Shown piece by piece: positions 1-64,000 of a stretch of DNA of 64,000 bases. Position numbers and translations under genes: made by a program. The stretch is taken from the NCBI RefSeq assembly GCF_020905295.1, contig NZ_JAJJMM010000001.1:4898001-4962000 (forward strand), read 5' to 3'. How positions within the stretch are numbered: position 1 is the first letter of the stretch; every line of letters starts with the position of its first letter. Below the pieces are notes generated by a model that was given only the letters and a program-made list of their open reading frames with translations, was not told where the DNA came from and searched no databases. The DNA is from Flavobacterium piscisymbiosum (lineage in GTDB: Bacteria > Bacteroidota > Bacteroidia > Flavobacteriales > Flavobacteriaceae).

Positions 1-895
1 CACGGGCATTAGATCCCGGAGTCTGGCTAATTGCCATTGCAGCAGATTCTACACCATTTGTTTTAATCGTCGAAGTATAACTTAAAGATCCTAGCTCTAC
101 TTTAGCAACATCTTTTAATCGCAGCATTTGTCCGTTTCCAACAGATTTGATGATAATATCACCAAATTCCTTGTCGCTGGTTAAACGTCCTTTATACTTA
201 ATTACGTATTGAAAAGCCTGATCTCCGTTCTCACCAAATTTACCTGGTGCAGCTTCGATATTTTGTTCGGCCAAAGCAGCTGAAATATCACTCGGAATCA
301 ATTTGTATTGTTGCATGATATCCGGTTTTAACCAGATTCTCATGGAGTAATCTTTTGCACCAAAAACGGTTACATCTCCTACCCCAACTACACGCTGAAT
401 TTGCGGTACAAGGTTGATTTTAGCATAATTTTGAAGAAAGGTCTGATCATAAGCAGGATCATCACTATATAAAGAGAAAATCACTAAGTTACTACTCTGA
501 CTCTTTGTTACTGTTACACCGGCCTGAGTTACCTCTACTGGCAATAAACTTGTTGCTCTTGAAACCCTATTCTGAACGTTTACCGCTGCTAAATCCGGGT
601 TTGTTCCTACTTTAAAGAAAATTTTTATAGAGGCATTACCATCATTTGTTGCTGTAGAAGTCATGTAAGTCATGTTTTCTACACCATTAATTTGCTCTTC
701 AAGCGGAATTACGATACTTTTAAGTACAACGTCAGCATTGGCACCTGTATAACTTGCCGAAACGTTTACTGTAGGTGGAGCGATATCAGGATATTGAGAT
801 ATAGGTAACTCAATAAGTCCTAAAACTCCCAGAATGACAATAATAACAGATATTACCGTCGAAAGTACAGGTCTTTGTATAAATATTTTAAACAT
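1..895 (-). CDS. RND multidrug efflux permease (AcrB/HAE1 type), N-terminal part, cut by window edge
   Basis: This is the inner-membrane pump subunit of a tripartite RND efflux system, which uses proton flow to export hydrophobic compounds. The 298 visible codons start with MFKIFIQRPVLSTVISVIIV, the usual cytoplasmic start and first membrane helix of HAE1 pumps, followed by the periplasmic porter region (ISQYPDIAPPTVNVSASYTG, then NGVENMTYM and LNRVSR-like NVQNRVSR). The remaining C-terminal two thirds lie off the left edge. The start codon is 6 bases after the stop of the membrane-fusion gene, so both are read from one mRNA. An outer-membrane TolC-like gene may follow outside the window. The family is certain, the substrate is not. 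Confidence 0.93.
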   Translation of the reverse strand, partial: MFKIFIQRPVLSTVISVIIVILGVLGLIELPISQYPDIAPPTVNVSASYTGANADVVLKSIVIPLEEQINGVENMTYMTSTATNDGNASIKIFFKVGTNPDLAAVNVQNRVSRATSLLPVEVTQAGVTVTKSQSSNLVIFSLYSDDPAYDQTFLQNYAKINLVPQIQRVVGVGDVTVFGAKDYSMRIWLKPDIMQQYKLIPSDISAALAEQNIEAAPGKFGENGDQAFQYVIKYKGRLTSDKEFGDIIIKSVGNGQMLRLKDVAKVELGSLSYTSTIKTNGVESAAMAISQTPGSNAR

Positions 896-901
896 TTTTT
901 C

Positions 902-2062
902 TTATTTTAAGTCAGCGTAAACCGTTTCCTGATTCTGATTTTGAGCTTTAATTTCGGTTCCTTCTTTTAAAGCAGCGACTCCTTCTAATACAATTTGATC
1001 ACCTGCTTTTAAGCCACTTGTTACAACATAGTAATTCCCTGCTGTGTTTTCAAGTTTAGCAATATTGACATTTTTTGTTTTTCCGTCTTTCCCTACAGTA
1101 ACAGCAAAGATTTTATCCTGAAGTTCGAATGTAGCGCTCTGAGGAATTAAGATAACATCTTTTACTTCATTCGGGATTCTAACAGTTGTACTACTTCCGC
1201 TTCTGATGATTCCTTTTGGATTAGGAAAACGCGCTCTGATATTTACCGAACCGGTTTCGGTATTAATAAGTCCGTTTACGGTTTCAATACGTCCTTTTTC
1301 AGGATAAGTTGAACCATCTGAAAGTAAAAGTGAAACGGCTGGCAATTGTTTGATTTTTTGTTCTAATGAAGTTCCCGTACCGCTTTGAGTAAAATTTAGC
1401 AAAGCTTTTTCGTTCATTGCAAAATAAGCAAAAACGTTTCCTATACTGGAAACTGTTGTAAGAGGTTCAGTTGTATTAGAACTCACCAAACTTCCTAAAC
1501 GAAACGGAATTGACCCTACAACTCCATTAACCGGACTTGTAACTGTAGTATATCCCAAATTGGTTTTGGCATTTACTAAAGCTGCATTTGCCTGAGCTAC
1601 TGATGCCAAAGCTGACTCATAAGTATATTGAGCCGATTCAAGATCGTATTTACTAATGATTCCTTTTTCTACCAGTGGCTTTACTTTATTTACCGCCAGT
1701 TTTGCTGAACTTAAATCTGCCTGAGCACTTTTTATACTTGCAGTTGCTGTACGAACTTGTTGCTCATATTCTGGTGCGCTGATTTTAAATAAAGGCTGCC
1801 CTGCTTTAACAACAGCACCTTCATCAACATAAATTTTATCGATATAACCTTCTACCCTAGGGCGAATTTCGATATTTTGCTGTCCCTGGATACTGGCAGG
1901 AAAGTCTGTATTTAATGTGGCTGATTTAGTCTCTAAAGTCAGCGTTTTATACTCTTTAACTTGTGGTGCACCTCCGGCCTGAGCCGATTTGTCATTTTTA
2001 TTACCACACGATGTGATAACAACAGCTACTGCGAGAATGCTTAAAAAGGATTGCTTATTCAT
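902..2062 (-). CDS. RND efflux periplasmic adaptor (membrane-fusion protein, AcrA/MexA type)
   Basis: This adaptor links the RND pump to an outer-membrane channel. The 386-residue protein begins with a lipoprotein signal ending in ITSCG (lipobox cysteine near residue 19), so it should be lipid-anchored in the periplasm. A biotinyl-lipoyl-like half motif (EGYIDKIYVDEGAVVKAGQP) lies near residues 72-91 and its partner (GYTTVTSPVNGVVG) near 170-183. The alanine-rich stretch between them is the alpha-hairpin, and beta-barrel and membrane-proximal domains follow. Length is normal for the family. It is the first gene of the efflux operon in this window and is transcribed away from the two-component pair at 2328. 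Confidence 0.95.
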   Translation of the reverse strand: MNKQSFLSILAVAVVITSCGNKNDKSAQAGGAPQVKEYKTLTLETKSATLNTDFPASIQGQQNIEIRPRVEGYIDKIYVDEGAVVKAGQPLFKISAPEYEQQVRTATASIKSAQADLSSAKLAVNKVKPLVEKGIISKYDLESAQYTYESALASVAQANAALVNAKTNLGYTTVTSPVNGVVGSIPFRLGSLVSSNTTEPLTTVSSIGNVFAYFAMNEKALLNFTQSGTGTSLEQKIKQLPAVSLLLSDGSTYPEKGRIETVNGLINTETGSVNIRARFPNPKGIIRSGSSTTVRIPNEVKDVILIPQSATFELQDKIFAVTVGKDGKTKNVNIAKLENTAGNYYVVTSGLKAGDQIVLEGVAALKEGTEIKAQNQNQETVYADLK

Positions 2063-2327
2063 TGTGAAAAATGTGTAATTATCAATTTATATCGAAACAA
2101 AAGAACTAAAATATAACAAACAAAAAATTTACAATAGACGGAGCGCAAGAAACAATCGATAGATATCACATAAGAACCGATAGAAGTTTATTAATGAATA
2201 ACAACAGGTGTTACAACATGCTCGTCGGCTCTAAAATGGTTTTTACGGGTTCTCATACTATTTTGGGCGATTGCTTTTATATCTTCTATAAATATAATGT
2301 AATATTGTCATAAAATCATAATATAAA

Positions 2328-3377
2328 ATGTCACCAACCTTTTTTAAACCATACATTTTCACCGGATTACATATTCTTGCCTGGCTTTTATTGGGATTTA
2401 TAATGCTATTTTATATTCCAATAACGTGGAATGTAGTGCTTCCAACAGTTTTTTGGATTTGGCAAATAATTGTATTGCTTTTGCTTATTATTATATTTTA
2501 TTCTAATGCCAAAATCATCGTTCCTAAAACCATTATAAAAGATAGTACATCTCCTTTTTTACTTTGGGAGTTCTGTATCATCTTTGTTATGCAGGTCATC
2601 GCCTATTTCTATACATCTCAAACAGATCTTCATACTAAAATCAGTTTGGTTTTAGGGTTTAAAAAATACAAAAATCCTTATTTTGACAATTATGTTTTCA
2701 TGCTTACTTTGTTGGTTTTAGGAATTAGTACGAGCTGGGCCATGTTACACCACTGGCAAAGAGCGGCACAACACAAACAAAAACTGGAGCAGGATAAAAC
2801 AATGGCCGAACTGGCAATGCTAAAAGCACAAATCAATCCGCACTTTTTCTTTAATTCGCTTAATAGTATTTATTCGCTTACGTATACCAATATCGAAGAT
2901 TCACGGAGTGCACTTCATACCTTAAGCCGCATGATGCGCTATTTACTTTACAGTACCGAAGGCGAAAGAACTACTTTACTAAAAGAAGCCGACTTCATGA
3001 AAGATTTTATAGCTTTAATGAAACTTCGTGCCAATAGCAAGCTTACCATAACAACAGATATTCCCGAAAAAATACACGATTACCCAATTGTTCCCATGTT
3101 GTTATTACCTTTAGTAGAAAATGCTTTTAAACATGGCGTACATGCCACAGACAAAAGTGAAATACATATTAAGCTTAGACAACAAGAAAACAATCTTGAA
3201 TTTGAAGTTGAAAATACTTTTTTCGAAAAAACAGCAACAACAGATCAAGGCGGAATTGGATTAACGAATACGAAACGCAGATTGCATTTAATTTATCCGC
3301 ACAAACATATGATGACATGCGGAATTGCCTCAAATGGCAAATACAAAGTAAATCTGCAAATAACTTTAGAACAATGA
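2328..3377 (+). CDS. LytS/YehU-type sensor histidine kinase
   Basis: This membrane histidine kinase belongs to the His_kinase family PF06580. The first 145 or so residues form four predicted membrane helices with no obvious periplasmic sensor domain. The phosphoacceptor motif AQINPHFFFNSLNSIYSL has its histidine near residue 172. A C-terminal ATPase domain contains an N-box (LLPLVENAFKHGV) and a glycine motif (GGIGLTNTKRRL). The stop TGA overlaps the ATG of the next gene (ATGA), so kinase and regulator are translationally coupled. It is divergent from the RND efflux operon across about 265 bp, which may mean that it controls efflux; that link is inference. Confidence 0.95.
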   Translation: MSPTFFKPYIFTGLHILAWLLLGFIMLFYIPITWNVVLPTVFWIWQIIVLLLLIIIFYSNAKIIVPKTIIKDSTSPFLLWEFCIIFVMQVIAYFYTSQTDLHTKISLVLGFKKYKNPYFDNYVFMLTLLVLGISTSWAMLHHWQRAAQHKQKLEQDKTMAELAMLKAQINPHFFFNSLNSIYSLTYTNIEDSRSALHTLSRMMRYLLYSTEGERTTLLKEADFMKDFIALMKLRANSKLTITTDIPEKIHDYPIVPMLLLPLVENAFKHGVHATDKSEIHIKLRQQENNLEFEVENTFFEKTATTDQGGIGLTNTKRRLHLIYPHKHMMTCGIASNGKYKVNLQITLEQ

Positions 3378-4105
3378 TTGTATTAAGATGTATAGCAGTA
3401 GATGACGAACCACTTGCGTTAAGGCTTGTGGAAACCTTTATAGAACAAACTCCGTTTTTGCAATTGGCCTGCAGTTGTGATAATGCTGTTGAAGCGATGA
3501 GTTTAATACGCGAACAACAACCGGACATTGTTTTCTTAGACATCAACATGCCTAACTTAACCGGTATGGAACTAGCAAGACTTTTGCAGGAACAGCCGGG
3601 ACCATTGCCTAAAATTATTTTCACCACTGCTTATAACCATTATGCAATTGAAGGTTACAGGGTGAATGCTGTAGATTATCTTTTAAAACCTTTTAGTTAT
3701 GAAGAGTTTCTAAGAGCTGCCAATAAGGTTTTACAAATGTCTGAAGAAGCTGCAAATCAATACCCTTCTGTGACTGCCGATGATGAATTTATCTTTTTGA
3801 AAGTAGAATACCAATGGGTTAGAATTTCTTTAAAAGATATTTTATACATCGAAAGTTTAAAAGATTATGTAAAAGTGCATCTTGAAGATGCTCAAAAATC
3901 AGTAATGTCTTTGATCTCGCTTAAAGCGTTGGAAGAAAAACTGCCGGCATCAAAATTTATGCGAATCAATCGTTCCTTTATTGTTCCGTTAGAAAAAATA
4001 AATTCGATTAGCAAAAATTCAATTTTCATTAATAAAACCGAAATAACTGTTGGGGAACAGTACAAGGAAACCTTTAAAACCATTGTAGAAAAATGGTTGA
4101 AATAA
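3374..4105 (+). CDS. LytTR-family response regulator
   Basis: This 243-residue regulator has an N-terminal receiver domain (residues about 1-120; VDDEPLALRLVE, acceptor Asp near 56 in VFLDINMP, Lys in YLLKPF) and a C-terminal LytTR DNA-binding domain (about 140-243; IESLKDYVKVHL, FMRINRSFIV). The reading frame is open further upstream, but I chose the ATG at 3374: it gives a normal receiver N-terminus (MIVLRCIAVDDE) and overlaps the kinase stop by 4 bases. It is the partner of the kinase just upstream. Confidence 0.95.
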   Translation: MIVLRCIAVDDEPLALRLVETFIEQTPFLQLACSCDNAVEAMSLIREQQPDIVFLDINMPNLTGMELARLLQEQPGPLPKIIFTTAYNHYAIEGYRVNAVDYLLKPFSYEEFLRAANKVLQMSEEAANQYPSVTADDEFIFLKVEYQWVRISLKDILYIESLKDYVKVHLEDAQKSVMSLISLKALEEKLPASKFMRINRSFIVPLEKINSISKNSIFINKTEITVGEQYKETFKTIVEKWLK

Positions 4106-4122
4106 TTATAATATAAAATCAA

Positions 4123-4416
4123 ATGGAAAAAAGATCAAATAAATATTACCTGACACTAAGTCTAAAAGAATATGCAGACGGTACAACCGAACCGGCAAAA
4201 GAACTCGGAATACAATTTGACAATCACGACGAAGTTTTTAGCATTATTGAAAAAATAAAAGAGAAAAATATTTTTGAAGATCCTAACGAAGCGACACAAT
4301 TTGCCCTTGGCCTGAAATTGTTTAGCGAAATAAAATTAAAGCATCGTAAAAATCCTCTTTTTGAAGAATTGAATGAGGTGTTTCCTGTTTTTATGAAAAA
4401 GCTGAAAAGTTTATAA
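4123..4416 (+). CDS. DUF3861-family protein
   Basis: This is a small cytoplasmic protein of 97 residues without signal peptide or membrane segment. Sequence features such as FEDPNEATQFALGLKLFSE and KHRKNPLFEELNEVFP fit the DUF3861 family as I remember it; the biochemical role of that family is unknown. It starts 17 bases after the response regulator stop and is followed at once by a strong terminator, so it is probably the last gene of the kinase/regulator transcript. Confidence 0.75.
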   Translation: MEKRSNKYYLTLSLKEYADGTTEPAKELGIQFDNHDEVFSIIEKIKEKNIFEDPNEATQFALGLKLFSEIKLKHRKNPLFEELNEVFPVFMKKLKSL

Positions 4417-4429
4417 AAAAGCATCATAG

Positions 4430-4459
4430 AGACTGTTCTTTTAAGACAGTCTTTTTTTT
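4430..4459 (+). terminator. Rho-independent terminator after the LytS/LytTR/DUF3861 operon
   Basis: The stem AGACTGT/ACAGTCT has a 9-base loop and is followed by a run of eight T residues. It begins 13 bases after the DUF3861 stop codon. Confidence 0.85.
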
Positions 4460-4498
4460 ATTTTAAAATTAATTGTTTTTTTGCTTATCTACAGCGAA

Positions 4499-4705
4499 TG
4501 TCACTCTGGATGAGTCGAAGAGAGTTTCCTATTGGAACGGGCCTTCGACTTCGCTCAGCCTGACAAAACTAACCACAAGCTTGTCATCCTTTTAACGAAG
4601 GATCACACTAGTAATTCGACAAAGAATAACCACAATATTGTAGAATTGCGCGTATTATGGATTAAAATCCATCTCTACAATATGATTTGTTCCTTCGGAA
4701 CGTTT
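4499..4705. repeat. Intergenic repeat cluster (three different short palindromic repeats)
   Basis: The 4460-4773 gap between convergent operons has no credible gene. It holds three repeat-like pieces. The first (4499-4565) has GAGTCGAAGAG facing CTTCGACTTCGCTC. The second (near 4580-4610) has GTCATCC facing GAAGGATCAC. The third (4641-4705) contains the palindrome ATGGATTAAAATCCAT followed by CTCTACAA and GTTCCTTCGGAAC. The third piece recurs at 47471-47529 with only a few changes. The 62-codon reading frame across this gap is made of repeat sequence and is not a gene. Confidence 0.7.
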
Positions 4706-4720
4706 TTAAGAAAACTCTAA

Positions 4721-4751
4721 ACAAAAAAAACACCAACTTTTCAGTGGTGTT
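4721..4751 (-). terminator. Terminator of the thioredoxin-fold operon
   Basis: On the minus strand the stem AACACCA/TGGTGTT is followed by a run of eight T residues. It lies 22 bases past the stop of the gene ending at 4774. Confidence 0.8.
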
Positions 4752-4773
4752 TCTTTATACGAAAATATAAAAA

Positions 4774-5388
4774 CTATGCTTTCGCTTTTCTTTTTACCGT
4801 ACAACCAATTTCTTTAGTTTCAGTTATAGCAGGTTTTTGATTGCTTTTTAAGGCAGCAATAACATCTTCGGCATATTTTGTTTTCTCTGTTTTAGTACCT
4901 TCAGGATCGTTGTCTATTGCTCCTACATATTCTACGATATTTCCTTTTGTTGTTTTAGAAACAATAAAAAGGTGCGGTGTATGTTTTGCTCCGTATTGAT
5001 CTGTAACTATTTGTCCCTGATCGAATAAATATGGGAAAGGATATTTTTTATCTTTTGACAATTGTTGCATTTTATCGTAAGCGTCAGCTTTTGAAGCTTC
5101 AGGATCATTTGGGTTAATAGCGATTACAGGATATCCTTGTGGTTTGAATTTTTTATCCAGCTCAATTATTCTTTTCTCGTATGCCACTGCATAAGGACAG
5201 GTATTACAAGTAAAAACAACAATAAAACCTTTGGCTTTTGGATAACTGGCAAATGAAACCTCTTTTCCATCAACATTTTTTAATTTAAATTCAGGTGCCG
5301 TTTGTCCTGCTTTAAGCGTAGCCGTTTGTGCCTGGGCAAATAAAATACTAAATACTAGTATTGTAACTGTGGTAATGAACTTTTGCAT
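4774..5388 (-). CDS. Exported redoxin / AhpC-TSA-like thioredoxin-fold protein
   Basis: The protein has 204 residues with an N-terminal signal peptide (cleavage likely after FAQAQ near residue 21). A thioredoxin fold of the redoxin group follows, with the active-site-like CNTCPY near residue 61 and PHLFIVS carrying the conserved cis-proline region. It acts outside the cytoplasm and probably transfers electrons or reduces a peroxide or disulfide; the substrate is unknown. The CNTC pair is less common than CxPC of TlpA proteins. It starts 3 bases after the stop of the upstream TlpA-like gene, so both form one operon closed by the terminator at 4721. Confidence 0.88.
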   Translation of the reverse strand: MQKFITTVTILVFSILFAQAQTATLKAGQTAPEFKLKNVDGKEVSFASYPKAKGFIVVFTCNTCPYAVAYEKRIIELDKKFKPQGYPVIAINPNDPEASKADAYDKMQQLSKDKKYPFPYLFDQGQIVTDQYGAKHTPHLFIVSKTTKGNIVEYVGAIDNDPEGTKTEKTKYAEDVIAALKSNQKPAITETKEIGCTVKRKAKA

Positions 5389-5391
5389 AAT

Positions 5392-5871
5392 TTATAGTTT
5401 TTTATATTCGGTTAATAATTGTTCATAGGTAAATTCAGATTCGATAAATTTTCTTTGATCTCCTTTAATGAAGAGTGTTGCCGGAATACTTCCTGACCAG
5501 GATTTATCGATTCGGTCAATGTATTTTTGTGGATCGCTTTCGTTCAGTAAGAAAACCTGACTTTTCAAGTTTTTTCTTTTTACAAAAGGAATTACAGCAG
5601 AGTTTAATTTTGATTTAAAATCGACGCTTACCAATAATACAGCCAATTTTTCTGATTTAAATTCTGCGTTTAACTTTTCAAAATGAGGCAATTCCTTAAT
5701 GCAGGGCGCGCACCATGTTGCCCAGAAATTCACTACATAAGTACTGTCTTTTCCGTTTTTGATTCTTTCGTTCAACTGATCGATATTCATCAACTTTACA
5801 TTTTGACTGTATCCTGCAATTGAAAAGGCAAAGAATAAAAAAGTAAAGATTTTAAAAACGTTGATTTTCAT
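5392..5871 (-). CDS. TlpA-like exported thiol-disulfide oxidoreductase
   Basis: The protein has 159 residues with a signal peptide (residues 1-22) and a single thioredoxin domain with the classic motif VNFWATWCAPCIKELPHFE near residues 47-65. Such proteins keep periplasmic cysteines reduced, for example in cytochrome c maturation. A cis-proline segment (SIPATLFIKG) is present. Length is typical for a minimal TlpA. It is the first gene of a two-gene operon with the redoxin downstream. Which partners it reduces cannot be told from this window. Confidence 0.92.
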   Translation of the reverse strand: MKINVFKIFTFLFFAFSIAGYSQNVKLMNIDQLNERIKNGKDSTYVVNFWATWCAPCIKELPHFEKLNAEFKSEKLAVLLVSVDFKSKLNSAVIPFVKRKNLKSQVFLLNESDPQKYIDRIDKSWSGSIPATLFIKGDQRKFIESEFTYEQLLTEYKKL

Positions 5872-5986
5872 ATTGGCGAAGGCTTAAAATTAAATTTGCC
5901 TTACAAATATAAACTAATGAAGATTTAGTTTTTGTTAATAAAAGTTTAATACGAAAGATTAGCCACGAAGGCACTAAGTCTCAAGG

Positions 5987-6640
5987 TTATTTTTTTAAGG
6001 ACAGAAGAATTCTATTCAACTGTTTTACATCTTCCTCATAACGCGGATATTTTATGACATTCCTTACGCTGTGATTTTCATTATTTGTCAGGCCAATTTC
6101 AGCTGTTTCCTGAAATGAAGAGTCCATTATTAAACCATTTAAAATACAATTGGCAATATATTCAGAATGCGATTCAAATTTAGGAATAGCTTCCAGATGT
6201 TTTGTAAGTATTGATTTTAAAACCGATTTCTGATTTTCCTGTATTCCTGTCATTGGTAAAAGAAGCAAAAAGAAAACAGGATCTTTTTCAAAAGCCAGCA
6301 ATTCATCCAATGTTAAAAACCATGCTTCAAAATGACCGCCCAAATTGCCAATATAAATATCATTCAGAAAAAAATTGATTTCGTATTCCTGAAATTCAAC
6401 TGCAAAATTTAAATTATCTGTTAGGTTCCCCGCGATATATCTTGGATTTTCTTCGATCGATTCATGATTAAAAAATAATCTTTCCCAATTATAAAATTCG
6501 GTTTCATTGGTTTCTATAACATCAACTGCTTCATCAATATTAATTTCTTCTTTATCATCAAAACCTCTGAACCAGCATAAATAAAACTTCCAGAAAAAAG
6601 TATTTTCCCTGATTTCTTCTATATTTATTTCGTTATTCAT
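5987..6640 (-). CDS. Hypothetical cytoplasmic protein, 217 residues
   Basis: I do not recognise this protein. It is acidic, rich in Glu, Asn and Phe, and lacks a signal peptide. The pattern (FFWKFYLCWFRGFDD, then NLGGHFEAWFLTLDELLAF) is reminiscent of immunity proteins of polymorphic toxin systems, but no toxin gene is adjacent, so this is only a possibility. Its start overlaps the end of the gene upstream by 8 bases, so the two are coupled. A repeat remnant with GCCACGAAGGCACTAAG lies just past its stop. Confidence 0.75.
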   Translation of the reverse strand: MNNEINIEEIRENTFFWKFYLCWFRGFDDKEEINIDEAVDVIETNETEFYNWERLFFNHESIEENPRYIAGNLTDNLNFAVEFQEYEINFFLNDIYIGNLGGHFEAWFLTLDELLAFEKDPVFFLLLLPMTGIQENQKSVLKSILTKHLEAIPKFESHSEYIANCILNGLIMDSSFQETAEIGLTNNENHSVRNVIKYPRYEEDVKQLNRILLSLKK

Positions 6641-6959
6641 TCTTTAAAGTATCTTGTGGAGTCCACATTCTAAAAAATTTGAACATTTTTGGATATTCTT
6701 CTCTCGGTACAAATGCCAAACAAACTTCCTGATTATCCAAAGCCGATTCAGTTAATACAATATTGTCCGCTTCTTTCTGTGCATTTTTAAATTCTGTTTC
6801 AGAAACAACACAAACTACCTTTTTAAATATTCCGTTGATCCAGGTTTGCATGTTTTCATTCTGTTCAAATTTTCTAAAACAGGCTAAAGAAGCGTGCGCA
6901 GTAATTACAGGAACCAAATTATCAGGAACACCCTGTTTTACTAAAATGTACATTTTCAT
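6633..6959 (-). CDS. Peptidyl-tRNA hydrolase 2 (PTH2)-like small protein
   Basis: The protein has 108 residues and no signal peptide. The order of elements resembles the PTH2 fold: an initial strand MKMYILVKQG, a helix with AHASLACFRKFE (PTH2 has a conserved AxHA in this helix), then KKVVCVVSETEFKNAQKEA, and a final strand plus MWTP. True PTH2 proteins carry a lysine and aspartate pair for catalysis that I cannot place confidently here, so this may be a relative with another role. It overlaps the 217-residue gene downstream by 8 bases. Confidence 0.55.
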   Translation of the reverse strand: MKMYILVKQGVPDNLVPVITAHASLACFRKFEQNENMQTWINGIFKKVVCVVSETEFKNAQKEADNIVLTESALDNQEVCLAFVPREEYPKMFKFFRMWTPQDTLKNE

Positions 6960-7050
6960 ATTATTATCTTTTTAGGAGTTATCCCTTATCTTTTTATATT
7001 TCGAACAAATCTTATTCTATTAAAATTGCAATAACGCCAGTACTTATACT

Positions 7051-7638
7051 TTACACTTCCACTTTAAACTGATAATTAAAATCTGCTGTATAATCTGGTT
7101 TTTCTGCTGATGGTTTCAAAACAAATTCAAAAGTGGGTTCCATGCTTTCAAATTCTTTTATTTGACCTGAAACCGTTTCTATTTCTGTAAGCTGTTTTGT
7201 TAATCCTGCTAGAACAGAAACTGTATACCAACCATTTGGCAATTCGATCGTCGCATTTTTGAATTTCTTTAAGGCTTCGACTGTGGGTCTTGTAAAATTT
7301 CTTAGATAAGGAATTGTATAAAGATAAATTCGTCCGTTGGCTACTTTTAAACAATATCCGTCACGCTGATGCTGAAGTTCATTTCCTGGTTTTAAAAGCT
7401 CCGGAGTTTCAACCGAAAGATTGAAGTATATGGTGTACGGATGATTTTCAATTCCTATCATCGGTACCATTACTCCTTGTTCTACAACCTGATCACCGGT
7501 TTCTTCTGTAGTAAATTCCGTGAGCAAATCATCAGGCAAATTATTTTCGGTTTTATACTGCAATAAATAATCCGGATCGCCTAAAATGAAATAATCCATC
7601 AAGTCATTTAAAACTTCGTCGAATTTGTATAGAGACAT
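7051..7638 (-). CDS. Hypothetical cytoplasmic protein, 195 residues
   Basis: I cannot assign a family. There is no signal peptide or membrane helix. The protein appears to be mixed alpha/beta, with a C-terminal half rich in strands (YTIYFNLSVETPE, GRIYLYTIPYLRNF, PNGWYTVSVLAG). It lies in a run of small same-strand genes (5987-9319) with gaps of 60-150 bp, and codon use is like its neighbours. It could be an immunity-type or accessory protein; nothing in the sequence proves this. Confidence 0.7.
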   Translation of the reverse strand: MSLYKFDEVLNDLMDYFILGDPDYLLQYKTENNLPDDLLTEFTTEETGDQVVEQGVMVPMIGIENHPYTIYFNLSVETPELLKPGNELQHQRDGYCLKVANGRIYLYTIPYLRNFTRPTVEALKKFKNATIELPNGWYTVSVLAGLTKQLTEIETVSGQIKEFESMEPTFEFVLKPSAEKPDYTADFNYQFKVEV

Positions 7639-7703
7639 ATTGGTGATTTTATGTTGTTGTTTTAAATTTTCATCTTCTAAATGATCTAAAAATAATCTAT
7701 TCT

Positions 7704-8417
7704 CTAGCCTGCTACATTCATTTTTATGAATTTCAATGTGTCATTTTTCCATTCAAATTCCCACCAAAAAGAAAATTCATCAGAGAACTCGCTTGGGTAC
7801 AAAGATTCTGCAATATCAGATCCTCCTCTGCTGCTATATTGTACGATTACATGATTCTTTTCTATTTTTAGCTCATACGTCATTACATAATCACCGTTAT
7901 CAATAGTTACGCCATATAAACCTTTATTTTTTGACCAGTTTACATCCTCAAGATTTATTTTTTTTAAAGCTTCAGTAATATTTTTGTATTGCTCGTTTTC
8001 GGTTGTAAATGAATATTTATTTTTTAAGGTAACTTTATCATTGGCCAATATTGTCGCTTTAAATATCTTTAGCTCATTCATTAACTTATCACGATCTGTT
8101 TTAAGTTCAGCTGTTCTTTGCTTAAATAATTGCAAATTTTGCTGTTCAATTGTATTGTAAACAATTTTCTCATTGTCATTGATTGGTTTATACCATTTTT
8201 TATCAGAATAGTAATTGTCTATTTCACCACTTTTGAATTTATATCCTTTTCGGGCGTATAAATCGTTGGTAAGAAAACGCAATTCATCTATGCTTAAGTT
8301 TTTTATTTGTTCTTGCTTTATTGTTTTAGACAAACAAGTTTCACAGTCTTTAATTGCCTGCGATTGTGCTGTATTAGCAAATAAGATTACCAGGAGTATT
8401 AATTGTAATTGCTTCAT
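7704..8417 (-). CDS. Exported YARHG-domain protein
   Basis: The protein has 237 residues with a signal peptide (about 1-19, ending NTAQSQA). The segment LYARKGYKFKSGEIDNYYSD followed by KKWYKPIND (about residues 51-80) matches the YARHG domain (PF13308), a short extracytoplasmic module of unknown function common in Bacteroidota. Two cysteines (CETC, near 24-27) follow the signal. A coiled-coil-like stretch (about 90-125) and a beta-rich C-terminus complete it. It is followed by the 195-residue hypothetical gene downstream. Confidence 0.85.
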   Translation of the reverse strand: MKQLQLILLVILFANTAQSQAIKDCETCLSKTIKQEQIKNLSIDELRFLTNDLYARKGYKFKSGEIDNYYSDKKWYKPINDNEKIVYNTIEQQNLQLFKQRTAELKTDRDKLMNELKIFKATILANDKVTLKNKYSFTTENEQYKNITEALKKINLEDVNWSKNKGLYGVTIDNGDYVMTYELKIEKNHVIVQYSSRGGSDIAESLYPSEFSDEFSFWWEFEWKNDTLKFIKMNVAG

Positions 8418-8428
8418 TTTTGTATTAA

Positions 8429-8878
8429 TTAAAGATGTAATGCTAAAGAATCTAATTTTTTATACTCTTGCTTCAGCAATATTCCTAAAGGTTTTATCTT
8501 AGTATAATTTACGGAATTTTCTTCCCCATTGATCAATTTATATTCTTTATCTGCATTTATTGTAATTACAACATCTGAACCATCATACTGAATACGACGT
8601 TTACCACTATTAATACGCTTAAAATCTACCAGCTTTATACTATTAATTATTTTTTTCCATGTATCGCTCGATGTTACTTGAGATCTGGTTTTTGTTTCCT
8701 TATAATTTGCCCATATATACTGGGTCGAATCTTTTGAAATTAAAAGACTGGAACTGGCAGCGCCCTTACCACCATTTTCGATACTATAAGAAACGGAATA
8801 AATAGTGTCTGCAGTTTTTCGTTTGCAGGAAACAATTGTTATTAAAAACAACACAAATAAGATTAAAGGTATTTTCAT
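8429..8878 (-). CDS. Predicted lipoprotein, 149 residues
   Basis: The N-terminus is a lipoprotein signal with lipobox IVSC near residue 18, so the mature protein should be anchored to a membrane. The rest (YSIENGGKGAASSSLLISKD, RRIQYDGSDVVITINADKEY) is beta-rich and not a family I can name. It sits 11 bases before the YARHG gene, so both are likely cotranscribed and may work together at the cell surface or in the periplasm. Confidence 0.75.
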   Translation of the reverse strand: MKIPLILFVLFLITIVSCKRKTADTIYSVSYSIENGGKGAASSSLLISKDSTQYIWANYKETKTRSQVTSSDTWKKIINSIKLVDFKRINSGKRRIQYDGSDVVITINADKEYKLINGEENSVNYTKIKPLGILLKQEYKKLDSLALHL

Positions 8879-8917
8879 TTTTTTGAAACTAAATTATCGA
8901 TAATTTATTTGTAAATG

Positions 8918-9319
8918 CTATTTCCTTACGATTACATCAGTATTGTTTACAAATAATAGTTGCTCCATATTATCCATTTTAGTAAGTGATAATATGCCAT
9001 TTTTGTTTTCGTTGATTGCATTTATCCTAAAACAAAATTCATTTCCGTCTTTGTCCATTAAAGTTATAAATTCAATAGTATCAGATGAATAATTTTGACA
9101 GGAATGCGAAATGGTATAGCGATACATTACCTTAAAAATGTTTTTATTATAGTTGTAGACTTTTCCATCCTGGCTGAAAACCCATTTCGTATCCCGGTTT
9201 TGATCCATATACCAGGTTCCGATAATTTTTTTTGATGAAGGGTCTTCACTTTGGTTTTGTCCGGAGATTGTAGGTATTTGCAATAACAACAGTAAAATTA
9301 AAAATAGCTTTTTCATCAT
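8918..9319 (-). CDS. Exported lipocalin-like small protein, 133 residues
   Basis: A signal peptide (about 1-20, ending ISGQ) is followed by a segment starting IIGTWYMDQNRDTKWVFS. An IxGTW start is typical of the lipocalin-like domains of exported Bacteroidota proteins. The mature part is only about 110 residues and beta-rich, with a cysteine pair (SHSCQN, NEFCFR). The ligand is unknown. It is upstream of and on the same strand as the lipoprotein and YARHG genes. Confidence 0.7.
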   Translation of the reverse strand: MMKKLFLILLLLLQIPTISGQNQSEDPSSKKIIGTWYMDQNRDTKWVFSQDGKVYNYNKNIFKVMYRYTISHSCQNYSSDTIEFITLMDKDGNEFCFRINAINENKNGILSLTKMDNMEQLLFVNNTDVIVRK

Positions 9320-9474
9320 TTTTATTGTTTAATGGGTTGTCTGGTTTTCATTGTTATTTGAAAACTTGTTTGTAAAAATAATATTTAATTTGATGAGTAG
9401 AATATATAAAACTCATCTACTCCTCACTTTAAACTGCTTCATTTTCCATCGGAACATTTCATTGGTAGTTGATA

Positions 9475-9936
9475 TCATTCAATTGGTTCTGTAAAAATAT
9501 ATTGTTCATCATATTCGATTTCAAATGCTTTTAGGATTTTTTGATATTCCTCTAAAAAAGATTCTTTTTTATGATGTTCCTCCTGATTTTGGATATACCG
9601 AATTACATTGGGAACATGACTTCTTGAATACGAAAAAGCACCGTAACCTTCCTGCCATGCAAAAGCCAAACACAATTTTTCTTGTTTAATCCATTTACTT
9701 GTTTCTGTTTTTACATTTTGAATAAGCGCAGAAATAGATTGTGTTGGACGCATACCTATAAAGATATGAATATGATCGGGCATACTGTTGATGCAAAGCA
9801 TTTTATGATGATTTGATTGAATTATACCCGTTATGTATTGATGCAATCTGTCTTTCCATTCCTTGTCAATTAATGCTTTACGATATTTTACTGCGAAAAC
9901 AAATTGTATATGTAACTGTGTGTATGTATTTGCCAT
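9475..9936 (-). CDS. Y1 (HUH) transposase of the IS200/REP-associated type
   Basis: This is a 153-residue single-strand-DNA transposase (Y1_Tnp, PF01797). The HUH metal motif is visible as PDHIHIFIG (His-Ile-His near residues 55-57), and the catalytic tyrosine is expected in VIRYIQNQEEHH (near residue 113). The C-terminal tail (FEIEYDEQYIF) is typical of RAYT-like proteins rather than minimal IS200 transposases. It stands alone with no tnpB. Palindromes carrying ATGTTCC/GGAACAT lie directly upstream (9951-10521), and an inverted half copy lies just past its stop (9446-9468). The gene is intact. Its job is probably to mobilise these palindromes. Confidence 0.9.
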   Translation of the reverse strand: MANTYTQLHIQFVFAVKYRKALIDKEWKDRLHQYITGIIQSNHHKMLCINSMPDHIHIFIGMRPTQSISALIQNVKTETSKWIKQEKLCLAFAWQEGYGAFSYSRSHVPNVIRYIQNQEEHHKKESFLEEYQKILKAFEIEYDEQYIFTEPIE

Positions 9937-9950
9937 TTTTTTTTACCTAT

Positions 9951-10211
9951 GAGATGTTCCAATAGAACATTTATTTTGATTTCCTATAATTTATTACCAA
10001 ACAATTTACAAAACCGCAAATAGCTACCGACGAGATGTTCCGATGGAACATTTATTTGATTTCCTATAATTTATTACCAAACAATTTACAAAACCGCAAA
10101 TAGCTACCGACGAGATGTTCCGATGGAACATTTATTTGATTTCCTATAATTTATTACCAAATAATTTGCAAAACCGTAAATATCTACCGACGAGATGTTT
10201 CGATGGAACAT
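9951..10211. repeat. Tandem array: three 80-81 bp units, each with a REP-like hairpin
   Basis: Three direct repeats run 9951-10031, 10032-10111 and 10112-10191, and a fourth copy begins at 10192 but diverges after about 25 bases. Each unit opens with GAGATGTTCCGATGGAACAT (an inverted repeat ATGTTCC/GGAACAT with a 3-base loop), continues with a conserved AT-rich body containing CCTATAATTTATTACCAAA, and ends in CTACCGAC. Units 1 and 2 are nearly identical. Hairpins lie at 9954-9970, 10035-10051, 10115-10131 and 10195-10211. Confidence 0.95.
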
Positions 10212-10294
10212 TTATTTTGCAAACAAATTTTCAACTCTTGATTTTCTATAATTCATTGTTAATCAAATTACAAACTCCAAAATAACAATATTTC

Positions 10295-10521
10295 ATGTTC
10301 CATAGGAACATTTCATCGGTAGCTAAAAAAAAATGTTGTTTTAGATATCGTCCCGGAGGGACGGTTGAAATTATACAATTGATTTTTTGAAAAATGTATT
10401 GTTCAAACGAAATTTTTGAATCAAAAATGAACAACATCATCTCAACCAACGAGATGTTCCGATGGAACATTAAAAAAACATTTTCTCATTTGTCTACCAA
10501 CGAAATGTTCCTAAGGAACAT
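10295..10521. repeat. Further dispersed REP-like hairpins of the transposase array
   Basis: Three more copies of the ATGTTCC-NNN-GGAACAT palindrome occur at 10295-10311, 10454-10470 and 10505-10521. The first is inverted relative to the others: its flanking CATCGGTAG is the reverse complement of the CTACCNACGA head seen in the tandem units. A separate palindrome, CGTCCCGGAGGGACG (near 10349-10363), lies between them. The rest of 9937-10756 shows no convincing gene. A 74-codon frame on the minus strand starts inside a hairpin and is not credible. Confidence 0.85.
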
Positions 10522-10756
10522 TCTTTGTAAACAAAATAAGTAACTTGTTATTTTTACTTGGATTTACTTTGAAAATTTTAGTGGTAAATAAACCATCAAA
10601 TCTATAAAATTGCCAATTTAATATTACCTCAAAAAGCTTTAATTATAATAGATGAAGGCAAGCCTTTGATTGTAATTGATACCTGGAACCAGATAAGAAT
10701 TTTTAGAAAATTTTAGCATTGTCAAAACTTTAATAAAGTTTCAAAATCATAACAAT

Positions 10757-11074
10757 TTATCTCTCCAAAAAAAACTCCAGTTGCTTAAAAACCGGAATCA
10801 AAGATTTTCCTTTTTCGGATAAATTATATTCAATATGAAGAGGTTTCAGTTTGATCACATTTTTATCTAAAATACCAAAATCTTCCAGTTCGCGAAGTGC
10901 TACTGCGATAGATTGTTTATTAGCACCTTTAATCTCTCTTAAAAGTCCGTTGAAGCGTAAAGGACCATTAACAGCCAACAAAAAAATCTGTGGTTTCCAT
11001 TTTCCGGACAACAATTTTAGAAGCCCTTCTGCCGGACATTCATTTTCTTTTGGAGATTTATTTTCTGTAGTCAT
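10757..11074 (-). CDS. HxlR-family transcriptional regulator
   Basis: The protein is a 105-residue winged helix-turn-helix of the HxlR family. The hallmark start CPAEGLLKLLSGKWKPQI (residues 13-30) includes the Cys found in redox- or electrophile-sensing members. RFNGLLREIKGANKQSIAVA is the recognition helix region, and a wing and dimerisation helix follow. It is divergent from the DsbA-family gene at 11171 across 96 bp and probably controls it. Confidence 0.95.
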   Translation of the reverse strand: MTTENKSPKENECPAEGLLKLLSGKWKPQIFLLAVNGPLRFNGLLREIKGANKQSIAVALRELEDFGILDKNVIKLKPLHIEYNLSEKGKSLIPVFKQLEFFLER

Positions 11075-11170
11075 ATTTTTTAGACTAATTGACTTGTGAT
11101 TAAAGATAAGCGATGTTTGCAGTAAAATTATAAAATTAAAAACCGAAGCGTAAATTTAAAACAGTTATTT

Positions 11171-12157
11171 ATGAAAATACTGTCGCTATTATTAATCCTG
11201 ATTTTCAGTTGTAGCTGTCAATCGCAAATTATCTCTAAAATGAACGAAAACAAGATAAATCCGTTATTGTGCGATCCCGAAACCGGAACATGCGAAATGC
11301 CTGTTGATGAAAAACAAAATGAAATTGGCACTATTACGACAGAAACTAAACCAATAAAAATTGTTTATTACACAGATCCCATTTGCTCTTCGTGTTGGGG
11401 AATTGAACCACAATTGAGAAAACTAAAACTGGAATACGGCGATTATATTGATATTGATTACCGAATGGGCGGCCTCCTACCCGATTGGTCTTACAATAGC
11501 GGCGGAATAAGCAAACCATCTGATGTAGCGCATCATTGGAACGAAGCCAGTTTACATTACGAAATGCCTATCGATGGAAATGTTTGGATTGAAGATCCTC
11601 TTGATTCTTCGTATCCGTCTTGTATTGCGATGAAAGCGGCACAAATTCAGAGTAAGGAAAAAGCAATAAAATTTATGCGAATTCTTCGTGAAAAATTATT
11701 TCTCGAAAAGAAAAACATTGCAAAATGGGAAAACATTGCAGAGTCTGCGCAACTTGCCGGTCTTGACATTAATAAATTAAAAACAGATTATGAAGGAAAG
11801 GCAAAAACACTTTTTCAGGAAGATTTAGCTTACGCAAAAACCCTGGGCGTACGAGGTTTCCCTACTTTGTTTTTTTCTGATGGAAATAATAATCAGTTAA
11901 CGGTTTACGGTTCTAAACCTTACGCTTCTTATGAAAACGCTTTATTGGCATTATACCCTGAAGCTAAAAAGAAACTATTTATTGCAGCAAATTCTTTAGC
12001 TCTATTTGAAATTTATCCCACTTTAGCTCCAAAAGAATATGCCGTAATCCTGGATAAATCTTATACTGAAGCGACAACTATTTTAGAAGACTTATACGAA
12101 AAAGGAGAATTGAATAAAAAATCAATCAGGAATGGTTCGCTTTATAGTAGAAAATAA
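11171..12157 (+). CDS. DsbA-family protein with CxxCW active site (SpxH/FrnE-like)
   Basis: The protein has 328 residues. The N-terminus resembles a lipoprotein signal (ILIFSCSCQS; possible lipid-modified Cys near 14-16). After a linker, a DsbA-family thioredoxin fold begins with KIVYYTDPICSSCWGIEPQL (active-site CSSC near residues 74-77), has a long helical insert, and returns to the fold at GVRGFPTLFF with the cis-proline. The DPxCxxCWG form is found in FrnE and SpxH relatives. A lipid anchor would place it outside the cytoplasm, unlike SpxH. It is followed by a terminator at 12167 and paired with the divergent HxlR regulator. Confidence 0.85.
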   Translation: MKILSLLLILIFSCSCQSQIISKMNENKINPLLCDPETGTCEMPVDEKQNEIGTITTETKPIKIVYYTDPICSSCWGIEPQLRKLKLEYGDYIDIDYRMGGLLPDWSYNSGGISKPSDVAHHWNEASLHYEMPIDGNVWIEDPLDSSYPSCIAMKAAQIQSKEKAIKFMRILREKLFLEKKNIAKWENIAESAQLAGLDINKLKTDYEGKAKTLFQEDLAYAKTLGVRGFPTLFFSDGNNNQLTVYGSKPYASYENALLALYPEAKKKLFIAANSLALFEIYPTLAPKEYAVILDKSYTEATTILEDLYEKGELNKKSIRNGSLYSRK

Positions 12158-12166
12158 TCTAAAACT

Positions 12167-12201
12167 AAAAAGTCGTAAAGATTAATTCCTTTACGACTTT
12201 T
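12167..12201. terminator. Bidirectional terminator between convergent DsbA-like and phytochrome genes
   Basis: A perfect stem AAAAGTCGTAAAG/CTTTACGACTTTT with an 8-base loop lies 10 bases after the DsbA-like stop. The A and T flanks let it work in both directions, and the phytochrome gene ends 38 bases away on the other strand. Confidence 0.8.
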
Positions 12202-12238
12202 ACTTTTATTAATATTGTGCCTTCGAAACCAATTATCA

Positions 12239-14515
12239 TCAATTGGCTATAAGAGAATCATTTGGATCACAAGGAAAATAAATCGTAATTTCTGTTCCTT
12301 CATTTAGTTTACCCACAGCACGAATATTTCCGTGGCAGGTTTGCATAATTTTTTTGCATAGAGCCAGTCCAACTCCTGAACCATCATATTTTTCGAGCGT
12401 ATGTAATCTGGTAAATATTTTAAAAATAGACTCCGCATATTCTTGCTCGAAACCAATACCGTTATCACTAAATTTTACCCAATTACAATATACTTTATTA
12501 GAATATTCATTGATTTCCGGTTCTTTTGAAGCTGTTACCTTAATCAACGGAAGTCGGTTTACAGAAGCGTATTTTAATGAATTTTGCATGATATTCGAAA
12601 ATAACTGCTTCATCAAAAACGGAACAGCATGCACTTCAGGCAAACTTTCGCATTCAACATTGGCTTTATTTTCTTCCATTATCTCCTTCATATCCCGCAA
12701 GGTTTCTTCCATAATAGTATTAAGGTTTACTTTTTGAATGGATTCTTTGGTATGTTTTATTCGGGTATATTTAAGGATATCTATCAATAAATTCTGCATT
12801 CTATTCGCAGATTTGGTTACGCGCTGTAACGAATCTATTATCGCTACCGAAGGGATTTCGGTAGTATCTGATAATACTTTCGAAGCAATAAACTGAATCT
12901 TACGCAAAGGTTCCTGCAAATCGTGTGTACTAATCCAGTTAATATTTTCCAGTTCCAGATTTGTTTCTTTCAATACATCACTAAGGTTTCGGTATTTCTC
13001 TTCTTCTTCACTAAGCAACAACATGATAATCTGATTATGAAGAGAATGCGCATAACTTGCCGCTGCAGTTAGTTCCGGTTGTAACCAGGCTTTACTTTGA
13101 TGTTTTATAATCTGTTTCCATAAATTAAATGAATTTCTGGGATGCAGTCCTTTACTATCGATAATAATGGCTTTTTCAGGATCTCCTGCCCAATTGATCA
13201 CGGCAACCGTTTCTGGTCTGTACCAAATAATATTATTACCATTTCCCAAAGCGTAATAAATTATTCCGGAAACATCCTCGTAACTTTTTAAATCTGTTAC
13301 AAAATTGCTCACTTTATTAGTACTGAATGTTTTTCCGTACTCGTTATCCTGCATGCTCATGATGATCTTTTCGATCTCCTGATCAGATGGAGTTATTCCG
13401 TTTTTGTACGTTTTATGTCCAATACAAATAGAAACTCCGGTAGCATTACAAAGCTTTAGCAACTCAGGATTAGCACAAATAACTTCAAAAGAATCATTTT
13501 TTAACGGCAGATTCAAAGCTGTTAATTGTTCCAGGGCTTTATTCGTTTTACGTGCAATCTCATATTCATCATTCGATTGCCTTAAATCGATTTGAGAAGT
13601 AATAAACTGACCCTGAAGTTTGGCTGCCAGTCGAATTTCGGGAGAAATATTTTTAGGCGAATAATGGTGACAGGCAATAAGTCCCCACAATCTGCCGTGA
13701 TGAATAAGCGAAATAGTAAGCGTTGCTCCAACTCCCATGTTTTTAAGATATTCAACATGAATTGGCGATGTGCTTCGCAACGACGAAAGACTCAGATCAA
13801 GATTTTTATTTTCTTTGTCATCAATAGTAAAAATAGGAACCGGTTCGTAACCAATATCAACAATAAGCCGCAAAAGATTTTTCATATACAATTCTCTTGC
13901 CTGCACCGGAATATCAGTATGAGGATAATGAAGCCCTAAAAATGGTTCCAGATCTTCTCTGCAATTTTCTGCAAAAATTTCACCGTTATAATCTTCATCA
14001 AAACGATAAATCATTACACGATCATATCCTGTTATTTCCCTTGTTCCCTCAGCAACAAGCGCACACAACTCTTTTAATGATCGGGTATTGTTCATATTAG
14101 ACACAAACTGAATGGTCTGCGCATAAATATTGGCTAATTGTTCTTTGCCGGTAGATTGTGGCTCTGCTTCGAGCACATATATTGCACCGGATTTATGTAT
14201 CGTAATCTGAAATGCTACGTCTTTTAGTTCGACTTCAAGCGGAAAAACTAGCTGCTCTTTTTGATTGTGTACATAATCATAAAGCTCTTTTTGTGCCGAT
14301 GCTCCAAAAATCTTACTGAATTTGTGACCTAATAATTCGTCGTACGTTAAATCAAGAAACAAATTGATATTAGCACTGCAAAATTCAATTTCCCAATCTA
14401 AATTTATTCCTAACAAAAAACCATGAGGCTGAATACTTCCCGGAATGTGTATGGGTTCATGTTCACAATTTGTTAGTGTGACCAAATCACGATTTACAAT
14501 GTCCTTAATTTTCAT
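12239..14515 (-). CDS. bphP: Bacteriophytochrome histidine kinase
   Basis: This is a red/far-red light sensor kinase of 758 residues. Order: PAS (about 1-110) with the biliverdin-binding Cys17 in TNCEHEPIHIPGSIQPHG, GAF (about 140-310) with the DIP motif in HYPHTDIPVQARELY near residue 200 and the conserved LIACHHYSPK, PHY (about 320-500), a HisKA dimerisation domain with phosphoacceptor His in WISTHDLQEPLRKI near residue 530, and a HATPase domain (NIMQNSLKYA, DNGIGFEQ, GSGVGLALCKKIM). Light changes should alter autophosphorylation. It overlaps the heme oxygenase gene by 4 bases, so chromophore supply and sensor are coupled. No response regulator is adjacent, so the output partner is elsewhere. 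Confidence 0.96.
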   Translation of the reverse strand: MKIKDIVNRDLVTLTNCEHEPIHIPGSIQPHGFLLGINLDWEIEFCSANINLFLDLTYDELLGHKFSKIFGASAQKELYDYVHNQKEQLVFPLEVELKDVAFQITIHKSGAIYVLEAEPQSTGKEQLANIYAQTIQFVSNMNNTRSLKELCALVAEGTREITGYDRVMIYRFDEDYNGEIFAENCREDLEPFLGLHYPHTDIPVQARELYMKNLLRLIVDIGYEPVPIFTIDDKENKNLDLSLSSLRSTSPIHVEYLKNMGVGATLTISLIHHGRLWGLIACHHYSPKNISPEIRLAAKLQGQFITSQIDLRQSNDEYEIARKTNKALEQLTALNLPLKNDSFEVICANPELLKLCNATGVSICIGHKTYKNGITPSDQEIEKIIMSMQDNEYGKTFSTNKVSNFVTDLKSYEDVSGIIYYALGNGNNIIWYRPETVAVINWAGDPEKAIIIDSKGLHPRNSFNLWKQIIKHQSKAWLQPELTAAASYAHSLHNQIIMLLLSEEEEKYRNLSDVLKETNLELENINWISTHDLQEPLRKIQFIASKVLSDTTEIPSVAIIDSLQRVTKSANRMQNLLIDILKYTRIKHTKESIQKVNLNTIMEETLRDMKEIMEENKANVECESLPEVHAVPFLMKQLFSNIMQNSLKYASVNRLPLIKVTASKEPEINEYSNKVYCNWVKFSDNGIGFEQEYAESIFKIFTRLHTLEKYDGSGVGLALCKKIMQTCHGNIRAVGKLNEGTEITIYFPCDPNDSLIAN

Positions 14516-15117
14516 TGTTTACTATTATTCAAAAAATGGTTGTAAATAGTATCAAAAGCATAAACAGCACCTTTTATGATTTCGTCCTGACAATTATTTT
14601 GTTGTTCGTATGTTGTAAGTTGGCTTAGAAAATTTTTCCAGTAACTTCCTGTTTTATTACCATAACCTGCAAAATACGAGACTCCTTCCTGCTGATCTAA
14701 TCCCGGAATTGTTTCTATATTTTTTAGAATAAAACGTCCGCCAAGCGAGGATCCTTCTATAACATATAGAATGCCTAATGCAAAGGGAACATTGATATCC
14801 TGATTACTAAAAACCGAAACTGTATTGTTTTTTGTGTAATGCAAAAAAGAAAGGTCTTTATCAATTAATTGCGTTTTTTCCCTTTCCTCTAAATCTGTAA
14901 TATGATCTTTTAGTAAAGGAAAAACAATTTCCTGAGCACTATAATGCACATCATACATTAGCGATAAATAATGGCAATAATCAGCCATCTTCATTTGAGG
15001 AGAAAGTATGGATGCTGAAACCGGAAGGCTTTCGAGCTTTTTATGCGATGTGGCTGTTTGATTTTTAAGGTTTTCTAAAAAATCAATAGTTAAAGTAGAA
15101 TCTAAATTGTTACTCAT
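14512..15117 (-). CDS. Bacterial heme oxygenase supplying biliverdin to the phytochrome
   Basis: The 201-residue protein fits heme oxygenase in length and motifs. The proximal heme ligand is expected at His in TATSHKKLESLP (near residue 25). The distal helix is GILYVIEGSSLGGRFI (about 114-129), where the glycines contact heme. It opens heme to biliverdin, the chromophore of bacteriophytochromes, and releases iron and CO. The stop codon overlaps the bphP start as ATGA, a classic bphO-bphP arrangement. It is the first gene of the operon; its promoter should lie in 15118-15307, where I could not identify a clear box. Confidence 0.92.
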   Translation of the reverse strand: MSNNLDSTLTIDFLENLKNQTATSHKKLESLPVSASILSPQMKMADYCHYLSLMYDVHYSAQEIVFPLLKDHITDLEEREKTQLIDKDLSFLHYTKNNTVSVFSNQDINVPFALGILYVIEGSSLGGRFILKNIETIPGLDQQEGVSYFAGYGNKTGSYWKNFLSQLTTYEQQNNCQDEIIKGAVYAFDTIYNHFLNNSKQ

Positions 15118-15307
15118 TGTAGATTGTGGTCATGTAAATTAATCTTTGTACGATATGCTATTTAATTCATGTTTTAGGTAATGTAAAAAACACAATTATG
15201 GCATTCTGGTAAATGTAGCCTTTTTAATCGGTAAAAATTTTATCGGTTTATTTAAAATTACATTTTACTGTGCATTTTTTGCCGGAAAACTCATTTACCA
15301 CTTACAT

Positions 15308-15793
15308 TTATACTTCTTCCAAAATTAATTCTGAAACTGCATCAATCGCCTGATCAACGATACTTTCAGGTTTTCCTTTAAATGTAAATTGTCTGGCTAT
15401 TTCTTTATCCGGAAAGATAATATGAACAAAAATAGTTCCTACAGGTTTACGTGGAGTTTCGCTTCCGCCCGGTGTTGTTAGTCCGGTTAGGGCTACGCAA
15501 ATATCAGACAGAACATAACGATGAAAATTTTGTGCCATTAATTTGGTAACAATGGCAGATTCTGCAGTATGCTTTTGAATGGTTCCCTGCGGAATTAAAA
15601 GTAAATCTTCTTTCATTGAAGTATGATAACAAACCATGCCACCAATGAGAATTTGTCCCGAATTGATCACGGTAGAAAATTCATAACTTAATTTTCCTGC
15701 CGAGGCACTTTCTACAAAACTGATGGTCCAATTTTTCTTTATTAAAGCCTGGCAACATGCAGTCACTTTTTCTGAAGCCATATTATTACTCAA
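15308..15793 (-). CDS. CinA C-terminal-like nicotinamide-nucleotide amidohydrolase
   Basis: The 161-residue protein consists only of the CinA C-terminal domain (PF02464, PncC type). The motif SFVESASAGKLSYEFS (about 25-40) contains the catalytic-site serine region, and VALTGLTTPGG (about 105-115) is also conserved. Stand-alone PncC proteins deamidate nicotinamide mononucleotide and so recycle NAD precursors. It is last in a minus-strand run with DUF6766 and catalase (gaps of 14 and 33 bp), suggesting one stress-related transcript. Confidence 0.9.
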   Translation of the reverse strand: MSNNMASEKVTACCQALIKKNWTISFVESASAGKLSYEFSTVINSGQILIGGMVCYHTSMKEDLLLIPQGTIQKHTAESAIVTKLMAQNFHRYVLSDICVALTGLTTPGGSETPRKPVGTIFVHIIFPDKEIARQFTFKGKPESIVDQAIDAVSELILEEV

Positions 15794-15807
15794 TTAATTA
15801 TACTTAT

Positions 15808-16464
15808 TTATTCTCCTGTTTCGCTATGAGGTGCGTCTACAGGTTTAGATTGTGAAGATCCTTTTTGTCGTAAAAAAATAGACAATACGATAATAGCAAA
15901 AACCGAAAGAAATTCGCTTTGCCAATTCTGAAAAGATTCAAACCAAAATCTTGATTCACCTAAATAATCCACCAAAGAAAGTTGTGGATCTCCTTTTAAA
16001 ACATTCACTGTATTTTCATCTTTTAGACTTCCATAAAAATGAAGTACAAAAGAAGCAAAAAACAGCAAAAACAAACTGATTGTCAATGAGTTTTTATATA
16101 GCCAAAGCCAAACTCCCCCTTTTTTAACGGGCCATGGCGCGCCTTTTCGGTTGGCCGAAGGTTCACGGTCCACTTCTTCATCTCCATCAAAACCTTTCGA
16201 TTCTGATGATCCTTTTTGTTTGAGAAAAATAGTCAGCCATACTAACAAAGCCATTTGCAGAAACTCACTTTCCCAATTTTCGAAAGTAGCTTCTATGAAA
16301 TGTCCGGTGGTCAAATAATTACTCATCGTAACTGCATGACCACCGTTTTCTAAAAGCTCTTTGTTATATTCTTCTATACCAAAAAATACCTGACCTATAA
16401 AGGCACCGATAAAAAGTAACAGAAACACAATTGACAAACTGTTATGGTAGAAAAACTTTTTCAT
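15808..16464 (-). CDS. DUF6766-type membrane protein with internal duplication
   Basis: The protein has 218 residues and two homologous halves. Each half has a start like FFYHNSLSIVFLLLFIGAF or WLYKNSLTISLFLLFFASF, then a loop containing FENWESEFLQ or FQNWQSEFLS, then a second helix ending in FLKQKGSSESK or FLRQKGSSQSK. That gives four membrane helices in a 2+2 pattern, with the repeated RQKGSS segment in the cytoplasm. I assign DUF6766 from memory; function is unknown. It lies between a catalase and a PncC-like gene in one operon, so a role in stress protection is plausible but unproven. Confidence 0.8.
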   Translation of the reverse strand: MKKFFYHNSLSIVFLLLFIGAFIGQVFFGIEEYNKELLENGGHAVTMSNYLTTGHFIEATFENWESEFLQMALLVWLTIFLKQKGSSESKGFDGDEEVDREPSANRKGAPWPVKKGGVWLWLYKNSLTISLFLLFFASFVLHFYGSLKDENTVNVLKGDPQLSLVDYLGESRFWFESFQNWQSEFLSVFAIIVLSIFLRQKGSSQSKPVDAPHSETGE

Positions 16465-16497
16465 TTACTGCTTATTAGAAATTACATTTCAAAGAAA

Positions 16498-18648
16498 TTA
16501 TTCTTTTTTTAATAACTCTTCTCTTTCCCAGAAACGGTGTCTTCCCATTGCTTTTATAAAAGAAGTGGCCAAAGCCTTATCTCCTATTTTTTCGCTGGTT
16601 AAAATTCCCGCATCTTTCTGTACATCGTCTTTTAAAGGAAGAACCTGAACGCCCTGACCTTCGGCTGCGATAAACTTGCAGTGATGGTAAGCATCTTTTA
16701 TAAATTCACCTACTTCTTTCTTGTTTTTAAGTGCCAAAATTCCTTTTCCTGCCGGAATATAAACAGCATCAAACAATACCGAAGCGGCAATAAGATAACT
16801 TTGATCTACAGCAATTTCAAGACCTTCTTCTGATACAATTGTACCTAAATGCGGTGCAATAATTACCGCTTTTGCTCCAGCATCTTTCAAGGCCAGTTTC
16901 ATGGTTTTTACAGATTCTGCATTTACACCCTCTGCACATAAAAAAGCAACTTGTCTGGTGGCAATTGTATTCGAAATGGTTGGATTTTTCAACATGCTTA
17001 AAGCATCCGAATTCTCGATAGATTGTTTTACTTCTTTAGGCTCTTGTTTCCCTTCATCATCAGCTCCAACACCTTGATTAATTGGTTTTTCAAGTTCAGT
17101 TGGTACATTCATACCTAATGCTTTACCTACTTTTGCCGCGAGATTTTTATCGATTTGAGAAATTAATCCCAACATTCGTTCTCTAATGGCTTTTGTTTCT
17201 ACTTTTCCTAGTTCAAAAGACAAAGCGTCTCCAATATGGTTTTGCTCAATAGGCGTTTGGCTGTTGAAGAAAAGTTTTGCCTGACTAAAATGGTCTGAGA
17301 AACTTTCGCTTCTTTCACGTATTTTTTGCGCATCGATTCTTTCGTTGAAACTACTAAAACCTCCCTCGTCGATTTTTGCCTGAAACGGACAACCGCCGCC
17401 TAATGAATTAGGATGATAACTCACGCGACCGGTTGGAATTTCCTGACGCATATGTCCGTCACGCTGATTGTTGTGCATAGGCGCAACAGTACGATTGATT
17501 GGGATTTCATGAAAATTAGGACTTCCTAATCTTGATAATTGTGTATCTGTATACGAGAATAAACGTCCTTGTAATAATGGATCATTCGAGAAATCGATTC
17601 CAGGAACTACATGTCCCGGGTGAAAAGCAACTTGCTCTGTTTCGGCAAAAAAGTTATCCGGATTTTTATTCAGAACCATTTTACCAATGATTTGTACCGG
17701 AACTAATTCTTCCGGAATCAATTTGGTTGGGTCTAAAAGATCGAACTCAAATTTGTGTTCGTCGGCTTCAGGAATGATTTGTACACCTAATTCCCATTCA
17801 GGAAAGTTTCCGCCTTCGATGGCTTCCCATAAATCCTGTCTGTGAAAATCGGAATTTTTACCGGAGATTTTTTGCGCTTCATCCCAGGCTACGGCGTGAG
17901 TTCCTAATTTAGGTTTCCAATGAAATTTTACGAAATGAGATTCGTTGTTTTTATTGATGAATCTAAAGGTGTGTACTCCAAAACCTTCCATCATTCTTAG
18001 ACTTCTCGGGATTGCCCTGTCGCTCATTACCCACATAATCATGTGCATCGATTCTGGCATTAGGGAAATAAAATCCCAAAAAGTATCGTGCGCAGAAGCT
18101 GCCTGAGGCATTTCGTGATGTGGTTCCGGTTTTACGGCGTGTATTAAATCAGGAAATTTCATGGCATCCTGAATAAAAAAGACAGGCATATTGTTTCCTA
18201 CCAAATCATAATTTCCTTCCTGTGTGTAAAATTTAACCGAGAATCCTCGTACGTCACGTGCTAAATCGGTTGAACCTCTTGAACCTGCAACAGTCGAAAA
18301 ACGAACAAATACAGGAGTTTTGATGCTTTTATCGTTAAGAAAACCCGCTTTGGTATATTTCTCCATCGACTCATACAATTCAAAATAACCATGAGCTGCA
18401 GAACCTCTTGCGTGTACGATTCTTTCCGGAATACGTTCGTGATCAAAGTGGGTGATTTTTTCTCTAAGAATAAAATCTTCGAGTAAAGATGGTCCTCTTT
18501 CACCAGCTTTTAATGAATTGTTGTTGTCGTTAATTTTCACTCCCTGATTGGTGGTCAGAAATTGATTGTCAGCATTTGATTTATTAAATTCTAAATCTCT
18601 TTGTTTTTCATCAGCATGATCCTGACTTGGTTTCTTTGAATTTTTCAT
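16498..18648 (-). CDS. katE: Large-subunit clade-2 catalase (HPII/KatE type)
   Basis: This is a heme catalase of 716 residues that splits hydrogen peroxide to water and oxygen. The catalytic His lies in RIPERIVHARGSAAHGYFE (His79). The distal Asn is in YDLVGNNMPVFF, and the heme-ligand Tyr is in GRLFSYTDTQLSRLG (near residue 365). Residues about 565-716 form the extra DJ-1/PfpI-like domain that marks large-subunit catalases (RQVAFLCAEGVNAE). The charged N-terminus has no signal peptide, so the enzyme is cytoplasmic. It heads an apparent operon with DUF6766 and CinA. A -7-like TACATTTG on the minus strand (18761-18768) may be its promoter. Confidence 0.96.
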   Translation of the reverse strand: MKNSKKPSQDHADEKQRDLEFNKSNADNQFLTTNQGVKINDNNNSLKAGERGPSLLEDFILREKITHFDHERIPERIVHARGSAAHGYFELYESMEKYTKAGFLNDKSIKTPVFVRFSTVAGSRGSTDLARDVRGFSVKFYTQEGNYDLVGNNMPVFFIQDAMKFPDLIHAVKPEPHHEMPQAASAHDTFWDFISLMPESMHMIMWVMSDRAIPRSLRMMEGFGVHTFRFINKNNESHFVKFHWKPKLGTHAVAWDEAQKISGKNSDFHRQDLWEAIEGGNFPEWELGVQIIPEADEHKFEFDLLDPTKLIPEELVPVQIIGKMVLNKNPDNFFAETEQVAFHPGHVVPGIDFSNDPLLQGRLFSYTDTQLSRLGSPNFHEIPINRTVAPMHNNQRDGHMRQEIPTGRVSYHPNSLGGGCPFQAKIDEGGFSSFNERIDAQKIRERSESFSDHFSQAKLFFNSQTPIEQNHIGDALSFELGKVETKAIRERMLGLISQIDKNLAAKVGKALGMNVPTELEKPINQGVGADDEGKQEPKEVKQSIENSDALSMLKNPTISNTIATRQVAFLCAEGVNAESVKTMKLALKDAGAKAVIIAPHLGTIVSEEGLEIAVDQSYLIAASVLFDAVYIPAGKGILALKNKKEVGEFIKDAYHHCKFIAAEGQGVQVLPLKDDVQKDAGILTSEKIGDKALATSFIKAMGRHRFWEREELLKKE

Positions 18649-19025
18649 TTTTTTGATAGTTGTTTAGGATTTTTAAAAATGGTTTTAAAAAGCAGTTTAT
18701 ATTCTCATTTAATAAGTCATTAAAGTAGTTAGAGAGAATTATAAACTGTAACAAGCCTGACAAATGTAGGTTACAATACAACCAACTGCTTACATGATTT
18801 TACCCAAAGATTACATCATTTAAACATTTGATAATCAGCCCTAAATATTGATTTAATCTTTTGAGAAAATAGATTTTTATCTCTCCTGAAAAGTTATATC
18901 ATTAAACAAAAAACTTACATTATAACCTGCTGTTAATTATACAATTACATTATGTTTTTTTATAAGAAAACAACAGCAGTAAGGAACTAGATTTGTACTA
19001 TAACAAACAATTAAAAAAAAATATC
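18649..19025. promoter_or_regulatory. Divergent promoter region between catalase operon and small-protein operon
   Basis: This 377-bp gap holds no gene. Two matches to the Bacteroidota -7 box TAnnTTTG are present: TACATTTG on the minus strand (18761-18768) facing the catalase, and TAGATTTG on the plus strand (18988-18995) facing the gene at 19026. Neither has a good TTG at 17-23 bases upstream; the nearest TTG for the first is at 14. Several GTTACA/TTACAT-like words (18770-18820) recur, which could be a factor site, but I cannot define an operator. Confidence 0.35.
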
Positions 19026-19175
19026 ATGAAAACTACAGATCAAAAAAACAGCAGCACTTCGACATCTGGTGCAAAGTCTATGGACAAAAAAATAGACAAG
19101 AAAGAAACGTCTCCAAAAAGAGAAACTAAACCAAATGAAAAGGATGCGAAGAAGCCGTCGACAACAAAAAAGTAA
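19026..19175 (+). CDS. Small lysine-rich protein, 49 residues
   Basis: The reading frame begins earlier, but the ATG at 19026 (MKTTDQKNSSTSTSGAKS) lies 30 bases after a -7-like box and looks like the true start. The protein is almost entirely Lys, Ser, Thr, Glu and Pro (for example KKIDKKETSPKRETKPN), so it should be unstructured and strongly basic. No family is recognised. It comes 22 bases before a strongly acidic protein gene, which makes an interacting basic/acidic pair conceivable. Confidence 0.6.
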   Translation: MKTTDQKNSSTSTSGAKSMDKKIDKKETSPKRETKPNEKDAKKPSTTKK

Positions 19176-19197
19176 TTAATTCTAAAGTATATTAACT

Positions 19198-19575
19198 ATG
19201 GAACATGAAAACAATAAAAATTACGGTCAGGATAATCGTGATTTTAATCAGGACTTAGATACACTTATTGATAAGGAAAATGCTTATCAGGATGAAAAAA
19301 ACCAGATTCAGGAAGAATTTATTGATGATGTAAATCACCAGACAAATGATTATAACCGAAACGAAAATAATCCTGGAGGAGCACCAATCACTAATGATGA
19401 GGATCAAATAACAAATGATGAAGATCCTGAAGATTTGGATGATACAGTAAAAAAAGACGGTGATCTTGATGACGATGATTCTGAAGAAGAGGAAGAAAAT
19501 TTGAGAGATATAGAGGAAGATTTGGACGAGGTATCTCATGATCCTTTTCCGAGTACGAATCCGCAAAATTTTTAG
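19198..19575 (+). CDS. Small acidic, disordered protein, 125 residues
   Basis: The protein is extremely rich in Asp, Glu and Asn, with a near-duplicated segment (ITNDEDQITNDEDPEDLDD) and a run of acidic residues (DLDDDDSEEEEENL). No signal peptide, no helix in a membrane, no recognised family. It follows the lysine-rich gene by 22 bases and ends 24 bases before a strong terminator, so the two make a short operon. Together with the neighbouring catalase it may belong to a stress or stationary-phase response. Confidence 0.65.
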   Translation: MEHENNKNYGQDNRDFNQDLDTLIDKENAYQDEKNQIQEEFIDDVNHQTNDYNRNENNPGGAPITNDEDQITNDEDPEDLDDTVKKDGDLDDDDSEEEEENLRDIEEDLDEVSHDPFPSTNPQNF

Positions 19576-19598
19576 AAAATATGAAATATTATAATTAG

Positions 19599-19636
19599 AT
19601 AACCGTTAAGATTTTAAAACTTAACGGTTATTTTTT
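19599..19636 (+). terminator. Terminator after the Lys-rich/acidic protein operon
   Basis: A perfect stem ATAACCGTTAAG/CTTAACGGTTAT with a 9-base loop is followed by TTTTT. Confidence 0.88.
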
Positions 19637-19771
19637 GTATATTGAAATCTGAAATTCGGTATAAATTCTATAATAAAAAATTAAAACTATGTAAACTTTC
19701 TAAGTGCCAATTGCTGTAATTTTAAACTATTGTTTTTAAATAATTTAAAACGATTATAGAAATGCATTTGT

Positions 19772-20173
19772 ATGATGGATATTACAACTCAAATTATCTG
19801 GTTGTTTGTTTTGGCTATTCCGATAGCCTGTATCAGCTGGACTGTGACACATGAAGAAATATTTAAGGAACCTCGTGAATGGTGTGTAAAACATTCTAAA
19901 AATGACAGGACACTTTTGTCCCGAAAAGCCTTTTATCTCTTTACCTGCGAATATTGTTTTAGCCACTATGTCACAATTGCATTTTTGATCCTTTGTAATT
20001 ATAAACTTTTGCTAAATGATTGGCGCGGCTATATTTTGGCAGGATTTTCGCTTGTTTTTATGGCTAATGTCTACATGAGTTTATTTGCTTTGCTTAGACA
20101 GGCTATTAAAAAAGAAAAAGTAGAAATCGAAAAAATTGAGAACGAAACAGATAGTGAAAAACTATCTACATAA
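19772..20173 (+). CDS. Small membrane protein with CxYC-SHxV motif (possibly DUF1360-like)
   Basis: The 133-residue protein has a membrane helix at the start (IIWLFVLAIPIACISW), a loop THEEIFKEPREWCVKHSK, the motif FTCEYCFSHYVTI (about 69-81) at the entry to a second helix, and a third helix near 90-112 (YILAGFSLVFMANVYMSLFA). The CxYCxSHxV pattern and a preceding E-x-PREW resemble DUF1360 membrane proteins, an assignment from memory. The function is unknown; the two cysteines could bind metal or form a disulfide. Start may be the ATG at 19772 or 19775. The next gene begins 29 bases downstream. Confidence 0.7.
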   Translation: MMDITTQIIWLFVLAIPIACISWTVTHEEIFKEPREWCVKHSKNDRTLLSRKAFYLFTCEYCFSHYVTIAFLILCNYKLLLNDWRGYILAGFSLVFMANVYMSLFALLRQAIKKEKVEIEKIENETDSEKLST

Positions 20174-20202
20174 AAAAGTATAACTAATAAATTGAAAAAC
20201 TT

Positions 20203-20484
20203 ATGGAAAATTTAAATTTTATAGATCCATTATTGCACGGAATTACCCCTGAAAAATCAACGAATAAAATACCTAATCTTTCTGCTAAACAATTGGCTTG
20301 CGCCGGAGTAAGCACACTTATAGTTGGTGCTGTATTAAAAAAAGCAGGACAAAACACAATTGGTAACCTTATTGGTGGTTTTGCTTTACCCTTATTAGCT
20401 TCAGCAGCTTACAAGCAATTTAATAAAATTTCGAAAGCAAAAAAAGAACTTACTGATAGTAGTGGAATCGAATACAATCACTAA
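20203..20484 (+). CDS. Small hypothetical protein, 93 residues
   Basis: I do not recognise a family. A charged N-terminus (about 1-30) is followed by hydrophobic, glycine-containing stretches (LACAGVSTLIVGAVL and GNLIGGFALPLLASAAY) that could form one or two membrane helices, then a lysine-rich end. It probably belongs to the same transcript as the membrane protein 29 bases upstream, and a terminator lies at 20541. Confidence 0.6.
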   Translation: MENLNFIDPLLHGITPEKSTNKIPNLSAKQLACAGVSTLIVGAVLKKAGQNTIGNLIGGFALPLLASAAYKQFNKISKAKKELTDSSGIEYNH

Positions 20485-20540
20485 AACCGTTCTATCTGTT
20501 TTTTTACTTTATTCTTAACCACATTAAACGATAAAAATAT

Positions 20541-20586
20541 AGCCACGAATTCATGAATTGATTTTCATGATCTCGTGGCTTTTTTT
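20541..20586 (+). terminator. Terminator after the small membrane-protein genes
   Basis: The stem AGCCACGA/TCGTGGCT extends inward with CATGAA/TTCATG and is followed by a run of seven T residues. Its outer part resembles the GCCACGAA repeat pieces seen at 5960 and 55529. Confidence 0.85.
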
Positions 20587-20743
20587 AATTATTATATATT
20601 AGCTTCTTACTACTACTTCTTAATCAGGTTTTTAATTGTATCGACATGTACAGGAAAACATAAACCAATTTTAATTTAAAGCCTTGACATCTGAGCTAAT
20701 TTACTTCAATCAAAATCAATTTATAAGCGTATACTGGCATTGA

Positions 20744-21118
20744 TTATTTAATTTGAATATTTCCTTCGACCCAATTTAAAGCTTTGTTGAATTCTAATTT
20801 TTTAAATCCTTTAAATTCTCCGGGAACGACAAAACTAAAACCGTTTGTAAAAGTTATGATTTCGTCAGAATCTGTTACGATTGCAGCGCTATTCCATTTT
20901 CCTAAATGTTTTAATCCTAGTAAAGCATCCTGCAACCAGGCACCGGCTGTAAAATTTTGAATATCAGTGTCGAGAACTAATAAAAAGTTGACTTCATTAC
21001 TTTGCTTAACTAAATGCTCTACAGCGGGAACAACTACGCTAAGAAAGTCTTCTTTTGTTACTTCGGCCAAAGCTCTAAAAGCTACAATATTGTCTGTTGT
21101 ATCGATTTGATGTATCAT
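20744..21118 (-). CDS. SpoIIAA-like (STAS/SEC14-like) protein
   Basis: The 124-residue cytoplasmic protein fits the SpoIIAA-like family PF11964: an N-terminal strand NIVAFRALAEVTKEDF, a helix VVPAVEHLVKQ, a strand NFLLVLDTDIQNFTAGAWLQD, a helix and strand KWNSAAIVTDSDEI, and a C-terminal helix KALNWVEGN. Such proteins are thought to bind lipids or nucleotides; no catalytic role is established. It stands alone, with a long repeat-filled gap upstream. Confidence 0.88.
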   Translation of the reverse strand: MIHQIDTTDNIVAFRALAEVTKEDFLSVVVPAVEHLVKQSNEVNFLLVLDTDIQNFTAGAWLQDALLGLKHLGKWNSAAIVTDSDEIITFTNGFSFVVPGEFKGFKKLEFNKALNWVEGNIQIK

Positions 21119-21236
21119 TTTATGTGATTTTTTTGAATTATTGATTCTTGAATTTTATATTTTCTAAATTTTCGAAGAGTTGAAAATTACTATCAAATTT
21201 AGTTATAGAATGGGTTTTGAATCTTATAAGATCTCG

Positions 21237-21629
21237 TTTGAGTTTTATATTATAACTACTTTGTTTTTAGGGGCAGAGGTTCAGAGCTGCAAAGGTTCAA
21301 AGGTTTTCTAATTGGGTTTTTAAATTGAGGTGCAGAGGGGGTTTTGTTGGACGTGCCAATTGGACGTAAGACGCACTGCTGTGCGTCTACGATTAAACAT
21401 GTGTGAATATTATTATGACTATGCAATTTGATTAATAATCAACAGTGATAACGAATCTACAATGATAAATTGATAATGATAAGTTGATAATCGTCTTATG
21501 AAAACTACGTGCGCATGAGGGATAGAGCTAAGCTACCGAAGTAGCAGTGAAAGCCCGACAGCATCCCGATAAGAGGGCGTATACACGCAAAGTAACTTTG
21601 CCCTCTTGTCGGGATGGTGGCATGCCCCT
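21237..21629. repeat. Repeat-rich, gene-free intergenic stretch with structured elements
   Basis: The 21119-21815 gap has no convincing gene. It contains GCAGAGGTTCAGAG and AGGTTCAAAGG pieces, a palindrome around 21366-21390 (AGACGCACTGCTGTGCGTCT), and a larger stem-loop at about 21562-21618 in which CCCGACA pairs with TGTCGGG and AGAGGGC with GCCCTCT. Upstream of that stem lies GCGCATGAGGGATAG (from about 21511), which I remember as a frequent Flavobacterium intergenic word. The stem-loop may be transcribed, but there is no evidence for a named RNA. Confidence 0.6.
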
Positions 21630-21752
21630 ATTTTTAAGGTTCTGAGATGTTAAGACGCTAAGGTTCTAAGTTTTTTTCTGGGTTTGAGATTAGTTGGAAA
21701 GTTTGTAAGGTTTTGTTAGATGGGAGAAGCTTATGTATATCCTGAATTAAAA

Positions 21753-21785
21753 TGAAAAAGCCTGTCTCTTTCGAAACAGGCTCTT
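21753..21785 (-). terminator. Terminator of the SusC/SusD operon
   Basis: On the minus strand AGCCTGTTTC-GAAA-GAGACAGGCT forms a stem with one mismatch and a GAAA tetraloop followed by TTTTTC. It lies about 34 bases past the SusD stop. Confidence 0.85.
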
Positions 21786-21815
21786 TGTAAAAAAAAATAA
21801 ACTAACACAAAACTT

Positions 21816-23588
21816 TTAATTATATCCTTGATTTTGTTTGAATACTTTTTGATCAATAACGGTTTGCGGAATTGGGAATGCTCTTCTAAAGGGTTGAGAA
21901 GCAGCTTTTGCAGTTCCGGCTAAATCGAATTTTCCAAAACGGATACTTTGTGGCCTTCTTTGTAATTCCCAGTACAATTCGAAACCTAATTCTTTGTACA
22001 ATTGATCTGAGTCTAAAGCAGTAAGTGCTTTTCCCGGAGCATTGCCATATAAAGATTCTCTTTTTCTGCTGGTACGCAATTTATTAAGATCGATCATGGC
22101 TAATCCTGCGCTTCCTTTTCTAAAATAGGCTTCGGCTCTCATGGCGTAAATTCCTCCTAGACGGAATAACGGAATATCAACATTACTGTTTCCGTTTCCT
22201 CCTTCAGGATCGAATTCGTATTTAAAAACACGTGCTCCCTGATTGATTTCGTTTTGAGCAAAAACAGATTTAGTTGGGTCTGCAAAGGTTAATGATGGGG
22301 TAAAATTCATTCTTGTACCTGTACTTTTTTCCATAAATAACGGAGAAACTTTGATACGGTTACCTACCATTTCAAGAGATCCTGAAGCCAACAATATAGG
22401 ACCGTATTGAAGTCCGGCCTGAATTCCTCTGTTGAAATGGAACCACGGCAACGCCGGGCTGCTTTTAGGTACAATATCGGTTGCGGGAACACTTACATCT
22501 GTACCATCGTTCATGAACCATGTACCGTCAGCATATTGGTAATGTTGTTCGAATCTTGGATCGTCATGATTACCATCCCATGATGCGTAGAATTCGGGAG
22601 TTATACAAGCAGCATTTGTTCCTCTGTTTGCTGCAGATGCTCTCTGGTTACGCTCCATACACACATAAGCAAAACTGTTTGAACCGTTACGGATGTAATC
22701 TATTTTTTGAGAAATAGCGAAAATAAGTTCTTTACCATTATTGTTGTCTCTTGCAAAGTTTTTGAAAAAGTCGCTTTCTAAACTGAATTTTCCTGAATCG
22801 ATTAATAAAGAGGTGTAATAAATAACACGGTCCATATCTGTTCCTGTGCTTCCTGTTACGGCCGGTTCATTAAAATTGAAATTTGATGACGCATTGTAAC
22901 GATCTTTGAACACAGCACGATTTAAATACATATTGGCTAAAAAAGCATAAGCAGCTTGTTTGGTAAATCTTCCCTGATAGGTTCTTTGCGTTCCAATATC
23001 AGCCAAATCAGGAATTAAAGCCTCAACATCTGTAATTAATTTATCTATTTGAGTATCTGCTTTTAAAATTTGTAAAGTGGCTTTTGTATCCATTGGATCT
23101 TTATATGGAGCTTGTGCGTATAAATCTAAAGTGGTATACGTGTAAAAAGCCATAAGTGCTTTTGCTTCTGCAGCATATAATTTCTTTTCAGGAATTGCAC
23201 TTTGTTCAGCTGATTGTATAGCGGTTATACAACGTGTAATACCATTTGTTAATAAATCCCAGTTACCTACAATGATTGAATTGGTAGAGCTCCAGGTAAA
23301 TTCGTGCATATCTCTCCATTTTCCGCCATCTCCCCAGTCACTTCCGCGAGTTGGTAAAATTGCTTCATCTGTAGTGTATTCCTGCATGGCAAAAATGGCT
23401 CCATGATCAACGAAAGTTCCGTCACCCAATCTGTCATAAGCGGCAGCAAGTGAACCCGCAGGATCTGAAACTGTATTTCCAGGTATTTCATCTAAAAAAA
23501 CTTCATTCAGATCAGTACAGCTGTTGAGAAGAAAAATAAAAGAGAATAATGTTAAAAATTTTATGCTTAATAATGTCTTTGTCTTCAT
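21816..23588 (-). CDS. SusD/RagB-family surface lipoprotein
   Basis: The 590-residue protein has a lipoprotein signal with Cys24 (FLLNSCTD), so it is a lipid-anchored outer-membrane lipoprotein. SusD proteins cap the SusC barrel and bind the nutrient before import. Typical signs are alpha-helical repeats in the N-terminal half (AEAKALMAFYTYTTLDLYAQ) and the C-terminal YAMRAEAYFRKGSAGLAMIDLNKLR and ELGFELYWELQRRP regions. It follows SusC by 3 bases. The substrate is unknown; the neighbouring PI-PLC-like and phosphoesterase genes hint at a phosphate-containing compound rather than a glycan. Confidence 0.95.
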   Translation of the reverse strand: MKTKTLLSIKFLTLFSFIFLLNSCTDLNEVFLDEIPGNTVSDPAGSLAAAYDRLGDGTFVDHGAIFAMQEYTTDEAILPTRGSDWGDGGKWRDMHEFTWSSTNSIIVGNWDLLTNGITRCITAIQSAEQSAIPEKKLYAAEAKALMAFYTYTTLDLYAQAPYKDPMDTKATLQILKADTQIDKLITDVEALIPDLADIGTQRTYQGRFTKQAAYAFLANMYLNRAVFKDRYNASSNFNFNEPAVTGSTGTDMDRVIYYTSLLIDSGKFSLESDFFKNFARDNNNGKELIFAISQKIDYIRNGSNSFAYVCMERNQRASAANRGTNAACITPEFYASWDGNHDDPRFEQHYQYADGTWFMNDGTDVSVPATDIVPKSSPALPWFHFNRGIQAGLQYGPILLASGSLEMVGNRIKVSPLFMEKSTGTRMNFTPSLTFADPTKSVFAQNEINQGARVFKYEFDPEGGNGNSNVDIPLFRLGGIYAMRAEAYFRKGSAGLAMIDLNKLRTSRKRESLYGNAPGKALTALDSDQLYKELGFELYWELQRRPQSIRFGKFDLAGTAKAASQPFRRAFPIPQTVIDQKVFKQNQGYN

Positions 23589-23591
23589 AAT

Positions 23592-26500
23592 TTATAATTT
23601 TAAAGTTGCTCCGAAACTGAACGTTCTCGAAGTTGGATAAGCTGCGTAATCGATTCCAATAGATTGGTTTCCGTCGGTTGCTTTAGGCGTATTTACTAAT
23701 GGATCAAATCCTGTATAATTTGTAATTGTAATTAGGTTATTTCCTGTAACATACAGTGTTAAGCCATTAATCCAGTTTAATCCTTTCAAATCAAAATTGT
23801 AACCTATACGTGCCGCATTTAATCTTATAAAATCAGACTTTTCTAAGAAAAGCGTAGACAAAATTGGTGAGTTTGTTGGGTTTGCCCCTGACTCATAATA
23901 TCCTGTTGCCACGTTACGATCTGATGCTAAGTTGTTAATATTTAAAGCATTCAACCCTGTATTGTTCAACAAATAACCGCCTGTTTGCCCGATAATTGAG
24001 AATGAAAAACTAAAGTTTTTATATCTCATATCACTGTTGAAACCGTAATAAAAAGTGGGTAAAGCTCCTTCGATAATAATTCTGTCGCTGTTATCAATTT
24101 TACCGTCTCCGTTCTGGTCTTTAAATACGTTTGCTCCATTTTGATCAAAACCAGTATGCTCTAACAAATAAAATGAACCAGCCGCATAACCGCTCTTGTA
24201 AATATTAGCATTAACTCCTGATTGTCCAGGACCAGAAATAGCACCTGTTAAGATTTCTGAAAGGGGTAAGTTTTCAATTTTGTTGTTTAATGTAGATCCA
24301 TTCACATCAACATTCCAGGTAAAATCTTTTCTATCGATGATTTTAGAACCCAGCATAATCTCAATACCCTTATTAACAATTTTACCGTCGATATTTGTCC
24401 AGATAAATTTTGTCTGACTCAAAGGAGTTGAAGGTATATACAAAATAGCATCTGTAGTTGTTTTATTAAAATAGTCTACAGTTCCATAAAATCTGTCATT
24501 CCATAAATTAAAATCAAGACCTACATTATATTGTGTAACAACTTCCCATTTTAAATCTGGATTTGCTGTTCTGGAAACAGAAACACCATTTACAAGATTT
24601 AAATCGTCATTTAAATAATATCCGTCCGGGCCAGCCAAAGAGTAACTTGCCTTAGTTTGTTTATTAGGTACTTCCTGATTTCCTGTTTGCCCCCAACTTG
24701 CTCTAAGCTTTAGGTTATTGATTGTTTTAGAATCTTTCAGGAAATTTTCATTAGTAATATTCCATCCTAAAGCAAATGAAGGAAAATAACCGTATTTGTT
24801 ATTATCTCCAAAACGTGTAGAACCATCAGCTCTCATAGAAGCTGTCAATAAATATTTATTATCGAAACTGTAATTTAATCTTCCAAAATAAGATTGCAAT
24901 TCGTTTTCCTGAGCATAACCTGTTGTACCAGATTGTGTTCCTGCAAAACCTGGATTAATAGATGGTTTTACACCTGCTCCCTGCGCTGAAATTCCATCAA
25001 TACTGAAACTTGTTCCTGATCTTTCAAATTTTTGATAAGAGAATCCGCCAAGAACTTCAAATTTATGTTTATCGAATGCCTTATTATAAGTTAGATAATG
25101 CTCAACCAATGAATTTTTTGAATCAAGATTGTTCTGAACATATTTACCTTTTGGATTTAAATCGGTAAGGTTGGGATAAATTGTAGTATTTCTTTCTGAT
25201 GTAGAGCGATCTACACCAATATTCAATTTATATTCTAATCCGTCGATAATTCTGAAAGAAGCCTCTAAATTTCCTAAAACTCTTAATGTACGCGTTTGAT
25301 CCTCATAAATACTTAATAAATAAGCTGGGTTATAATGCGCGTTCATATTAAAATTGGTGTACTTTCCGTTAGCATCAAAAACTGATCTTGTTGGGTTAGC
25401 CATCAAAGTATGCACGATCAATTGTCCGTTAGAACCACCATCATCACTTGTAGGAACGCCATCATCTGTAGTCTGGCTCGCAGTAAGATTCAGTTTTAAT
25501 TTTAAACGTTTGTTGTCTAAAAATGATTCAGCAGCATTAATTCTACCCGAAAGACGTTTGAAATTACTGTTATGAATAATTCCTTCCTGATTCATTTGTG
25601 CAACAGATGCATAATAATTTCCTGATTCTGTTTGTTTTGCAAAAGACAAAGCGTTGTTTGTAGTAATTGCAGATCTAAAAATTACATCCTGCCAATCTGT
25701 GTTTCCGCCATGATCAAATGCTTTATCTTTTATAGCGTTTCTATATTGGCCTGCATCAAGAACATCTAATTTATGAGCAACAGTAGAAACTCCCATATAA
25801 GAGTCAAACGTTAATGTTCCTTCGCCTTTAGATCCTTTTTTAGTGGTAACCAAAACAACTCCGTTAGATCCTCTTGCTCCGTAAATAGCTGCAGCAGATG
25901 CATCTTTAAGAACTGTAATCGATTCGATATCACTTGTATTCAAAAAGTTTAATGGATTTTTTGCCGTTGAACCTCCAAAACCAACATTAGTTCCGGCAGG
26001 GCTTGTATCATCATTAGACAATGGCATACCATCAACAACAAACAAAGGTGTACTTCCGCTTCTGATAGATCCCACTCCACGAATGGTAACGTTTACACCA
26101 GCACCAGGTTCTCCGCTTGTATTCACAACACGAACACCCGCAACTTTTCCTTGTAATAGATTATCAACAGAAACGTTTACACCTTGTTTAAAATTAGCCG
26201 CTTCTAATTGCGTAACAGCTCCGGTAACATCTTTTTTGGCTTGTTTTCCGTAACCCACAACTAAAACCTCGTTCAATTCGGCAGTGCTTGGTTCTAATTG
26301 AACTGTCATAAAACCAGACTGTGCAGCAAGAACTTTTGTAGTATATCCTACATACGAAACTTCGATATTTTTTCCTTCACCTACAGAAAGTTCAAATACT
26401 CCGTCAAAATCAGTAACAGTTGAGTTTGAAGACCCGCTTTCGATTACAGTTGCACCCGGAATTGGTAATTTGTTTTCGTCAACAATTTTTCCTTTTACTC

Positions 26501-26876
26501 TAATTTTATCAACCGCTTTTACAGGAACTGCTTTTGGCGCAGCTGCTTTCTGAATTAAAACCAATTTACCATTAATGTTATAATTGAAATTGGCTTTTTT
26601 AGAAAGATCACTTAAAATTAATGCCACTGATTCATTTGTGTAATTTACTGCATACGTGGTATTATCAGCAATAATAGCTTGTCCGTAGCTGAATTTATAA
26701 TCCGTTTGCGCGCTCAATTTTGAAAAAATAGAAACAAGTGTCGCTTTTTCTATTTTATTTTCTATTTTTGATTTTTTTAATGAATTAGTTTTACTAAAAC
26801 CACTCTCAATGGTCAGTAACGCTAGTACTAAAAAGATGAAACTCTTTAGATTTAAATAAGAAGGTTTAAAATACAT
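23592..26876 (-). CDS. SusC/RagA TonB-dependent transporter with STN signalling domain
   Basis: The outer-membrane transporter has 1094 residues. After a signal peptide (about 1-28) comes a secretin/TonB short N-terminal (STN) domain (about 43-109), then a carboxypeptidase-regulatory-like domain (VKGKIVDENKLPIPGATV, about 127-195), the TonB-box/plug region (LNEVLVVGYGKQAKKDVTG; NGVVLVTTKKG) and a beta-barrel ending SFGATLKL. The STN domain lets the loaded transporter signal to an anti-sigma factor. The FecR and ECF sigma genes immediately upstream on the same strand complete such a system. Confidence 0.96.
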   Translation of the reverse strand: MYFKPSYLNLKSFIFLVLALLTIESGFSKTNSLKKSKIENKIEKATLVSIFSKLSAQTDYKFSYGQAIIADNTTYAVNYTNESVALILSDLSKKANFNYNINGKLVLIQKAAAPKAVPVKAVDKIRVKGKIVDENKLPIPGATVIESGSSNSTVTDFDGVFELSVGEGKNIEVSYVGYTTKVLAAQSGFMTVQLEPSTAELNEVLVVGYGKQAKKDVTGAVTQLEAANFKQGVNVSVDNLLQGKVAGVRVVNTSGEPGAGVNVTIRGVGSIRSGSTPLFVVDGMPLSNDDTSPAGTNVGFGGSTAKNPLNFLNTSDIESITVLKDASAAAIYGARGSNGVVLVTTKKGSKGEGTLTFDSYMGVSTVAHKLDVLDAGQYRNAIKDKAFDHGGNTDWQDVIFRSAITTNNALSFAKQTESGNYYASVAQMNQEGIIHNSNFKRLSGRINAAESFLDNKRLKLKLNLTASQTTDDGVPTSDDGGSNGQLIVHTLMANPTRSVFDANGKYTNFNMNAHYNPAYLLSIYEDQTRTLRVLGNLEASFRIIDGLEYKLNIGVDRSTSERNTTIYPNLTDLNPKGKYVQNNLDSKNSLVEHYLTYNKAFDKHKFEVLGGFSYQKFERSGTSFSIDGISAQGAGVKPSINPGFAGTQSGTTGYAQENELQSYFGRLNYSFDNKYLLTASMRADGSTRFGDNNKYGYFPSFALGWNITNENFLKDSKTINNLKLRASWGQTGNQEVPNKQTKASYSLAGPDGYYLNDDLNLVNGVSVSRTANPDLKWEVVTQYNVGLDFNLWNDRFYGTVDYFNKTTTDAILYIPSTPLSQTKFIWTNIDGKIVNKGIEIMLGSKIIDRKDFTWNVDVNGSTLNNKIENLPLSEILTGAISGPGQSGVNANIYKSGYAAGSFYLLEHTGFDQNGANVFKDQNGDGKIDNSDRIIIEGALPTFYYGFNSDMRYKNFSFSFSIIGQTGGYLLNNTGLNALNINNLASDRNVATGYYESGANPTNSPILSTLFLEKSDFIRLNAARIGYNFDLKGLNWINGLTLYVTGNNLITITNYTGFDPLVNTPKATDGNQSIGIDYAAYPTSRTFSFGATLKL

Positions 26877-26950
26877 GATTTAAGTTATTGGTTTTTTTAC
26901 GATACTTAATGATAAATGGCAGTTGTTCTCAGCAACTGCTTTTTTTGTTT

Positions 26951-27874
26951 TTAATCCACTTTTACTATTTCGCCATAAACTTTAAATTTTAGGTTTGTGA
27001 TATAATTTATTTGTTCTAAAACATTCTCTAATGATGCGTCCTTCTTTATGAACACCGTTAATGGCGTTGCCAATACGAGCTTATTTTCATATTGAAATGA
27101 AACTCCGTATTTATATTGTAAAACCGTAATTACTTGTTTTAAAGTAGTCTGATTGAGCGTAACATCTGTATTGTACCAATTGACCAAATAGGATTTTTCA
27201 GCCATTTGTTTGGTTAATTTTTGTGCCGTAAACAAAGCTTCTTCGTTTGGAACCAAATCTACGCTCTGCCCTTTCGTAGAAACATTTACCTTACCGGTTA
27301 CGACAATCACTTCGCATTTTAATTTTGACATTTGAATGTGAAATGAAGTTCCTACAACTCTCGTTTTAATTTCGCCTGAGCTAATAATAAAAGGATGCTT
27401 TTTGTCTTTGGCTATTTCAAAAAATGCATTTCCTTTTAGTAAAGAAACTTTTCTTTGTCCGCCCATAAATTTTTCAGGATACTGAAATGATGAATTTGCT
27501 GCCAGATAAATTTTCGAGCCGTCACTTAATTGGATAGATTTGGGGGTATCTGACGTTTTAAATGATAATTGCTTTTCGGCTGTAATACCTGGTTTAAAGT
27601 AAAACCCTAAACCAACCAGAAAAAGAATGCTGGCAGCTGCCATATATTTTAAGTAAGGATTGAAGGCTTTCTTCTTTCCTATTCGAATTTGAATATTGTC
27701 GTAAATATCCTGAGCAACTTCGTCCGGGTTTCCCATTGAAGTTGTATCCCAATTTGATTTTTGATATTCACTAAAAGTAAAATTATGCAACAAATCTTCT
27801 TCTGCTCTTGAAGTTTTATGTCGGGAACTTTTATTGATAAGATATTCTAAACTGTGCTTGATTCTTTTTACCAT
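26951..27874 (-). CDS. FecR-family anti-sigma factor
   Basis: This is an inner-membrane anti-sigma regulator of 307 residues. I chose the ATG at 27874 (MVKRIKHSLEYLINKSS) because the upstream 12 codons add a stray hydrophobic stretch. A cytoplasmic N-terminus of about 75 residues holds the sigma factor, one membrane helix follows (AAASILFLVGLGFYF), then the periplasmic FecR domain (FKTSDTPKSIQLSDGSKIYL, GNAFFEIAKDKKHPFII, TRVVGTSFHI) and a C-terminal STN-interacting part. It receives the signal from the STN domain of the adjacent SusC and releases or activates the ECF sigma factor. Confidence 0.95.
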   Translation of the reverse strand: MVKRIKHSLEYLINKSSRHKTSRAEEDLLHNFTFSEYQKSNWDTTSMGNPDEVAQDIYDNIQIRIGKKKAFNPYLKYMAAASILFLVGLGFYFKPGITAEKQLSFKTSDTPKSIQLSDGSKIYLAANSSFQYPEKFMGGQRKVSLLKGNAFFEIAKDKKHPFIISSGEIKTRVVGTSFHIQMSKLKCEVIVVTGKVNVSTKGQSVDLVPNEEALFTAQKLTKQMAEKSYLVNWYNTDVTLNQTTLKQVITVLQYKYGVSFQYENKLVLATPLTVFIKKDASLENVLEQINYITNLKFKVYGEIVKVD

Positions 27875-27957
27875 AATACTTGTTATTATCAATAAGTACC
27901 AGAAATGCAAAATCGTACTATCGCGAAATATTACGAAACCATTAACAGAAAGTTATC

Positions 27958-28482
27958 TTAAAAGTTTTTGTGCAAAATGATGTATGGAGCAAGCCAGGCA
28001 AGGTCTTTCAGGCCTTCACGCAATTGTTTTAAGGCCGAAGAAATTTGATTTTTTACGGTTTGTTTCGAAATTCCGAGTTCTTCGGCAATCTGATCAATTG
28101 ACATATCCTGAAATTTGTACATCAGCAAAACTTCTTTTCGTTTCTCCGGAAGTTTATCCAATAAGGAATACAATAAATCCATTAATTCAGGATCGATCGA
28201 GCTGAAATTATCAATAATATAATCTTCGAATTTATCCTCAAGAATCGTCTTGTCGAACTTGTTATTCTGGTAATGTTTGAAAACCTGATTTTTTACCGCA
28301 CGAAACAAATAAGGCTCGATGGCATTTATAGTAATGTCATCTTTTCGTTCCCATAAATCGATAAAAACATCCTGAACAATGTTCTGCGCCAAGTCTTTAT
28401 CCTGAGTCATCGTATACGAAAAAGCATTAAGCTTTTTCCAGTAATCATTATACGTTTTTTCAAATACTTCAGGATTTTTCAT
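27958..28482 (-). CDS. ECF RNA polymerase sigma factor (FecI-like)
   Basis: The 174-residue sigma factor has region 2 (about 10-75; DLAQNIVQDVFIDLWERKDD) and region 4 (about 110-165; LPEKRKEVLLMYKFQDMSIDQIAEELGISKQTVKNQI). It probably directs transcription of the downstream susC-susD genes in response to their own substrate. It is the first gene of the sigma/FecR/SusC/SusD row. I found no clear ECF promoter by eye. Confidence 0.95.
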   Translation of the reverse strand: MKNPEVFEKTYNDYWKKLNAFSYTMTQDKDLAQNIVQDVFIDLWERKDDITINAIEPYLFRAVKNQVFKHYQNNKFDKTILEDKFEDYIIDNFSSIDPELMDLLYSLLDKLPEKRKEVLLMYKFQDMSIDQIAEELGISKQTVKNQISSALKQLREGLKDLAWLAPYIILHKNF

Positions 28483-28748
28483 AGCTTATTTTGGGACTGT
28501 TTGGTGATGTAAAATAATAAAATGTTATACCAAAGTTTTTTGCCTGAACGTTATCTTTAAATTAAATAAAGAATTATTCTGATGTAGAAATACTACTATT
28601 TTAGGGCAATGATGACAATCAGGTTGCGATTTCTTTTTTTTTAAATAACATAAAAATCAAATCCTGTCTTTACATTAGTACTTTCTAAAAAAAGGTAATT
28701 TTCTAGTGCTGCGTCCTCAGTTCTAATAAAAATTACATTTTCAAAATC

Positions 28749-29810
28749 ATGAAACAAATTCTGTTTACTTTATTTCTTGCCGGCGCCATAAACAGCAGCG
28801 TTCAGGCTCAAAATGACAACTTAAAAATCAATCAAATACAAGTAATAGGTTCACATAATAGTTACCGCCAGAATATCGAACCGGATTTATACAATTTCAT
28901 TCAGGCAAAAGACACTTCGCGTTCCTTAAAAGGATTGCAATACACGCATATTTCAATTACAGATCAGTTGAACAAAGGTTTGCGAAATCTTGAAATTGAT
29001 GTTCAGGGCGATCCTAAAGGCGGAAAATTTGCACATCCTAAAGGTCTGGATCTGGTAAAATCTGAAAAAGTTTATGACCCAAATGGAGAAATGAACAAAC
29101 CGGGTTTTAAAGTTTTTCACATGATCGATATTGATTTTAGAACATCTTGCTACACGCTTCAAAATGCTCTTGCGGAATTAAAAAAATGGTCTGATGCAAA
29201 TCCGGATCACATTCCGGTTTTTATCACACTGGAACCCAAAGATGACGATAGTTTCATGGGTACAAAAGCAGAGAAATTTACACCTGAATTATTTGATGCT
29301 TTAGATGCTGAACTCCGCAAAGGTTTAGGTAATAAACTAATAACACCGGATATGGTTCGCGGAAAATACAAAACCCTTGAAGAAGCGGTTTTACACAACA
29401 ATTGGCCAACGCTGAAAAAAGCAAAAGGTAAATTTTTATTTATTTTGGATAATAACGGAGCCAAAAGAGATATGTATTCACTGAATCATCCATCCCTAAA
29501 AGGACGCTCCGCTTTTATCTGTGCAGAACCAGGAAAACCAGAGGCGGCAACTTTGATGATAGGAAATTCTGAAGATCCAAAAATTACAGATTTAGTCAAA
29601 AAAGGATATATTATAAGAACCAGAGCAGATTCTGATACTAAAGAAGCACGCAAAAATGATTACACACACTTTGAAGCTGCCAAAAAATCCGGCGCTCAAG
29701 TCATCACAACAGATTATTATTTGCCAAGTACTTTCTTCAATTCTCCTTATCAAATCAAATATGATGATGGTAGTTATGTGAGAGTAAATCCGGTTACTGG
29801 AGGGGAGTAA
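28749..29810 (+). CDS. Exported PI-PLC-like phosphodiesterase
   Basis: The 353-residue protein has a signal peptide (about 1-21) and a PI-PLC X-like TIM barrel of the calcium-dependent type (PF16670-like). The first catalytic His is His36 in VIGSHNSYRQ. GLRNLEIDVQGD provides Glu82 and Asp84 as likely metal ligands, and the second His is His124 in KVFHMIDIDF. Such enzymes cut the phosphodiester of phosphoinositides or related glycerophospho compounds. It is exported and lies divergently from the ECF-sigma/SusCD operon and convergently to an exported phosphoesterase, so it may feed a phosphate or inositol scavenging route. Confidence 0.88.
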   Translation: MKQILFTLFLAGAINSSVQAQNDNLKINQIQVIGSHNSYRQNIEPDLYNFIQAKDTSRSLKGLQYTHISITDQLNKGLRNLEIDVQGDPKGGKFAHPKGLDLVKSEKVYDPNGEMNKPGFKVFHMIDIDFRTSCYTLQNALAELKKWSDANPDHIPVFITLEPKDDDSFMGTKAEKFTPELFDALDAELRKGLGNKLITPDMVRGKYKTLEEAVLHNNWPTLKKAKGKFLFILDNNGAKRDMYSLNHPSLKGRSAFICAEPGKPEAATLMIGNSEDPKITDLVKKGYIIRTRADSDTKEARKNDYTHFEAAKKSGAQVITTDYYLPSTFFNSPYQIKYDDGSYVRVNPVTGGE

Positions 29811-29855
29811 GTTTTCAGTCTCAGTCTCAGTTTTCAAGTTGGAATGAGTGAAAAA

Positions 29856-30004
29856 AATTTAACCGCAAGGAGCGCAAAGATTTTTACATGTAAGGTTTAT
29901 ATAAAACGCAAAGTTCGCAAAGCTAATTGATAAAGCTTTGCGAACTTTGCGTTTACTAACGACAATCTAAAACAAAAAACCTTTGCGCTCCTTGCGGTTA
30001 AATT
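29856..30004. repeat. Nested perfect inverted repeats between convergent genes
   Basis: Outer arms at 29856-29879 and 29981-30004 are perfect 24-bp inverted copies (core AACCGCAAGGAGCGCAAAG). Inner arms at 29904-29924 and 29934-29954 are perfect 21-bp inverted copies (core CGCAAAGTTCGCAAAG). RNA from either strand would fold into a long hairpin, so it may act as a bidirectional terminator or transcript-end protector for the convergent PLC and phosphoesterase genes. Related words occur at 32127-32304, 50548-50615 and 55526-55736. Confidence 0.92.
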
Positions 30005-30063
30005 CACACCCAAAAATTACGTTCCAACAAAACTTGAAACCTGAAACAAATTAAAACCTGAAA

Positions 30064-32007
30064 CTATTTTTCACTCTTAATCTCCCCACTCTTCAAATCA
30101 ACACTAAAATGATCCGCAGGAACTTCATGCATGAATTTATTAAAAATGATCAGAAACAATCGCATTTGGTTTTGCAATGGTTTTTCTTTTGATGCATCTT
30201 CTTTATGGTTTTCGAAAAATAACTGAGATACCGCTTTATATTGTTTCGCTCTTTCAGTTCCAACATCAACTAAAGCCAATTCATCCGCACTTCTAAAACG
30301 GTAGAAATCTACTAACATGTCATAACCTGTCCAATTGAAATCTTGTCTTTTTAGGTTGTTTTCAGACAAAAGTTTATCTGTTTTACTTTCAGCTTCTGAC
30401 CATTCTTTTTTAAAGTTTTCTTTGTTCTTTAAAATCACATCAAAATCTTTATCAGATTGCATATTGGCTAAAACCAATAAATCTTTTGCAGAAATATTTA
30501 GAATAAAATTCTTGAAAGATTCCGGCCAATCGTCTTTCAGGAAACGTAAACGGACTAGTTCCTTCAGATGAAAATCGGTAAAATCATGGTAATTTTTGGT
30601 TTTTAGGATATCGAAATTCCAGATGTCTTTTGTGTTTTGACTTTCTAAGAATTGATATTCCATTTTATACAAATCAAAAAGTTCATCGTATCGCGGAACC
30701 TCATCAATTGTAATCGTTTGAATGTCTACCAAATTATCTTTTTTGATCGTCAACAACTTATAAGCTGGAATATACGCCGCCAATGATGGCGTTTGAATAT
30801 TGACCAAAGTATTTCCTTTTGCTGTTGTACGAACTCCTGTATCATTAATATGCATATGTCCGCCAAAATGAATCTTCAATCCCGCATCAGCAAAAACCTG
30901 TGCTACTTCTTCGACCGGAACGCGATTCAATTGCCATTTGTTTGGCCCAAGTAACTCTTTTATTTCCGCGGAAGCGTCATCATTAAAATCAATCATCGGG
31001 AAATGACTAAAAGCAATCAAAGTTTTACCTTGTTGTTTGGCTTGCGCCGAAATTTCTTCAACCCATTTTATCAGATGTTTTTTGTTCGAAAGTACATTAT
31101 TATAACCCGTACTGGCTTCTGAATAGCTTTTAGAATCTTTTGGATCTCCGTCGTTCTTTTTTGGAATATAAACATTCCCGTCGATTGCCATTAACCAAAG
31201 TCCGTCAACAGGTTCAACGACATAACTCACATCCGGAACTTCAAATCCAGGCGATACATTATAGACTCTATTGGATAATAAAGCCGCTTTTGATGCTTTT
31301 TCGAAACTATAATCTTTAGAAGTATAAGTTGCAAATGGCGTTGCCCAGAATTTGTATTTTTTGTTGGGATAAAAACCAAAATTTTTAAGATTATCAGTAA
31401 TTCCCAAATAACCCATTTTAGCAATATCGGCGGTCACAACAACAGGCTGTTCGATGGTTAAGTTTGGCTTATAGAGGCCTTCTTTGCTATAAATGGGTTG
31501 ACTTTTACCGTCTTTTCCTAAAAAATCTTCTTTACCGGATTCCTGAGCAAAAGGTCCAACGGGATCGTGATTTCCAGTGGTAATGAAAAACTCGATATTG
31601 TATTTTTTTCTGTATTCATCTAAAATTTTCTCTAATCCTTTTACGTGAATCGGCTGACCGTCATCTGTGTAATCTCCCGGAAGTGCGACATATTTTATCT
31701 TTCTTTTTGCGATATCTTCTAAAGCCGCGATGAAAGCAAAATAGTTCTCATTGAAAATTCGGGTCGAATGCAACTGAGACGCCATTGTTCTCATTAACGT
31801 ATATTTTCCGGTTTTCGTATTCAAAATGCCTTTAAAATCATTATCAGAAAATGTTCCGAACAAATCCTGTAAATGAACATCGGATAAAAAAGCAACCTGA
31901 ACGCCGTCAAGATTCTTTTGTTTTTGCGCTGAAATTGTGGTGTTTAATAAAACAAAAAAAAGAATGGCGAAGCAATATTTATGTAGAGAGGAAAATTTAA
32001 AAATCAT
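30064..32007 (-). CDS. Exported calcineurin-like metallophosphoesterase
   Basis: The 647-residue protein has a signal peptide (about 1-27). The binuclear metal motifs are in order: FLSDVHLQD (Asp43, His45), LPGDYTDDGQ (Asp112), TTGNHDPVG (Asn146, His147), AFSHFPMID and HFGGHMHIND in the middle of the chain. The C-terminal 200 residues form a helical region without catalytic motifs. Substrate may be a phosphomonoester or phosphodiester, including lipid headgroups. It is convergent with the PI-PLC-like gene, separated by nested inverted repeats. Confidence 0.92.
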   Translation of the reverse strand: MIFKFSSLHKYCFAILFFVLLNTTISAQKQKNLDGVQVAFLSDVHLQDLFGTFSDNDFKGILNTKTGKYTLMRTMASQLHSTRIFNENYFAFIAALEDIAKRKIKYVALPGDYTDDGQPIHVKGLEKILDEYRKKYNIEFFITTGNHDPVGPFAQESGKEDFLGKDGKSQPIYSKEGLYKPNLTIEQPVVVTADIAKMGYLGITDNLKNFGFYPNKKYKFWATPFATYTSKDYSFEKASKAALLSNRVYNVSPGFEVPDVSYVVEPVDGLWLMAIDGNVYIPKKNDGDPKDSKSYSEASTGYNNVLSNKKHLIKWVEEISAQAKQQGKTLIAFSHFPMIDFNDDASAEIKELLGPNKWQLNRVPVEEVAQVFADAGLKIHFGGHMHINDTGVRTTAKGNTLVNIQTPSLAAYIPAYKLLTIKKDNLVDIQTITIDEVPRYDELFDLYKMEYQFLESQNTKDIWNFDILKTKNYHDFTDFHLKELVRLRFLKDDWPESFKNFILNISAKDLLVLANMQSDKDFDVILKNKENFKKEWSEAESKTDKLLSENNLKRQDFNWTGYDMLVDFYRFRSADELALVDVGTERAKQYKAVSQLFFENHKEDASKEKPLQNQMRLFLIIFNKFMHEVPADHFSVDLKSGEIKSEK

Positions 32008-32126
32008 AGGTTAGGCTTTTGCAAATGGGGTTATAAAAAGATTTGCAATTTTAGGAATTAAAACTTTAAAATCCTTTATCGTATTGTTACGGAATGATAA
32101 TTATTACTGCTGTACCGTGATGTTGA

Positions 32127-32304
32127 TTTAACTGCAAGGTTCGCAAAGTTTTTTTGTAGCTGGTGCGTAATAATCGCGCAAAGTCGCGAAAGCGCAAAGT
32201 TTTTATTTTCTTTGCGACTCTGAGACTTTGCGAGATTTAAAAATAAATCCTTGCGAACTTAGCGTATCCCGATAGCTATCGGGATTGCGCTCTTCGCGGT
32301 TAAC
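32127..32304. repeat. GCAAAG-type repeat with embedded perfect palindrome
   Basis: The 32008-32348 gap holds no gene. TTAACTGCAAGGTTCGCAAAG at the left faces TTGCGCTCTTCGCGGTTAA at the right, and GCAAAG words fill the middle. At 32266-32285 lies the perfect 20-bp palindrome ATCCCGATAGCTATCGGGAT. It is a degenerate relative of the nested repeat at 29856. Confidence 0.8.
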
Positions 32305-32348
32305 TTTTTTTATTTAAATTTATAATCAACTTTCAATTCACATTAATC

Positions 32349-32723
32349 ATGGAAACAAAAGATGGAAAACAAGCCATTTATGCCCAAACCAGAAAAGAAT
32401 GGCGTGATTGGTTACAGGAAAATAGTCAAATAGAGAAATCGGTCTGGTTGATTTTATATCATAAAAAAAGTAAAGTCGAAAGCATTAATCTTGTTGAAGC
32501 AACCGAAGAAGCTTTGTGTTTTGGATGGATTGACAGTTTGTGTAAAAAACGAGATGTCGAAAGTTTTTATCTCACCTTTACTCCCAGAAACCCCAAGAAA
32601 AGTAAATGGAGTCAGCCTAATCGTGATCGTGCCCAAAGAATGATTGAGCAGGGTTTAATGACAGAACAAGGACAAAAACTTATTGATATTGCGAAAGAAA
32701 ATGGGAAATGGGAACCTGTATAA
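32349..32723 (+). CDS. YdeI/OmpD-associated-family protein, C-terminally short
   Basis: The N-terminal half fits the YdeI/OmdA family (KEWRDWLQENSQIEKSVWLI, ATEEALCFGWIDSL, TFTPRNPKKSKWSQPNRDRA). Family members are usually about 190 residues, while this one stops at 124 just after AKENGKWEPV, where the C-terminal OmdA helix domain would start. The missing part is not present in another frame before the next gene at 32778. It may be a truncated, possibly non-functional copy. Function of the family is poorly defined (cell-envelope or stress related). Confidence 0.8.
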   Translation: METKDGKQAIYAQTRKEWRDWLQENSQIEKSVWLILYHKKSKVESINLVEATEEALCFGWIDSLCKKRDVESFYLTFTPRNPKKSKWSQPNRDRAQRMIEQGLMTEQGQKLIDIAKENGKWEPV

Positions 32724-32777
32724 AAAATGTCATCATAAACGCGATCATATAAACTCAATCAAAACGCAAACACAAAA

Positions 32778-33368
32778 ATGGAAGAACATCAGTCTTTAAT
32801 AAACCACATACAAAACCGAATATCACTTTCTGAAGAAGAAATGCATCAGTTTGTTTCTGAGTTTAAAATTACAAAAATCAAAAAAAGACAATTTATTATT
32901 CAACCTGATTTTGTCGCTAAATATAGAAGCTATGTAGTAGAGGGCGCTTTAAGAGCTTATGTTGTAAGTGATCAGGGACAAGAACATACAATTTCGTTTG
33001 CGATTGAAGATTGGTGGATTTCTGATTACAACAGTTATATTTATCAACAGCCGGCGACTATGTTTGTAGTAGCATTAGAAGATGCTATTCTCCTGCAAAT
33101 TGATTTCGAAACAGAAACGAAACTAAAAAATGCTAATCCAAAATTCGAAACTTTCTTTCGTATTACGGCTGAGCGTACAGCAGCATTTTTTCAGCGCCGA
33201 ATTATTATAAATCTTACTTCAACTGCTGAGAAACGTTATGATACTTTTATAGAAAATTTTCCTTTAATTGTAAAACGCGTGCCTCAATATGCACTAGCTT
33301 CCTATTTGGGCATGAGTACTGAATTTCTTTCGAAAATACGGAACAATAAATTAAAAAAGAAAAGTTGA
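32778..33368 (+). CDS. Crp/Fnr-family transcriptional regulator
   Basis: The 196-residue regulator has an N-terminal cyclic-nucleotide-binding-like beta-barrel (KKRQFIIQPDFVAKYRSYVVEGALRAYV split over residues 35-62) and a C-terminal HTH (RVPQYALASYLGMSTEFLSKIRN). The barrel lacks the phosphate-binding motif of true cAMP receptors, as in most Bacteroidota Crp-like proteins. It is 88 bases upstream of the PRISE-like reductase gene and probably regulates it. Confidence 0.9.
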   Translation: MEEHQSLINHIQNRISLSEEEMHQFVSEFKITKIKKRQFIIQPDFVAKYRSYVVEGALRAYVVSDQGQEHTISFAIEDWWISDYNSYIYQQPATMFVVALEDAILLQIDFETETKLKNANPKFETFFRITAERTAAFFQRRIIINLTSTAEKRYDTFIENFPLIVKRVPQYALASYLGMSTEFLSKIRNNKLKKKS

Positions 33369-33456
33369 ACTACTTCAACCTTATTTCATAATCTACTTCA
33401 TTTTTATTGAGTAAAAACAGTCACAACTTTGTAATGTAATTTTAAATACAAAGAAA

Positions 33457-34515
33457 ATGGCAACGAATAAAAATACTGCGCTTGTAGTTGGAGCAAATGG
33501 AGTGATAGGAACTAATATTATTCATCATCTTTTATCTTTAGGAAATTGGTCTGTTATTGGTCTTTCCAGAAGAGGTGGTGAGAATGCTTCAAATCTTGAA
33601 TATATTTCAGTCGATTTACTGGATGCTGAGGATTCTCAAAAGAAATTATCTCATCTGGATAACATTACTCATATTTTTTATGCTGCTTATCAAAATCGTC
33701 CTTCATGGGCTGAACTTGTTGAACCTAATCTGACAATGCTTCAAAATGTTGTTAGTACAATTGAGCCATTAGCTAAGAATTTACAGCACATAAGCTTGAT
33801 GCAGGGATATAAAGTTTATGGCGCGCATCTTGGTCCTTTTAAAACTCCCGCAAAAGAAAATGATGCCGGTCATATGCCTCCGGAATTTAATATCGACCAA
33901 CAAGAGTTTTTAGAAAAAAAACAACAAGGAAAAAACTGGAATTGGACCGCTATACGTCCATCTGTTGTTGGTGGTACAGCATTGGAAAACCCAATGAATT
34001 TGGCACTTGTTATTGCTGTCTATGCTTCCATTTCAAAAGAATTAAATCTTCCGCTTCGTTTTCCCGGAAAACCAGGAGCGTATGACAAACTTATGGAAAT
34101 GACCGATGCCGGATTATTAGCCAAAGCTACCGTTTGGGCGGCTACAAATTTGAAATGTGCCAATCAGGCTTTTAATATTACCAACGGAGATTTATTTAGA
34201 TGGACGGAACTATGGCCAAAAATTGCAGCCTATTTTAATATTCCTGTTGCACCCCCTCTTCAAATCCAACTTCAAACAATTATGGCTGATAAAAAAGAGT
34301 TATGGGAAAATATTCAGGAAAAATACAATTTAGAAAAACACAGTTATGAAAAATTATCCAGCTGGGGATTTGGTGATTTTGTTTTTTCATGGGATTACGA
34401 TTTCTTCGCAGACGGAAGTAAAGCCAGACGTTTTGGTTTTCATGAATTTATTGATACCGAAGAAATGTTCTTTACAATATTTGATCAATTACGTCAGGAA
34501 AAAATTATTCCTTAA
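33457..34515 (+). CDS. SDR oxidoreductase of the PRISE (progesterone 5-beta-reductase-like) group
   Basis: The 352-residue NAD(P)-dependent enzyme has the Rossmann motif VVGANGVIGTNII (glycines near 13-19), ISRR-like GLSRRGG, and the PRISE-type segment SLMQGYKVYGAHLGPFKTP with a YxxxK-like arrangement replaced by MQGYKVYG (Lys and Tyr near 116-119). Members reduce activated enone double bonds. The substrate here is unknown. Crp-like regulation from the upstream gene is likely. A terminator follows at 34523. Confidence 0.85.
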   Translation: MATNKNTALVVGANGVIGTNIIHHLLSLGNWSVIGLSRRGGENASNLEYISVDLLDAEDSQKKLSHLDNITHIFYAAYQNRPSWAELVEPNLTMLQNVVSTIEPLAKNLQHISLMQGYKVYGAHLGPFKTPAKENDAGHMPPEFNIDQQEFLEKKQQGKNWNWTAIRPSVVGGTALENPMNLALVIAVYASISKELNLPLRFPGKPGAYDKLMEMTDAGLLAKATVWAATNLKCANQAFNITNGDLFRWTELWPKIAAYFNIPVAPPLQIQLQTIMADKKELWENIQEKYNLEKHSYEKLSSWGFGDFVFSWDYDFFADGSKARRFGFHEFIDTEEMFFTIFDQLRQEKIIP

Positions 34516-34522
34516 ATAAAAA

Positions 34523-34589
34523 AATCTGTCATTTCTGACAGATTTTGATTAGGTAAAGCCTTTGTCAAAGTTTAAAACTTTGACAAAGG
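34523..34589 (+). terminator. Two consecutive terminator-like hairpins
   Basis: The first hairpin AATCTGTCA/TGACAGATT with a 4-base loop (34523-34544) is followed by TT. The second is a perfect 31-base hairpin CCTTTGTCAAAGTTT/AAACTTTGACAAAGG (34559-34589) and faces the end of the convergent GH18 gene. Confidence 0.8.
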
Positions 34590-34613
34590 TTTAGAATAAA
34601 TATAACTAACTAT

Positions 34614-36239
34614 TTATTTTTTAATAAAACGTCTTACCGTTTTGATTCCGTCTTTTTCTACCGAAATAAAGTAAATTCCAGATTTTAAACCTGACACATC
34701 TATTCTGTTATCGTTTACTTTTTGTGTTGAAACAGTTGCGCCGCCTTCAGAATTGATAATGCATACGTTTGCTCCAGAAACTTCAATAGTAAATGAAATT
34801 GAATCTTCGCTAGGATTTGGATAAATACTCAAATTTTCGATACCCGTTGCAGAAGCTGTTTTAGCAGCTAAACCTGCAGCCGATTTCGTGATTCTGAACC
34901 AATTGATATTGACACCAGAACTTTGTATAAATATCCCGAAATTGTACGTTCCTGCATTTACATTTACGGTTTGAGAAACCGTTTGCCAGTTTTGCCAACC
35001 TCCTGTATTAGGAATATTAACATTACCTAACTGAATACTTCCTGCATTTAAATCAGATGATATTCTGGCGCCATTTACAGCACTTGCTACTCTATATTCG
35101 ATTACATAAGAACCCGAAGTTGGGAAATTGATATTAGAATATGCCATCCAGTCGCCTGTATCTGCATATCCTACATTTAAGCCTCCGCCTGTATCTGTAG
35201 TAGATTCAGTTTGTACACCACTCATCGAAGAGTAGCTTTCTGCTTGTATTAAAGTTCCTGTACCTGTTGGTGGATTACTTCCGGTAATAACCTGATTTAC
35301 GGCTGTTAATAATGATTTAGAACCCACAGCATCCTGAGACAATTCCCAAATCATAACTCCGCCCGCATTCTGAATCGCGAAGGTTGTTTTTGCTTTAATG
35401 GTTGGAATCCCGTTATAATAAATCGTATTTCCTACCTGATCCAGATTTTCTGCTCCCGGATATTGCGCTACAATATTGGCATAAGAAATTCCCTGATTAG
35501 CAGAAGCTCCAAAACCATATCCGTAAAACGGAAGTCCAATGATCGCTTTGCTTGCCGGTAATCCTCTTCCTGTCCAGTAATTAAACTGGTTTACTGCCAT
35601 ACTGTACGGAGAATGTTGTCCTGGGTTTCCCGGTTGCCACGGTCCTGTTGCATCATACGCCATGATGTTAATCCAGTCAAAAGCTACAAAAGTAGATGCA
35701 GGTACATTTGCACCGCCATATCCTTCTGAAAGCGCCGCCGAAATTAGTTTTCCATTAGCATGCAATTTGGCCGCAAGCGCTATCACAAATCCGCCATAAT
35801 CGCTATTAATTGCCGGCCCTTCAAGATCCATGTCGACACCATCAAAATTATGAGCCACAACATAATCGTAGATTTTCTGAATAAAAGCTGTTCTGTTGGC
35901 AGCTTTAATCAAATTGAAGTAGTTATCACGAATAGCGCCTCCTTCAGAAACTGAGCCTCCTCCAAGGGAAACAAAAACTTTTACGTTTTGAGCATGTGCC
36001 GCATTAATTATGGTATTACTTCCTGAATTAAAAGACAGATATCCATTGGCATCAGGATTTTCGAAAGCAATATTAATATGCGTCAGTTTACTGTACTGAA
36101 CGCTGCTCGAAAAGGCATTCAGATCTACCCAATTTGGGATATAAGCGATAACTTTTTTTTGGGCAACTGATAAGTTAACAATACCCAGAACCAAAATCAA
36201 GATCCATTTTAGCTGGATCACTTTGTAATTGTTTTTCAT
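34614..36239 (-). CDS. Secreted GH18 chitinase-like enzyme with CBM6 and T9SS signal
   Basis: The 541-residue protein has a signal peptide (about 1-26), a GH18 TIM barrel (about 28-318) with the catalytic signature FDGVDMDLEG (Asp133, Asp136, Asp138, acid/base Glu140), a CBM6 carbohydrate-binding module (about 329-455) and a T9SS type A sorting domain (about 468-541, YPNPSEDS to FIKK). It should hydrolyse chitin or similar N-acetylglucosamine polymers outside the cell. CBM6 is nearly identical to that of the neighbouring GH64 enzyme. A repeat element lies between it and GH64. Confidence 0.93.
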   Translation of the reverse strand: MKNNYKVIQLKWILILVLGIVNLSVAQKKVIAYIPNWVDLNAFSSSVQYSKLTHINIAFENPDANGYLSFNSGSNTIINAAHAQNVKVFVSLGGGSVSEGGAIRDNYFNLIKAANRTAFIQKIYDYVVAHNFDGVDMDLEGPAINSDYGGFVIALAAKLHANGKLISAALSEGYGGANVPASTFVAFDWINIMAYDATGPWQPGNPGQHSPYSMAVNQFNYWTGRGLPASKAIIGLPFYGYGFGASANQGISYANIVAQYPGAENLDQVGNTIYYNGIPTIKAKTTFAIQNAGGVMIWELSQDAVGSKSLLTAVNQVITGSNPPTGTGTLIQAESYSSMSGVQTESTTDTGGGLNVGYADTGDWMAYSNINFPTSGSYVIEYRVASAVNGARISSDLNAGSIQLGNVNIPNTGGWQNWQTVSQTVNVNAGTYNFGIFIQSSGVNINWFRITKSAAGLAAKTASATGIENLSIYPNPSEDSISFTIEVSGANVCIINSEGGATVSTQKVNDNRIDVSGLKSGIYFISVEKDGIKTVRRFIKK

Positions 36240-36386
36240 AGTAACATTTTTTAATAGATTAATAGATATGTAAATTTTCGGGGGAGAAAATAATTTTAGT
36301 TTTTAGACTTTAGATTTCAGATTGGTTGGAACCTAAAAATCTAAAGACTTAGATCTAAAATTTCTTTTAAAACTATTCTTTAATGC

Positions 36387-36581
36387 CTTGGGTGCAATCC
36401 ATAAAAATCTTAATCAAACACATAGAAACATAGATTTTATTTGTTTGAAAAAAGAACATTAAAAAGAAACTCGTTTCTATCACATAGTCCCGAAGCTTCG
36501 GGATGTGTTAATGCAAAGTGAAACGCCTTTTTTGATCTTTATAATTCTATGTTCCTATGTGTTAAAATAATTACGCCCAAC
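36387..36581 (+). repeat. MITE-like element copy A
   Basis: Core inverted repeats CACATAGAAACATAG (36419-36433) and CTATGTTCCTATGTG (36547-36561) enclose AAAGAAACTCGTTTCT and TTAATGCAAAGTGAAACGCC. The outer ends CTTGGGTGCAAT (36387-36398) and ATTACGCCCAAC (36570-36581) are near-perfect inverted copies. The 36240-36584 gap contains nothing else recognisable apart from some AT-rich sequence. An internal palindrome CCCGAAGCTTCGGG lies in the middle. Confidence 0.85.
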
Positions 36582-36584
36582 AGC

Positions 36585-39257
36585 TTATTTCTTTATAAAA
36601 CGTTTCACCGTTTTCTGACCGTCTTTTTCAAATACTATCAAATAAATTCCGCGTCGTAAATACGAAACATCTAAACTGTTATTATTGACTTTTCGTCCGG
36701 AAAATACAGTTCCTGTCTGAGAATCTACAATGCTTACATTTCCTCCGCTGACATCCGTTGTAATGTAAAGTGTATTTTCGACCGGACTTGGATATATGTT
36801 CAATGCCGTTTCGACAACTTCCTCCTCAACCACTTGAGCTTGAGCTGATTTAGCTGTTAAACCCGCACCTACTTTTGTAATTTTTATCCAGTTAATGTTC
36901 ATTCCGGTATTCTGAATATAGATTCCAAAATTGTACGTTCCTGCATTTACATTTACCGTCTGAGATACCGTTTGCCAATTTTGCCATCCTCCTGTGTTTG
37001 GAATATCAACATTGCCTAAAACAATAGTTCCTCCGTTTAAATCAGACGATAACCTACCACCCGTTACGCCACTTGCAACACGGTATTCTATTAAATAAGA
37101 ACCAGTCGTTGGAAAATTAATACTGTTATAAGCCAACCAGTCACCCGTTTCGGTATAACCAACATTTGAACCTCCGCCCGTATCTGTAGTTGCTTCAACC
37201 TGAATACCGCTCATGGCAGAATAATCTTCGGCCTGAATTAAAACAGAAGTTTGCGAAGTCGTTGCCGGAACCAATTTCCATTGTCCGCACGTTTGATTGT
37301 TATTGTCCCATTGTTGAACCACTGCGCCAGAAGCTGTACTTGCTCCTGCAACCTCAACGATTCGACCACTATGTCTGGCTACAATTTTATAAAATCCGTC
37401 GCCCGTTGCAACTAATACAAACTGTTGGTTAGTTGTCGCATTGTATGGATATTGCTCTACTTTCGCACCATTGGCTTTATTAAAATTATTTACGTCTAAA
37501 GACTGACCGCTATGATTGGCAATGATTTTGTACAATCCGTCGCCCAAATGTGTGAAGGTAAATTTCTGATTGTTGCCTGAATTCAAAGCGCCCTGATTGA
37601 TGGCAGCACCATTCGATAAATTCGCATTCCAGACATCCATATATAAATTGCTGTTTCTGTTTTGAAGATAAAAGGTCTGATTATTCAAAGTAGTTACTCC
37701 ATTTGCCAGAATTCTAATCGAAGTCACTTTATCATTCCATGTGGTATTCAAACAAGAATTATCAGAATTGATTACCGTTGAAGCTCCTGTAAAATTATCA
37801 TCCTGATACAAAATCGCCTGAAAACCCTGAGCTACTTTAAGTGACGAAATATCATCGTTTAAAACTCCTAAAGTATTCAAACGCGCCAAATTATAATCAC
37901 CAATAGTCAATCCGCCAGAAAACTCGGTGTAATTACAATCTTTATAAACCGTAATAACATCTGTAGTAGCCGGAACCGAAGGTGTTGTACCTGCATATCC
38001 TCCAAACGTAGCAATTACTTTTGTTGGCTGAGGCGAATGAAGCGACGGCGACTGATCAGCCACATCATCATAGGCAAATCCGTAAGCGAGATTATCTACA
38101 CTTATTCCTGGTAAATGCCAGAATTTAGAATAATGATTGGTTGGATTCACCTGATAAAATTTTGATGCATCGTACCAATTTTGCTGTCCCGGATTTGAAG
38201 TTGTAACATTTACCACATGACGATTAATCGCCGCCGTTAATTGCGCCTGAACCACAAGATCAAGATCTCCGTCGACCAATCTTCTGTCCAGAACACCTTT
38301 TCCTTCTAGGGCTTCCTGAGTTGATGGTCTGTTTTGAACTCTTCCCGTTCTACCCACAAAACCTCCTGATTGTCCCACAACTTCAAGTTGTTCGCCAATC
38401 ACTCTTCCTTTGAAAACTCCGGCATCGCCTGCATAAAATATTAAATCTTCATTTTTATATTTGTTCCAAATGGCATCAATATAAGATTTCAGATAATTGG
38501 CCTGAGCTCCTACAGAAGTTCCTCCCGTTCCGTCTGCAAAAGCGGGAGTTTTTGATGGTGCCGTAATTTCGCCGGTTGTATTATTGACACAACCTTGAAA
38601 TTCTGATGGCACATTTGCTTTGAAAGCCGCCACAATATCAGCGTGCTTTTTTAGTTCACCTACTCTTTTCTGATATCCATTGGCACCAAATAACTCCAGT
38701 CCCATTGGGTATTTATACGAATCGACTCTCGAAGGATTTCCAAAGAAACCATATTGATTATTAGTCAATTCGATGATTTCATATAAAATGCCCTGATTTG
38801 GGTCTGTAGCATTCAACGGATTTGGAGATGTATATCCCGAAGGAGCACCATTTGCGCCAAAAAAGTAGAAATACAACTGCTGTCCTTTGGCAATAAAAAC
38901 CCTGCAGCCTGCAATTTGCGGCAGCGTAAAAGTTTTGTTAGGAATTTCGCTTAACTTGGTAAAACAATTGGCATATTTCGAGTTTTGTCCCGGTCCGGTA
39001 TTTCCGCCAATTGTAGGTCCTGTAACGGTATTATAAGAAGCACTCATAGGCAAAACCTGACTTGTTTTGGCATTGACCCAAACGTGATTTCCAGTATTGT
39101 AATCGATACCTACAATGGCGACATACAATTCGTTGTCATTAAATGTTGACGTATTACTTATCGTAAACGGAATTGGGCCCTGCCCGTACATAAAATTGCA
39201 TAGCAATGCCAGAAGCAATGCAGTAAAAAACCTTTTTTGTAATTTAAAATTTCTCAT
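36585..39257 (-). CDS. Secreted GH64 beta-1,3-glucanase with lectin-like modules and T9SS signal
   Basis: The 890-residue protein has a signal peptide (1-25), a GH64 laminaripentaose-producing-type catalytic domain (about 27-420; likely catalytic Glu163 and Asp179, spaced 16 residues as in known members), a beta/gamma-crystallin-like module (about 434-518), a ricin-type lectin domain (about 526-665; KFTFTHLGDGLYKIIANHSG), CBM6 (about 672-795) and a T9SS sorting domain (about 818-890, IYPSPVENT to FIKK). It should cut beta-1,3-glucan such as laminarin or fungal wall glucan. It lies between GH18 and GH16 genes, forming a fungal-wall-directed set. Confidence 0.9.
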   Translation of the reverse strand: MRNFKLQKRFFTALLLALLCNFMYGQGPIPFTISNTSTFNDNELYVAIVGIDYNTGNHVWVNAKTSQVLPMSASYNTVTGPTIGGNTGPGQNSKYANCFTKLSEIPNKTFTLPQIAGCRVFIAKGQQLYFYFFGANGAPSGYTSPNPLNATDPNQGILYEIIELTNNQYGFFGNPSRVDSYKYPMGLELFGANGYQKRVGELKKHADIVAAFKANVPSEFQGCVNNTTGEITAPSKTPAFADGTGGTSVGAQANYLKSYIDAIWNKYKNEDLIFYAGDAGVFKGRVIGEQLEVVGQSGGFVGRTGRVQNRPSTQEALEGKGVLDRRLVDGDLDLVVQAQLTAAINRHVVNVTTSNPGQQNWYDASKFYQVNPTNHYSKFWHLPGISVDNLAYGFAYDDVADQSPSLHSPQPTKVIATFGGYAGTTPSVPATTDVITVYKDCNYTEFSGGLTIGDYNLARLNTLGVLNDDISSLKVAQGFQAILYQDDNFTGASTVINSDNSCLNTTWNDKVTSIRILANGVTTLNNQTFYLQNRNSNLYMDVWNANLSNGAAINQGALNSGNNQKFTFTHLGDGLYKIIANHSGQSLDVNNFNKANGAKVEQYPYNATTNQQFVLVATGDGFYKIVARHSGRIVEVAGASTASGAVVQQWDNNNQTCGQWKLVPATTSQTSVLIQAEDYSAMSGIQVEATTDTGGGSNVGYTETGDWLAYNSINFPTTGSYLIEYRVASGVTGGRLSSDLNGGTIVLGNVDIPNTGGWQNWQTVSQTVNVNAGTYNFGIYIQNTGMNINWIKITKVGAGLTAKSAQAQVVEEEVVETALNIYPSPVENTLYITTDVSGGNVSIVDSQTGTVFSGRKVNNNSLDVSYLRRGIYLIVFEKDGQKTVKRFIKK

Positions 39258-39363
39258 TGTTTAAAATTGTTTGGGTTAATAAACTTGTTTTTAATTCATT
39301 AGTAAGAATGAGAAAATATTAAGCTATAACTCGTCGCATTTAATTCGGAAAATTTATTTAAAA

Positions 39364-39564
39364 ACATAGAAACATAGATTCTATGGATGAAAAAGTATAC
39401 AAAAAAGAAATCCATTTCTTTCGCATAGCTATCTATGTGCTTTTATATAAAGTGAAATGCCTTTTTCGCAAACAAAATCTATGTTTCTATGTGTTAAAAA
39501 GAATCATAACTACGAGTTTATTTATAAAAGTTAGGTGTAACTATTAAGGATCATTACACCCAAC
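39364..39564 (+). repeat. MITE-like element copy B
   Basis: Core ends ACATAGAAACATAG (39364-39377) and CTATGTTTCTATGTG (39479-39493) enclose AAAAAGAAATCCATTTCTTT and AAAGTGAAATGCC. A right outer end ATTACACCCAAC is present at 39553-39564, further out than in copy C; a left outer end is not clear. This fills most of the 39258-39575 gap. Confidence 0.8.
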
Positions 39565-39575
39565 TGGGTTTTAGA

Positions 39576-42500
39576 TTATTGCTTGATCAGTTTTTTAGAC
39601 CAGCTTTTTTGATCAGATTTAAAGTTCAGAATGTAAATTCCTTTTCTAAGTTTACTTACATCTATGACATCTTCTTTAGCATCAGCATTCAGTTTTTTCT
39701 CTACCAGTAATGTTCCTGAATCATCATAAATCGTTACGATTTTGTTGTCTAATTTTTCAGGTATTGCCAATTGAATATAATTGCTTGCCGGATTAGGATA
39801 TACTGCAAATGCTGTAGTTGTTGCATCAGCTTCTTCAGTTACAACCGCAGCTTTCTTAGCTGTAGAGGCAGATCCGTAAGCTTCGATTTCGAATAGAGAA
39901 TATCCGTACGGAGCCAAAGCTTTCGCCGTACATAAAACTCTAATGTATCTTCCGGTTCCGTTCACCGTCAAATCATCTGTTCCTCCGTCGCTGGCCGTTT
40001 GTGTGTTTACAGTTTCATTTTCGGTAAAAACATTATCCGTCGAAATTTGTACTTTGTATTGGGTTGCAAAAGCGGCTTCCCATTTTAATACTACACGATT
40101 GATGTTGTAATTACTTCCTAAATCAACATAAATCCATTCGCTTGCATTGACAAAACTACTCGCCCATCTTGTTCCTGCGTCTCCGTCTGTGGCTTTCGCC
40201 GAAGAATAAGTGGCATTTTCTTCTGAAGAAGCTAAAGTTGTTTTGGCTAAAGCCAAATTGACATTGTTTGTTGGCGGCGTGATATTTCGAACGATAACAT
40301 CGCTGAAAACTCCTGTTGCCAAAGTTCCGTTTGCATGAGAAGTCACTGCCATTCCCACATAAATAGTATTGGCCATAGCAATTGTTCTTGGCGTACCCAA
40401 TTGTGTCCAGGTTGAACCATTATCTGAAGTATAAGACGTAAATACATTTCCTGCTCTTGTTACACGAAGCCATTTTGGAGTCGTTCCTGTAGCTGTCTGA
40501 GCCGTTGTGATTGCTGAAACAGCATCTCTGGATAAAAATTCTACTCCAGCTGCAGCCGTAATATCGGTCATAGCGTGTTTAGAAGTTGGTGTAAGTGTCT
40601 CGCGAAACATTACTCCGGCTTTTGCGTAAGTGTTGGTATTGGTTAACGAATTTACTTTGGCTATAATTTCTCCATCGCCCGTAATAGACTGATTTACAAA
40701 TTGAAATTGATCGCTTGATTCCCAAATATCAGTTCCTGATCCTTTTATGGTAAAAGTTCCGCTGGCATGAGTGGCTTCTCCTGCTGGAGTTACAGCACCT
40801 AAATCTGAACTTATCCAAGGCGCTGGTAAAGTTGCCGGAGGATTTTCTGTTCCCACTAAATTTACCGCTCTGATATTATCAAAATAATACGTATTTCCTG
40901 AATTTGTTCCCGGTTCAAACAAAAACACAAACCGGTTCACTTCAGTATCTAGTGTCGATGCATCCGGAGCGCTCGCATAAGTAAACGTAATGGTATGCCA
41001 GGTATTGGTTTGTTTTACAACACCCTGATAAATACTATGTCTCCCCACAGGATAATTAGAAGGAACCGAAGCACTACTTTCTGCCTGCCATGAAATTACA
41101 GATCCAACCGGCGCAGAGGTATACACATCCATAGCAAATTTCTTCGTTCCGCTTTTGAAATCTCCAATATTATTTAAAGCGGTATTGAATGAAAAGTTAT
41201 CATATAATTCAGTCGATTTTCTAACATATTTTCCAACGTTTGTAGAGGTATTGATTCCGCTTGCACTTGGATTTGGCGTGTTTGCCGTATAAGTTCCAAT
41301 TGCATCTCTAAACGTGATATTATGAACCGTTTGGTAATCTTCGTAAACTACTCCGGGCGTAAAAGTATCCGGTAATTTAGTAGAACCAATTCTGATATTA
41401 TCAAAATAATAAGTATCGTTTGTAAAAGAACCTGAATTGGCTAATATCACCATTTGATTGACCGCCAGATTAGATGTTCCCGGATCCGGACTTGAATTAT
41501 AGTAGAAAGTCAGCGTTTCCCATTGATTCTGTTTGGTCGTGATGGCAACATAATTACTGTTTCTTCCTGTAGGGAAATTAGCCGGAAGCGACGTTGCACT
41601 ATTCTCTAAATTCAGACTAACCACTGTACCAATTGGCGCTGTAGTATAAACATCTATCATGATTTTATTGGTCTGACTTTTTAATAAACCTGCATCTTCG
41701 ATATTGCCTTGCGTATTAAAGAAAAGTACATCATATTGTTCGGTAATATTTCGAACATACTTTGCCACATTCGCAGACGAGTTAACCGCATTTGCTCCGG
41801 GATTTGCCACAACAGAATATACTCCGGTTGTAGTTCCTTTAATTATCTTATTGATACCATCATAATTCTGAAGAACATCTGTAGCAATAATTGGTTTTTC
41901 GGGCGCTGCTCTGGTAAGCAAATTATCAAAATAATAAGTCGTGCCGGTATTCGAATTCGATTCAAAAAGAAAAACTACATTATTAATAGATAACGCGCTT
42001 GTATTGGCGTCGATTACTTTTTCGAATTCAAATTCAATAGTTTCCCATTTGTTTTGAACTGTAGTTGTGGCTTTGTAACCGCTATGTCTTCCTGAAGGGA
42101 AATTTGTTGCTGTGGTTACTAAACTATTTTCGAGTTGCATCGAGATTTTAGTTCCAACTGGCGCCGAGGTATAGATATCAAAAGAAAGTTTTTTTCTGCC
42201 ATATACATAATCATTCGCATTGCTGATGGTTACATTTTTGATATTCATAACATCATACAATTCAGAGGCGTTACGAACATATTTCCCCACCAAAGCCGAA
42301 GTATTGATTCCTGTAGCCGATGGATTTGCCACCGCTTCTGTCAAAACTCCTGTTTTAAGTCCGTAGACGATATTTCTATTCGATTGAAAATCTTCGTAGA
42401 TTCTTTCTACCGGTAAAGGCACTTCTGTTACAACGGCCAATTTATAAGTATTACTGGCACATCCTGACACTGTAGTCGCTACAGAAACATCTCCGCCTGT

Positions 42501-43538
42501 AGTTCCCCAATTTACAGTAATTGTATTGGTACCTTGTCCTGAAGTAATTGATGCTCCAGCCGGAACGGTCCAATTATAAGCGGCTCCGGGAATCGCATTG
42601 ATCGAATACGTTTTGCCTGTTTCGTTATGGTATACTTTTGCATCGCCCAAAACGCCATACGTAAAACTACCACTGTAAACACGAACATAATCTACTTGCA
42701 GCTTTGCAGGAAAGTCAGCCGGAATTGGTTCTACACCTGCTCCGTTTACACTTGTATAAGGCGTTCCGCCACTACCAACAGCCAGATTTAAAATAATATA
42801 AAACTGTTGGTCATTAAAAGGCCATCCGCCATTTACAGTCGTTTGTGGCGTGGCAGTATGAAATAAATTGCCATCTATAAACCATTTAATGATATTTGGT
42901 CCCCATTCTACCGCATAAACGTGAAATTCTGAAGATAAATCCGTTGGTGAAGAATAACTTCTTCCAGTATAATGATAGCCACCTGCGTCATAATGAAGCG
43001 TTCCGTCTACAGATTTTGGGTTTCTGTGCTTGGCTTCCATGATATCAATTTCACCTGTAAAAGGCCAGTTTGAAGTTCCTGCAGGTAACATCCAGAAAGC
43101 AGGCCATGCGCCCATTCCGTTAGATAATTTCATACGGGCTTCGATTCTTCCGTATTTGATGGCATATTTACCTTCTGTGGTGAGTTTTGCAGAAGAATAC
43201 GGTTGTGACGGAAAGGCAGCATTGGGTTCGTATTTTGCCTGAATGTTCAAATAGCTGTTTGTTCCTTCTTTGACAATTGTCGCCTGAGCAGGATCGTAAC
43301 GCTGTGCTTCGGCATTTCCAAATCCGCAAAGCGATGGACAGCCGTTTCCGGAAATACTTTGCCATTTGGTAGTGTCTACGGTTGTCCCGTTAAATTCATC
43401 CGACCAAATTAAGGTGTTGCATTGTGAGTAAACTTTTAAGAGTGGAAATAATGCCAGAACGAGTAACATTAAACACCTTTTTAGTACATTGTAATTGCTT
43501 TTCGGTGGTCGGCCGAAAAAAGAGTCTTTTTGTTTCAT
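39576..43538 (-). CDS. Secreted multidomain GH16 laminarinase with triple repeat and T9SS signal
   Basis: The 1320-residue protein has a signal peptide (about 1-38), a GH16 beta-1,3-glucanase domain (about 42-290) with catalytic GEIDIME (Glu163, Asp165, Glu168), a PKD/Ig-like module (about 298-372), three homologous modules of about 170 residues (starting near 378, 553 and 733; each has DFQ/NYDG/DYQ, KYVRN-E-YD and FPSGRHSGY-like motifs), a DUF1349-like lamin-type domain (about 910-1095), an F5/8 type C (discoidin) domain (about 1100-1230) and a T9SS sorting domain to KLIKQ. The modules likely bind polysaccharide. It should cleave laminarin-type glucans. Confidence 0.93.
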   Translation of the reverse strand: MKQKDSFFGRPPKSNYNVLKRCLMLLVLALFPLLKVYSQCNTLIWSDEFNGTTVDTTKWQSISGNGCPSLCGFGNAEAQRYDPAQATIVKEGTNSYLNIQAKYEPNAAFPSQPYSSAKLTTEGKYAIKYGRIEARMKLSNGMGAWPAFWMLPAGTSNWPFTGEIDIMEAKHRNPKSVDGTLHYDAGGYHYTGRSYSSPTDLSSEFHVYAVEWGPNIIKWFIDGNLFHTATPQTTVNGGWPFNDQQFYIILNLAVGSGGTPYTSVNGAGVEPIPADFPAKLQVDYVRVYSGSFTYGVLGDAKVYHNETGKTYSINAIPGAAYNWTVPAGASITSGQGTNTITVNWGTTGGDVSVATTVSGCASNTYKLAVVTEVPLPVERIYEDFQSNRNIVYGLKTGVLTEAVANPSATGINTSALVGKYVRNASELYDVMNIKNVTISNANDYVYGRKKLSFDIYTSAPVGTKISMQLENSLVTTATNFPSGRHSGYKATTTVQNKWETIEFEFEKVIDANTSALSINNVVFLFESNSNTGTTYYFDNLLTRAAPEKPIIATDVLQNYDGINKIIKGTTTGVYSVVANPGANAVNSSANVAKYVRNITEQYDVLFFNTQGNIEDAGLLKSQTNKIMIDVYTTAPIGTVVSLNLENSATSLPANFPTGRNSNYVAITTKQNQWETLTFYYNSSPDPGTSNLAVNQMVILANSGSFTNDTYYFDNIRIGSTKLPDTFTPGVVYEDYQTVHNITFRDAIGTYTANTPNPSASGINTSTNVGKYVRKSTELYDNFSFNTALNNIGDFKSGTKKFAMDVYTSAPVGSVISWQAESSASVPSNYPVGRHSIYQGVVKQTNTWHTITFTYASAPDASTLDTEVNRFVFLFEPGTNSGNTYYFDNIRAVNLVGTENPPATLPAPWISSDLGAVTPAGEATHASGTFTIKGSGTDIWESSDQFQFVNQSITGDGEIIAKVNSLTNTNTYAKAGVMFRETLTPTSKHAMTDITAAAGVEFLSRDAVSAITTAQTATGTTPKWLRVTRAGNVFTSYTSDNGSTWTQLGTPRTIAMANTIYVGMAVTSHANGTLATGVFSDVIVRNITPPTNNVNLALAKTTLASSEENATYSSAKATDGDAGTRWASSFVNASEWIYVDLGSNYNINRVVLKWEAAFATQYKVQISTDNVFTENETVNTQTASDGGTDDLTVNGTGRYIRVLCTAKALAPYGYSLFEIEAYGSASTAKKAAVVTEEADATTTAFAVYPNPASNYIQLAIPEKLDNKIVTIYDDSGTLLVEKKLNADAKEDVIDVSKLRKGIYILNFKSDQKSWSKKLIKQ

Positions 43539-44127
43539 TTGTTTTTAGGTTATTTGTTAGTAAAGATTATTAGCACAATAAATACCTGCTTATAAAAACA
43601 GATTGCTATTGTAATAATAATGAGACAATATTAACAAATAAATCAGGCAAGACTTACATTTTACAATACGGTTTGACTACGGTGTTTGTAAAAAAATGTA
43701 ATAATTAGCCCGCAAAAAGCGTAAATCTACTTAGGATTTTACTGATAGTAAAAAATTCGTTATGTGTTGGTTATAAACCGATAGAAGATGGATTTTAATT
43801 GTAGGAATGTGAAAGAAAATGCAGTTTGCGTTTAGTTTGTCATTTCGACGGAGGAGAAATCTTCGCAAGAAACTCCGCAACAAATGTAGCCAATCTTTGT
43901 AGAATTTCTTGCGGAGATCCCTCGTTCCTCGGGATGACAAGATTGCGGTTATGATCGCGATTAATTTAGAACTTTTAGAATTAATACGTTATAAAATAAA
44001 ACATTTGCGCACATCTGCATCAATCTTTTTAAAATCTGCGTGAAAAATTTTAGCCACAGATTAAGGGATAAAAAAAATTAAAAAAATCTGCTCGATCTGC
44101 CAAATCTGCGAGAAAAAATAAACCCAT
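43539..44127. repeat. Repeat-filled gap upstream of GH16
   Basis: No gene is seen in these 589 bases. At 43837-43941 a degenerate inverted repeat runs from TTTGTCATTTCGACGGAGGAG to CCTCGGGATGACAAG, related to the perfect repeat at 47345. At about 44005-44115 lies a second family with TTTAAAATCTGCGTGAAA, CCACAGATTAAGG and AATCTGC words, also seen at 55594-55701. A 69-codon minus-strand frame across 43731-43940 is repeat sequence. The first 150 bases (43539-43690) are AT-rich and could hold the GH16 promoter, but I saw no clear box. Confidence 0.75.
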
Positions 44128-47055
44128 CTAAAAATTCAAAATAAACTCCGTAATATTTGCCTCCGAAGAAAGCTGTAATTTTTTACGAATGCGATATCTC
44201 GTGTCTTCAACTCCTCGAACAGAAATCCCCAAAAGTGGTGCAATTTCTTTGGTATTAAAATTCATTCGCAAATAAGCACACAATCGCATATCACGCGGAG
44301 TTAGTTCCGGGAAACTACTTTTCAATCGTTGCATGAAATTATCATGAAGCTGATTAAAAATTTCTTCAAACTCATTCCAGTGCTGATCTCCTTGTAATTC
44401 GTGATCAATGATTCGGTTGATTTTCTTTAGTAGACCAAAATTGGTATTAAAATCATTGTTCTTATCAATCTGACCAATAAGCTCTTTTATCGAAAGTAAA
44501 ATTTCATTTAAATGAATAAGATTAACGGTATTCGAAGCAACTTTTGCATTTTTGAGATTAATCGTTGTTTCGAGATTCTCCTTCATAATGGCCATGTTTT
44601 CCTGTTCTAAAGCCAGTTTCTGCTCGTTTAATTCGGCGCGATTTCGGAGCAATTCCTTTTCCTGATTCAGGATTAGCTGTTCACGTTCGCGTTCAGCCAG
44701 ATTTTTTTGGTATTTGATAATCGTATAAATCAAAACGCCAAACAATATCAAATACAAAATATAAGAGCAGGTTGTTCTGTACCAAGGTGGTAGAATTTCA
44801 AATTTAAAAACGGCTTCTTCGCTGACAACATCATAAATATTTTTTGCTCTTACGTGAAAAATATATTCGTTCTCCGGTAAATTGGTATATTCTTTTTCGG
44901 TCTGAAGATTCCAATCCGACCATTTAGGCTCAAAACCTTCGAGCCAATATTCGTATTTAGTTGCATCGGCCTCATCATAACAAAGTGATGCAAACGAAAA
45001 GTGCAAAGCGTTATTCGAATACGATAAAACAGGCGAAAATGTATTTGCCGATTCTATATTGGTTGGAAGTACATCATATCTGCTGGAAAACAACAAACTG
45101 TCTTTTGGAAAAATACATTTAACCTCAGAAATTATTGCTTTGTACTTCGACTGATATTTCTTGTTTTTGGTGGTATTATAGTGAATCAATCCTTCTTGTG
45201 TTCCAAAAAACACATCTCCGTCTAAAGTCGTCTGAATATTCTCGAAACCCGGAATGTATAAATATCTCAGTTTTCGAAAAGGCAATTCTTCTACAGTAAA
45301 ACCTCCGCCCGCTTTATGCTCCATTTTTCCGGTATTCTCTCCAGAAAGATACCAGATATTGTTTTGAGGATCTTCTTTAAGCAAACGAATATGACTGTTC
45401 ATTCCCAGATATTTCTTGAAATTACTATCAGGAATCATTTTCTTTGAATGAGTATCTTGTTTGTAAACACCTTTTGTGGTTCCAAAAAGAATCTGATTCT
45501 TAATTTTGAAATTATTTAAAAACAAACTCGACGGAAAACCATTTTTATCATTATAAAATTCAATGTTCGAAACAGCATCAAATGTTTTATTCAATCTCAT
45601 TTTGAAGATGCCTTTGTAACCATGCGCAATCCAGATATTCTCATTTTCATCGGTTACAATTACCCTACTGCTTTCTTCAAAACCTTTTATTTTATGTTGA
45701 TACACCCAGGAATTATTGATCTGTTTTAATAAATACAAGCCATTATAACCGCCCACAAGCAATAAATCAGGATGATTCGGAATAAGAACACCTTGCCAGG
45801 CACCATCTGTTCTGGCTAACAATTGTGCCGAATTACCTTTGATCTCAAAAACTCCATTTTTCTCAAAAGCCAAAAGTGAGTTTCCAAAAATGCCAATATT
45901 CCATACGTTTTCAGACATTCCTGATATATGCTGAAAGTGAACATTCTCATGCTGGCCATTTTTGTAAGCATTCCAATCCAACCAAAAAACACCATTATCA
46001 GTAGCGATATACAATTTGTTTTGATAAATCTGACTGCAATATATTTTTGTTTCTGAATTCGATGTATCGATTATTTTTGATAACGGCGACGAAATCTGAA
46101 TCATCGAAATACCATCTTTTAAAGTTACCCACAAATTGCCTTCCCTATCCATTTTAAGGTTGGTCACATAATCATTTTGTAAACCTGTCTGTTTATTAAT
46201 ATGCTGAATTAAATCTCCTTTGCTATTAATAACTATCAATCCGTTTTGACGAGTTCCGATTCCGAAATAGCCATCAGAAAGTAAAATCCCAGTTGATATC
46301 TGATTCTGTTTCAATACATTATCTGCTTCGGTTATAAAAGGTTTTAACAGATTGTTTTTGTAAACCAATAAACCTTTCTTTTGTGTCAGGATGATCAAAC
46401 CTTCATTGGTTTCAAAGATTTTCCTAATCTTCATTCCAATAAATTCTTTACTGTTCGGAATTTCAACTAAGGCATCATTTTCTAATTTCAGCAAACCTTG
46501 TACATTATCTGAAACATAGATTTCTTTGCCAACTTCAAAAAATTCATCAAACTTGGCCTCAGATCGTATTACTTTGATTTTGTTGTTTTTAAAAATAAAA
46601 AGTTCTTCATTCGAGAAAAAAATTACTTCTTTATGGCGAATAACCGTATGCAATACATCACCAAAATTTCTGGCAGAATCCGGCAGCAACTTTACCAGAG
46701 AAGTGTATTTATATTGTCCGTTTGGTAACTGAACCGTATAACCAAATTCGCCCTGAGCACCAACATACATTTTATCATTTTTATCGATCGCAAGAGAACG
46801 AACCATACTTTTATTTTCCGGCTGTGCCACAATGCTCCATCTCACGCCATCAAATTGCATAATACCAAAATGATTCGCAAAAAACATCATGCCTTTAGAA
46901 TCCTGCAAAACATCCCAGTTTTCAGATGCTGCTTTATAGGATTTAGGGTTGTAATTGGTAATAAAAGGAACTCCAATTTTTTTAATTTGGGCATTAACAA
47001 TTGGATACAAAAGTGATATCCATAGAACTAAAATTCTAAGTAAAAATTTTGTCAT
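44128..47055 (-). CDS. Membrane-anchored propeller sensor with LuxR-type HTH
   Basis: I chose the start ATG at 47055 (MTKFLLRILVLWISLL), which gives a signal peptide and 975 residues; the frame opens 29 codons earlier without function. Periplasmic two-component regulator propeller repeats (for example GNLWVTLKDGISMIQ) are followed by a Y_Y_Y domain (KYEYWLEGFEPKWSDW, YTNLPENEYIFHVRA), one membrane helix (SYILYLILFGVLIYTIIKY, near 750), a cytoplasmic coiled coil (EREREQLILNQEKELLRN) and a C-terminal LuxR-type HTH (LTPRDMRLCAYLRMNFNTKE). There is no kinase domain, so it is a one-component transmembrane regulator. It lies on the same strand upstream of the glucanase genes and likely controls them. 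Confidence 0.88.
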   Translation of the reverse strand: MTKFLLRILVLWISLLYPIVNAQIKKIGVPFITNYNPKSYKAASENWDVLQDSKGMMFFANHFGIMQFDGVRWSIVAQPENKSMVRSLAIDKNDKMYVGAQGEFGYTVQLPNGQYKYTSLVKLLPDSARNFGDVLHTVIRHKEVIFFSNEELFIFKNNKIKVIRSEAKFDEFFEVGKEIYVSDNVQGLLKLENDALVEIPNSKEFIGMKIRKIFETNEGLIILTQKKGLLVYKNNLLKPFITEADNVLKQNQISTGILLSDGYFGIGTRQNGLIVINSKGDLIQHINKQTGLQNDYVTNLKMDREGNLWVTLKDGISMIQISSPLSKIIDTSNSETKIYCSQIYQNKLYIATDNGVFWLDWNAYKNGQHENVHFQHISGMSENVWNIGIFGNSLLAFEKNGVFEIKGNSAQLLARTDGAWQGVLIPNHPDLLLVGGYNGLYLLKQINNSWVYQHKIKGFEESSRVIVTDENENIWIAHGYKGIFKMRLNKTFDAVSNIEFYNDKNGFPSSLFLNNFKIKNQILFGTTKGVYKQDTHSKKMIPDSNFKKYLGMNSHIRLLKEDPQNNIWYLSGENTGKMEHKAGGGFTVEELPFRKLRYLYIPGFENIQTTLDGDVFFGTQEGLIHYNTTKNKKYQSKYKAIISEVKCIFPKDSLLFSSRYDVLPTNIESANTFSPVLSYSNNALHFSFASLCYDEADATKYEYWLEGFEPKWSDWNLQTEKEYTNLPENEYIFHVRAKNIYDVVSEEAVFKFEILPPWYRTTCSYILYLILFGVLIYTIIKYQKNLAEREREQLILNQEKELLRNRAELNEQKLALEQENMAIMKENLETTINLKNAKVASNTVNLIHLNEILLSIKELIGQIDKNNDFNTNFGLLKKINRIIDHELQGDQHWNEFEEIFNQLHDNFMQRLKSSFPELTPRDMRLCAYLRMNFNTKEIAPLLGISVRGVEDTRYRIRKKLQLSSEANITEFILNF

Positions 47056-47344
47056 TTTTGTTTCGGTCTGTAGGTTAGTTCGTAGCTTTTTAAGAGCTAC
47101 AGTCTCAAAAATCCCCCTTTGGGAAAAGGCATTTTTAAGCAAAAAAAGACATTCTTATTACTACTCTTAAAATTATAATTTCACAATTAAAAGCATCAAA
47201 AAAAATGAATCTCTATAATCAAATATATAAAAATTTATTTTAATGTAACAAATTACATTTTAATTAAAGAATTTGGTAATGAAGAAATTAGAGAATATTC
47301 TAATTAGATAGTGAGAAAATTTAAAAAATTACGTAACCATGATC

Positions 47345-47446
47345 TTGTCATTTCGAGGAACGAGAAATCCTCGCGAGAAGCTCCATAAAGATTGGATTTT
47401 CGTTGCGGAGTTACTTGCGAGGATTTCTCGTTCCTCGAAATGACAA
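47345..47446. repeat. Perfect 30-bp inverted repeat
   Basis: Arms 47345-47374 and 47417-47446 are perfect reverse complements (core GTCATTTCGAGGAACGAG) separated by 42 bases that contain GAAGCTCC and GCGGAGTT. Degenerate relatives are at 43837-43941. It lies in the 47056-47589 gap upstream of the regulator gene and past the end of the HAD gene; I see no gene in that gap. Confidence 0.95.
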
Positions 47447-47470
47447 AACTGGCTCAATTGCTTGTTGTAA

Positions 47471-47529
47471 CGCATAGAATGGATTAAAATCCATCCCTAC
47501 AAAATGATTCGTTCCTACGGAACTTTTTT
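47471..47529. repeat. Second copy of the GGATTAAAATCCAT repeat
   Basis: GCATAGAATGGATTAAAATC followed by CATCCCTACAA and GTTCCTACGGAAC closely matches 4641-4705. It contains the palindrome ATGGATTAAAATCCAT with a central mismatch pair. Confidence 0.8.
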
Positions 47530-47589
47530 ATGAAATACAGCACACCTAATTAATAATTTACTCAGTTTAGGAGGGTCGAAAACCGTTCT

Positions 47590-48228
47590 TTAAAATTGAA
47601 GTATTTTGCTTAACTCTTCATAAGAATGAAAAAGCTCCGCTCCTTCTTTTTCTAAATCTTCATTATTATAACCATTGGCAAAACCGTAAACTTTAAATCC
47701 GCCTTTTATTCCAGAGATTACCCCGGCTTTGCTGTCTTCGATTACGATGCAATCTTTTACTTCAAATCCCATTTCTTTTGCAGCGTGCAGAAAAATTTCG
47801 GGATCTGGTTTCCAGCTATTAATTTGGTACGAACTGAATATTTTATTTTCGAATTTATCCAGTAAACCTGCCACTTCAAGATTCAGTCTGATTTTATCAA
47901 CCGGACCGCTTGAAGCTACACAATATGGAATCTTTAATTTATTAAGAAATTCAACGATGCCTTCCATTGGTTTCACCTGCGTTTTAAAAGCTTCGAAACT
48001 TTTCTCACGATAATCTGCTTCAAAAGTATCGGGAAGTTTTTTGCCAATAGCATTCTCGATATACAGGAAACACTCTTTTAATTTACGACCGTTAAAATCG
48101 CGATACGCATCTTCCAGTTTCATCTTAAAACCATATTCTGCTGCCATTTCAAGCATGATTCCGTTACCAATTTTTTCAGTATCTACAAGAACTCCATCAC
48201 AATCGAAAATAATACACTTAACTTCCAT
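47590..48228 (-). CDS. HAD-superfamily hydrolase (beta-phosphoglucomutase-like)
   Basis: The 212-residue cytoplasmic enzyme has HAD motif I FDCDGVLVDTE (Asp9, Asp11), motif II VASSGPVDK, motif III Lys in NSWKPDPEIF and motif IV IEDSKAGVISG. The cap domain of the C1 helical type fits beta-phosphoglucomutase or sugar-phosphate phosphatases; the substrate is not determined. It lies between the sensor/regulator gene and a repeat-flanked NUDIX gene. Confidence 0.93.
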   Translation of the reverse strand: MEVKCIIFDCDGVLVDTEKIGNGIMLEMAAEYGFKMKLEDAYRDFNGRKLKECFLYIENAIGKKLPDTFEADYREKSFEAFKTQVKPMEGIVEFLNKLKIPYCVASSGPVDKIRLNLEVAGLLDKFENKIFSSYQINSWKPDPEIFLHAAKEMGFEVKDCIVIEDSKAGVISGIKGGFKVYGFANGYNNEDLEKEGAELFHSYEELSKILQF

Positions 48229-48253
48229 ATTTTTTAATTTACATTTTTAACCA

Positions 48254-48436
48254 GTTGGGTGTAATTATTTTTAAAACATAGAAACATAGAATTATTGAAA
48301 TCAAAAAAAGACGTTTCACTTGCATTAAAAAACATAGCTATGTGTTAGAAACGAGTTTCTTTTGATTTACTTTTTTCAAAATCATAAAATCTATGTTTCT
48401 ATGTGTTTAATTAAATTTTTATCCATTACACCCAAC
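48254..48436 (-). repeat. MITE-like element copy C with perfect 12-bp outer inverted repeats
   Basis: Outer ends GTTGGGTGTAAT (48254-48265) and ATTACACCCAAC (48425-48436) are perfect inverted copies. Inner ends ACATAGAAACATAG (48276-48289) and CTATGTTTCTATGTG (48391-48405) enclose, in reversed orientation relative to copies A, B, D and E, GACGTTTCACTTGCATTAA and GAAACGAGTTTCTTTT. This 183-bp copy best defines the element limits. Confidence 0.88.
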
Positions 48437-48508
48437 GGTTACATTTTTAATTATTCGGCTTGACCGAAAATGTAAATTACAAAATTATTCCCGAAAGCAA
48501 GACAAATT

Positions 48509-48985
48509 TTAGAGCGAAGAAGAAATTTTAGAAATAATCTGAACAATAAAATCAGCCTGTGCGGGATTTATTTTTTTCAAAGCATGTTCGGTTTGAAACC
48601 ATTCGGCTTTGTCAACTTCCGGAAACGATTGTTGTTTTCCTGATTTTGGAGGCCATTCCATTTCGAAGTCGTTACTTTTTACAAGCGTTGCATCTATATC
48701 AAATTCTAGTGCCCAGGCAAAAATGGTTTTACCTGATTTTAGTTTTACTGAGTCAAGTTTAATAAAATCGGTTTCTGATTCGGTTTCTAATTTAAAACCG
48801 GTTTCTTCGTAAAACTCTCGTTTTGCAGCATCAAGCGGATTTTCATCCTCCGTAAATTCTCCTTTCGGAATCGACCAGCTTTCTAAATCCTTATTCTTCC
48901 AAAACGGACCACCCGGATGAACCAATAAAAAGAATATCGTTTTGTCAATAAATTTGTAGAGTAAAATACCGGAGCTTTTTTTCAT
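48509..48985 (-). CDS. NUDIX hydrolase
   Basis: The 158-residue protein contains the NUDIX box GEFTEDENPLDAAKREFYEE followed by TGF (about 42-64), in full agreement with GX5EX7REXXEEXG. The N-terminal KSSGILLYKFIDKTIFFLLV and WSIPKGE resemble diadenosine-polyphosphate or NTP-type NUDIX members. The substrate is unknown. It has no signal peptide. It is flanked on both sides by MITE-like copies C and D. Confidence 0.93.
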   Translation of the reverse strand: MKKSSGILLYKFIDKTIFFLLVHPGGPFWKNKDLESWSIPKGEFTEDENPLDAAKREFYEETGFKLETESETDFIKLDSVKLKSGKTIFAWALEFDIDATLVKSNDFEMEWPPKSGKQQSFPEVDKAEWFQTEHALKKINPAQADFIVQIISKISSSL

Positions 48986-49078
48986 GGGGTTTTAAATTTA
49001 TCATCTAAAGATAGTATTTAATTATTACGCTAATTACTTAATTTACTCACTTTGCTTTGGGCAATATTTTTTATTAAA

Positions 49079-49227
49079 CACATAGAAACATAGATTTTAT
49101 CTTTAGAAAAAGACAATCAAAAGAAACCAGTTTCTCATACATAGTCCAGATCCCGAAACTTCGGGACGGGATTATTAATGAAAGTAAAATGCCTTTTTTG
49201 AGTTCAACTATCCTATGTACCTATGTG
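49079..49227 (+). repeat. MITE-like element copy D
   Basis: Ends CACATAGAAACATAG (49079-49093) and CTATGTACCTATGTG (49213-49227) enclose AAAGAAACCAGTTTCT, an inserted CCCGAAACTTCGGG palindrome and AAAGTAAAATGCC. Outer ends are degenerate (TTTGGGCAAT at the left). The rest of the 48986-49375 gap is AT-rich and probably holds the promoter of the gene at 49376. Confidence 0.82.
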
Positions 49228-49375
49228 TTTAAATAGTTCCAACCAATAGATCAAGTTAATTCTATTATCCAAATTCTGCACATATTTACCCCAATTCTGT
49301 ATTTTTAATCAATTATCTATTTGTAATTTTATCATTCTTAAAATGTCACTTTACAAACATTAAAAAATAACCACT

Positions 49376-50545
49376 TTGAAAAAGCCTGTTTTATTTCTCG
49401 CAATTCTGGCAAGTAGTATTGCCGTTCATGCTCAAAACAAAATCATTACCGTTACCAATTCCCTTCCTATAGATCGTGAATTCGAAACCATTGAATTAAC
49501 CAAAAAATCCCTTGGATTACCCACTTCTGTTAAACTGGAAAATTATACTGTAAAAGAAGCTGGTACAAATACTTTTTTGACCACACAATCTATCGATAAT
49601 GATGGTGATGGAACTATTGATGTACTATTATTTCAACCTAAAATAAAAGCTTCATCACAGCAAGATTTTGAAGTTTTGGTTGCCGAAAATCCATCAAAAG
49701 AAACTACAATTAGTTGTTATTCGAGATTTGTTCCGGAACGAACAGATGATTATGCATGGGAAAATAATAAAGTCGCCTTTAGAACTTATGGTCCTGTGGC
49801 TCAAAAAATGGTCGAAGACAAAATTGCGGGCGGAACTTTAACCAGCGGAATTGATGCGTGGCTAAAAAGAGTCGATTATCCAATTATCAATAAATGGTAC
49901 GAAAAAGCCACTAACGGAACCGGAACGTATCATAAAGATACTGGCGAAGGTTTGGATAATTTTCATGTAGGTGACAGTCGTGGTGTAGGCGGAATTGCCG
50001 TTAAGGTCGATGATAAATACTATTTTTCTAAGAATTTCACTAGCTGGAAAACCATCACAACCGGACCTATCAGAACAAGTTTTATCCTGACTTATGCCGA
50101 TTGGGATGTAAAAGGCAACAAAATAACCGAATCGAAATTAATCAGTCTGGATTACGGAAGTTACCTTTCTCGTTTTGAAATCAACATTACCGGAACAAAA
50201 TCTATTGCGGCCGGATTAACGCTGCATGATAAAAAAGGAACTATTGGAACCAATATAAAAGAAGGCTGGTTGAGCCATTGGGAACCTATCGATGATTCTG
50301 AAATTGGAACCGGAATTGTGGCTCCAAAAAATACTTTAACAAGTTTTGATAATCATATTACCGAAGATAAAGATTTAAGTAATCTTTACGGAAAAATTGA
50401 CGTAAAGAACAATAAAGCAATCTATTATGTTGGTTTTGGATGGAAAAAAGGAAGCCCGTTTCAAACTCAAAAACAATGGGAAACGTATTTGAGTTCGTTT
50501 GCTAAAAAGATCAATAATCCGTTGGTTGTTAAGGTGAAGAAATAG
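49376..50545 (+). CDS. Exported DUF4861-family protein
   Basis: The 389-residue protein has an N-terminal signal peptide (KKPVLFLAILASSIAVHAQ). The start codon is TTG at 49376: an in-frame stop TAA lies at 49368 and no ATG precedes the signal peptide. The mature part (SYLSRFEINITG, YDYGSYLS-like motifs, WKTITTGPIRTSF, VGDSRGVGGIAV) fits DUF4861, a family found in polysaccharide loci for uronic-acid-containing glycans; its activity is not something I can assert. It is 5' of the LacI regulator (convergent) and probably belongs to the hexuronate locus. Confidence 0.8.
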   Translation: MKKPVLFLAILASSIAVHAQNKIITVTNSLPIDREFETIELTKKSLGLPTSVKLENYTVKEAGTNTFLTTQSIDNDGDGTIDVLLFQPKIKASSQQDFEVLVAENPSKETTISCYSRFVPERTDDYAWENNKVAFRTYGPVAQKMVEDKIAGGTLTSGIDAWLKRVDYPIINKWYEKATNGTGTYHKDTGEGLDNFHVGDSRGVGGIAVKVDDKYYFSKNFTSWKTITTGPIRTSFILTYADWDVKGNKITESKLISLDYGSYLSRFEINITGTKSIAAGLTLHDKKGTIGTNIKEGWLSHWEPIDDSEIGTGIVAPKNTLTSFDNHITEDKDLSNLYGKIDVKNNKAIYYVGFGWKKGSPFQTQKQWETYLSSFAKKINNPLVVKVKK

Positions 50546-50547
50546 TT

Positions 50548-50615
50548 TCTCGCAAAGGCGCTAAGTTACTAAGATTCTAAGACTAAAAACTTTACGACTT
50601 AGCGCCTTTGCGAGA
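50548..50615. repeat. Perfect 18-bp inverted repeat between convergent genes
   Basis: TCTCGCAAAGGCGCTAAG (50548-50565) and its perfect reverse complement (50598-50615) flank 32 bases. It sits directly after the DUF4861 stop and before the end of the convergent LacI gene, and may end transcription in both directions. Confidence 0.9.
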
Positions 50616-50642
50616 TTAATTAAATAACTTTACAGAAAAAAA

Positions 50643-51665
50643 TCACTTAGGTGCAGGAAAATAATTCTCTTTCAGAATAATTTCCAACGGAATATAATGT
50701 GTATTCTCTACAATTTCCTGCAGGACCAGTTTTTTATACAAGTGATTAATTCCCATATACCCCTGCTCTTCCGGTCTTTGGTTGATTAGAAAGTCGATTA
50801 CTCCTTTATTGAGGTATTTGATATTATCTTTTAATAAATCGTAACCAATAATTCTCACGCCTTTTATATGGTTTTGTTCTAAAAATCTTGCGACAATATA
50901 AGCTCTCGAATTGGGTACAAAAACACTATTGATGCCGGAAAACATTTCCAGATTCAATTGATCAATTCCGGAATCTTTGATGGTAATTTCAGAAAATTTA
51001 AAATTCCTGAGTTCATTATGATCTTTAAAAAACGAATAAAAACCATTGATGCGCTGCAAATAAACCGATGTACTTTCGATCTCTCTGGTGATTTTAAAAA
51101 TCAGAATTTGTCTTTCATTTTTTACCGCAAAACTGATTAGTCTTCCGGCAAGATAACCACTCTGAAAAGCATCTTGTCCAACATAAGCATGTTCGTCATT
51201 ATTAGAAATATTCGAATCGATCATGACAACGGGAATATTTTTCTTTTCATATTCACTTAGAAAACGTACCGATTCTTCATAAAAAATAGGAGCAAATAAG
51301 AGTCCATCGCAATCAAATTCCAGCACTTTTTTAACGGCTTCTTTAAACGAAGCTGCATTAAAATCATAAAAGAAATAATCCAGTACAATACCGAATTTAC
51401 TAAACTCAATAGCTGCTTTTTCTATTCCTGTAATTTGGCTTTTCCAATATTCCAGATTTTCATATTGAGGTAAAAATACTGCAAAATGAAACTTTTTATT
51501 CAAGGCCAGATTACTCGCCAGAATATTACGTTTGTAGCCATATTGCTCAATAATTGCATTTACTTTATCTACATTTTCCTGAGCAACCTGCCCACGATTA
51601 TGTATAATTCTATCAACAGTTCCAGGGGAAACGTTGGCTAATTCGGCAATTTTTTTTATCGTTAT
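50643..51665 (-). CDS. LacI-family transcriptional regulator, start codon non-canonical
   Basis: This regulator is about 340 residues. The N-terminal HTH is clear in translation (ITIKKIAELANVSPGTVDRI, then HNRGQVAQENV) and is followed by a periplasmic-binding-like sensor domain (KKFHFAVFLPQYENLEYW, VVMIDSNISNNDEHAYVGQD, GIRIIG-like VRIIGYDLL). No ATG, GTG or TTG is in frame upstream of the HTH before a stop at 51702-51704; in-frame codons there include ATA and ATC, and I use ATA at 51665 as a provisional start. A TTG at 51501-51503 would omit the HTH. It is divergent from yhcH and faces an operator-like palindrome at 51775. Confidence 0.85.
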   Translation of the reverse strand: MTIKKIAELANVSPGTVDRIIHNRGQVAQENVDKVNAIIEQYGYKRNILASNLALNKKFHFAVFLPQYENLEYWKSQITGIEKAAIEFSKFGIVLDYFFYDFNAASFKEAVKKVLEFDCDGLLFAPIFYEESVRFLSEYEKKNIPVVMIDSNISNNDEHAYVGQDAFQSGYLAGRLISFAVKNERQILIFKITREIESTSVYLQRINGFYSFFKDHNELRNFKFSEITIKDSGIDQLNLEMFSGINSVFVPNSRAYIVARFLEQNHIKGVRIIGYDLLKDNIKYLNKGVIDFLINQRPEEQGYMGINHLYKKLVLQEIVENTHYIPLEIILKENYFPAPK

Positions 51666-51736
51666 GATATTGATGAGTTTTAAGTTAAATGATGCTTTAG
51701 ATCATTCGAAATTATTATTTTTTTATTGAATATAAG

Positions 51737-51766
51737 TTGTTTTACTTAACTTTTTATATACATTTG
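51737..51766 (+). promoter_or_regulatory. Bacteroidota-type promoter for the hexuronate operon
   Basis: A -33-like TTG (51737-51739) is followed after exactly 19 bases by TACATTTG (51759-51766), a full match to the -7 box TAnnTTTG. Transcription would start near 51773 and run into yhcH at 52036, leaving a leader of about 260 bases. The rest of 51684-52035 is AT-rich with no gene. Confidence 0.72.
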
Positions 51767-51774
51767 TAAAAGCC

Positions 51775-51788
51775 CGTGTGCGTACACG
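51775..51788. promoter_or_regulatory. Candidate LacI-type operator
   Basis: CGTGTGCGTACACG matches its reverse complement at 12 of 14 positions and is centred on CG, as usual for LacI-family sites. It begins 8 bases after the -7 box and overlaps the expected transcription start, so a bound repressor would block the promoter. Confidence 0.6.
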
Positions 51789-52035
51789 CAAATATACAAA
51801 TGTGTTTGAAAAAAACATTATATTAGAGAAAAATATTTGGAGTTGATTATCGCTCTGACAGGATTCATAAAAATTTTCATGACAAAAGACAGTGTAAATA
51901 ACTAATATTGATATATAAACATTTAACATTTATAAACCAGTATTTTAAGCAAAACAATATAAAGTAATTATTTAACTAAAAAGTAGCATTAATAATTATT
52001 TAAAGTTCAAATAGAAAACATAAAAACCAAATAAA

Positions 52036-52485
52036 ATGATTGTAGATTCATTACAAAACGCTGCAAAATATTTCAGCCTTCATCCTAAATTCAAAGAAGC
52101 ATTTGATTACGTAAATCAAAATGACATTAGCAAACTCGAAGAAGGTGCATTTGAAATTGCCGAAGGATTAAAAGTTATCGTAATTGTTGGCGAAGGCGCA
52201 ACCAAAGAAGAAAGTATAAAAGGTTTTGAATGTCATGACCAAAATATCGACATCCAGATTTCGATAAAAGGTCCTGAAACTTTTGCATGGAAACCAAGAG
52301 AAAAATGCGTGAGTCCAAACGGGGAATACAGCGACGAAAGAGATGTTCGTTTCTTTCACGACAAACCGGATATGTTTTTTGAATTGCAGGAAAAACAATT
52401 TGCGATTTTATTTCCCACAGATGTTCACGCGGCTATGATTGGCGAAGGAACAATTAAAAAAATCGTCATTAAAGTTAAAATTTAA
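52036..52485 (+). CDS. YhcH/YjgK/YiaL-family protein
   Basis: The 149-residue cupin-like cytoplasmic protein (DUF386) begins MIVDSLQNAAKYFSLHP, typical of the family, and has the conserved segments HDQNIDIQISIKGPE and LFPTDVHAAMIGEG with metal-binding His residues. Relatives act in sugar-acid or sialic acid metabolism, perhaps as sugar anomerases or isomerases. It starts the hexuronate operon, 5 bases upstream of eda, and is controlled by the promoter at 51737. Confidence 0.9.
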   Translation: MIVDSLQNAAKYFSLHPKFKEAFDYVNQNDISKLEEGAFEIAEGLKVIVIVGEGATKEESIKGFECHDQNIDIQISIKGPETFAWKPREKCVSPNGEYSDERDVRFFHDKPDMFFELQEKQFAILFPTDVHAAMIGEGTIKKIVIKVKI

Positions 52486-52490
52486 AACTG

Positions 52491-53153
52491 ATGAGCACCA
52501 TTCAAAAAACCATCGATGTTATTGCTGAGCAAGTTATTCTTCCGTTGTATTTTACAACCGATGAAGCTATTAGTGTCGAAATTTTAAGAACGCTTTACAA
52601 AGCAGGAATCAGAGCTGTAGAATACACCAACCGAGGTCCTGAAGCGCTATCGAATTTCAAAAAAATGGTTGCGGTTCGAAATGCCGAATTACCTGAAATG
52701 TTATTAGGTATCGGAACAATTAAAAACCTCCAACAAGCCAAAGACTTCAACGATGCAAAAGCCGACTTTTTTATTAGTCCGGGTTTTGTTCCTGAAGTGG
52801 CTGATTTCTTAAAAGATCAAGAAGTTTTATACGCTCCGGGTTGTATGACGCCAACAGAAATTATAGCGGCTGAAAATGCCGGAATAAAACTCGTAAAGCT
52901 TTTCCCCGGAAACATTTTAGGCACAGAATTTTTAAGCAGCATAAAAGATGTTTTCCCATCATTGGTTTTCATGACTACCGGCGGTGTAGAACCTACTCAT
53001 GCCAGCATTGAAAGCTGGTTTTCGGCCGGAGCCTCTGCGGTTGGATTAGGAAGCAAACTCATCAGCAAAAAACGTATAGAAGAGCAGGATTACGATGTAA
53101 TTGAAAACGAAACTAAAAAAATGCTGGAGATAGTAGCAACAATAAGAAGATAA
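52491..53153 (+). CDS. eda: KDPG aldolase (2-keto-3-deoxy-6-phosphogluconate aldolase)
   Basis: The 220-residue class I aldolase splits KDPG to pyruvate and glyceraldehyde 3-phosphate, and often also acts on 4-hydroxy-2-oxoglutarate. Family signs are YTNRGPEALSNF, LLGIGTIKN, FFISPGFVPEV, and the Schiff-base lysine in AGIKLVKLFPGN (near residue 140), followed by MTTGGVEP. It is the last step of the hexuronate route encoded by this operon. A repeat element separates it from the next gene. Confidence 0.95.
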   Translation: MSTIQKTIDVIAEQVILPLYFTTDEAISVEILRTLYKAGIRAVEYTNRGPEALSNFKKMVAVRNAELPEMLLGIGTIKNLQQAKDFNDAKADFFISPGFVPEVADFLKDQEVLYAPGCMTPTEIIAAENAGIKLVKLFPGNILGTEFLSSIKDVFPSLVFMTTGGVEPTHASIESWFSAGASAVGLGSKLISKKRIEEQDYDVIENETKKMLEIVATIRR

Positions 53154-53175
53154 CTAATACCTAAAAAATATTTAA

Positions 53176-53302
53176 CACATAGAAACATAACTTTTAAAAC
53201 TGAAGAATGTTTTTTAAGAAAACTAGTTTTTTCATATAGTCTATGATTATTAATGCAAAGTGAAACGACTTCAAACGTTCCAAAAAACTATGTTTCTATG
53301 TG
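53176..53302 (+). repeat. MITE-like element copy E
   Basis: Ends CACATAGAAACATA (53176-53189) and CTATGTTTCTATGTG (53288-53302) enclose AAGAAAACTAGTTTTTTC and TTAATGCAAAGTGAAACGAC. The outer right end ATTACCT is degenerate. It lies inside the hexuronate operon between eda and the SDR gene. A GTG at its end could extend the SDR reading frame, but that would be repeat sequence. Confidence 0.85.
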
Positions 53303-53335
53303 TTTAAAACATTACCTATAAATTTAAAATTTAAT

Positions 53336-54148
53336 ATGGATTCAATATTTAATCTAAAAGGAAAAATTGCATTAATTACCGGAGGTGCCGGAGTTTTGGG
53401 AAGCAACTTTGCAAATGTTTTGGCCCAACAAGGCGTTATTGTTGGAATCGTTTCTCAATCGATTGAAAAGGCTAATAAAGCTGTACAAAACATAGAAAAC
53501 AGCGGCGGAAGAGCTTTTGCTGTTCAGGCCAATGTTTTAAACAAAGAAGAACTAGAAAAAGCCAGAGATTTTATTGTAGAAAAATACGGTCGTCTTGACA
53601 TTTTAATTAATGCTGCAGGCGGAAATATGCCTGGAGCAACTATTAGTCCGGATCAGGCGATATTTGATATGAAAATCGATGATTTACAAAAAGTAGTCGA
53701 TCTTAATATTATTGGTACAATGTTGCCATCGCAGGTATTTTCGGAACTTTTTGCGAAACAAAAATCAGGAAATATCATTAATATATCATCGGCATCGGCA
53801 CAAAGACCTTTAACGAGAGTTGTGGGATATTCGGCTTCAAAAGCGGCAATTGATAATTTTACGCAATGGATGGCAGTTGAGTTAGCTCAAAAATATGGTG
53901 AAGGAATTCGTGTAAATGCGATTTCTCCGGGATTTTTTATAGGAGAACAAAACAAGGCTTTATTACTTACTCCTGAAGGAAAACTAACACCAAGAGGCGA
54001 AAAAATTATCGAACATACGCCAATGGGAAGATTTGGAACTCCGGAAGATATCGACGGAGCGCTTTTATTTTTATGCAGCGATATGTCAAAATTTGTAACA
54101 GGAACGATCTTAAAAGTCGATGGCGGATTTGCTGCGACGAGCATTTAA
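53336..54148 (+). CDS. SDR-family D-mannonate oxidoreductase (fructuronate reductase-like)
   Basis: The 270-residue SDR has the cofactor motif ITGGAGVLGSNFA, the NAAGG segment, catalytic Ser in NIISS, and YxxxK as YSASK (Tyr and Lys near 163 and 167). It ends with VDGG. I use the ATG at 53336 (MDSIFNLKGKIALITGG) rather than an earlier GTG in the repeat. Its position directly before uxuA fits the SDR-type UxuB that interconverts fructuronate and mannonate, as in Bacillus YjmF. That reaction is inferred from context. Confidence 0.88.
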   Translation: MDSIFNLKGKIALITGGAGVLGSNFANVLAQQGVIVGIVSQSIEKANKAVQNIENSGGRAFAVQANVLNKEELEKARDFIVEKYGRLDILINAAGGNMPGATISPDQAIFDMKIDDLQKVVDLNIIGTMLPSQVFSELFAKQKSGNIINISSASAQRPLTRVVGYSASKAAIDNFTQWMAVELAQKYGEGIRVNAISPGFFIGEQNKALLLTPEGKLTPRGEKIIEHTPMGRFGTPEDIDGALLFLCSDMSKFVTGTILKVDGGFAATSI

Positions 54149-54162
54149 AATAATTAAAAAAG

Positions 54163-54260
54163 AACACCAATTTCACAAATTAGCACAGATTGGTTTGTGA
54201 AAATTAATTTTAAAAATTAATCGAAAGATAAAATTAGTGTCAATTAGTGAAATTCGTGTT
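54163..54260. repeat. Inverted repeat between SDR and uxuA
   Basis: AACACCAATTTCACAAATTAGCAC at the left and its reverse complement with four mismatches at the right (54237-54260) enclose AT-rich sequence. It would form a hairpin in the operon mRNA and might modulate expression of uxuA. Confidence 0.8.
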
Positions 54261-54317
54261 TAAAAATGAATACATAAAAGGCTTTAAAAAACAATCATCA
54301 TCAATAAATATAAAAAA

Positions 54318-55502
54318 ATGGAACAAACGTTAAGATGGTTCGGACCAAACGATCCCGTTTCTTTACAAGATATTAAACAGACCGGAGCTACCGGAATTGT
54401 GACCGCATTACACCATATTCCGAATGGGCAAGTTTGGGATATTGAAGAAATTATCAAGCGAAAAGTTGAAATTGAACACGAAAATGGTGACCCTAAAAAA
54501 GGCGCTTCGGGTTTAATTTGGTCAGTTGTTGAGAGTATTCCGGTGCATGAAGACATTAAAAAACAGACCGGAAATTATCTTCAATACATTGAAAATTATA
54601 AAGAAAGCATTAGAAATCTGGCTTTATGCGGAATAAAATGCATTTGCTACAATTTTATGCCAGTTTTAGACTGGTCGAGAACGGATCTGGCTTATGAAAC
54701 TGCCGACGGATCTAAAGCGTTGCGCTTTGATATTAATGCTTTTGCTGCTTTTGAATTGTATATTCTGAAAAGACCCGGAGCAGAAAATGAATATTCGGCA
54801 GCGCAAATCGAAAAAGCAAAAAGTTATTTTGAAGCCATGACTGCTGCTGATAAAGTAAAGTTACAGCAAAATATTCTGGCAGGACTTCCGGGTGCTGAAG
54901 AAGCATATTCTGTAGAAGATTTTCTGATTACGTTAAGTGGATACAATCATATTGACAAAAAGGCCTTGAAGGAGAATTTGTTTTTCTTTTTAAAAGAAAT
55001 TATTCCGGTTGCTGAAAGTAAAGGCGTATTGATGGCGATTCATCCTGACGATCCTCCCTACCCTATTTTAGGTTTGCCAAGAGTTGTAAGTACTGAGGAA
55101 GATTTGATCGAATTGATGAATGCTGCTCCTTCAAAATCAAACGGATTTACGATGTGCACGGGTTCATACGGCGTGAGAGCTGATAATGATTTACCGGGAA
55201 TTGTAAGACGTCACGGTGATAAAATGAATTTTATTCACCTAAGAAGCACGGAACGTGATGCTGAAGGAAGTTTTTACGAAGCGAATCATCTTGAAGGCGA
55301 TGTTGATATGTACGAAGTCGTAAAAGCGATTATTGAAGTTGAAAAAAGAAATAACAGTCAATTGCCAATGCGTCCCGATCACGGACACCAAATGTTGGAC
55401 GATTTGAATAAAAAGACGAATCCCGGATATTCGGCGATTGGGCGTTTGAGAGGTCTGGCTGAATTGAGAGGACTTGAAATGGGAATTAAGAAGTCGCTTT
55501 AA
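54318..55502 (+). CDS. uxuA: Mannonate dehydratase
   Basis: The 394-residue enzyme dehydrates D-mannonate to 2-keto-3-deoxygluconate. It has the family start [32 protein letters not shown], the metal-binding [18 protein letters not shown] and [13 protein letters not shown], and the final [10 protein letters not shown]. Length is full. It works between the SDR oxidoreductase and the (unseen) KDG kinase, with eda upstream completing the branch. Confidence 0.97.
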
Positions 55503-55525
55503 AAGTTATCGTAAAGCTGCTTTTC

Positions 55526-55736
55526 TTGCCACGAAGTCGCTAAGACGCGAAGTTTTATTTAAAGTCAACTTTATAAAATGGATTGAGAGAATCTTTTACG
55601 CAGATTTAAAAGGATTTAAGCGGATTTACGCAGATATTATCTACAGATTTTTATTAATTAAATCTGCACGATTTGCTTAAATCTTTTAAAATCTGCGTGA
55701 AACAAAAAAATTGCGTCTTTGCGCCTTGGTGGCAAA
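55526..55736. repeat. Nested inverted repeats between uxuA and the beta-helix gene
   Basis: Outer arms TTGCCACGAAGTCGCTAAGA and GCGTCTTTGCGCCTTGGTGG (55713-55736) are imperfect inverted copies. Inner arms (55594-55620 and 55661-55701; TACGCAGATTTAAAAGGATT facing AAATCTTTTAAAATCTGCG) also pair. The inner family recurs at 44005-44115. No gene is in this gap; the 68-codon frame here is repeat sequence. Confidence 0.85.
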
Positions 55737-55763
55737 CCACTAACTAACCAAATAACCACAACC

Positions 55764-57404
55764 ATGAATACCCAAACCATCCTCATTTGTTGCAGCCTTT
55801 TTGTAAATAGTGTAGTCATGGCGCAGCAAACGCCCAAAATACTTACGGATTCGAAAGCCAACTATTTACCTGATTTTAGTTATGCCGGTTATCATTTCGG
55901 CGAAAGCCAAATTCCGGAAGTTCAGGGAAAAATCATTAATGCTACAGATTATGGTGTAAAAGCGAATGACGCTCTAGATGATTCTAAAGCTTTACTAAAA
56001 GCTGTAAAAGCTGCAAATGCTATTGAGGGAAATGTGATTCTGCAATTGCCTGCTGGACGCATTATTCTGAGCGAAATTGTATATATCGAAAGGAGCAACT
56101 TTGTAATTCGTGGCGCGGGTTCTGGTGAAAATGGAACTGAAATTTATTGCCCGAGACCGATGATGTACCTCAAAGATTCGGAATCATTGGCCGAACTTCG
56201 TGAGTATCTAACTACACTCGATAAAAGACAACGCGAACCGGAAAATAATGTCGATTTGCCTTTCTCGCAATATGCCTGGTCAGGTGGATTTATCTGGACG
56301 CAAATTCCGGGTGAACGTGTAAAATCGTATTTGGATAAATACGAACCTACTCCAAATCCTTTAGCTAAAGTAAGTTCCGGAAATATGGGTGAACATATCA
56401 TCAATGTTTCGGATGCAAAAGGTTTAAAAGTGGGCGATATTGTCGAATTGCAATTGTTTAATAAAGATGGCGAAAATGGCGAAATCATCAAAGATTTATA
56501 CAAAGGTGCCAATGTAAAACCAGGTTCTCATCATTGGAAATTTCCGAAACTTCCTATCGTACGACAGCAAGTTGAAATTACCAAAATATCAAACTCAAAA
56601 ATTACAATCAAAACGCCTTTGACAATTGCTATAAAACCCAGTTATCAGGCGCAATTGGTCGAATGGAAACATTTAGAAGAAGTCGGGATCGAGCATCTTC
56701 GTTTTACTTTTCCTGATATTCCAAGAGTTGCGCATCATGTTGAACCCGGAAACAATGCGATATTTTTAACACGTATTTTTAATAGTTGGGTAAAAGATGT
56801 TACGATTACGAATGCTGACAGCGGAATTTTAGGCGAGGAAATCTCGAACGTTACCATTCAGAATATTGTTACCGATGGTCCTCATATGTCGCATTATACG
56901 GTGACTTTGGGCGGGGTTCATAATGTATTGGTCAGGAATCTTAAAATTTATAATAAAGCCGTTCATCCGTTAAGTTTCAACACTTTTGCTACTAAAAACG
57001 TGTATCAGGATTGCGAGATTTTTGCCGATGCTCTTTTAGATCAGCATTCGGGAGCGAATCATCAAAACTTATTCGATCATATTACCGTACATATAACACC
57101 GGATAAAAACAACAGTTATTACTTGTTTGGCGGTGGCGGCGCGGATTACTGGAAACCTTCGCATGGGCCATTTAGTACTTTTTGGAATCTGAATGTTCTG
57201 GTCGAGAAACCAGCTGAAATCACAAAACCAGTTTTACTTTACGGCATGAAAGATGGGGCTTTTGCAAGAATTGTTGGTGTGAATGGAAACGCCAAATTCG
57301 AAGTAAAATATGAACCTGATGCTTATATTGAATTTTTGAATACGCCGATGGACAAAGTTCCTTCTCTTTATAATTATCAATTAAAAAGGAGATTAAAGAA
57401 ATAA
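55764..57404 (+). CDS. Exported right-handed beta-helix protein (pectate-lyase-superfamily type)
   Basis: The ATG at 55764 (MNTQTILICCSLFVNS) gives 546 residues with a signal peptide to VMAQQ; earlier in-frame codons lie in repeat sequence. The start of the mature part (IINATDYGVKANDALDDSKA, LLKAVKAANA, LPAGRIILSEIVYI) is the Pectate_lyase_3 pattern (PF12708). The C-terminal half (VSLGG-like VTLGGVHNVLVRNLKIYN, DQHSGANHQNLFDHITVHI, FGGGGADYWKPSHG) is a beta-helix that I associate with DUF4955. It could be a polysaccharide lyase or hydrolase acting on a uronate polymer. The exact family and activity are not certain. Confidence 0.8.
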   Translation: MNTQTILICCSLFVNSVVMAQQTPKILTDSKANYLPDFSYAGYHFGESQIPEVQGKIINATDYGVKANDALDDSKALLKAVKAANAIEGNVILQLPAGRIILSEIVYIERSNFVIRGAGSGENGTEIYCPRPMMYLKDSESLAELREYLTTLDKRQREPENNVDLPFSQYAWSGGFIWTQIPGERVKSYLDKYEPTPNPLAKVSSGNMGEHIINVSDAKGLKVGDIVELQLFNKDGENGEIIKDLYKGANVKPGSHHWKFPKLPIVRQQVEITKISNSKITIKTPLTIAIKPSYQAQLVEWKHLEEVGIEHLRFTFPDIPRVAHHVEPGNNAIFLTRIFNSWVKDVTITNADSGILGEEISNVTIQNIVTDGPHMSHYTVTLGGVHNVLVRNLKIYNKAVHPLSFNTFATKNVYQDCEIFADALLDQHSGANHQNLFDHITVHITPDKNNSYYLFGGGGADYWKPSHGPFSTFWNLNVLVEKPAEITKPVLLYGMKDGAFARIVGVNGNAKFEVKYEPDAYIEFLNTPMDKVPSLYNYQLKRRLKK

Positions 57405-57412
57405 TATTTAAA

Positions 57413-57553
57413 CACATAGAAACATAGCTTTTTGGAACGTAAAAAAGGCGTTTTGCTTTACATTAAAAAACATAGCACTTAAGGTTTAGCTATGTGTAAA
57501 AACTAGTTTTTTGAATCACCTTATTTGACAAAGAAAATCTATGTTTCTATGTG
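57413..57553 (-). repeat. MITE-like element copy F
   Basis: Ends CACATAGAAACATAG (57413-57427) and CTATGTTTCTATGTG (57539-57553) enclose, in reversed orientation, AAAAAGGCGTTTTGCTTTAC and AAAACTAGTTTTTT. It lies between the beta-helix gene and the hybrid regulator gene. Confidence 0.85.
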
Positions 57554-57649
57554 TTTAAAAAAATGCACCAGATAGCCATCGGATAAAAAATTAATCCTTA
57601 GTATAAAAAACTTTCTCCCTTTGTTCTTTTGAACCTAAAAAAAAATGCT

Positions 57650-60600
57650 ATGAAATACAAAATAGCCTTTCTTGTAACAATGCTTATTTCCGGGAATATA
57701 TTCTCCCAAAATAAATATCGCCTGAAAAATATCTCGACCACCGACGGACTTTCGCAGAACTCTGTTATTGCCATACATCAGGACAAATTTGGACAAATGT
57801 GGTTTGGTACACGCGATGGTCTCAATAAATACGATGGCAGCCGATTCACTATTTACAGGAATGATGTTACTAACAAAACGTCTATCAGCAATGATATCTT
57901 ATCTATTGAAGAAGATGAATCTGGAAAATTATGGATTGGAACTTACAATGGACTCAATTGTTATGACCCGGTTAGCAATACTTTCAATAGATATTTACAC
58001 GATAAAATCAATCATACCATAAATAGTAATACCATTTGGTGTATAAAGAAAATTGGAGATGAAATGTGGTTTGGAACTTCAAAAGGATTAACTGTTTATA
58101 ACAAAAAAACAAAACAGTTTTCCTCTGCTTTTCATTCTTCACAAGACAATACAACGCTTCCAAGTAATAATATTATAAGCATATTAAAAACTAAAAAAGG
58201 TCAGATCTGGATTGGAACGACAAAAGGATTGTGCGTGTTAACAAGTAGAAAAAACGGGAAATTTTCTTTTAAAAATTATCCGTTAAATACTATTGATTTG
58301 CTCAATGTATCAGCAGTTGTCGAAGATCGTTTTAACAATATCTGGGTTGGAACAAAAAACAAAGGGCTTTTAAAATTCGATCCATCAACAAACCACTTTG
58401 TTTCGTTTTTATCTAATGAAAAATACAAGGAAATTAACAATGAAGTCCGTGCTTTGGCTATTGATCATAAAGGCTCAATCTGGATTGGTGCCTATGACGG
58501 AATTTATGTTTTAGGAGAAGATAAGAGTATTCAAAAAATAAATAATAACAATAGTAATAATAGTCATAGCAGTGGAATCGAAAAAGTAAAATCGATTTTT
58601 GTTGATAAAAAAGGTTCTGTTTGGGTGGGCTGTTATTACAAAGGCGTAAATATGTGGGATATTTCGAACGCGAATTTCTTCAATTACGATCAGAATTCGA
58701 AAAAGATTCCGATGAGTTATGATGTGGTGAGTTCAATTGTTACTGACAAAAAGCAGAATATTTATTTTGGGACAGAAGGCGGCGGCGTTACTGTTTACAA
58801 TAAAAACACAGAAACTACTAGTTACATTACCAACAAAACTGGACAAACGCCCATAAATGATATTAAATCAATGTGGTTTGCGGACAATAATGTCTTATGG
58901 ATGGGAACTTTCTCCAAAGGAATTTCTGCTTATAATACGCTAACCAAAAATTTTGAAAACGACCGGATTTCGCCTCAATTGAAGGATTCCCTAAAAGATG
59001 TGGGGGTTTATTCTATCAAAACAGAAGGAAACGACGTATTGTGGATGGGGACTTTTAGCAAAGGATTGATTCGCTATAATACGGTTTCTAAAGCTTTTCA
59101 ATTTATTAGAAATGAAAATGCAAAACCAAATTATCTAAGCAATAATTATGTACGAACGGTATTGGTCGACAAACAAAAAAGACTTTGGGTGGGAACACTG
59201 AGCGGACTAAATCTTATTGAGCTTCAAAATTTTCAAACCAATAAATACGTTGTAAAACACTTTTTTTATGATGATGTTGCTTTATCCGGAGATGATATTT
59301 TGACATTATTTCAGGACTCTCAAAATAAAATCTGGGTAGGGACAAAAGCAAAAGGACTGCATTATTTTGATGGAAAAAAATTCAACAGAATTAATCTGAA
59401 AATTAGAAATACCGTTATTACAGCGATCCATTCGATTCTTGAAGATGATAATAAAAATTTATGGATTAGTACCAATCAGGGAATTATAAAATACAATACT
59501 ACTCTAAAAACAGCCATTAATTATGATCAAAAAGACGGTATCGTAAATAATGAATTTAATGATAATGCGGCTTTAAAACTTGATGCCAATAGATTTTATT
59601 TTGGAAGCCCGTCTGGAGCAGCTTATTTTGATACTCAAAAGATTTTCGTAAATAAAGATGCTCCACAGGTTTTGATTACTGATTTGAAAATCAAAAATCA
59701 AACTACAAACCCCAATGACTCCTTAGGCATTTTAGAAAAAAGTATTGGTTATACCAAAACCATCACTTTGGATTATGACAAGGCTAATTTCTCGATTAAT
59801 TTTGCGATTCCTAATTACATCAGGTCCAAAAAAAATCAATATAGCTACCGTTTAACCGGACTGGAAAACAACTGGACGCTTACAAAAAACACAGAAGCTA
59901 TGTTTGCCATTCAGAATCCCGGAACTTATACTTTTGAAGTTCGCGGCTCTAATAATGACGGAGTTTGGAATAAAGTTCCTACAACCCTGACCGTGATCGT
60001 AAAACCTGCCCCGTGGCGCAGTATCTGGGCGTTTTTATTGTACGGAATCATAATTGGTTTGGGATTATACGGTTTGATCTGGATCATGAAATCGAAAGCG
60101 AGATTGAAACAAAAGCTGGAACTGGAATATCTGGAAACCAAACGAATTGAAGAAAACAATATCGCTAAACTGGATTTCTTTACCAATATCTCACACGAAT
60201 TTAGAACGCCGTTAACCTTAATTCTTGGGCCATTACAGCAAATTCTCGCCAATTACAACGGTACAAATGAAATGTACAAAAAGTTATTGGTGATTGAAGG
60301 AAGTGCGAATCATCTTTTGGGTTTAATTAATCGTTTGATGGATTTTAGAAAACTCGAAAATCATCAGGTTACGCTGGAATCTGCTGAAGGAAATATTGTA
60401 AAATTCACCAAAGAAATCTTTTTATCTTTTATCGAATATGCCAAAGACGGCGGTTATAGCTATACTTTTGAATCATCTGAGGAAGAAATTCTCGTATATT
60501 TTGATCGTTATAAATTAGAACGTGTTTTTTATAATTTAATTTCGAATGCTTTTCGATATACTCCAAAAGGCGGAGATATTCATCTTAAAATTTCGCATGA

Positions 60601-61753
60601 TGATGAAAATCTTTTTATCGCAATAGAAGATTCCGGAGTGGGAATTGCGCCGGAACATATCGATAAAATTTTTGATTTGTTTTTTGAAGTTCCAATGCAC
60701 AACAACGTTCAGAAAAACTATAATAAAGGAACCGGAATTGGGCTTTCGATAGTAAAGAACATTGTAAAACTGCATAAAGGAGACATTGAAGTCACGAATA
60801 AAGAAACTAAGGGTGTCGTTTTTAAAGTTACGCTTCCGTTAGGAAGAACGCATCTTTTGGATAACGAAATTATTACCGATTTTAGAATTAGTGATGACAT
60901 CGATCAATATACCGCTCAACTAGATAAATCTAACGTCACAGAACCGGAAGATATTGATGATTTTGTGGTAAACGATCAAAAACAAACTATTTTGATTGTC
61001 GAAGATCACAAGGTTTTACGATCGTTCATGAAAAACCTGCTCAAAGAGGATTACAATATTATTGAAGCCGAGAACGGAAAAGTGGCTTTTGAAAAAGCAT
61101 TGCAGCACGTTCCGAATTTGATTATCAGCGATGTTATTATGCCCGAAATGGTAGGAACTGAACTTTGTTCTAAAATTAAAGCGAACTTAAAAACAAGCCA
61201 TATTCCGGTTATTTTGCTGACATCGAGAACTTCATTAGTGTATAAATTTGAAGGTTTAGAAAGTGGCGCCGATGATTATATCAGCAAACCTTTCAATTTA
61301 ATTGAATTTAAACTTAGAGTTAAAAACCTGCTGAATTCGACTGAACGACTGAAAAACAAATTCTCGAGTGATGATAATTTTATTCCGTCGGAAATAACGG
61401 TTTCTTCTTTAGATGAAGATCTGTTGAAAAAAGCGTTTAAGATCGTCGAAGAAAACATTTCGAACGAACAATTTGATATTCCGTTTTTCTGTACAGAATT
61501 GGGTGTAAGCCGCACGATGTTGTTTCTAAAAATAAAAGCCTGGACGAATTTTACGCCAAACGAATTCATTCATGAAATACGATTAAAACGCGCCGCTCAA
61601 TTATTGGAACAAAACAAATTAAACGTTTCCGAAATTAGCTATAAAGTAGGCTTCAACAATCCAAAATACTTTAGTAAATGTTTCCAGAAAAAGTATGGGG
61701 AAACGCCAACTCAGTTTGCTGACAAGTTTTTTAAATCTTCAGAAGTTTTTTAG
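57650..61753 (+). CDS. Hybrid two-component system regulator (HTCS) of the PUL
   Basis: The ATG at 57650 (MKYKIAFLVTMLISGNIFS) starts a signal-anchored protein of 1367 residues. The periplasmic part (about 25-790) consists of propeller repeats (WFGTRDGLNKYDG, LWMGTFSKGISAYN, LWISTNQGIIKYN) and a Y_Y_Y domain (YSYRLTGLENNWTLT). One membrane helix (near 795-815) is followed by HisKA with SHEFRTPLTLILGPL (His near 848), HATPase (NLISNAFRYTPKGG, GTGIGLSIVKNI), a receiver domain (VEDHKVLRSF, Asp near 1160 in ISDVIMPEM, SKPFN) and an AraC-type HTH to the end. It senses a glycan fragment and activates the adjacent PUL. Confidence 0.96.
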   Translation: MKYKIAFLVTMLISGNIFSQNKYRLKNISTTDGLSQNSVIAIHQDKFGQMWFGTRDGLNKYDGSRFTIYRNDVTNKTSISNDILSIEEDESGKLWIGTYNGLNCYDPVSNTFNRYLHDKINHTINSNTIWCIKKIGDEMWFGTSKGLTVYNKKTKQFSSAFHSSQDNTTLPSNNIISILKTKKGQIWIGTTKGLCVLTSRKNGKFSFKNYPLNTIDLLNVSAVVEDRFNNIWVGTKNKGLLKFDPSTNHFVSFLSNEKYKEINNEVRALAIDHKGSIWIGAYDGIYVLGEDKSIQKINNNNSNNSHSSGIEKVKSIFVDKKGSVWVGCYYKGVNMWDISNANFFNYDQNSKKIPMSYDVVSSIVTDKKQNIYFGTEGGGVTVYNKNTETTSYITNKTGQTPINDIKSMWFADNNVLWMGTFSKGISAYNTLTKNFENDRISPQLKDSLKDVGVYSIKTEGNDVLWMGTFSKGLIRYNTVSKAFQFIRNENAKPNYLSNNYVRTVLVDKQKRLWVGTLSGLNLIELQNFQTNKYVVKHFFYDDVALSGDDILTLFQDSQNKIWVGTKAKGLHYFDGKKFNRINLKIRNTVITAIHSILEDDNKNLWISTNQGIIKYNTTLKTAINYDQKDGIVNNEFNDNAALKLDANRFYFGSPSGAAYFDTQKIFVNKDAPQVLITDLKIKNQTTNPNDSLGILEKSIGYTKTITLDYDKANFSINFAIPNYIRSKKNQYSYRLTGLENNWTLTKNTEAMFAIQNPGTYTFEVRGSNNDGVWNKVPTTLTVIVKPAPWRSIWAFLLYGIIIGLGLYGLIWIMKSKARLKQKLELEYLETKRIEENNIAKLDFFTNISHEFRTPLTLILGPLQQILANYNGTNEMYKKLLVIEGSANHLLGLINRLMDFRKLENHQVTLESAEGNIVKFTKEIFLSFIEYAKDGGYSYTFESSEEEILVYFDRYKLERVFYNLISNAFRYTPKGGDIHLKISHDDENLFIAIEDSGVGIAPEHIDKIFDLFFEVPMHNNVQKNYNKGTGIGLSIVKNIVKLHKGDIEVTNKETKGVVFKVTLPLGRTHLLDNEIITDFRISDDIDQYTAQLDKSNVTEPEDIDDFVVNDQKQTILIVEDHKVLRSFMKNLLKEDYNIIEAENGKVAFEKALQHVPNLIISDVIMPEMVGTELCSKIKANLKTSHIPVILLTSRTSLVYKFEGLESGADDYISKPFNLIEFKLRVKNLLNSTERLKNKFSSDDNFIPSEITVSSLDEDLLKKAFKIVEENISNEQFDIPFFCTELGVSRTMLFLKIKAWTNFTPNEFIHEIRLKRAAQLLEQNKLNVSEISYKVGFNNPKYFSKCFQKKYGETPTQFADKFFKSSEVF

Positions 61754-61780
61754 GGAATTCATTGTTTTTAAAGGGTTAAA

Positions 61781-61814
61781 AAAGGGTATCTGTATTTTTA
61801 GATACCCTTTTTTG
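61781..61814 (+). terminator. Terminator after the hybrid regulator gene
   Basis: The stem AAAGGGTATCT/AGATACCCTTT with an 8-base loop is followed by TTTG. It lies 28 bases past the stop codon and separates the regulator from the susC transcript. Confidence 0.88.
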
Positions 61815-61838
61815 TATTTCTATATCGTTTTCGGCCAC

Positions 61839-61846
61839 TACATTTG
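61839..61846 (+). promoter_or_regulatory. Candidate -7 box of the second susC transcript
   Basis: TACATTTG is a full match to the Bacteroidota -7 box TAnnTTTG. The nearest upstream TTG (61812-61814) is at a spacing of 24 bases, a little long. A start near 61853 would leave a leader of about 115 bases before susC, and would make the small frame at 61852 leaderless if translated. Confidence 0.4.
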
Positions 61847-61851
61847 TCATT

Positions 61852-61944
61852 ATGAAAATCAGAAAAACAACATTCATAGTATTGCAAATTCTATTTGTGA
61901 TAATCATAATCGGAATGAGTTTGTTGATTTTCTACTTTATCTAA
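61852..61944 (+). CDS. Possible small hydrophobic peptide, 30 residues
   Basis: ATG to TAA encodes MKIRKTTFIVLQILFVIIII followed by GMSLLIFYFI, that is, a positively charged start followed by one complete membrane helix. Such a pattern is typical of small membrane peptides. It lies between the hybrid regulator terminator and susC, 24 bases before the susC start. If the -7 box at 61839 is the real promoter, the mRNA would begin near its start codon, which weakens the case for translation. No homologue is known to me. Confidence 0.35.
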   Translation: MKIRKTTFIVLQILFVIIIIGMSLLIFYFI

Positions 61945-61968
61945 CATTAACCTAAAAAACCAAAATGA

Positions 61969-64000
61969 ATGTTCACAAACCAAAATTTCAAATCGCTTAA
62001 ATGGTGTTTGCTGGTAGCTTTTTTACTGGTGAATGTTGTTATGAATGCACAGGAAAGAAAAGTCACCGGAAAAGTTACTTCAAGCGAAGACTTACTTGGG
62101 CTCCCTGGTGCTAATGTATATGTAAAAGGTTCTTCGGTTGGAGGATCTGCAGACATGGATGGAAACTACAGTGTTTTCGTTTCGGAGAAAAATGCGGTAT
62201 TAGTTTTTAATTATGTGGGATATCAAACTGTTGAAGTTCCTGTGGGAAATAAAACGGTCATCAATATCAGTTTAAAACCAGATACTAAAAATCTTGATGA
62301 AGTTATTGTGGTAGGTTACGGAACCCGTAAAAAGAGCGACATTACAGGATCAGTTTCTTCTGTAACGGCAAAAGAACTGACTGCCTACCCTACTCTAAAT
62401 GCTGAACAGGCTTTGCAAGGTCGTGCAGCAGGGGTTTCGGTACAATCTAATAATGGTGGTGAGCCAGGCGCTCCCGTAAAAATCAGGGTTCGTGGAGGAA
62501 CATCTATCAATGCAAGTGGAGACGCTCTTATTGTTGTCGATGGTTTTGCAGGAGTTTCAATGCCCGCACCTCAGGATATTGCTTCTATTGAGGTTCTTAA
62601 AGATGCATCGGCTACAGCCATATACGGATCCAGAGGTTCAAACGGGGTTATCATGGTTACGACCAAAAAAGGTAAACCAGGAAAACCGGTAATCGAATTC
62701 AGTAATTCAACATCGGTGCAATCTGTCAACAATAAATTAGATTTATTAGATGGGCCGCAATTTGTAGCCTATAGAAAAAGTTTTACCACGCATACAGATG
62801 GCGGTGCAAATACAGACTGGCAGGATGTAATTTACCGTGAAGGAATGATTTCGAACACCTCATTATCTTTTTCAGGAGGTTCTGATAAAATCAGGTATTA
62901 TGTTTCAGGAAACTATTTCAACCAAAATGGAGTCGTAATTAATTCAGGAATCGACAAATACACGATTGTAAGTAATGTTGAAGCAGATTTAACCGACAAG
63001 TTTAAAGTGGGTTTGAATATGTTTCAGAGCAAACAAAACAAAGACGGAATTATTAGCCAGACTGGCGCTGGAGGAACTGGTGCAGCGGGTGTAATTGCAG
63101 CGGCGTACAGATTTATGCCGGATAAAGGAATTTATAATACCGACGGAACTTATACAACAACGGCTCCAATTGGGGACGATATTGATAATCCGTATGCAAC
63201 GGCAATGGATAATATTCTGGAGACACTTTCGACTGTAAACAGAAGTAACTTTTTTGCTTCATACCAAATTACCAAAGATTTAAACTTTAAAACTACTTTA
63301 GGTTTAACCGATAATAATTCGCAAACCGGACGATATATTCCCTCAACTTTGATTGCAGGAAAAAATGTAAAAGGAGAAGCTTCTATAAACAATACCAAGT
63401 TTTCTTCTTTCCTTACAGAGAATTATTTAACGTTTAAACGTGAGATTATTGACAAAGGAATCCTGACGGTTCTTGGAGGATATTCGTATCAAAAAAATAA
63501 AAATGACCGTGCTTATGCCGCATCAAGAGGATTTTTAACGAATTCTAACTCTTACCATAATTTAGGTGCAGGAACGGTGTATTTAAAACCGGAATCAAGT
63601 TTGTCTGAAACAGAATTAATATCGGCTTTCGGGAGGTTGAATTTTGATTATGATGATAAATATTTATTCACCTTTACAGCACGTCGTGACGGTTCTTCAA
63701 GCTTTAGTGAAAACTACAAATACGGGACTTTTCCTTCTGGAGCAATTGGATTGAATGTTAGTAAAGAAAATTTCTTAAAAGACAGTAAAACAGTTTCTAA
63801 TCTTAAATTAAGAGCAAGTTATGGTGCAACAGGAAACCCGTCTATCGATGCCTACTCTACACTTTCTAAATTTTCTGAAGTGTATGATGTAAGTGGTGAC
63901 GTGATTGTAAATGCGGTTCAGCTTACGGCAATCAATAATCCCAATTTAAAATGGGAAACATCTTATCAACAAGATTACGGAATTGATTTGGGTTTATTTG
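61969..64000 (+). CDS. Second SusC/RagA TonB-dependent transporter, N-terminal part, cut by window edge
   Basis: The start ATG at 61969 (MFTNQNFKSLKWCLLVAFLL) gives a signal peptide; the ATG four bases earlier runs into a stop. After cleavage (near MNAQE) a carboxypeptidase-regulatory-like domain begins (RKVTGKVTSSEDLLGLPGAN), then the TonB-box/plug (LDEVIVVGYGTRKKSDITGS; VLKDASATAIYGSRGSNGVI) and beta-barrel strands to the window end (677 codons). Unlike the first SusC there is no STN domain, which fits control by the adjacent hybrid regulator instead of a sigma/anti-sigma pair. It should import an oligo-uronide-like glycan. SusD is expected just outside the window. Confidence 0.96.
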   Translation, partial: MFTNQNFKSLKWCLLVAFLLVNVVMNAQERKVTGKVTSSEDLLGLPGANVYVKGSSVGGSADMDGNYSVFVSEKNAVLVFNYVGYQTVEVPVGNKTVINISLKPDTKNLDEVIVVGYGTRKKSDITGSVSSVTAKELTAYPTLNAEQALQGRAAGVSVQSNNGGEPGAPVKIRVRGGTSINASGDALIVVDGFAGVSMPAPQDIASIEVLKDASATAIYGSRGSNGVIMVTTKKGKPGKPVIEFSNSTSVQSVNNKLDLLDGPQFVAYRKSFTTHTDGGANTDWQDVIYREGMISNTSLSFSGGSDKIRYYVSGNYFNQNGVVINSGIDKYTIVSNVEADLTDKFKVGLNMFQSKQNKDGIISQTGAGGTGAAGVIAAAYRFMPDKGIYNTDGTYTTTAPIGDDIDNPYATAMDNILETLSTVNRSNFFASYQITKDLNFKTTLGLTDNNSQTGRYIPSTLIAGKNVKGEASINNTKFSSFLTENYLTFKREIIDKGILTVLGGYSYQKNKNDRAYAASRGFLTNSNSYHNLGAGTVYLKPESSLSETELISAFGRLNFDYDDKYLFTFTARRDGSSSFSENYKYGTFPSGAIGLNVSKENFLKDSKTVSNLKLRASYGATGNPSIDAYSTLSKFSEVYDVSGDVIVNAVQLTAINNPNLKWETSYQQDYGIDLGLF

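What the first reader, a model, noticed from the sequence alone, without database searches (positions are those of the whole stretch)
36387..57553. Six-copy MITE-like palindromic element family confined to one 21-kb stretch
Six intergenic elements (A 36387-36581, B 39364-39564, C 48254-48436, D 49079-49227, E 53176-53302, F 57413-57553) share the ends CACATAGAAACATAG/CTATGTTTCTATGTG and an internal body with GAAAC..GTTTC and TTAATGCAAAGTGAAACGCC. A, B, D and E lie in one orientation, C and F in the other. Copy C has perfect 12-bp outer inverted repeats (GTTGGGTGTAAT/ATTACACCCAAC), and A has them nearly perfect. None is visible in the first 36 kb. No coding capacity exists, so a trans-acting transposase is implied, or the elements have a role in mRNA ends. 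This is the best candidate for an undescribed element in the window.
Basis: partly seen in the sequence, partly recalled or inferred. Interest (0 to 1): 0.75.

Follow-up and report, generated by a model that had tools for sequence, protein, structure and literature searches.

The report
Mobile hairpin DNA using borrowed transposase
The six repeats are copies of a small gene-less jumping DNA that relied on an enzyme of a known transposon family (IS982); the enzyme was not found in this genome, yet the inner hairpin of the old copies stays strikingly unchanged, which suggests it still does something.

Summary
The cluster of six is still denser than chance. Full copies end in a 16-bp repeat, ACCCGTTGGGTGTAAT, many are flanked by target duplications, and relatives have empty sites (C empty in 10 of 10). 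About 1-kb insertion sequences elsewhere have the same ends and an IS982-family transposase; one of eight distinct copies has an exact 8-bp duplication. No such gene was found in this genome. So: a new member of a known kind. The surprise is the inner 15-bp repeats: about 3% per site off consensus while outer ends have decayed in most copies, and slower change than their surroundings in insertions shared between species. That points to constraint after insertion; the function is unknown.

The parts
36374..36382 (.). A: left target duplication TATTCTTTA
   Evidence: sequence; single copy TATTTCTTTA in G006
36383..36585 (+). Element A, full length, outer terminal repeats at 36383-36398 and 36570-36585 (4 and 3 mismatches of 16)
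36419..36561 (+). A: inner inverted repeats and body
36586..36595 (.). A: right target duplication TATTTCTTTA, beside the stop codon of the GH64 glucanase ORF (36585-39257, -)
39329..39517 (+). Element B with decayed outer ends (5 and 8 mismatches of 16); inner part 39363-39493; shared with relatives G302 and G126
48240..48249 (.). C: left target duplication TACATTTTTA
48250..48439 (-). Element C, the best preserved copy of the window; outer repeats with 1 mismatch each, inner part 48275-48405
48440..48449 (.). C: right target duplication TACATTTTTA
   Evidence: site empty in 10 of 10 relatives
49079..49227 (+). Element D, inner part; outer ends decayed; no element in 6 of 6 relatives
53176..53302 (+). 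Element E, inner part; no recognisable outer ends
57413..57553 (-). Element F, inner part; no recognisable outer ends; a copy is also present at this place in G137

Best explanation
These are copies of a non-autonomous MITE (full copies about 180-230 bp, mostly 190-210), formerly mobilised in trans by an IS982-family DDE transposase. Shown: 16-bp ends identical to those of about 1-kb IS982-family insertion sequences in other genomes, duplication of an AT-rich target, and presence or absence between species. Inferred: the transposase bound the shared ends and inserted the element by staggered cuts (8-10-bp core; longer matches may be chance in AT-rich sites). No transposase of this group was found in this genome, so the copies are probably immobile relics here. 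Their inner part (15-bp inverted repeats around a hairpin body) is kept far better than the outer ends, which suggests constraint after insertion.
For: Target duplications: 14 of 20 rows classed as body-bearing pass a TIR-anchored test (16 of 24 if grouped by sequence) against 1.1% of 3660 cross-flank controls; in own-genome and relative copies 13 of 19 share a word of 7 or more against 9.6%. Single-copy empty sites at A and C. IS copies with the same 16-bp ends (L164, L192, L113 and others); transposase matches NF033520 IS982 with 255.6 bits, cutoff 130. The intact IS of G002 carries an exact 8-bp duplication TAATCATA. Further bodies share the ends and carry duplications: 6 of 12, 3 of 4 and 3 of 3 rows in three other groups. 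IS982 family in PMC7335449 (abstract and passages): 845-1282 bp, 57 of 69 begin AC, direct repeats 2-10 bp when present. Inner constraint.
Against: Only 1 of 8 distinct complete IS copies shows an exact duplication; L192 has 7 of 8. Several members in the table passages I saw of PMC7335449 also have none. Element-rich G000, G004, G006, G008 and G015 gave no transposase match at E<=1e-10, so mobilisation is inferred from other genomes. Beyond about 20 bp of end I saw no similarity between body and IS (ends compared by eye). Apparent duplication lengths vary (mostly 7-12). 32 of 47 copies here lack recognisable outer ends by an ungapped scan (ends with indels, such as L004, count as lost), so for them the origin rests on the shared body and a faint residue of the ends.
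Confidence: 0.88

Rival explanations
1. The inner unit (TTTAAACACATAGAAACATAG...CTATGTTTCTATGTGTTTAAA) is itself the mobile element, moved by an unidentified enzyme; copies with IS982 ends are a captured sub-form.
For: 32 of 47 copies here have no recognisable outer ends but near-perfect inner repeats. In these the conserved block stops at TTTAA just outside the inner repeats.
Against: 29 inner-only copies show little duplication signal over control (10 with a word of 7 or more against 7.8 expected). Their flanks keep a faint residue of the outer ends (best match to ATTACACCCAAC 5.27 mismatches against 5.81, sd 0.10, in shuffled flanks). The two precise junctions resolved in the window (A, C) have the outer ends. 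Slow change in insertions shared by species is not explained by mobility.
Confidence: 0.12
2. The inner palindrome is a structured RNA or transcript-end element (bidirectional terminator or 3'-end protector) selected at gene ends.
For: Strong fold of C (z -7.2); hairpin P2 has changes on both sides in 5 of 6 pairs. 0 of 47 copies lie inside ORFs; 27 of 37 between co-directional genes lie nearer the upstream stop than the next start.
Against: No strand bias (18 of 37). Terminator-like sites at chance (16 against 14.4). No Rfam match. The sequence of the outer stem is conserved, not only its pairing. Position near gene ends is also expected of tolerated insertions.
Confidence: 0.2
3. The inner repeats are sites for a DNA-binding protein (the CACATAG unit occurs in both arms and again in the central hairpin), kept by selection.
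For: Sequence-level conservation of the 15-bp arms (about 3% off consensus), repetition of CACATAG inside the element, no strand bias.
Against: No protein identified or searched for; covariation in P2 suggests that pairing matters as well.
Confidence: 0.3

Closest known systems
MITECca01 of Cardinium cOegib (IS982/ISCca4-derived MITE, about 240 bp; PMC9769881, passages seen)
   Same: Short non-autonomous element with the ends of an IS982-family IS, no transposase gene, many copies.
   Different: There the paper reports intact parental IS copies in the same genome and a short subterminal stretch from the parent. Here the parental gene was not found in the genome, I saw no similarity to the IS beyond about 20 bp of end, and copies are divergent (median body identity 62%).
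IS982 family insertion sequences (PMC7335449, abstract and passages seen; ISFba2 of a Flavobacteria bacterium is in its table)
   Same: About 1 kb, single transposase, ends beginning AC, variable direct repeats, for the related IS found here.
   Different: The window elements have no transposase gene. ISFba2 itself was not compared in sequence.
Porphyromonas gingivalis MITEs such as BrickBuilt and MITE464 (PMC4596501, passages seen)
   Same: Several unrelated bodies share ends with IS elements of the same genome.
   Different: IS5-family ends there and internal tandem repeats; the ends in its table differ from those here (by eye).
REP/BIME palindromes linked to RAYT (recalled, no call)
   Same: Intergenic, near gene ends, palindromic, many copies.
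   Different: Recalled as 20-40-bp units without target duplications; here there are terminal repeats and target duplications.

Membership tests
MITE (non-autonomous DDE-type element) | Short, multi-copy, no transposase gene | tested here: met
   47 copies with both inner repeats, inner parts 111-170 bp; full copies A 203 and C 190 bp; no ORF of 90 aa or more lies within an element of the window
MITE (non-autonomous DDE-type element) | Terminal inverted repeats | tested here: met
   16-bp ends perfect in L034; C 1 mismatch per side. Not recognisable on either side in 32 of 47 copies of this genome by an ungapped scan
MITE (non-autonomous DDE-type element) | Target site duplications | tested here: met
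   14 of 20 rows against 1.1% control; A and C in the window. 29 inner-only copies: little or no signal
MITE (non-autonomous DDE-type element) | Empty sites in relatives | tested here: met
   No element in C 10 of 10, D 6 of 6, A 16 of 17 relatives; precise single target at A and C
IS982-derived or IS982-mobilised | Same ends as an IS982-family IS | tested here: met
   L164, L192, L113, L210 carry ACCCGTTGGGTGTAAT at both ends; transposase of L164 and L192 NF033520
IS982-derived or IS982-mobilised | Duplication of 2-10 bp as in the family (PMC7335449) | tested here: met
   8 bp in the IS of G002; 8 bp at L034, 9-10 bp at A and C; some apparent 11-12-bp matches
IS982-derived or IS982-mobilised | Ends match the family consensus 5'-AC(N)6T(N)5TT | tested here: inconclusive
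   Begins AC; position 9 is G, not T (compared by eye with the passage)
IS982-derived or IS982-mobilised | Functional transposase in the same genome | tested here: not met
   0 matches at E<=1e-10 in G000
IS982-derived or IS982-mobilised | Transposition in trans demonstrated | not testable with these tools
   Needs a transposition assay
Rfam-described RNA | Match to a curated RNA family | tested here: not met
   No match in the window nor at E<=1 around C
REP/BIME with RAYT | Insertion without target duplication (definition recalled) | tested here: not met
   Duplications present at copies with outer ends
REP/BIME with RAYT | Linked RAYT transposase gene (definition recalled) | not tested
   RAYT genes were not searched for

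The most novel reading that the evidence does not exclude
The inner hairpin of an abandoned MITE has been taken over by the host. After the transposase and the terminal repeats were lost, the 15-bp inner arms and a covarying hairpin are kept by selection at dozens of intergenic sites, so that a dispersed set of near-identical protein-binding or transcript-end sites now works across the chromosomes of a clade of Flavobacterium.
Probability: 0.4. Interest if true: 0.65.

Novelty: new member of a known kind. Interest (0 to 1): 0.42.

Why it matters
It gives a parent group (IS982-type), boundaries, target duplications and empty sites to an abundant repeat family of Flavobacterium for which I found no description in the searches made. 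It also offers a testable case of a bacterial MITE whose inner part is conserved after the mobile machinery is gone, with orthologous copies in several species to work with.

Tried and rejected
Considered and dropped: confinement to the window stretch; B's distant ATTACACCCAAC as its end; Rfam RNA; plasmid or phage carriage (no match with the L034 element in either collection; the exact inner pair pattern 0 in viral contigs; the outer end alone occurs exactly in 7 viral contigs, not followed up); a transposase between these ends in the own genome (14 outer-end matches at up to 2 mismatches; in the five stray loci no facing second end within 1.5 kb; protein search 0); inner unit mobile on its own with duplications. 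A first, unanchored duplication test over wide flanks gave a weaker signal even for full copies (16 of 34 with 7 or more against 10.7 expected), because AT-rich flanks share words by chance; the anchored test was made later, and both are reported. The text search for the end sequences found only the 11-letter TTGGGTGTAAT, in 13 papers whose listed titles are unrelated (listing only).

One search used crude ORF calls without gene annotation. One search is an ungapped scan. One search pairs were found through elements recognisable in both species, so strongly decayed partners would be missed; one search was made to lessen that bias. The sums contain two ambiguous double pairings (L002, L266), which I dropped only for the count 21 of 22. 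In one search the variant motif ATTATGCGCAAC was read by eye from the same flanks, so I quote only the family motif.

Full report
What is there. The six elements exist as described. The end motif CACATAGAAACATAG (up to 2 mismatches) occurs 12 times in the window, as six inverted pairs, against 0.1 expected, and the six align over a common asymmetric body with C and F reversed. They are not confined to this stretch: a BLAST of copy C gave 75 matching pieces in the own genome, with 40 of 205 candidates scored; the end motif occurs 145 times against 13 for the reversed control. After fetching places from these lists I count 47 distinct copies with both inner repeats, besides truncated ones; E was not among the fetched loci and makes 48. 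Six in 21.2 kb was reached in 0 of 20,000 uniform simulations of 48 positions, so the local cluster is real but unexplained. In a sample of 60 genomes 15 had matches, the own one included: 15 of the 37 of its genus, some with a single weak match, and 0 of the 23 of other genera. That the genus is Flavobacterium is inferred from named contigs and from G075 (below). Among named contigs found through the outer ends, body-bearing copies occur for example in F. laiguense, F. araucananum, F. foetidum, F. nitrogenifigens, F. chilense and in Paenimyroides viscosum.

Boundaries and target duplications. Full copies extend beyond the inner repeats (24-36 bp in A and C) to a 16-bp terminal repeat ACCCGTTGGGTGTAAT...ATTACACCCAACGGGT. 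In 19 copies with both ends recognisable, 13 share a word of 7 bases or more between the flanks at the ends, against 9.6% of cross-copy controls. In the named contigs 14 of 20 rows classed as body-bearing pass an anchored test, against 1.1% of 3660 controls; grouped by sequence it is 16 of 24 rows. L034, with perfect ends, has TAACCATA on both sides. Lengths found are mostly 7-12 bp; since the elements begin A and end T next to TA-rich targets, the core is probably 8-10 bp (inference). A wider, unanchored test gave 16 of 34 full copies against 10.7 expected, and for 29 inner-only copies 10 against 7.8.

Empty sites. The window region is colinear with many species. At C, 10 of 10 relatives with both anchors lack the element; G137, for example, reads ...TTTACATTTTTAATTATTCGG... 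once, where the window has TTTACATTTTTA, the element, then TACATTTTTAATTATTCGG. At A, 16 of 17 relatives lack it; G006 reads AAAACTATTTCTTTATG once, against TATTCTTTA and TATTTCTTTA on the two sides of A. A landed at the stop codon of a GH64 glucanase ORF and left a stop in place. D is absent in 6 of 6. B is seen with both ends in G302 and G126, with one end and rearranged in G144 and G075, and not in the other 13 of 17. E is present in G008 of 9 relatives (G302 has one weak end match), F in G137 of 9. B, D, E and F give presence or absence, not resolved junctions.

The transposase. Several hold about 1-kb units with the same ends: L164 999 bp with a 312-aa ORF, L192 1037 bp with 316 aa, and L113, L169, L194, L195 with broken or missing long ORFs. 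The protein matches the IS982 family model with 255.6 bits (cutoff 130) and Pfam DDE domains. An intact copy in G002 (999 bp) is flanked by TAATCATA on both sides. Against this, only 1 of 8 distinct complete IS copies shows an exact duplication, L192 having 7 of 8 (L209, L211 and L212 look like the same insertions as L192, L113 and L195). In PMC7335449 (abstract and passages) IS982 members are 845-1282 bp, 57 of 69 begin AC, and direct repeats are 2-10 bp when present. A search of 60 genomes with the protein found matches in 13, none in G000 nor in the element-rich G004, G006, G008 and G015. Three further groups of short elements (12, 4 and 3 rows) share the ends with other bodies, and 6, 3 and 3 of them carry duplications. 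So the ends are a shared ticket used by several passengers. One row, L184 (445 bp, Paenimyroides viscosum), groups with the IS and looks like an internally deleted IS.

The unexpected part: the inner core. In this genome 32 of 47 copies have no recognisable outer end on either side (more than 5 of 16 mismatches, ungapped), 5 have both, yet the inner repeats of the 32 differ from the consensus at 2.9% of positions and 15 of 32 are perfect over 30 bases. Per-site departure is 0.03 in the inner repeats, 0.27 in the body and 0.41 in the 20 bases outside, while body identity between copies has a median of 62%. Starting from 78 exact single inner repeats, the partner is either nearly intact (63 with 0-3 mismatches, 40 perfect) or at background (15 with 5-8), with nothing at 4; the outer end on the same side trails off into background. 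In insertions shared by two species the inner repeats differ by 0.054, 0.028 and 0.027, the body by 0.12-0.16 and the 35 bases outside by 0.18-0.23 (G000-G302, G000-G126, G302-G126, sums over 13, 6 and 5 pairings); dropping two ambiguous double pairings, 21 of 22 have inner repeats more alike than the outside, the exception being L029-L317. These pairs are not all independent. A faint residue of the outer ends in the flanks of the end-less copies (5.27 against 5.81 mismatches, sd 0.10) says that at least some once had them. The simplest reading is constraint on the inner core after insertion; I rate selection for a host function at about 0.4, because detection through the inner repeat leaves some bias.

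What the core may do. Folded as RNA, copy C is very stable (z -7.2). In an alignment of 72 copies a small hairpin (GAAAC..GTTTC) has changes on both sides in 5 of 6 pairs. The whole structure lies above the shuffle means on all five measures (covariation score 0.108 against 0.063, 0 of 500 shuffles as high; pairs with change on both sides 10 against 6.7, reached by 15 of 500), and above the slid versions on four of five; for pairs with change on both sides, slides of +1 and +3 reach 11 and 10. The outer stem of the core is conserved in sequence rather than by compensation (4 of 21 pairs with change on both sides). 0 of 47 copies lie inside ORFs; 37 lie between co-directional genes, 6 between convergent and 4 between divergent ones (crude ORFs). 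Of the 37, 27 are nearer the upstream stop (p 0.008) and 18 point with the genes. No strand bias speaks against a strand-specific RNA; terminator-like sites are at chance level, two of them inside B and E. Sequence-specific protein binding, or a strand-symmetric role at transcript ends, remain open.

Known or new. An IS982-derived MITE is already described from Cardinium (PMC9769881, passages), and several MITE bodies sharing ends with IS elements are known from Porphyromonas (PMC4596501, passages). A review of prokaryotic MITEs has no hit for IS982 or Flavobacter in its text (PMC10969869, term search). The present family was not found in print in the searches made, which cover only open-licence papers. 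Repeat databases such as ISfinder were not searched. I file it as a new member of a known kind.

Noticed in passing
window 47345-47446 and 43837-43940: A second palindromic repeat family (TTGTCATTTCGA...). The stretch around 47342-47447 has many matches, up to 94%, in G006, G015 and G008.
   Followed up: no
window 10021-10521: GATGTTCCGATGGAACAT-type palindromes, three of them spaced 80 bp.
   Followed up: no
window 29856-30004, 32172-32237, 50548-50615, 55594-55702: Further palindromes of CGCAAAG and ACGCAGATT type; a CGCAAAG type sits at site F in relatives that lack F, as if different repeats take turns in one slot.
   Followed up: partly
L148 2907-3883 (Flavobacterium sp. ENC) and L163 901-1328 (F. 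circumlabens): The outer end repeats in tandem every 150-175 bp, same orientation, with another body: arrays of end-bearing units.
   Followed up: no
L184 2368-2812 (Paenimyroides viscosum): 445-bp unit that groups with the IS982-type IS: probably an internally deleted IS, a possible step towards a MITE.
   Followed up: no
L256 1587-2117 (own genome 3835487-3836016): Half copies of the element alternate with an ACGCAGATT palindrome in a tandem array with a period of about 193 bp.
   Followed up: no
L022 1266-1580 (own genome about 5336482-5336788): A copy interrupted by another palindromic repeat (AAACACGAATTTCAC...GTGAAATTCGTGTTT): nested insertion.
   Followed up: no
central loops of copies A and D of the window, and others: In several copies the central hairpin carries a small palindrome such as CCCGAAGCTTCGGG or CCCGATAGCTATCGGG.
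   Followed up: no
window 53300-54148: The mechanical GTG start lies in element E's right repeat; relatives show a conserved ATGGATTCAATATTTAA-like start a few tens of bases downstream.
   Followed up: partly
L202-L208: Seven viral contigs hold the exact 16-bp outer end; not examined beyond an end scan.
   Followed up: no
   Followed up: no
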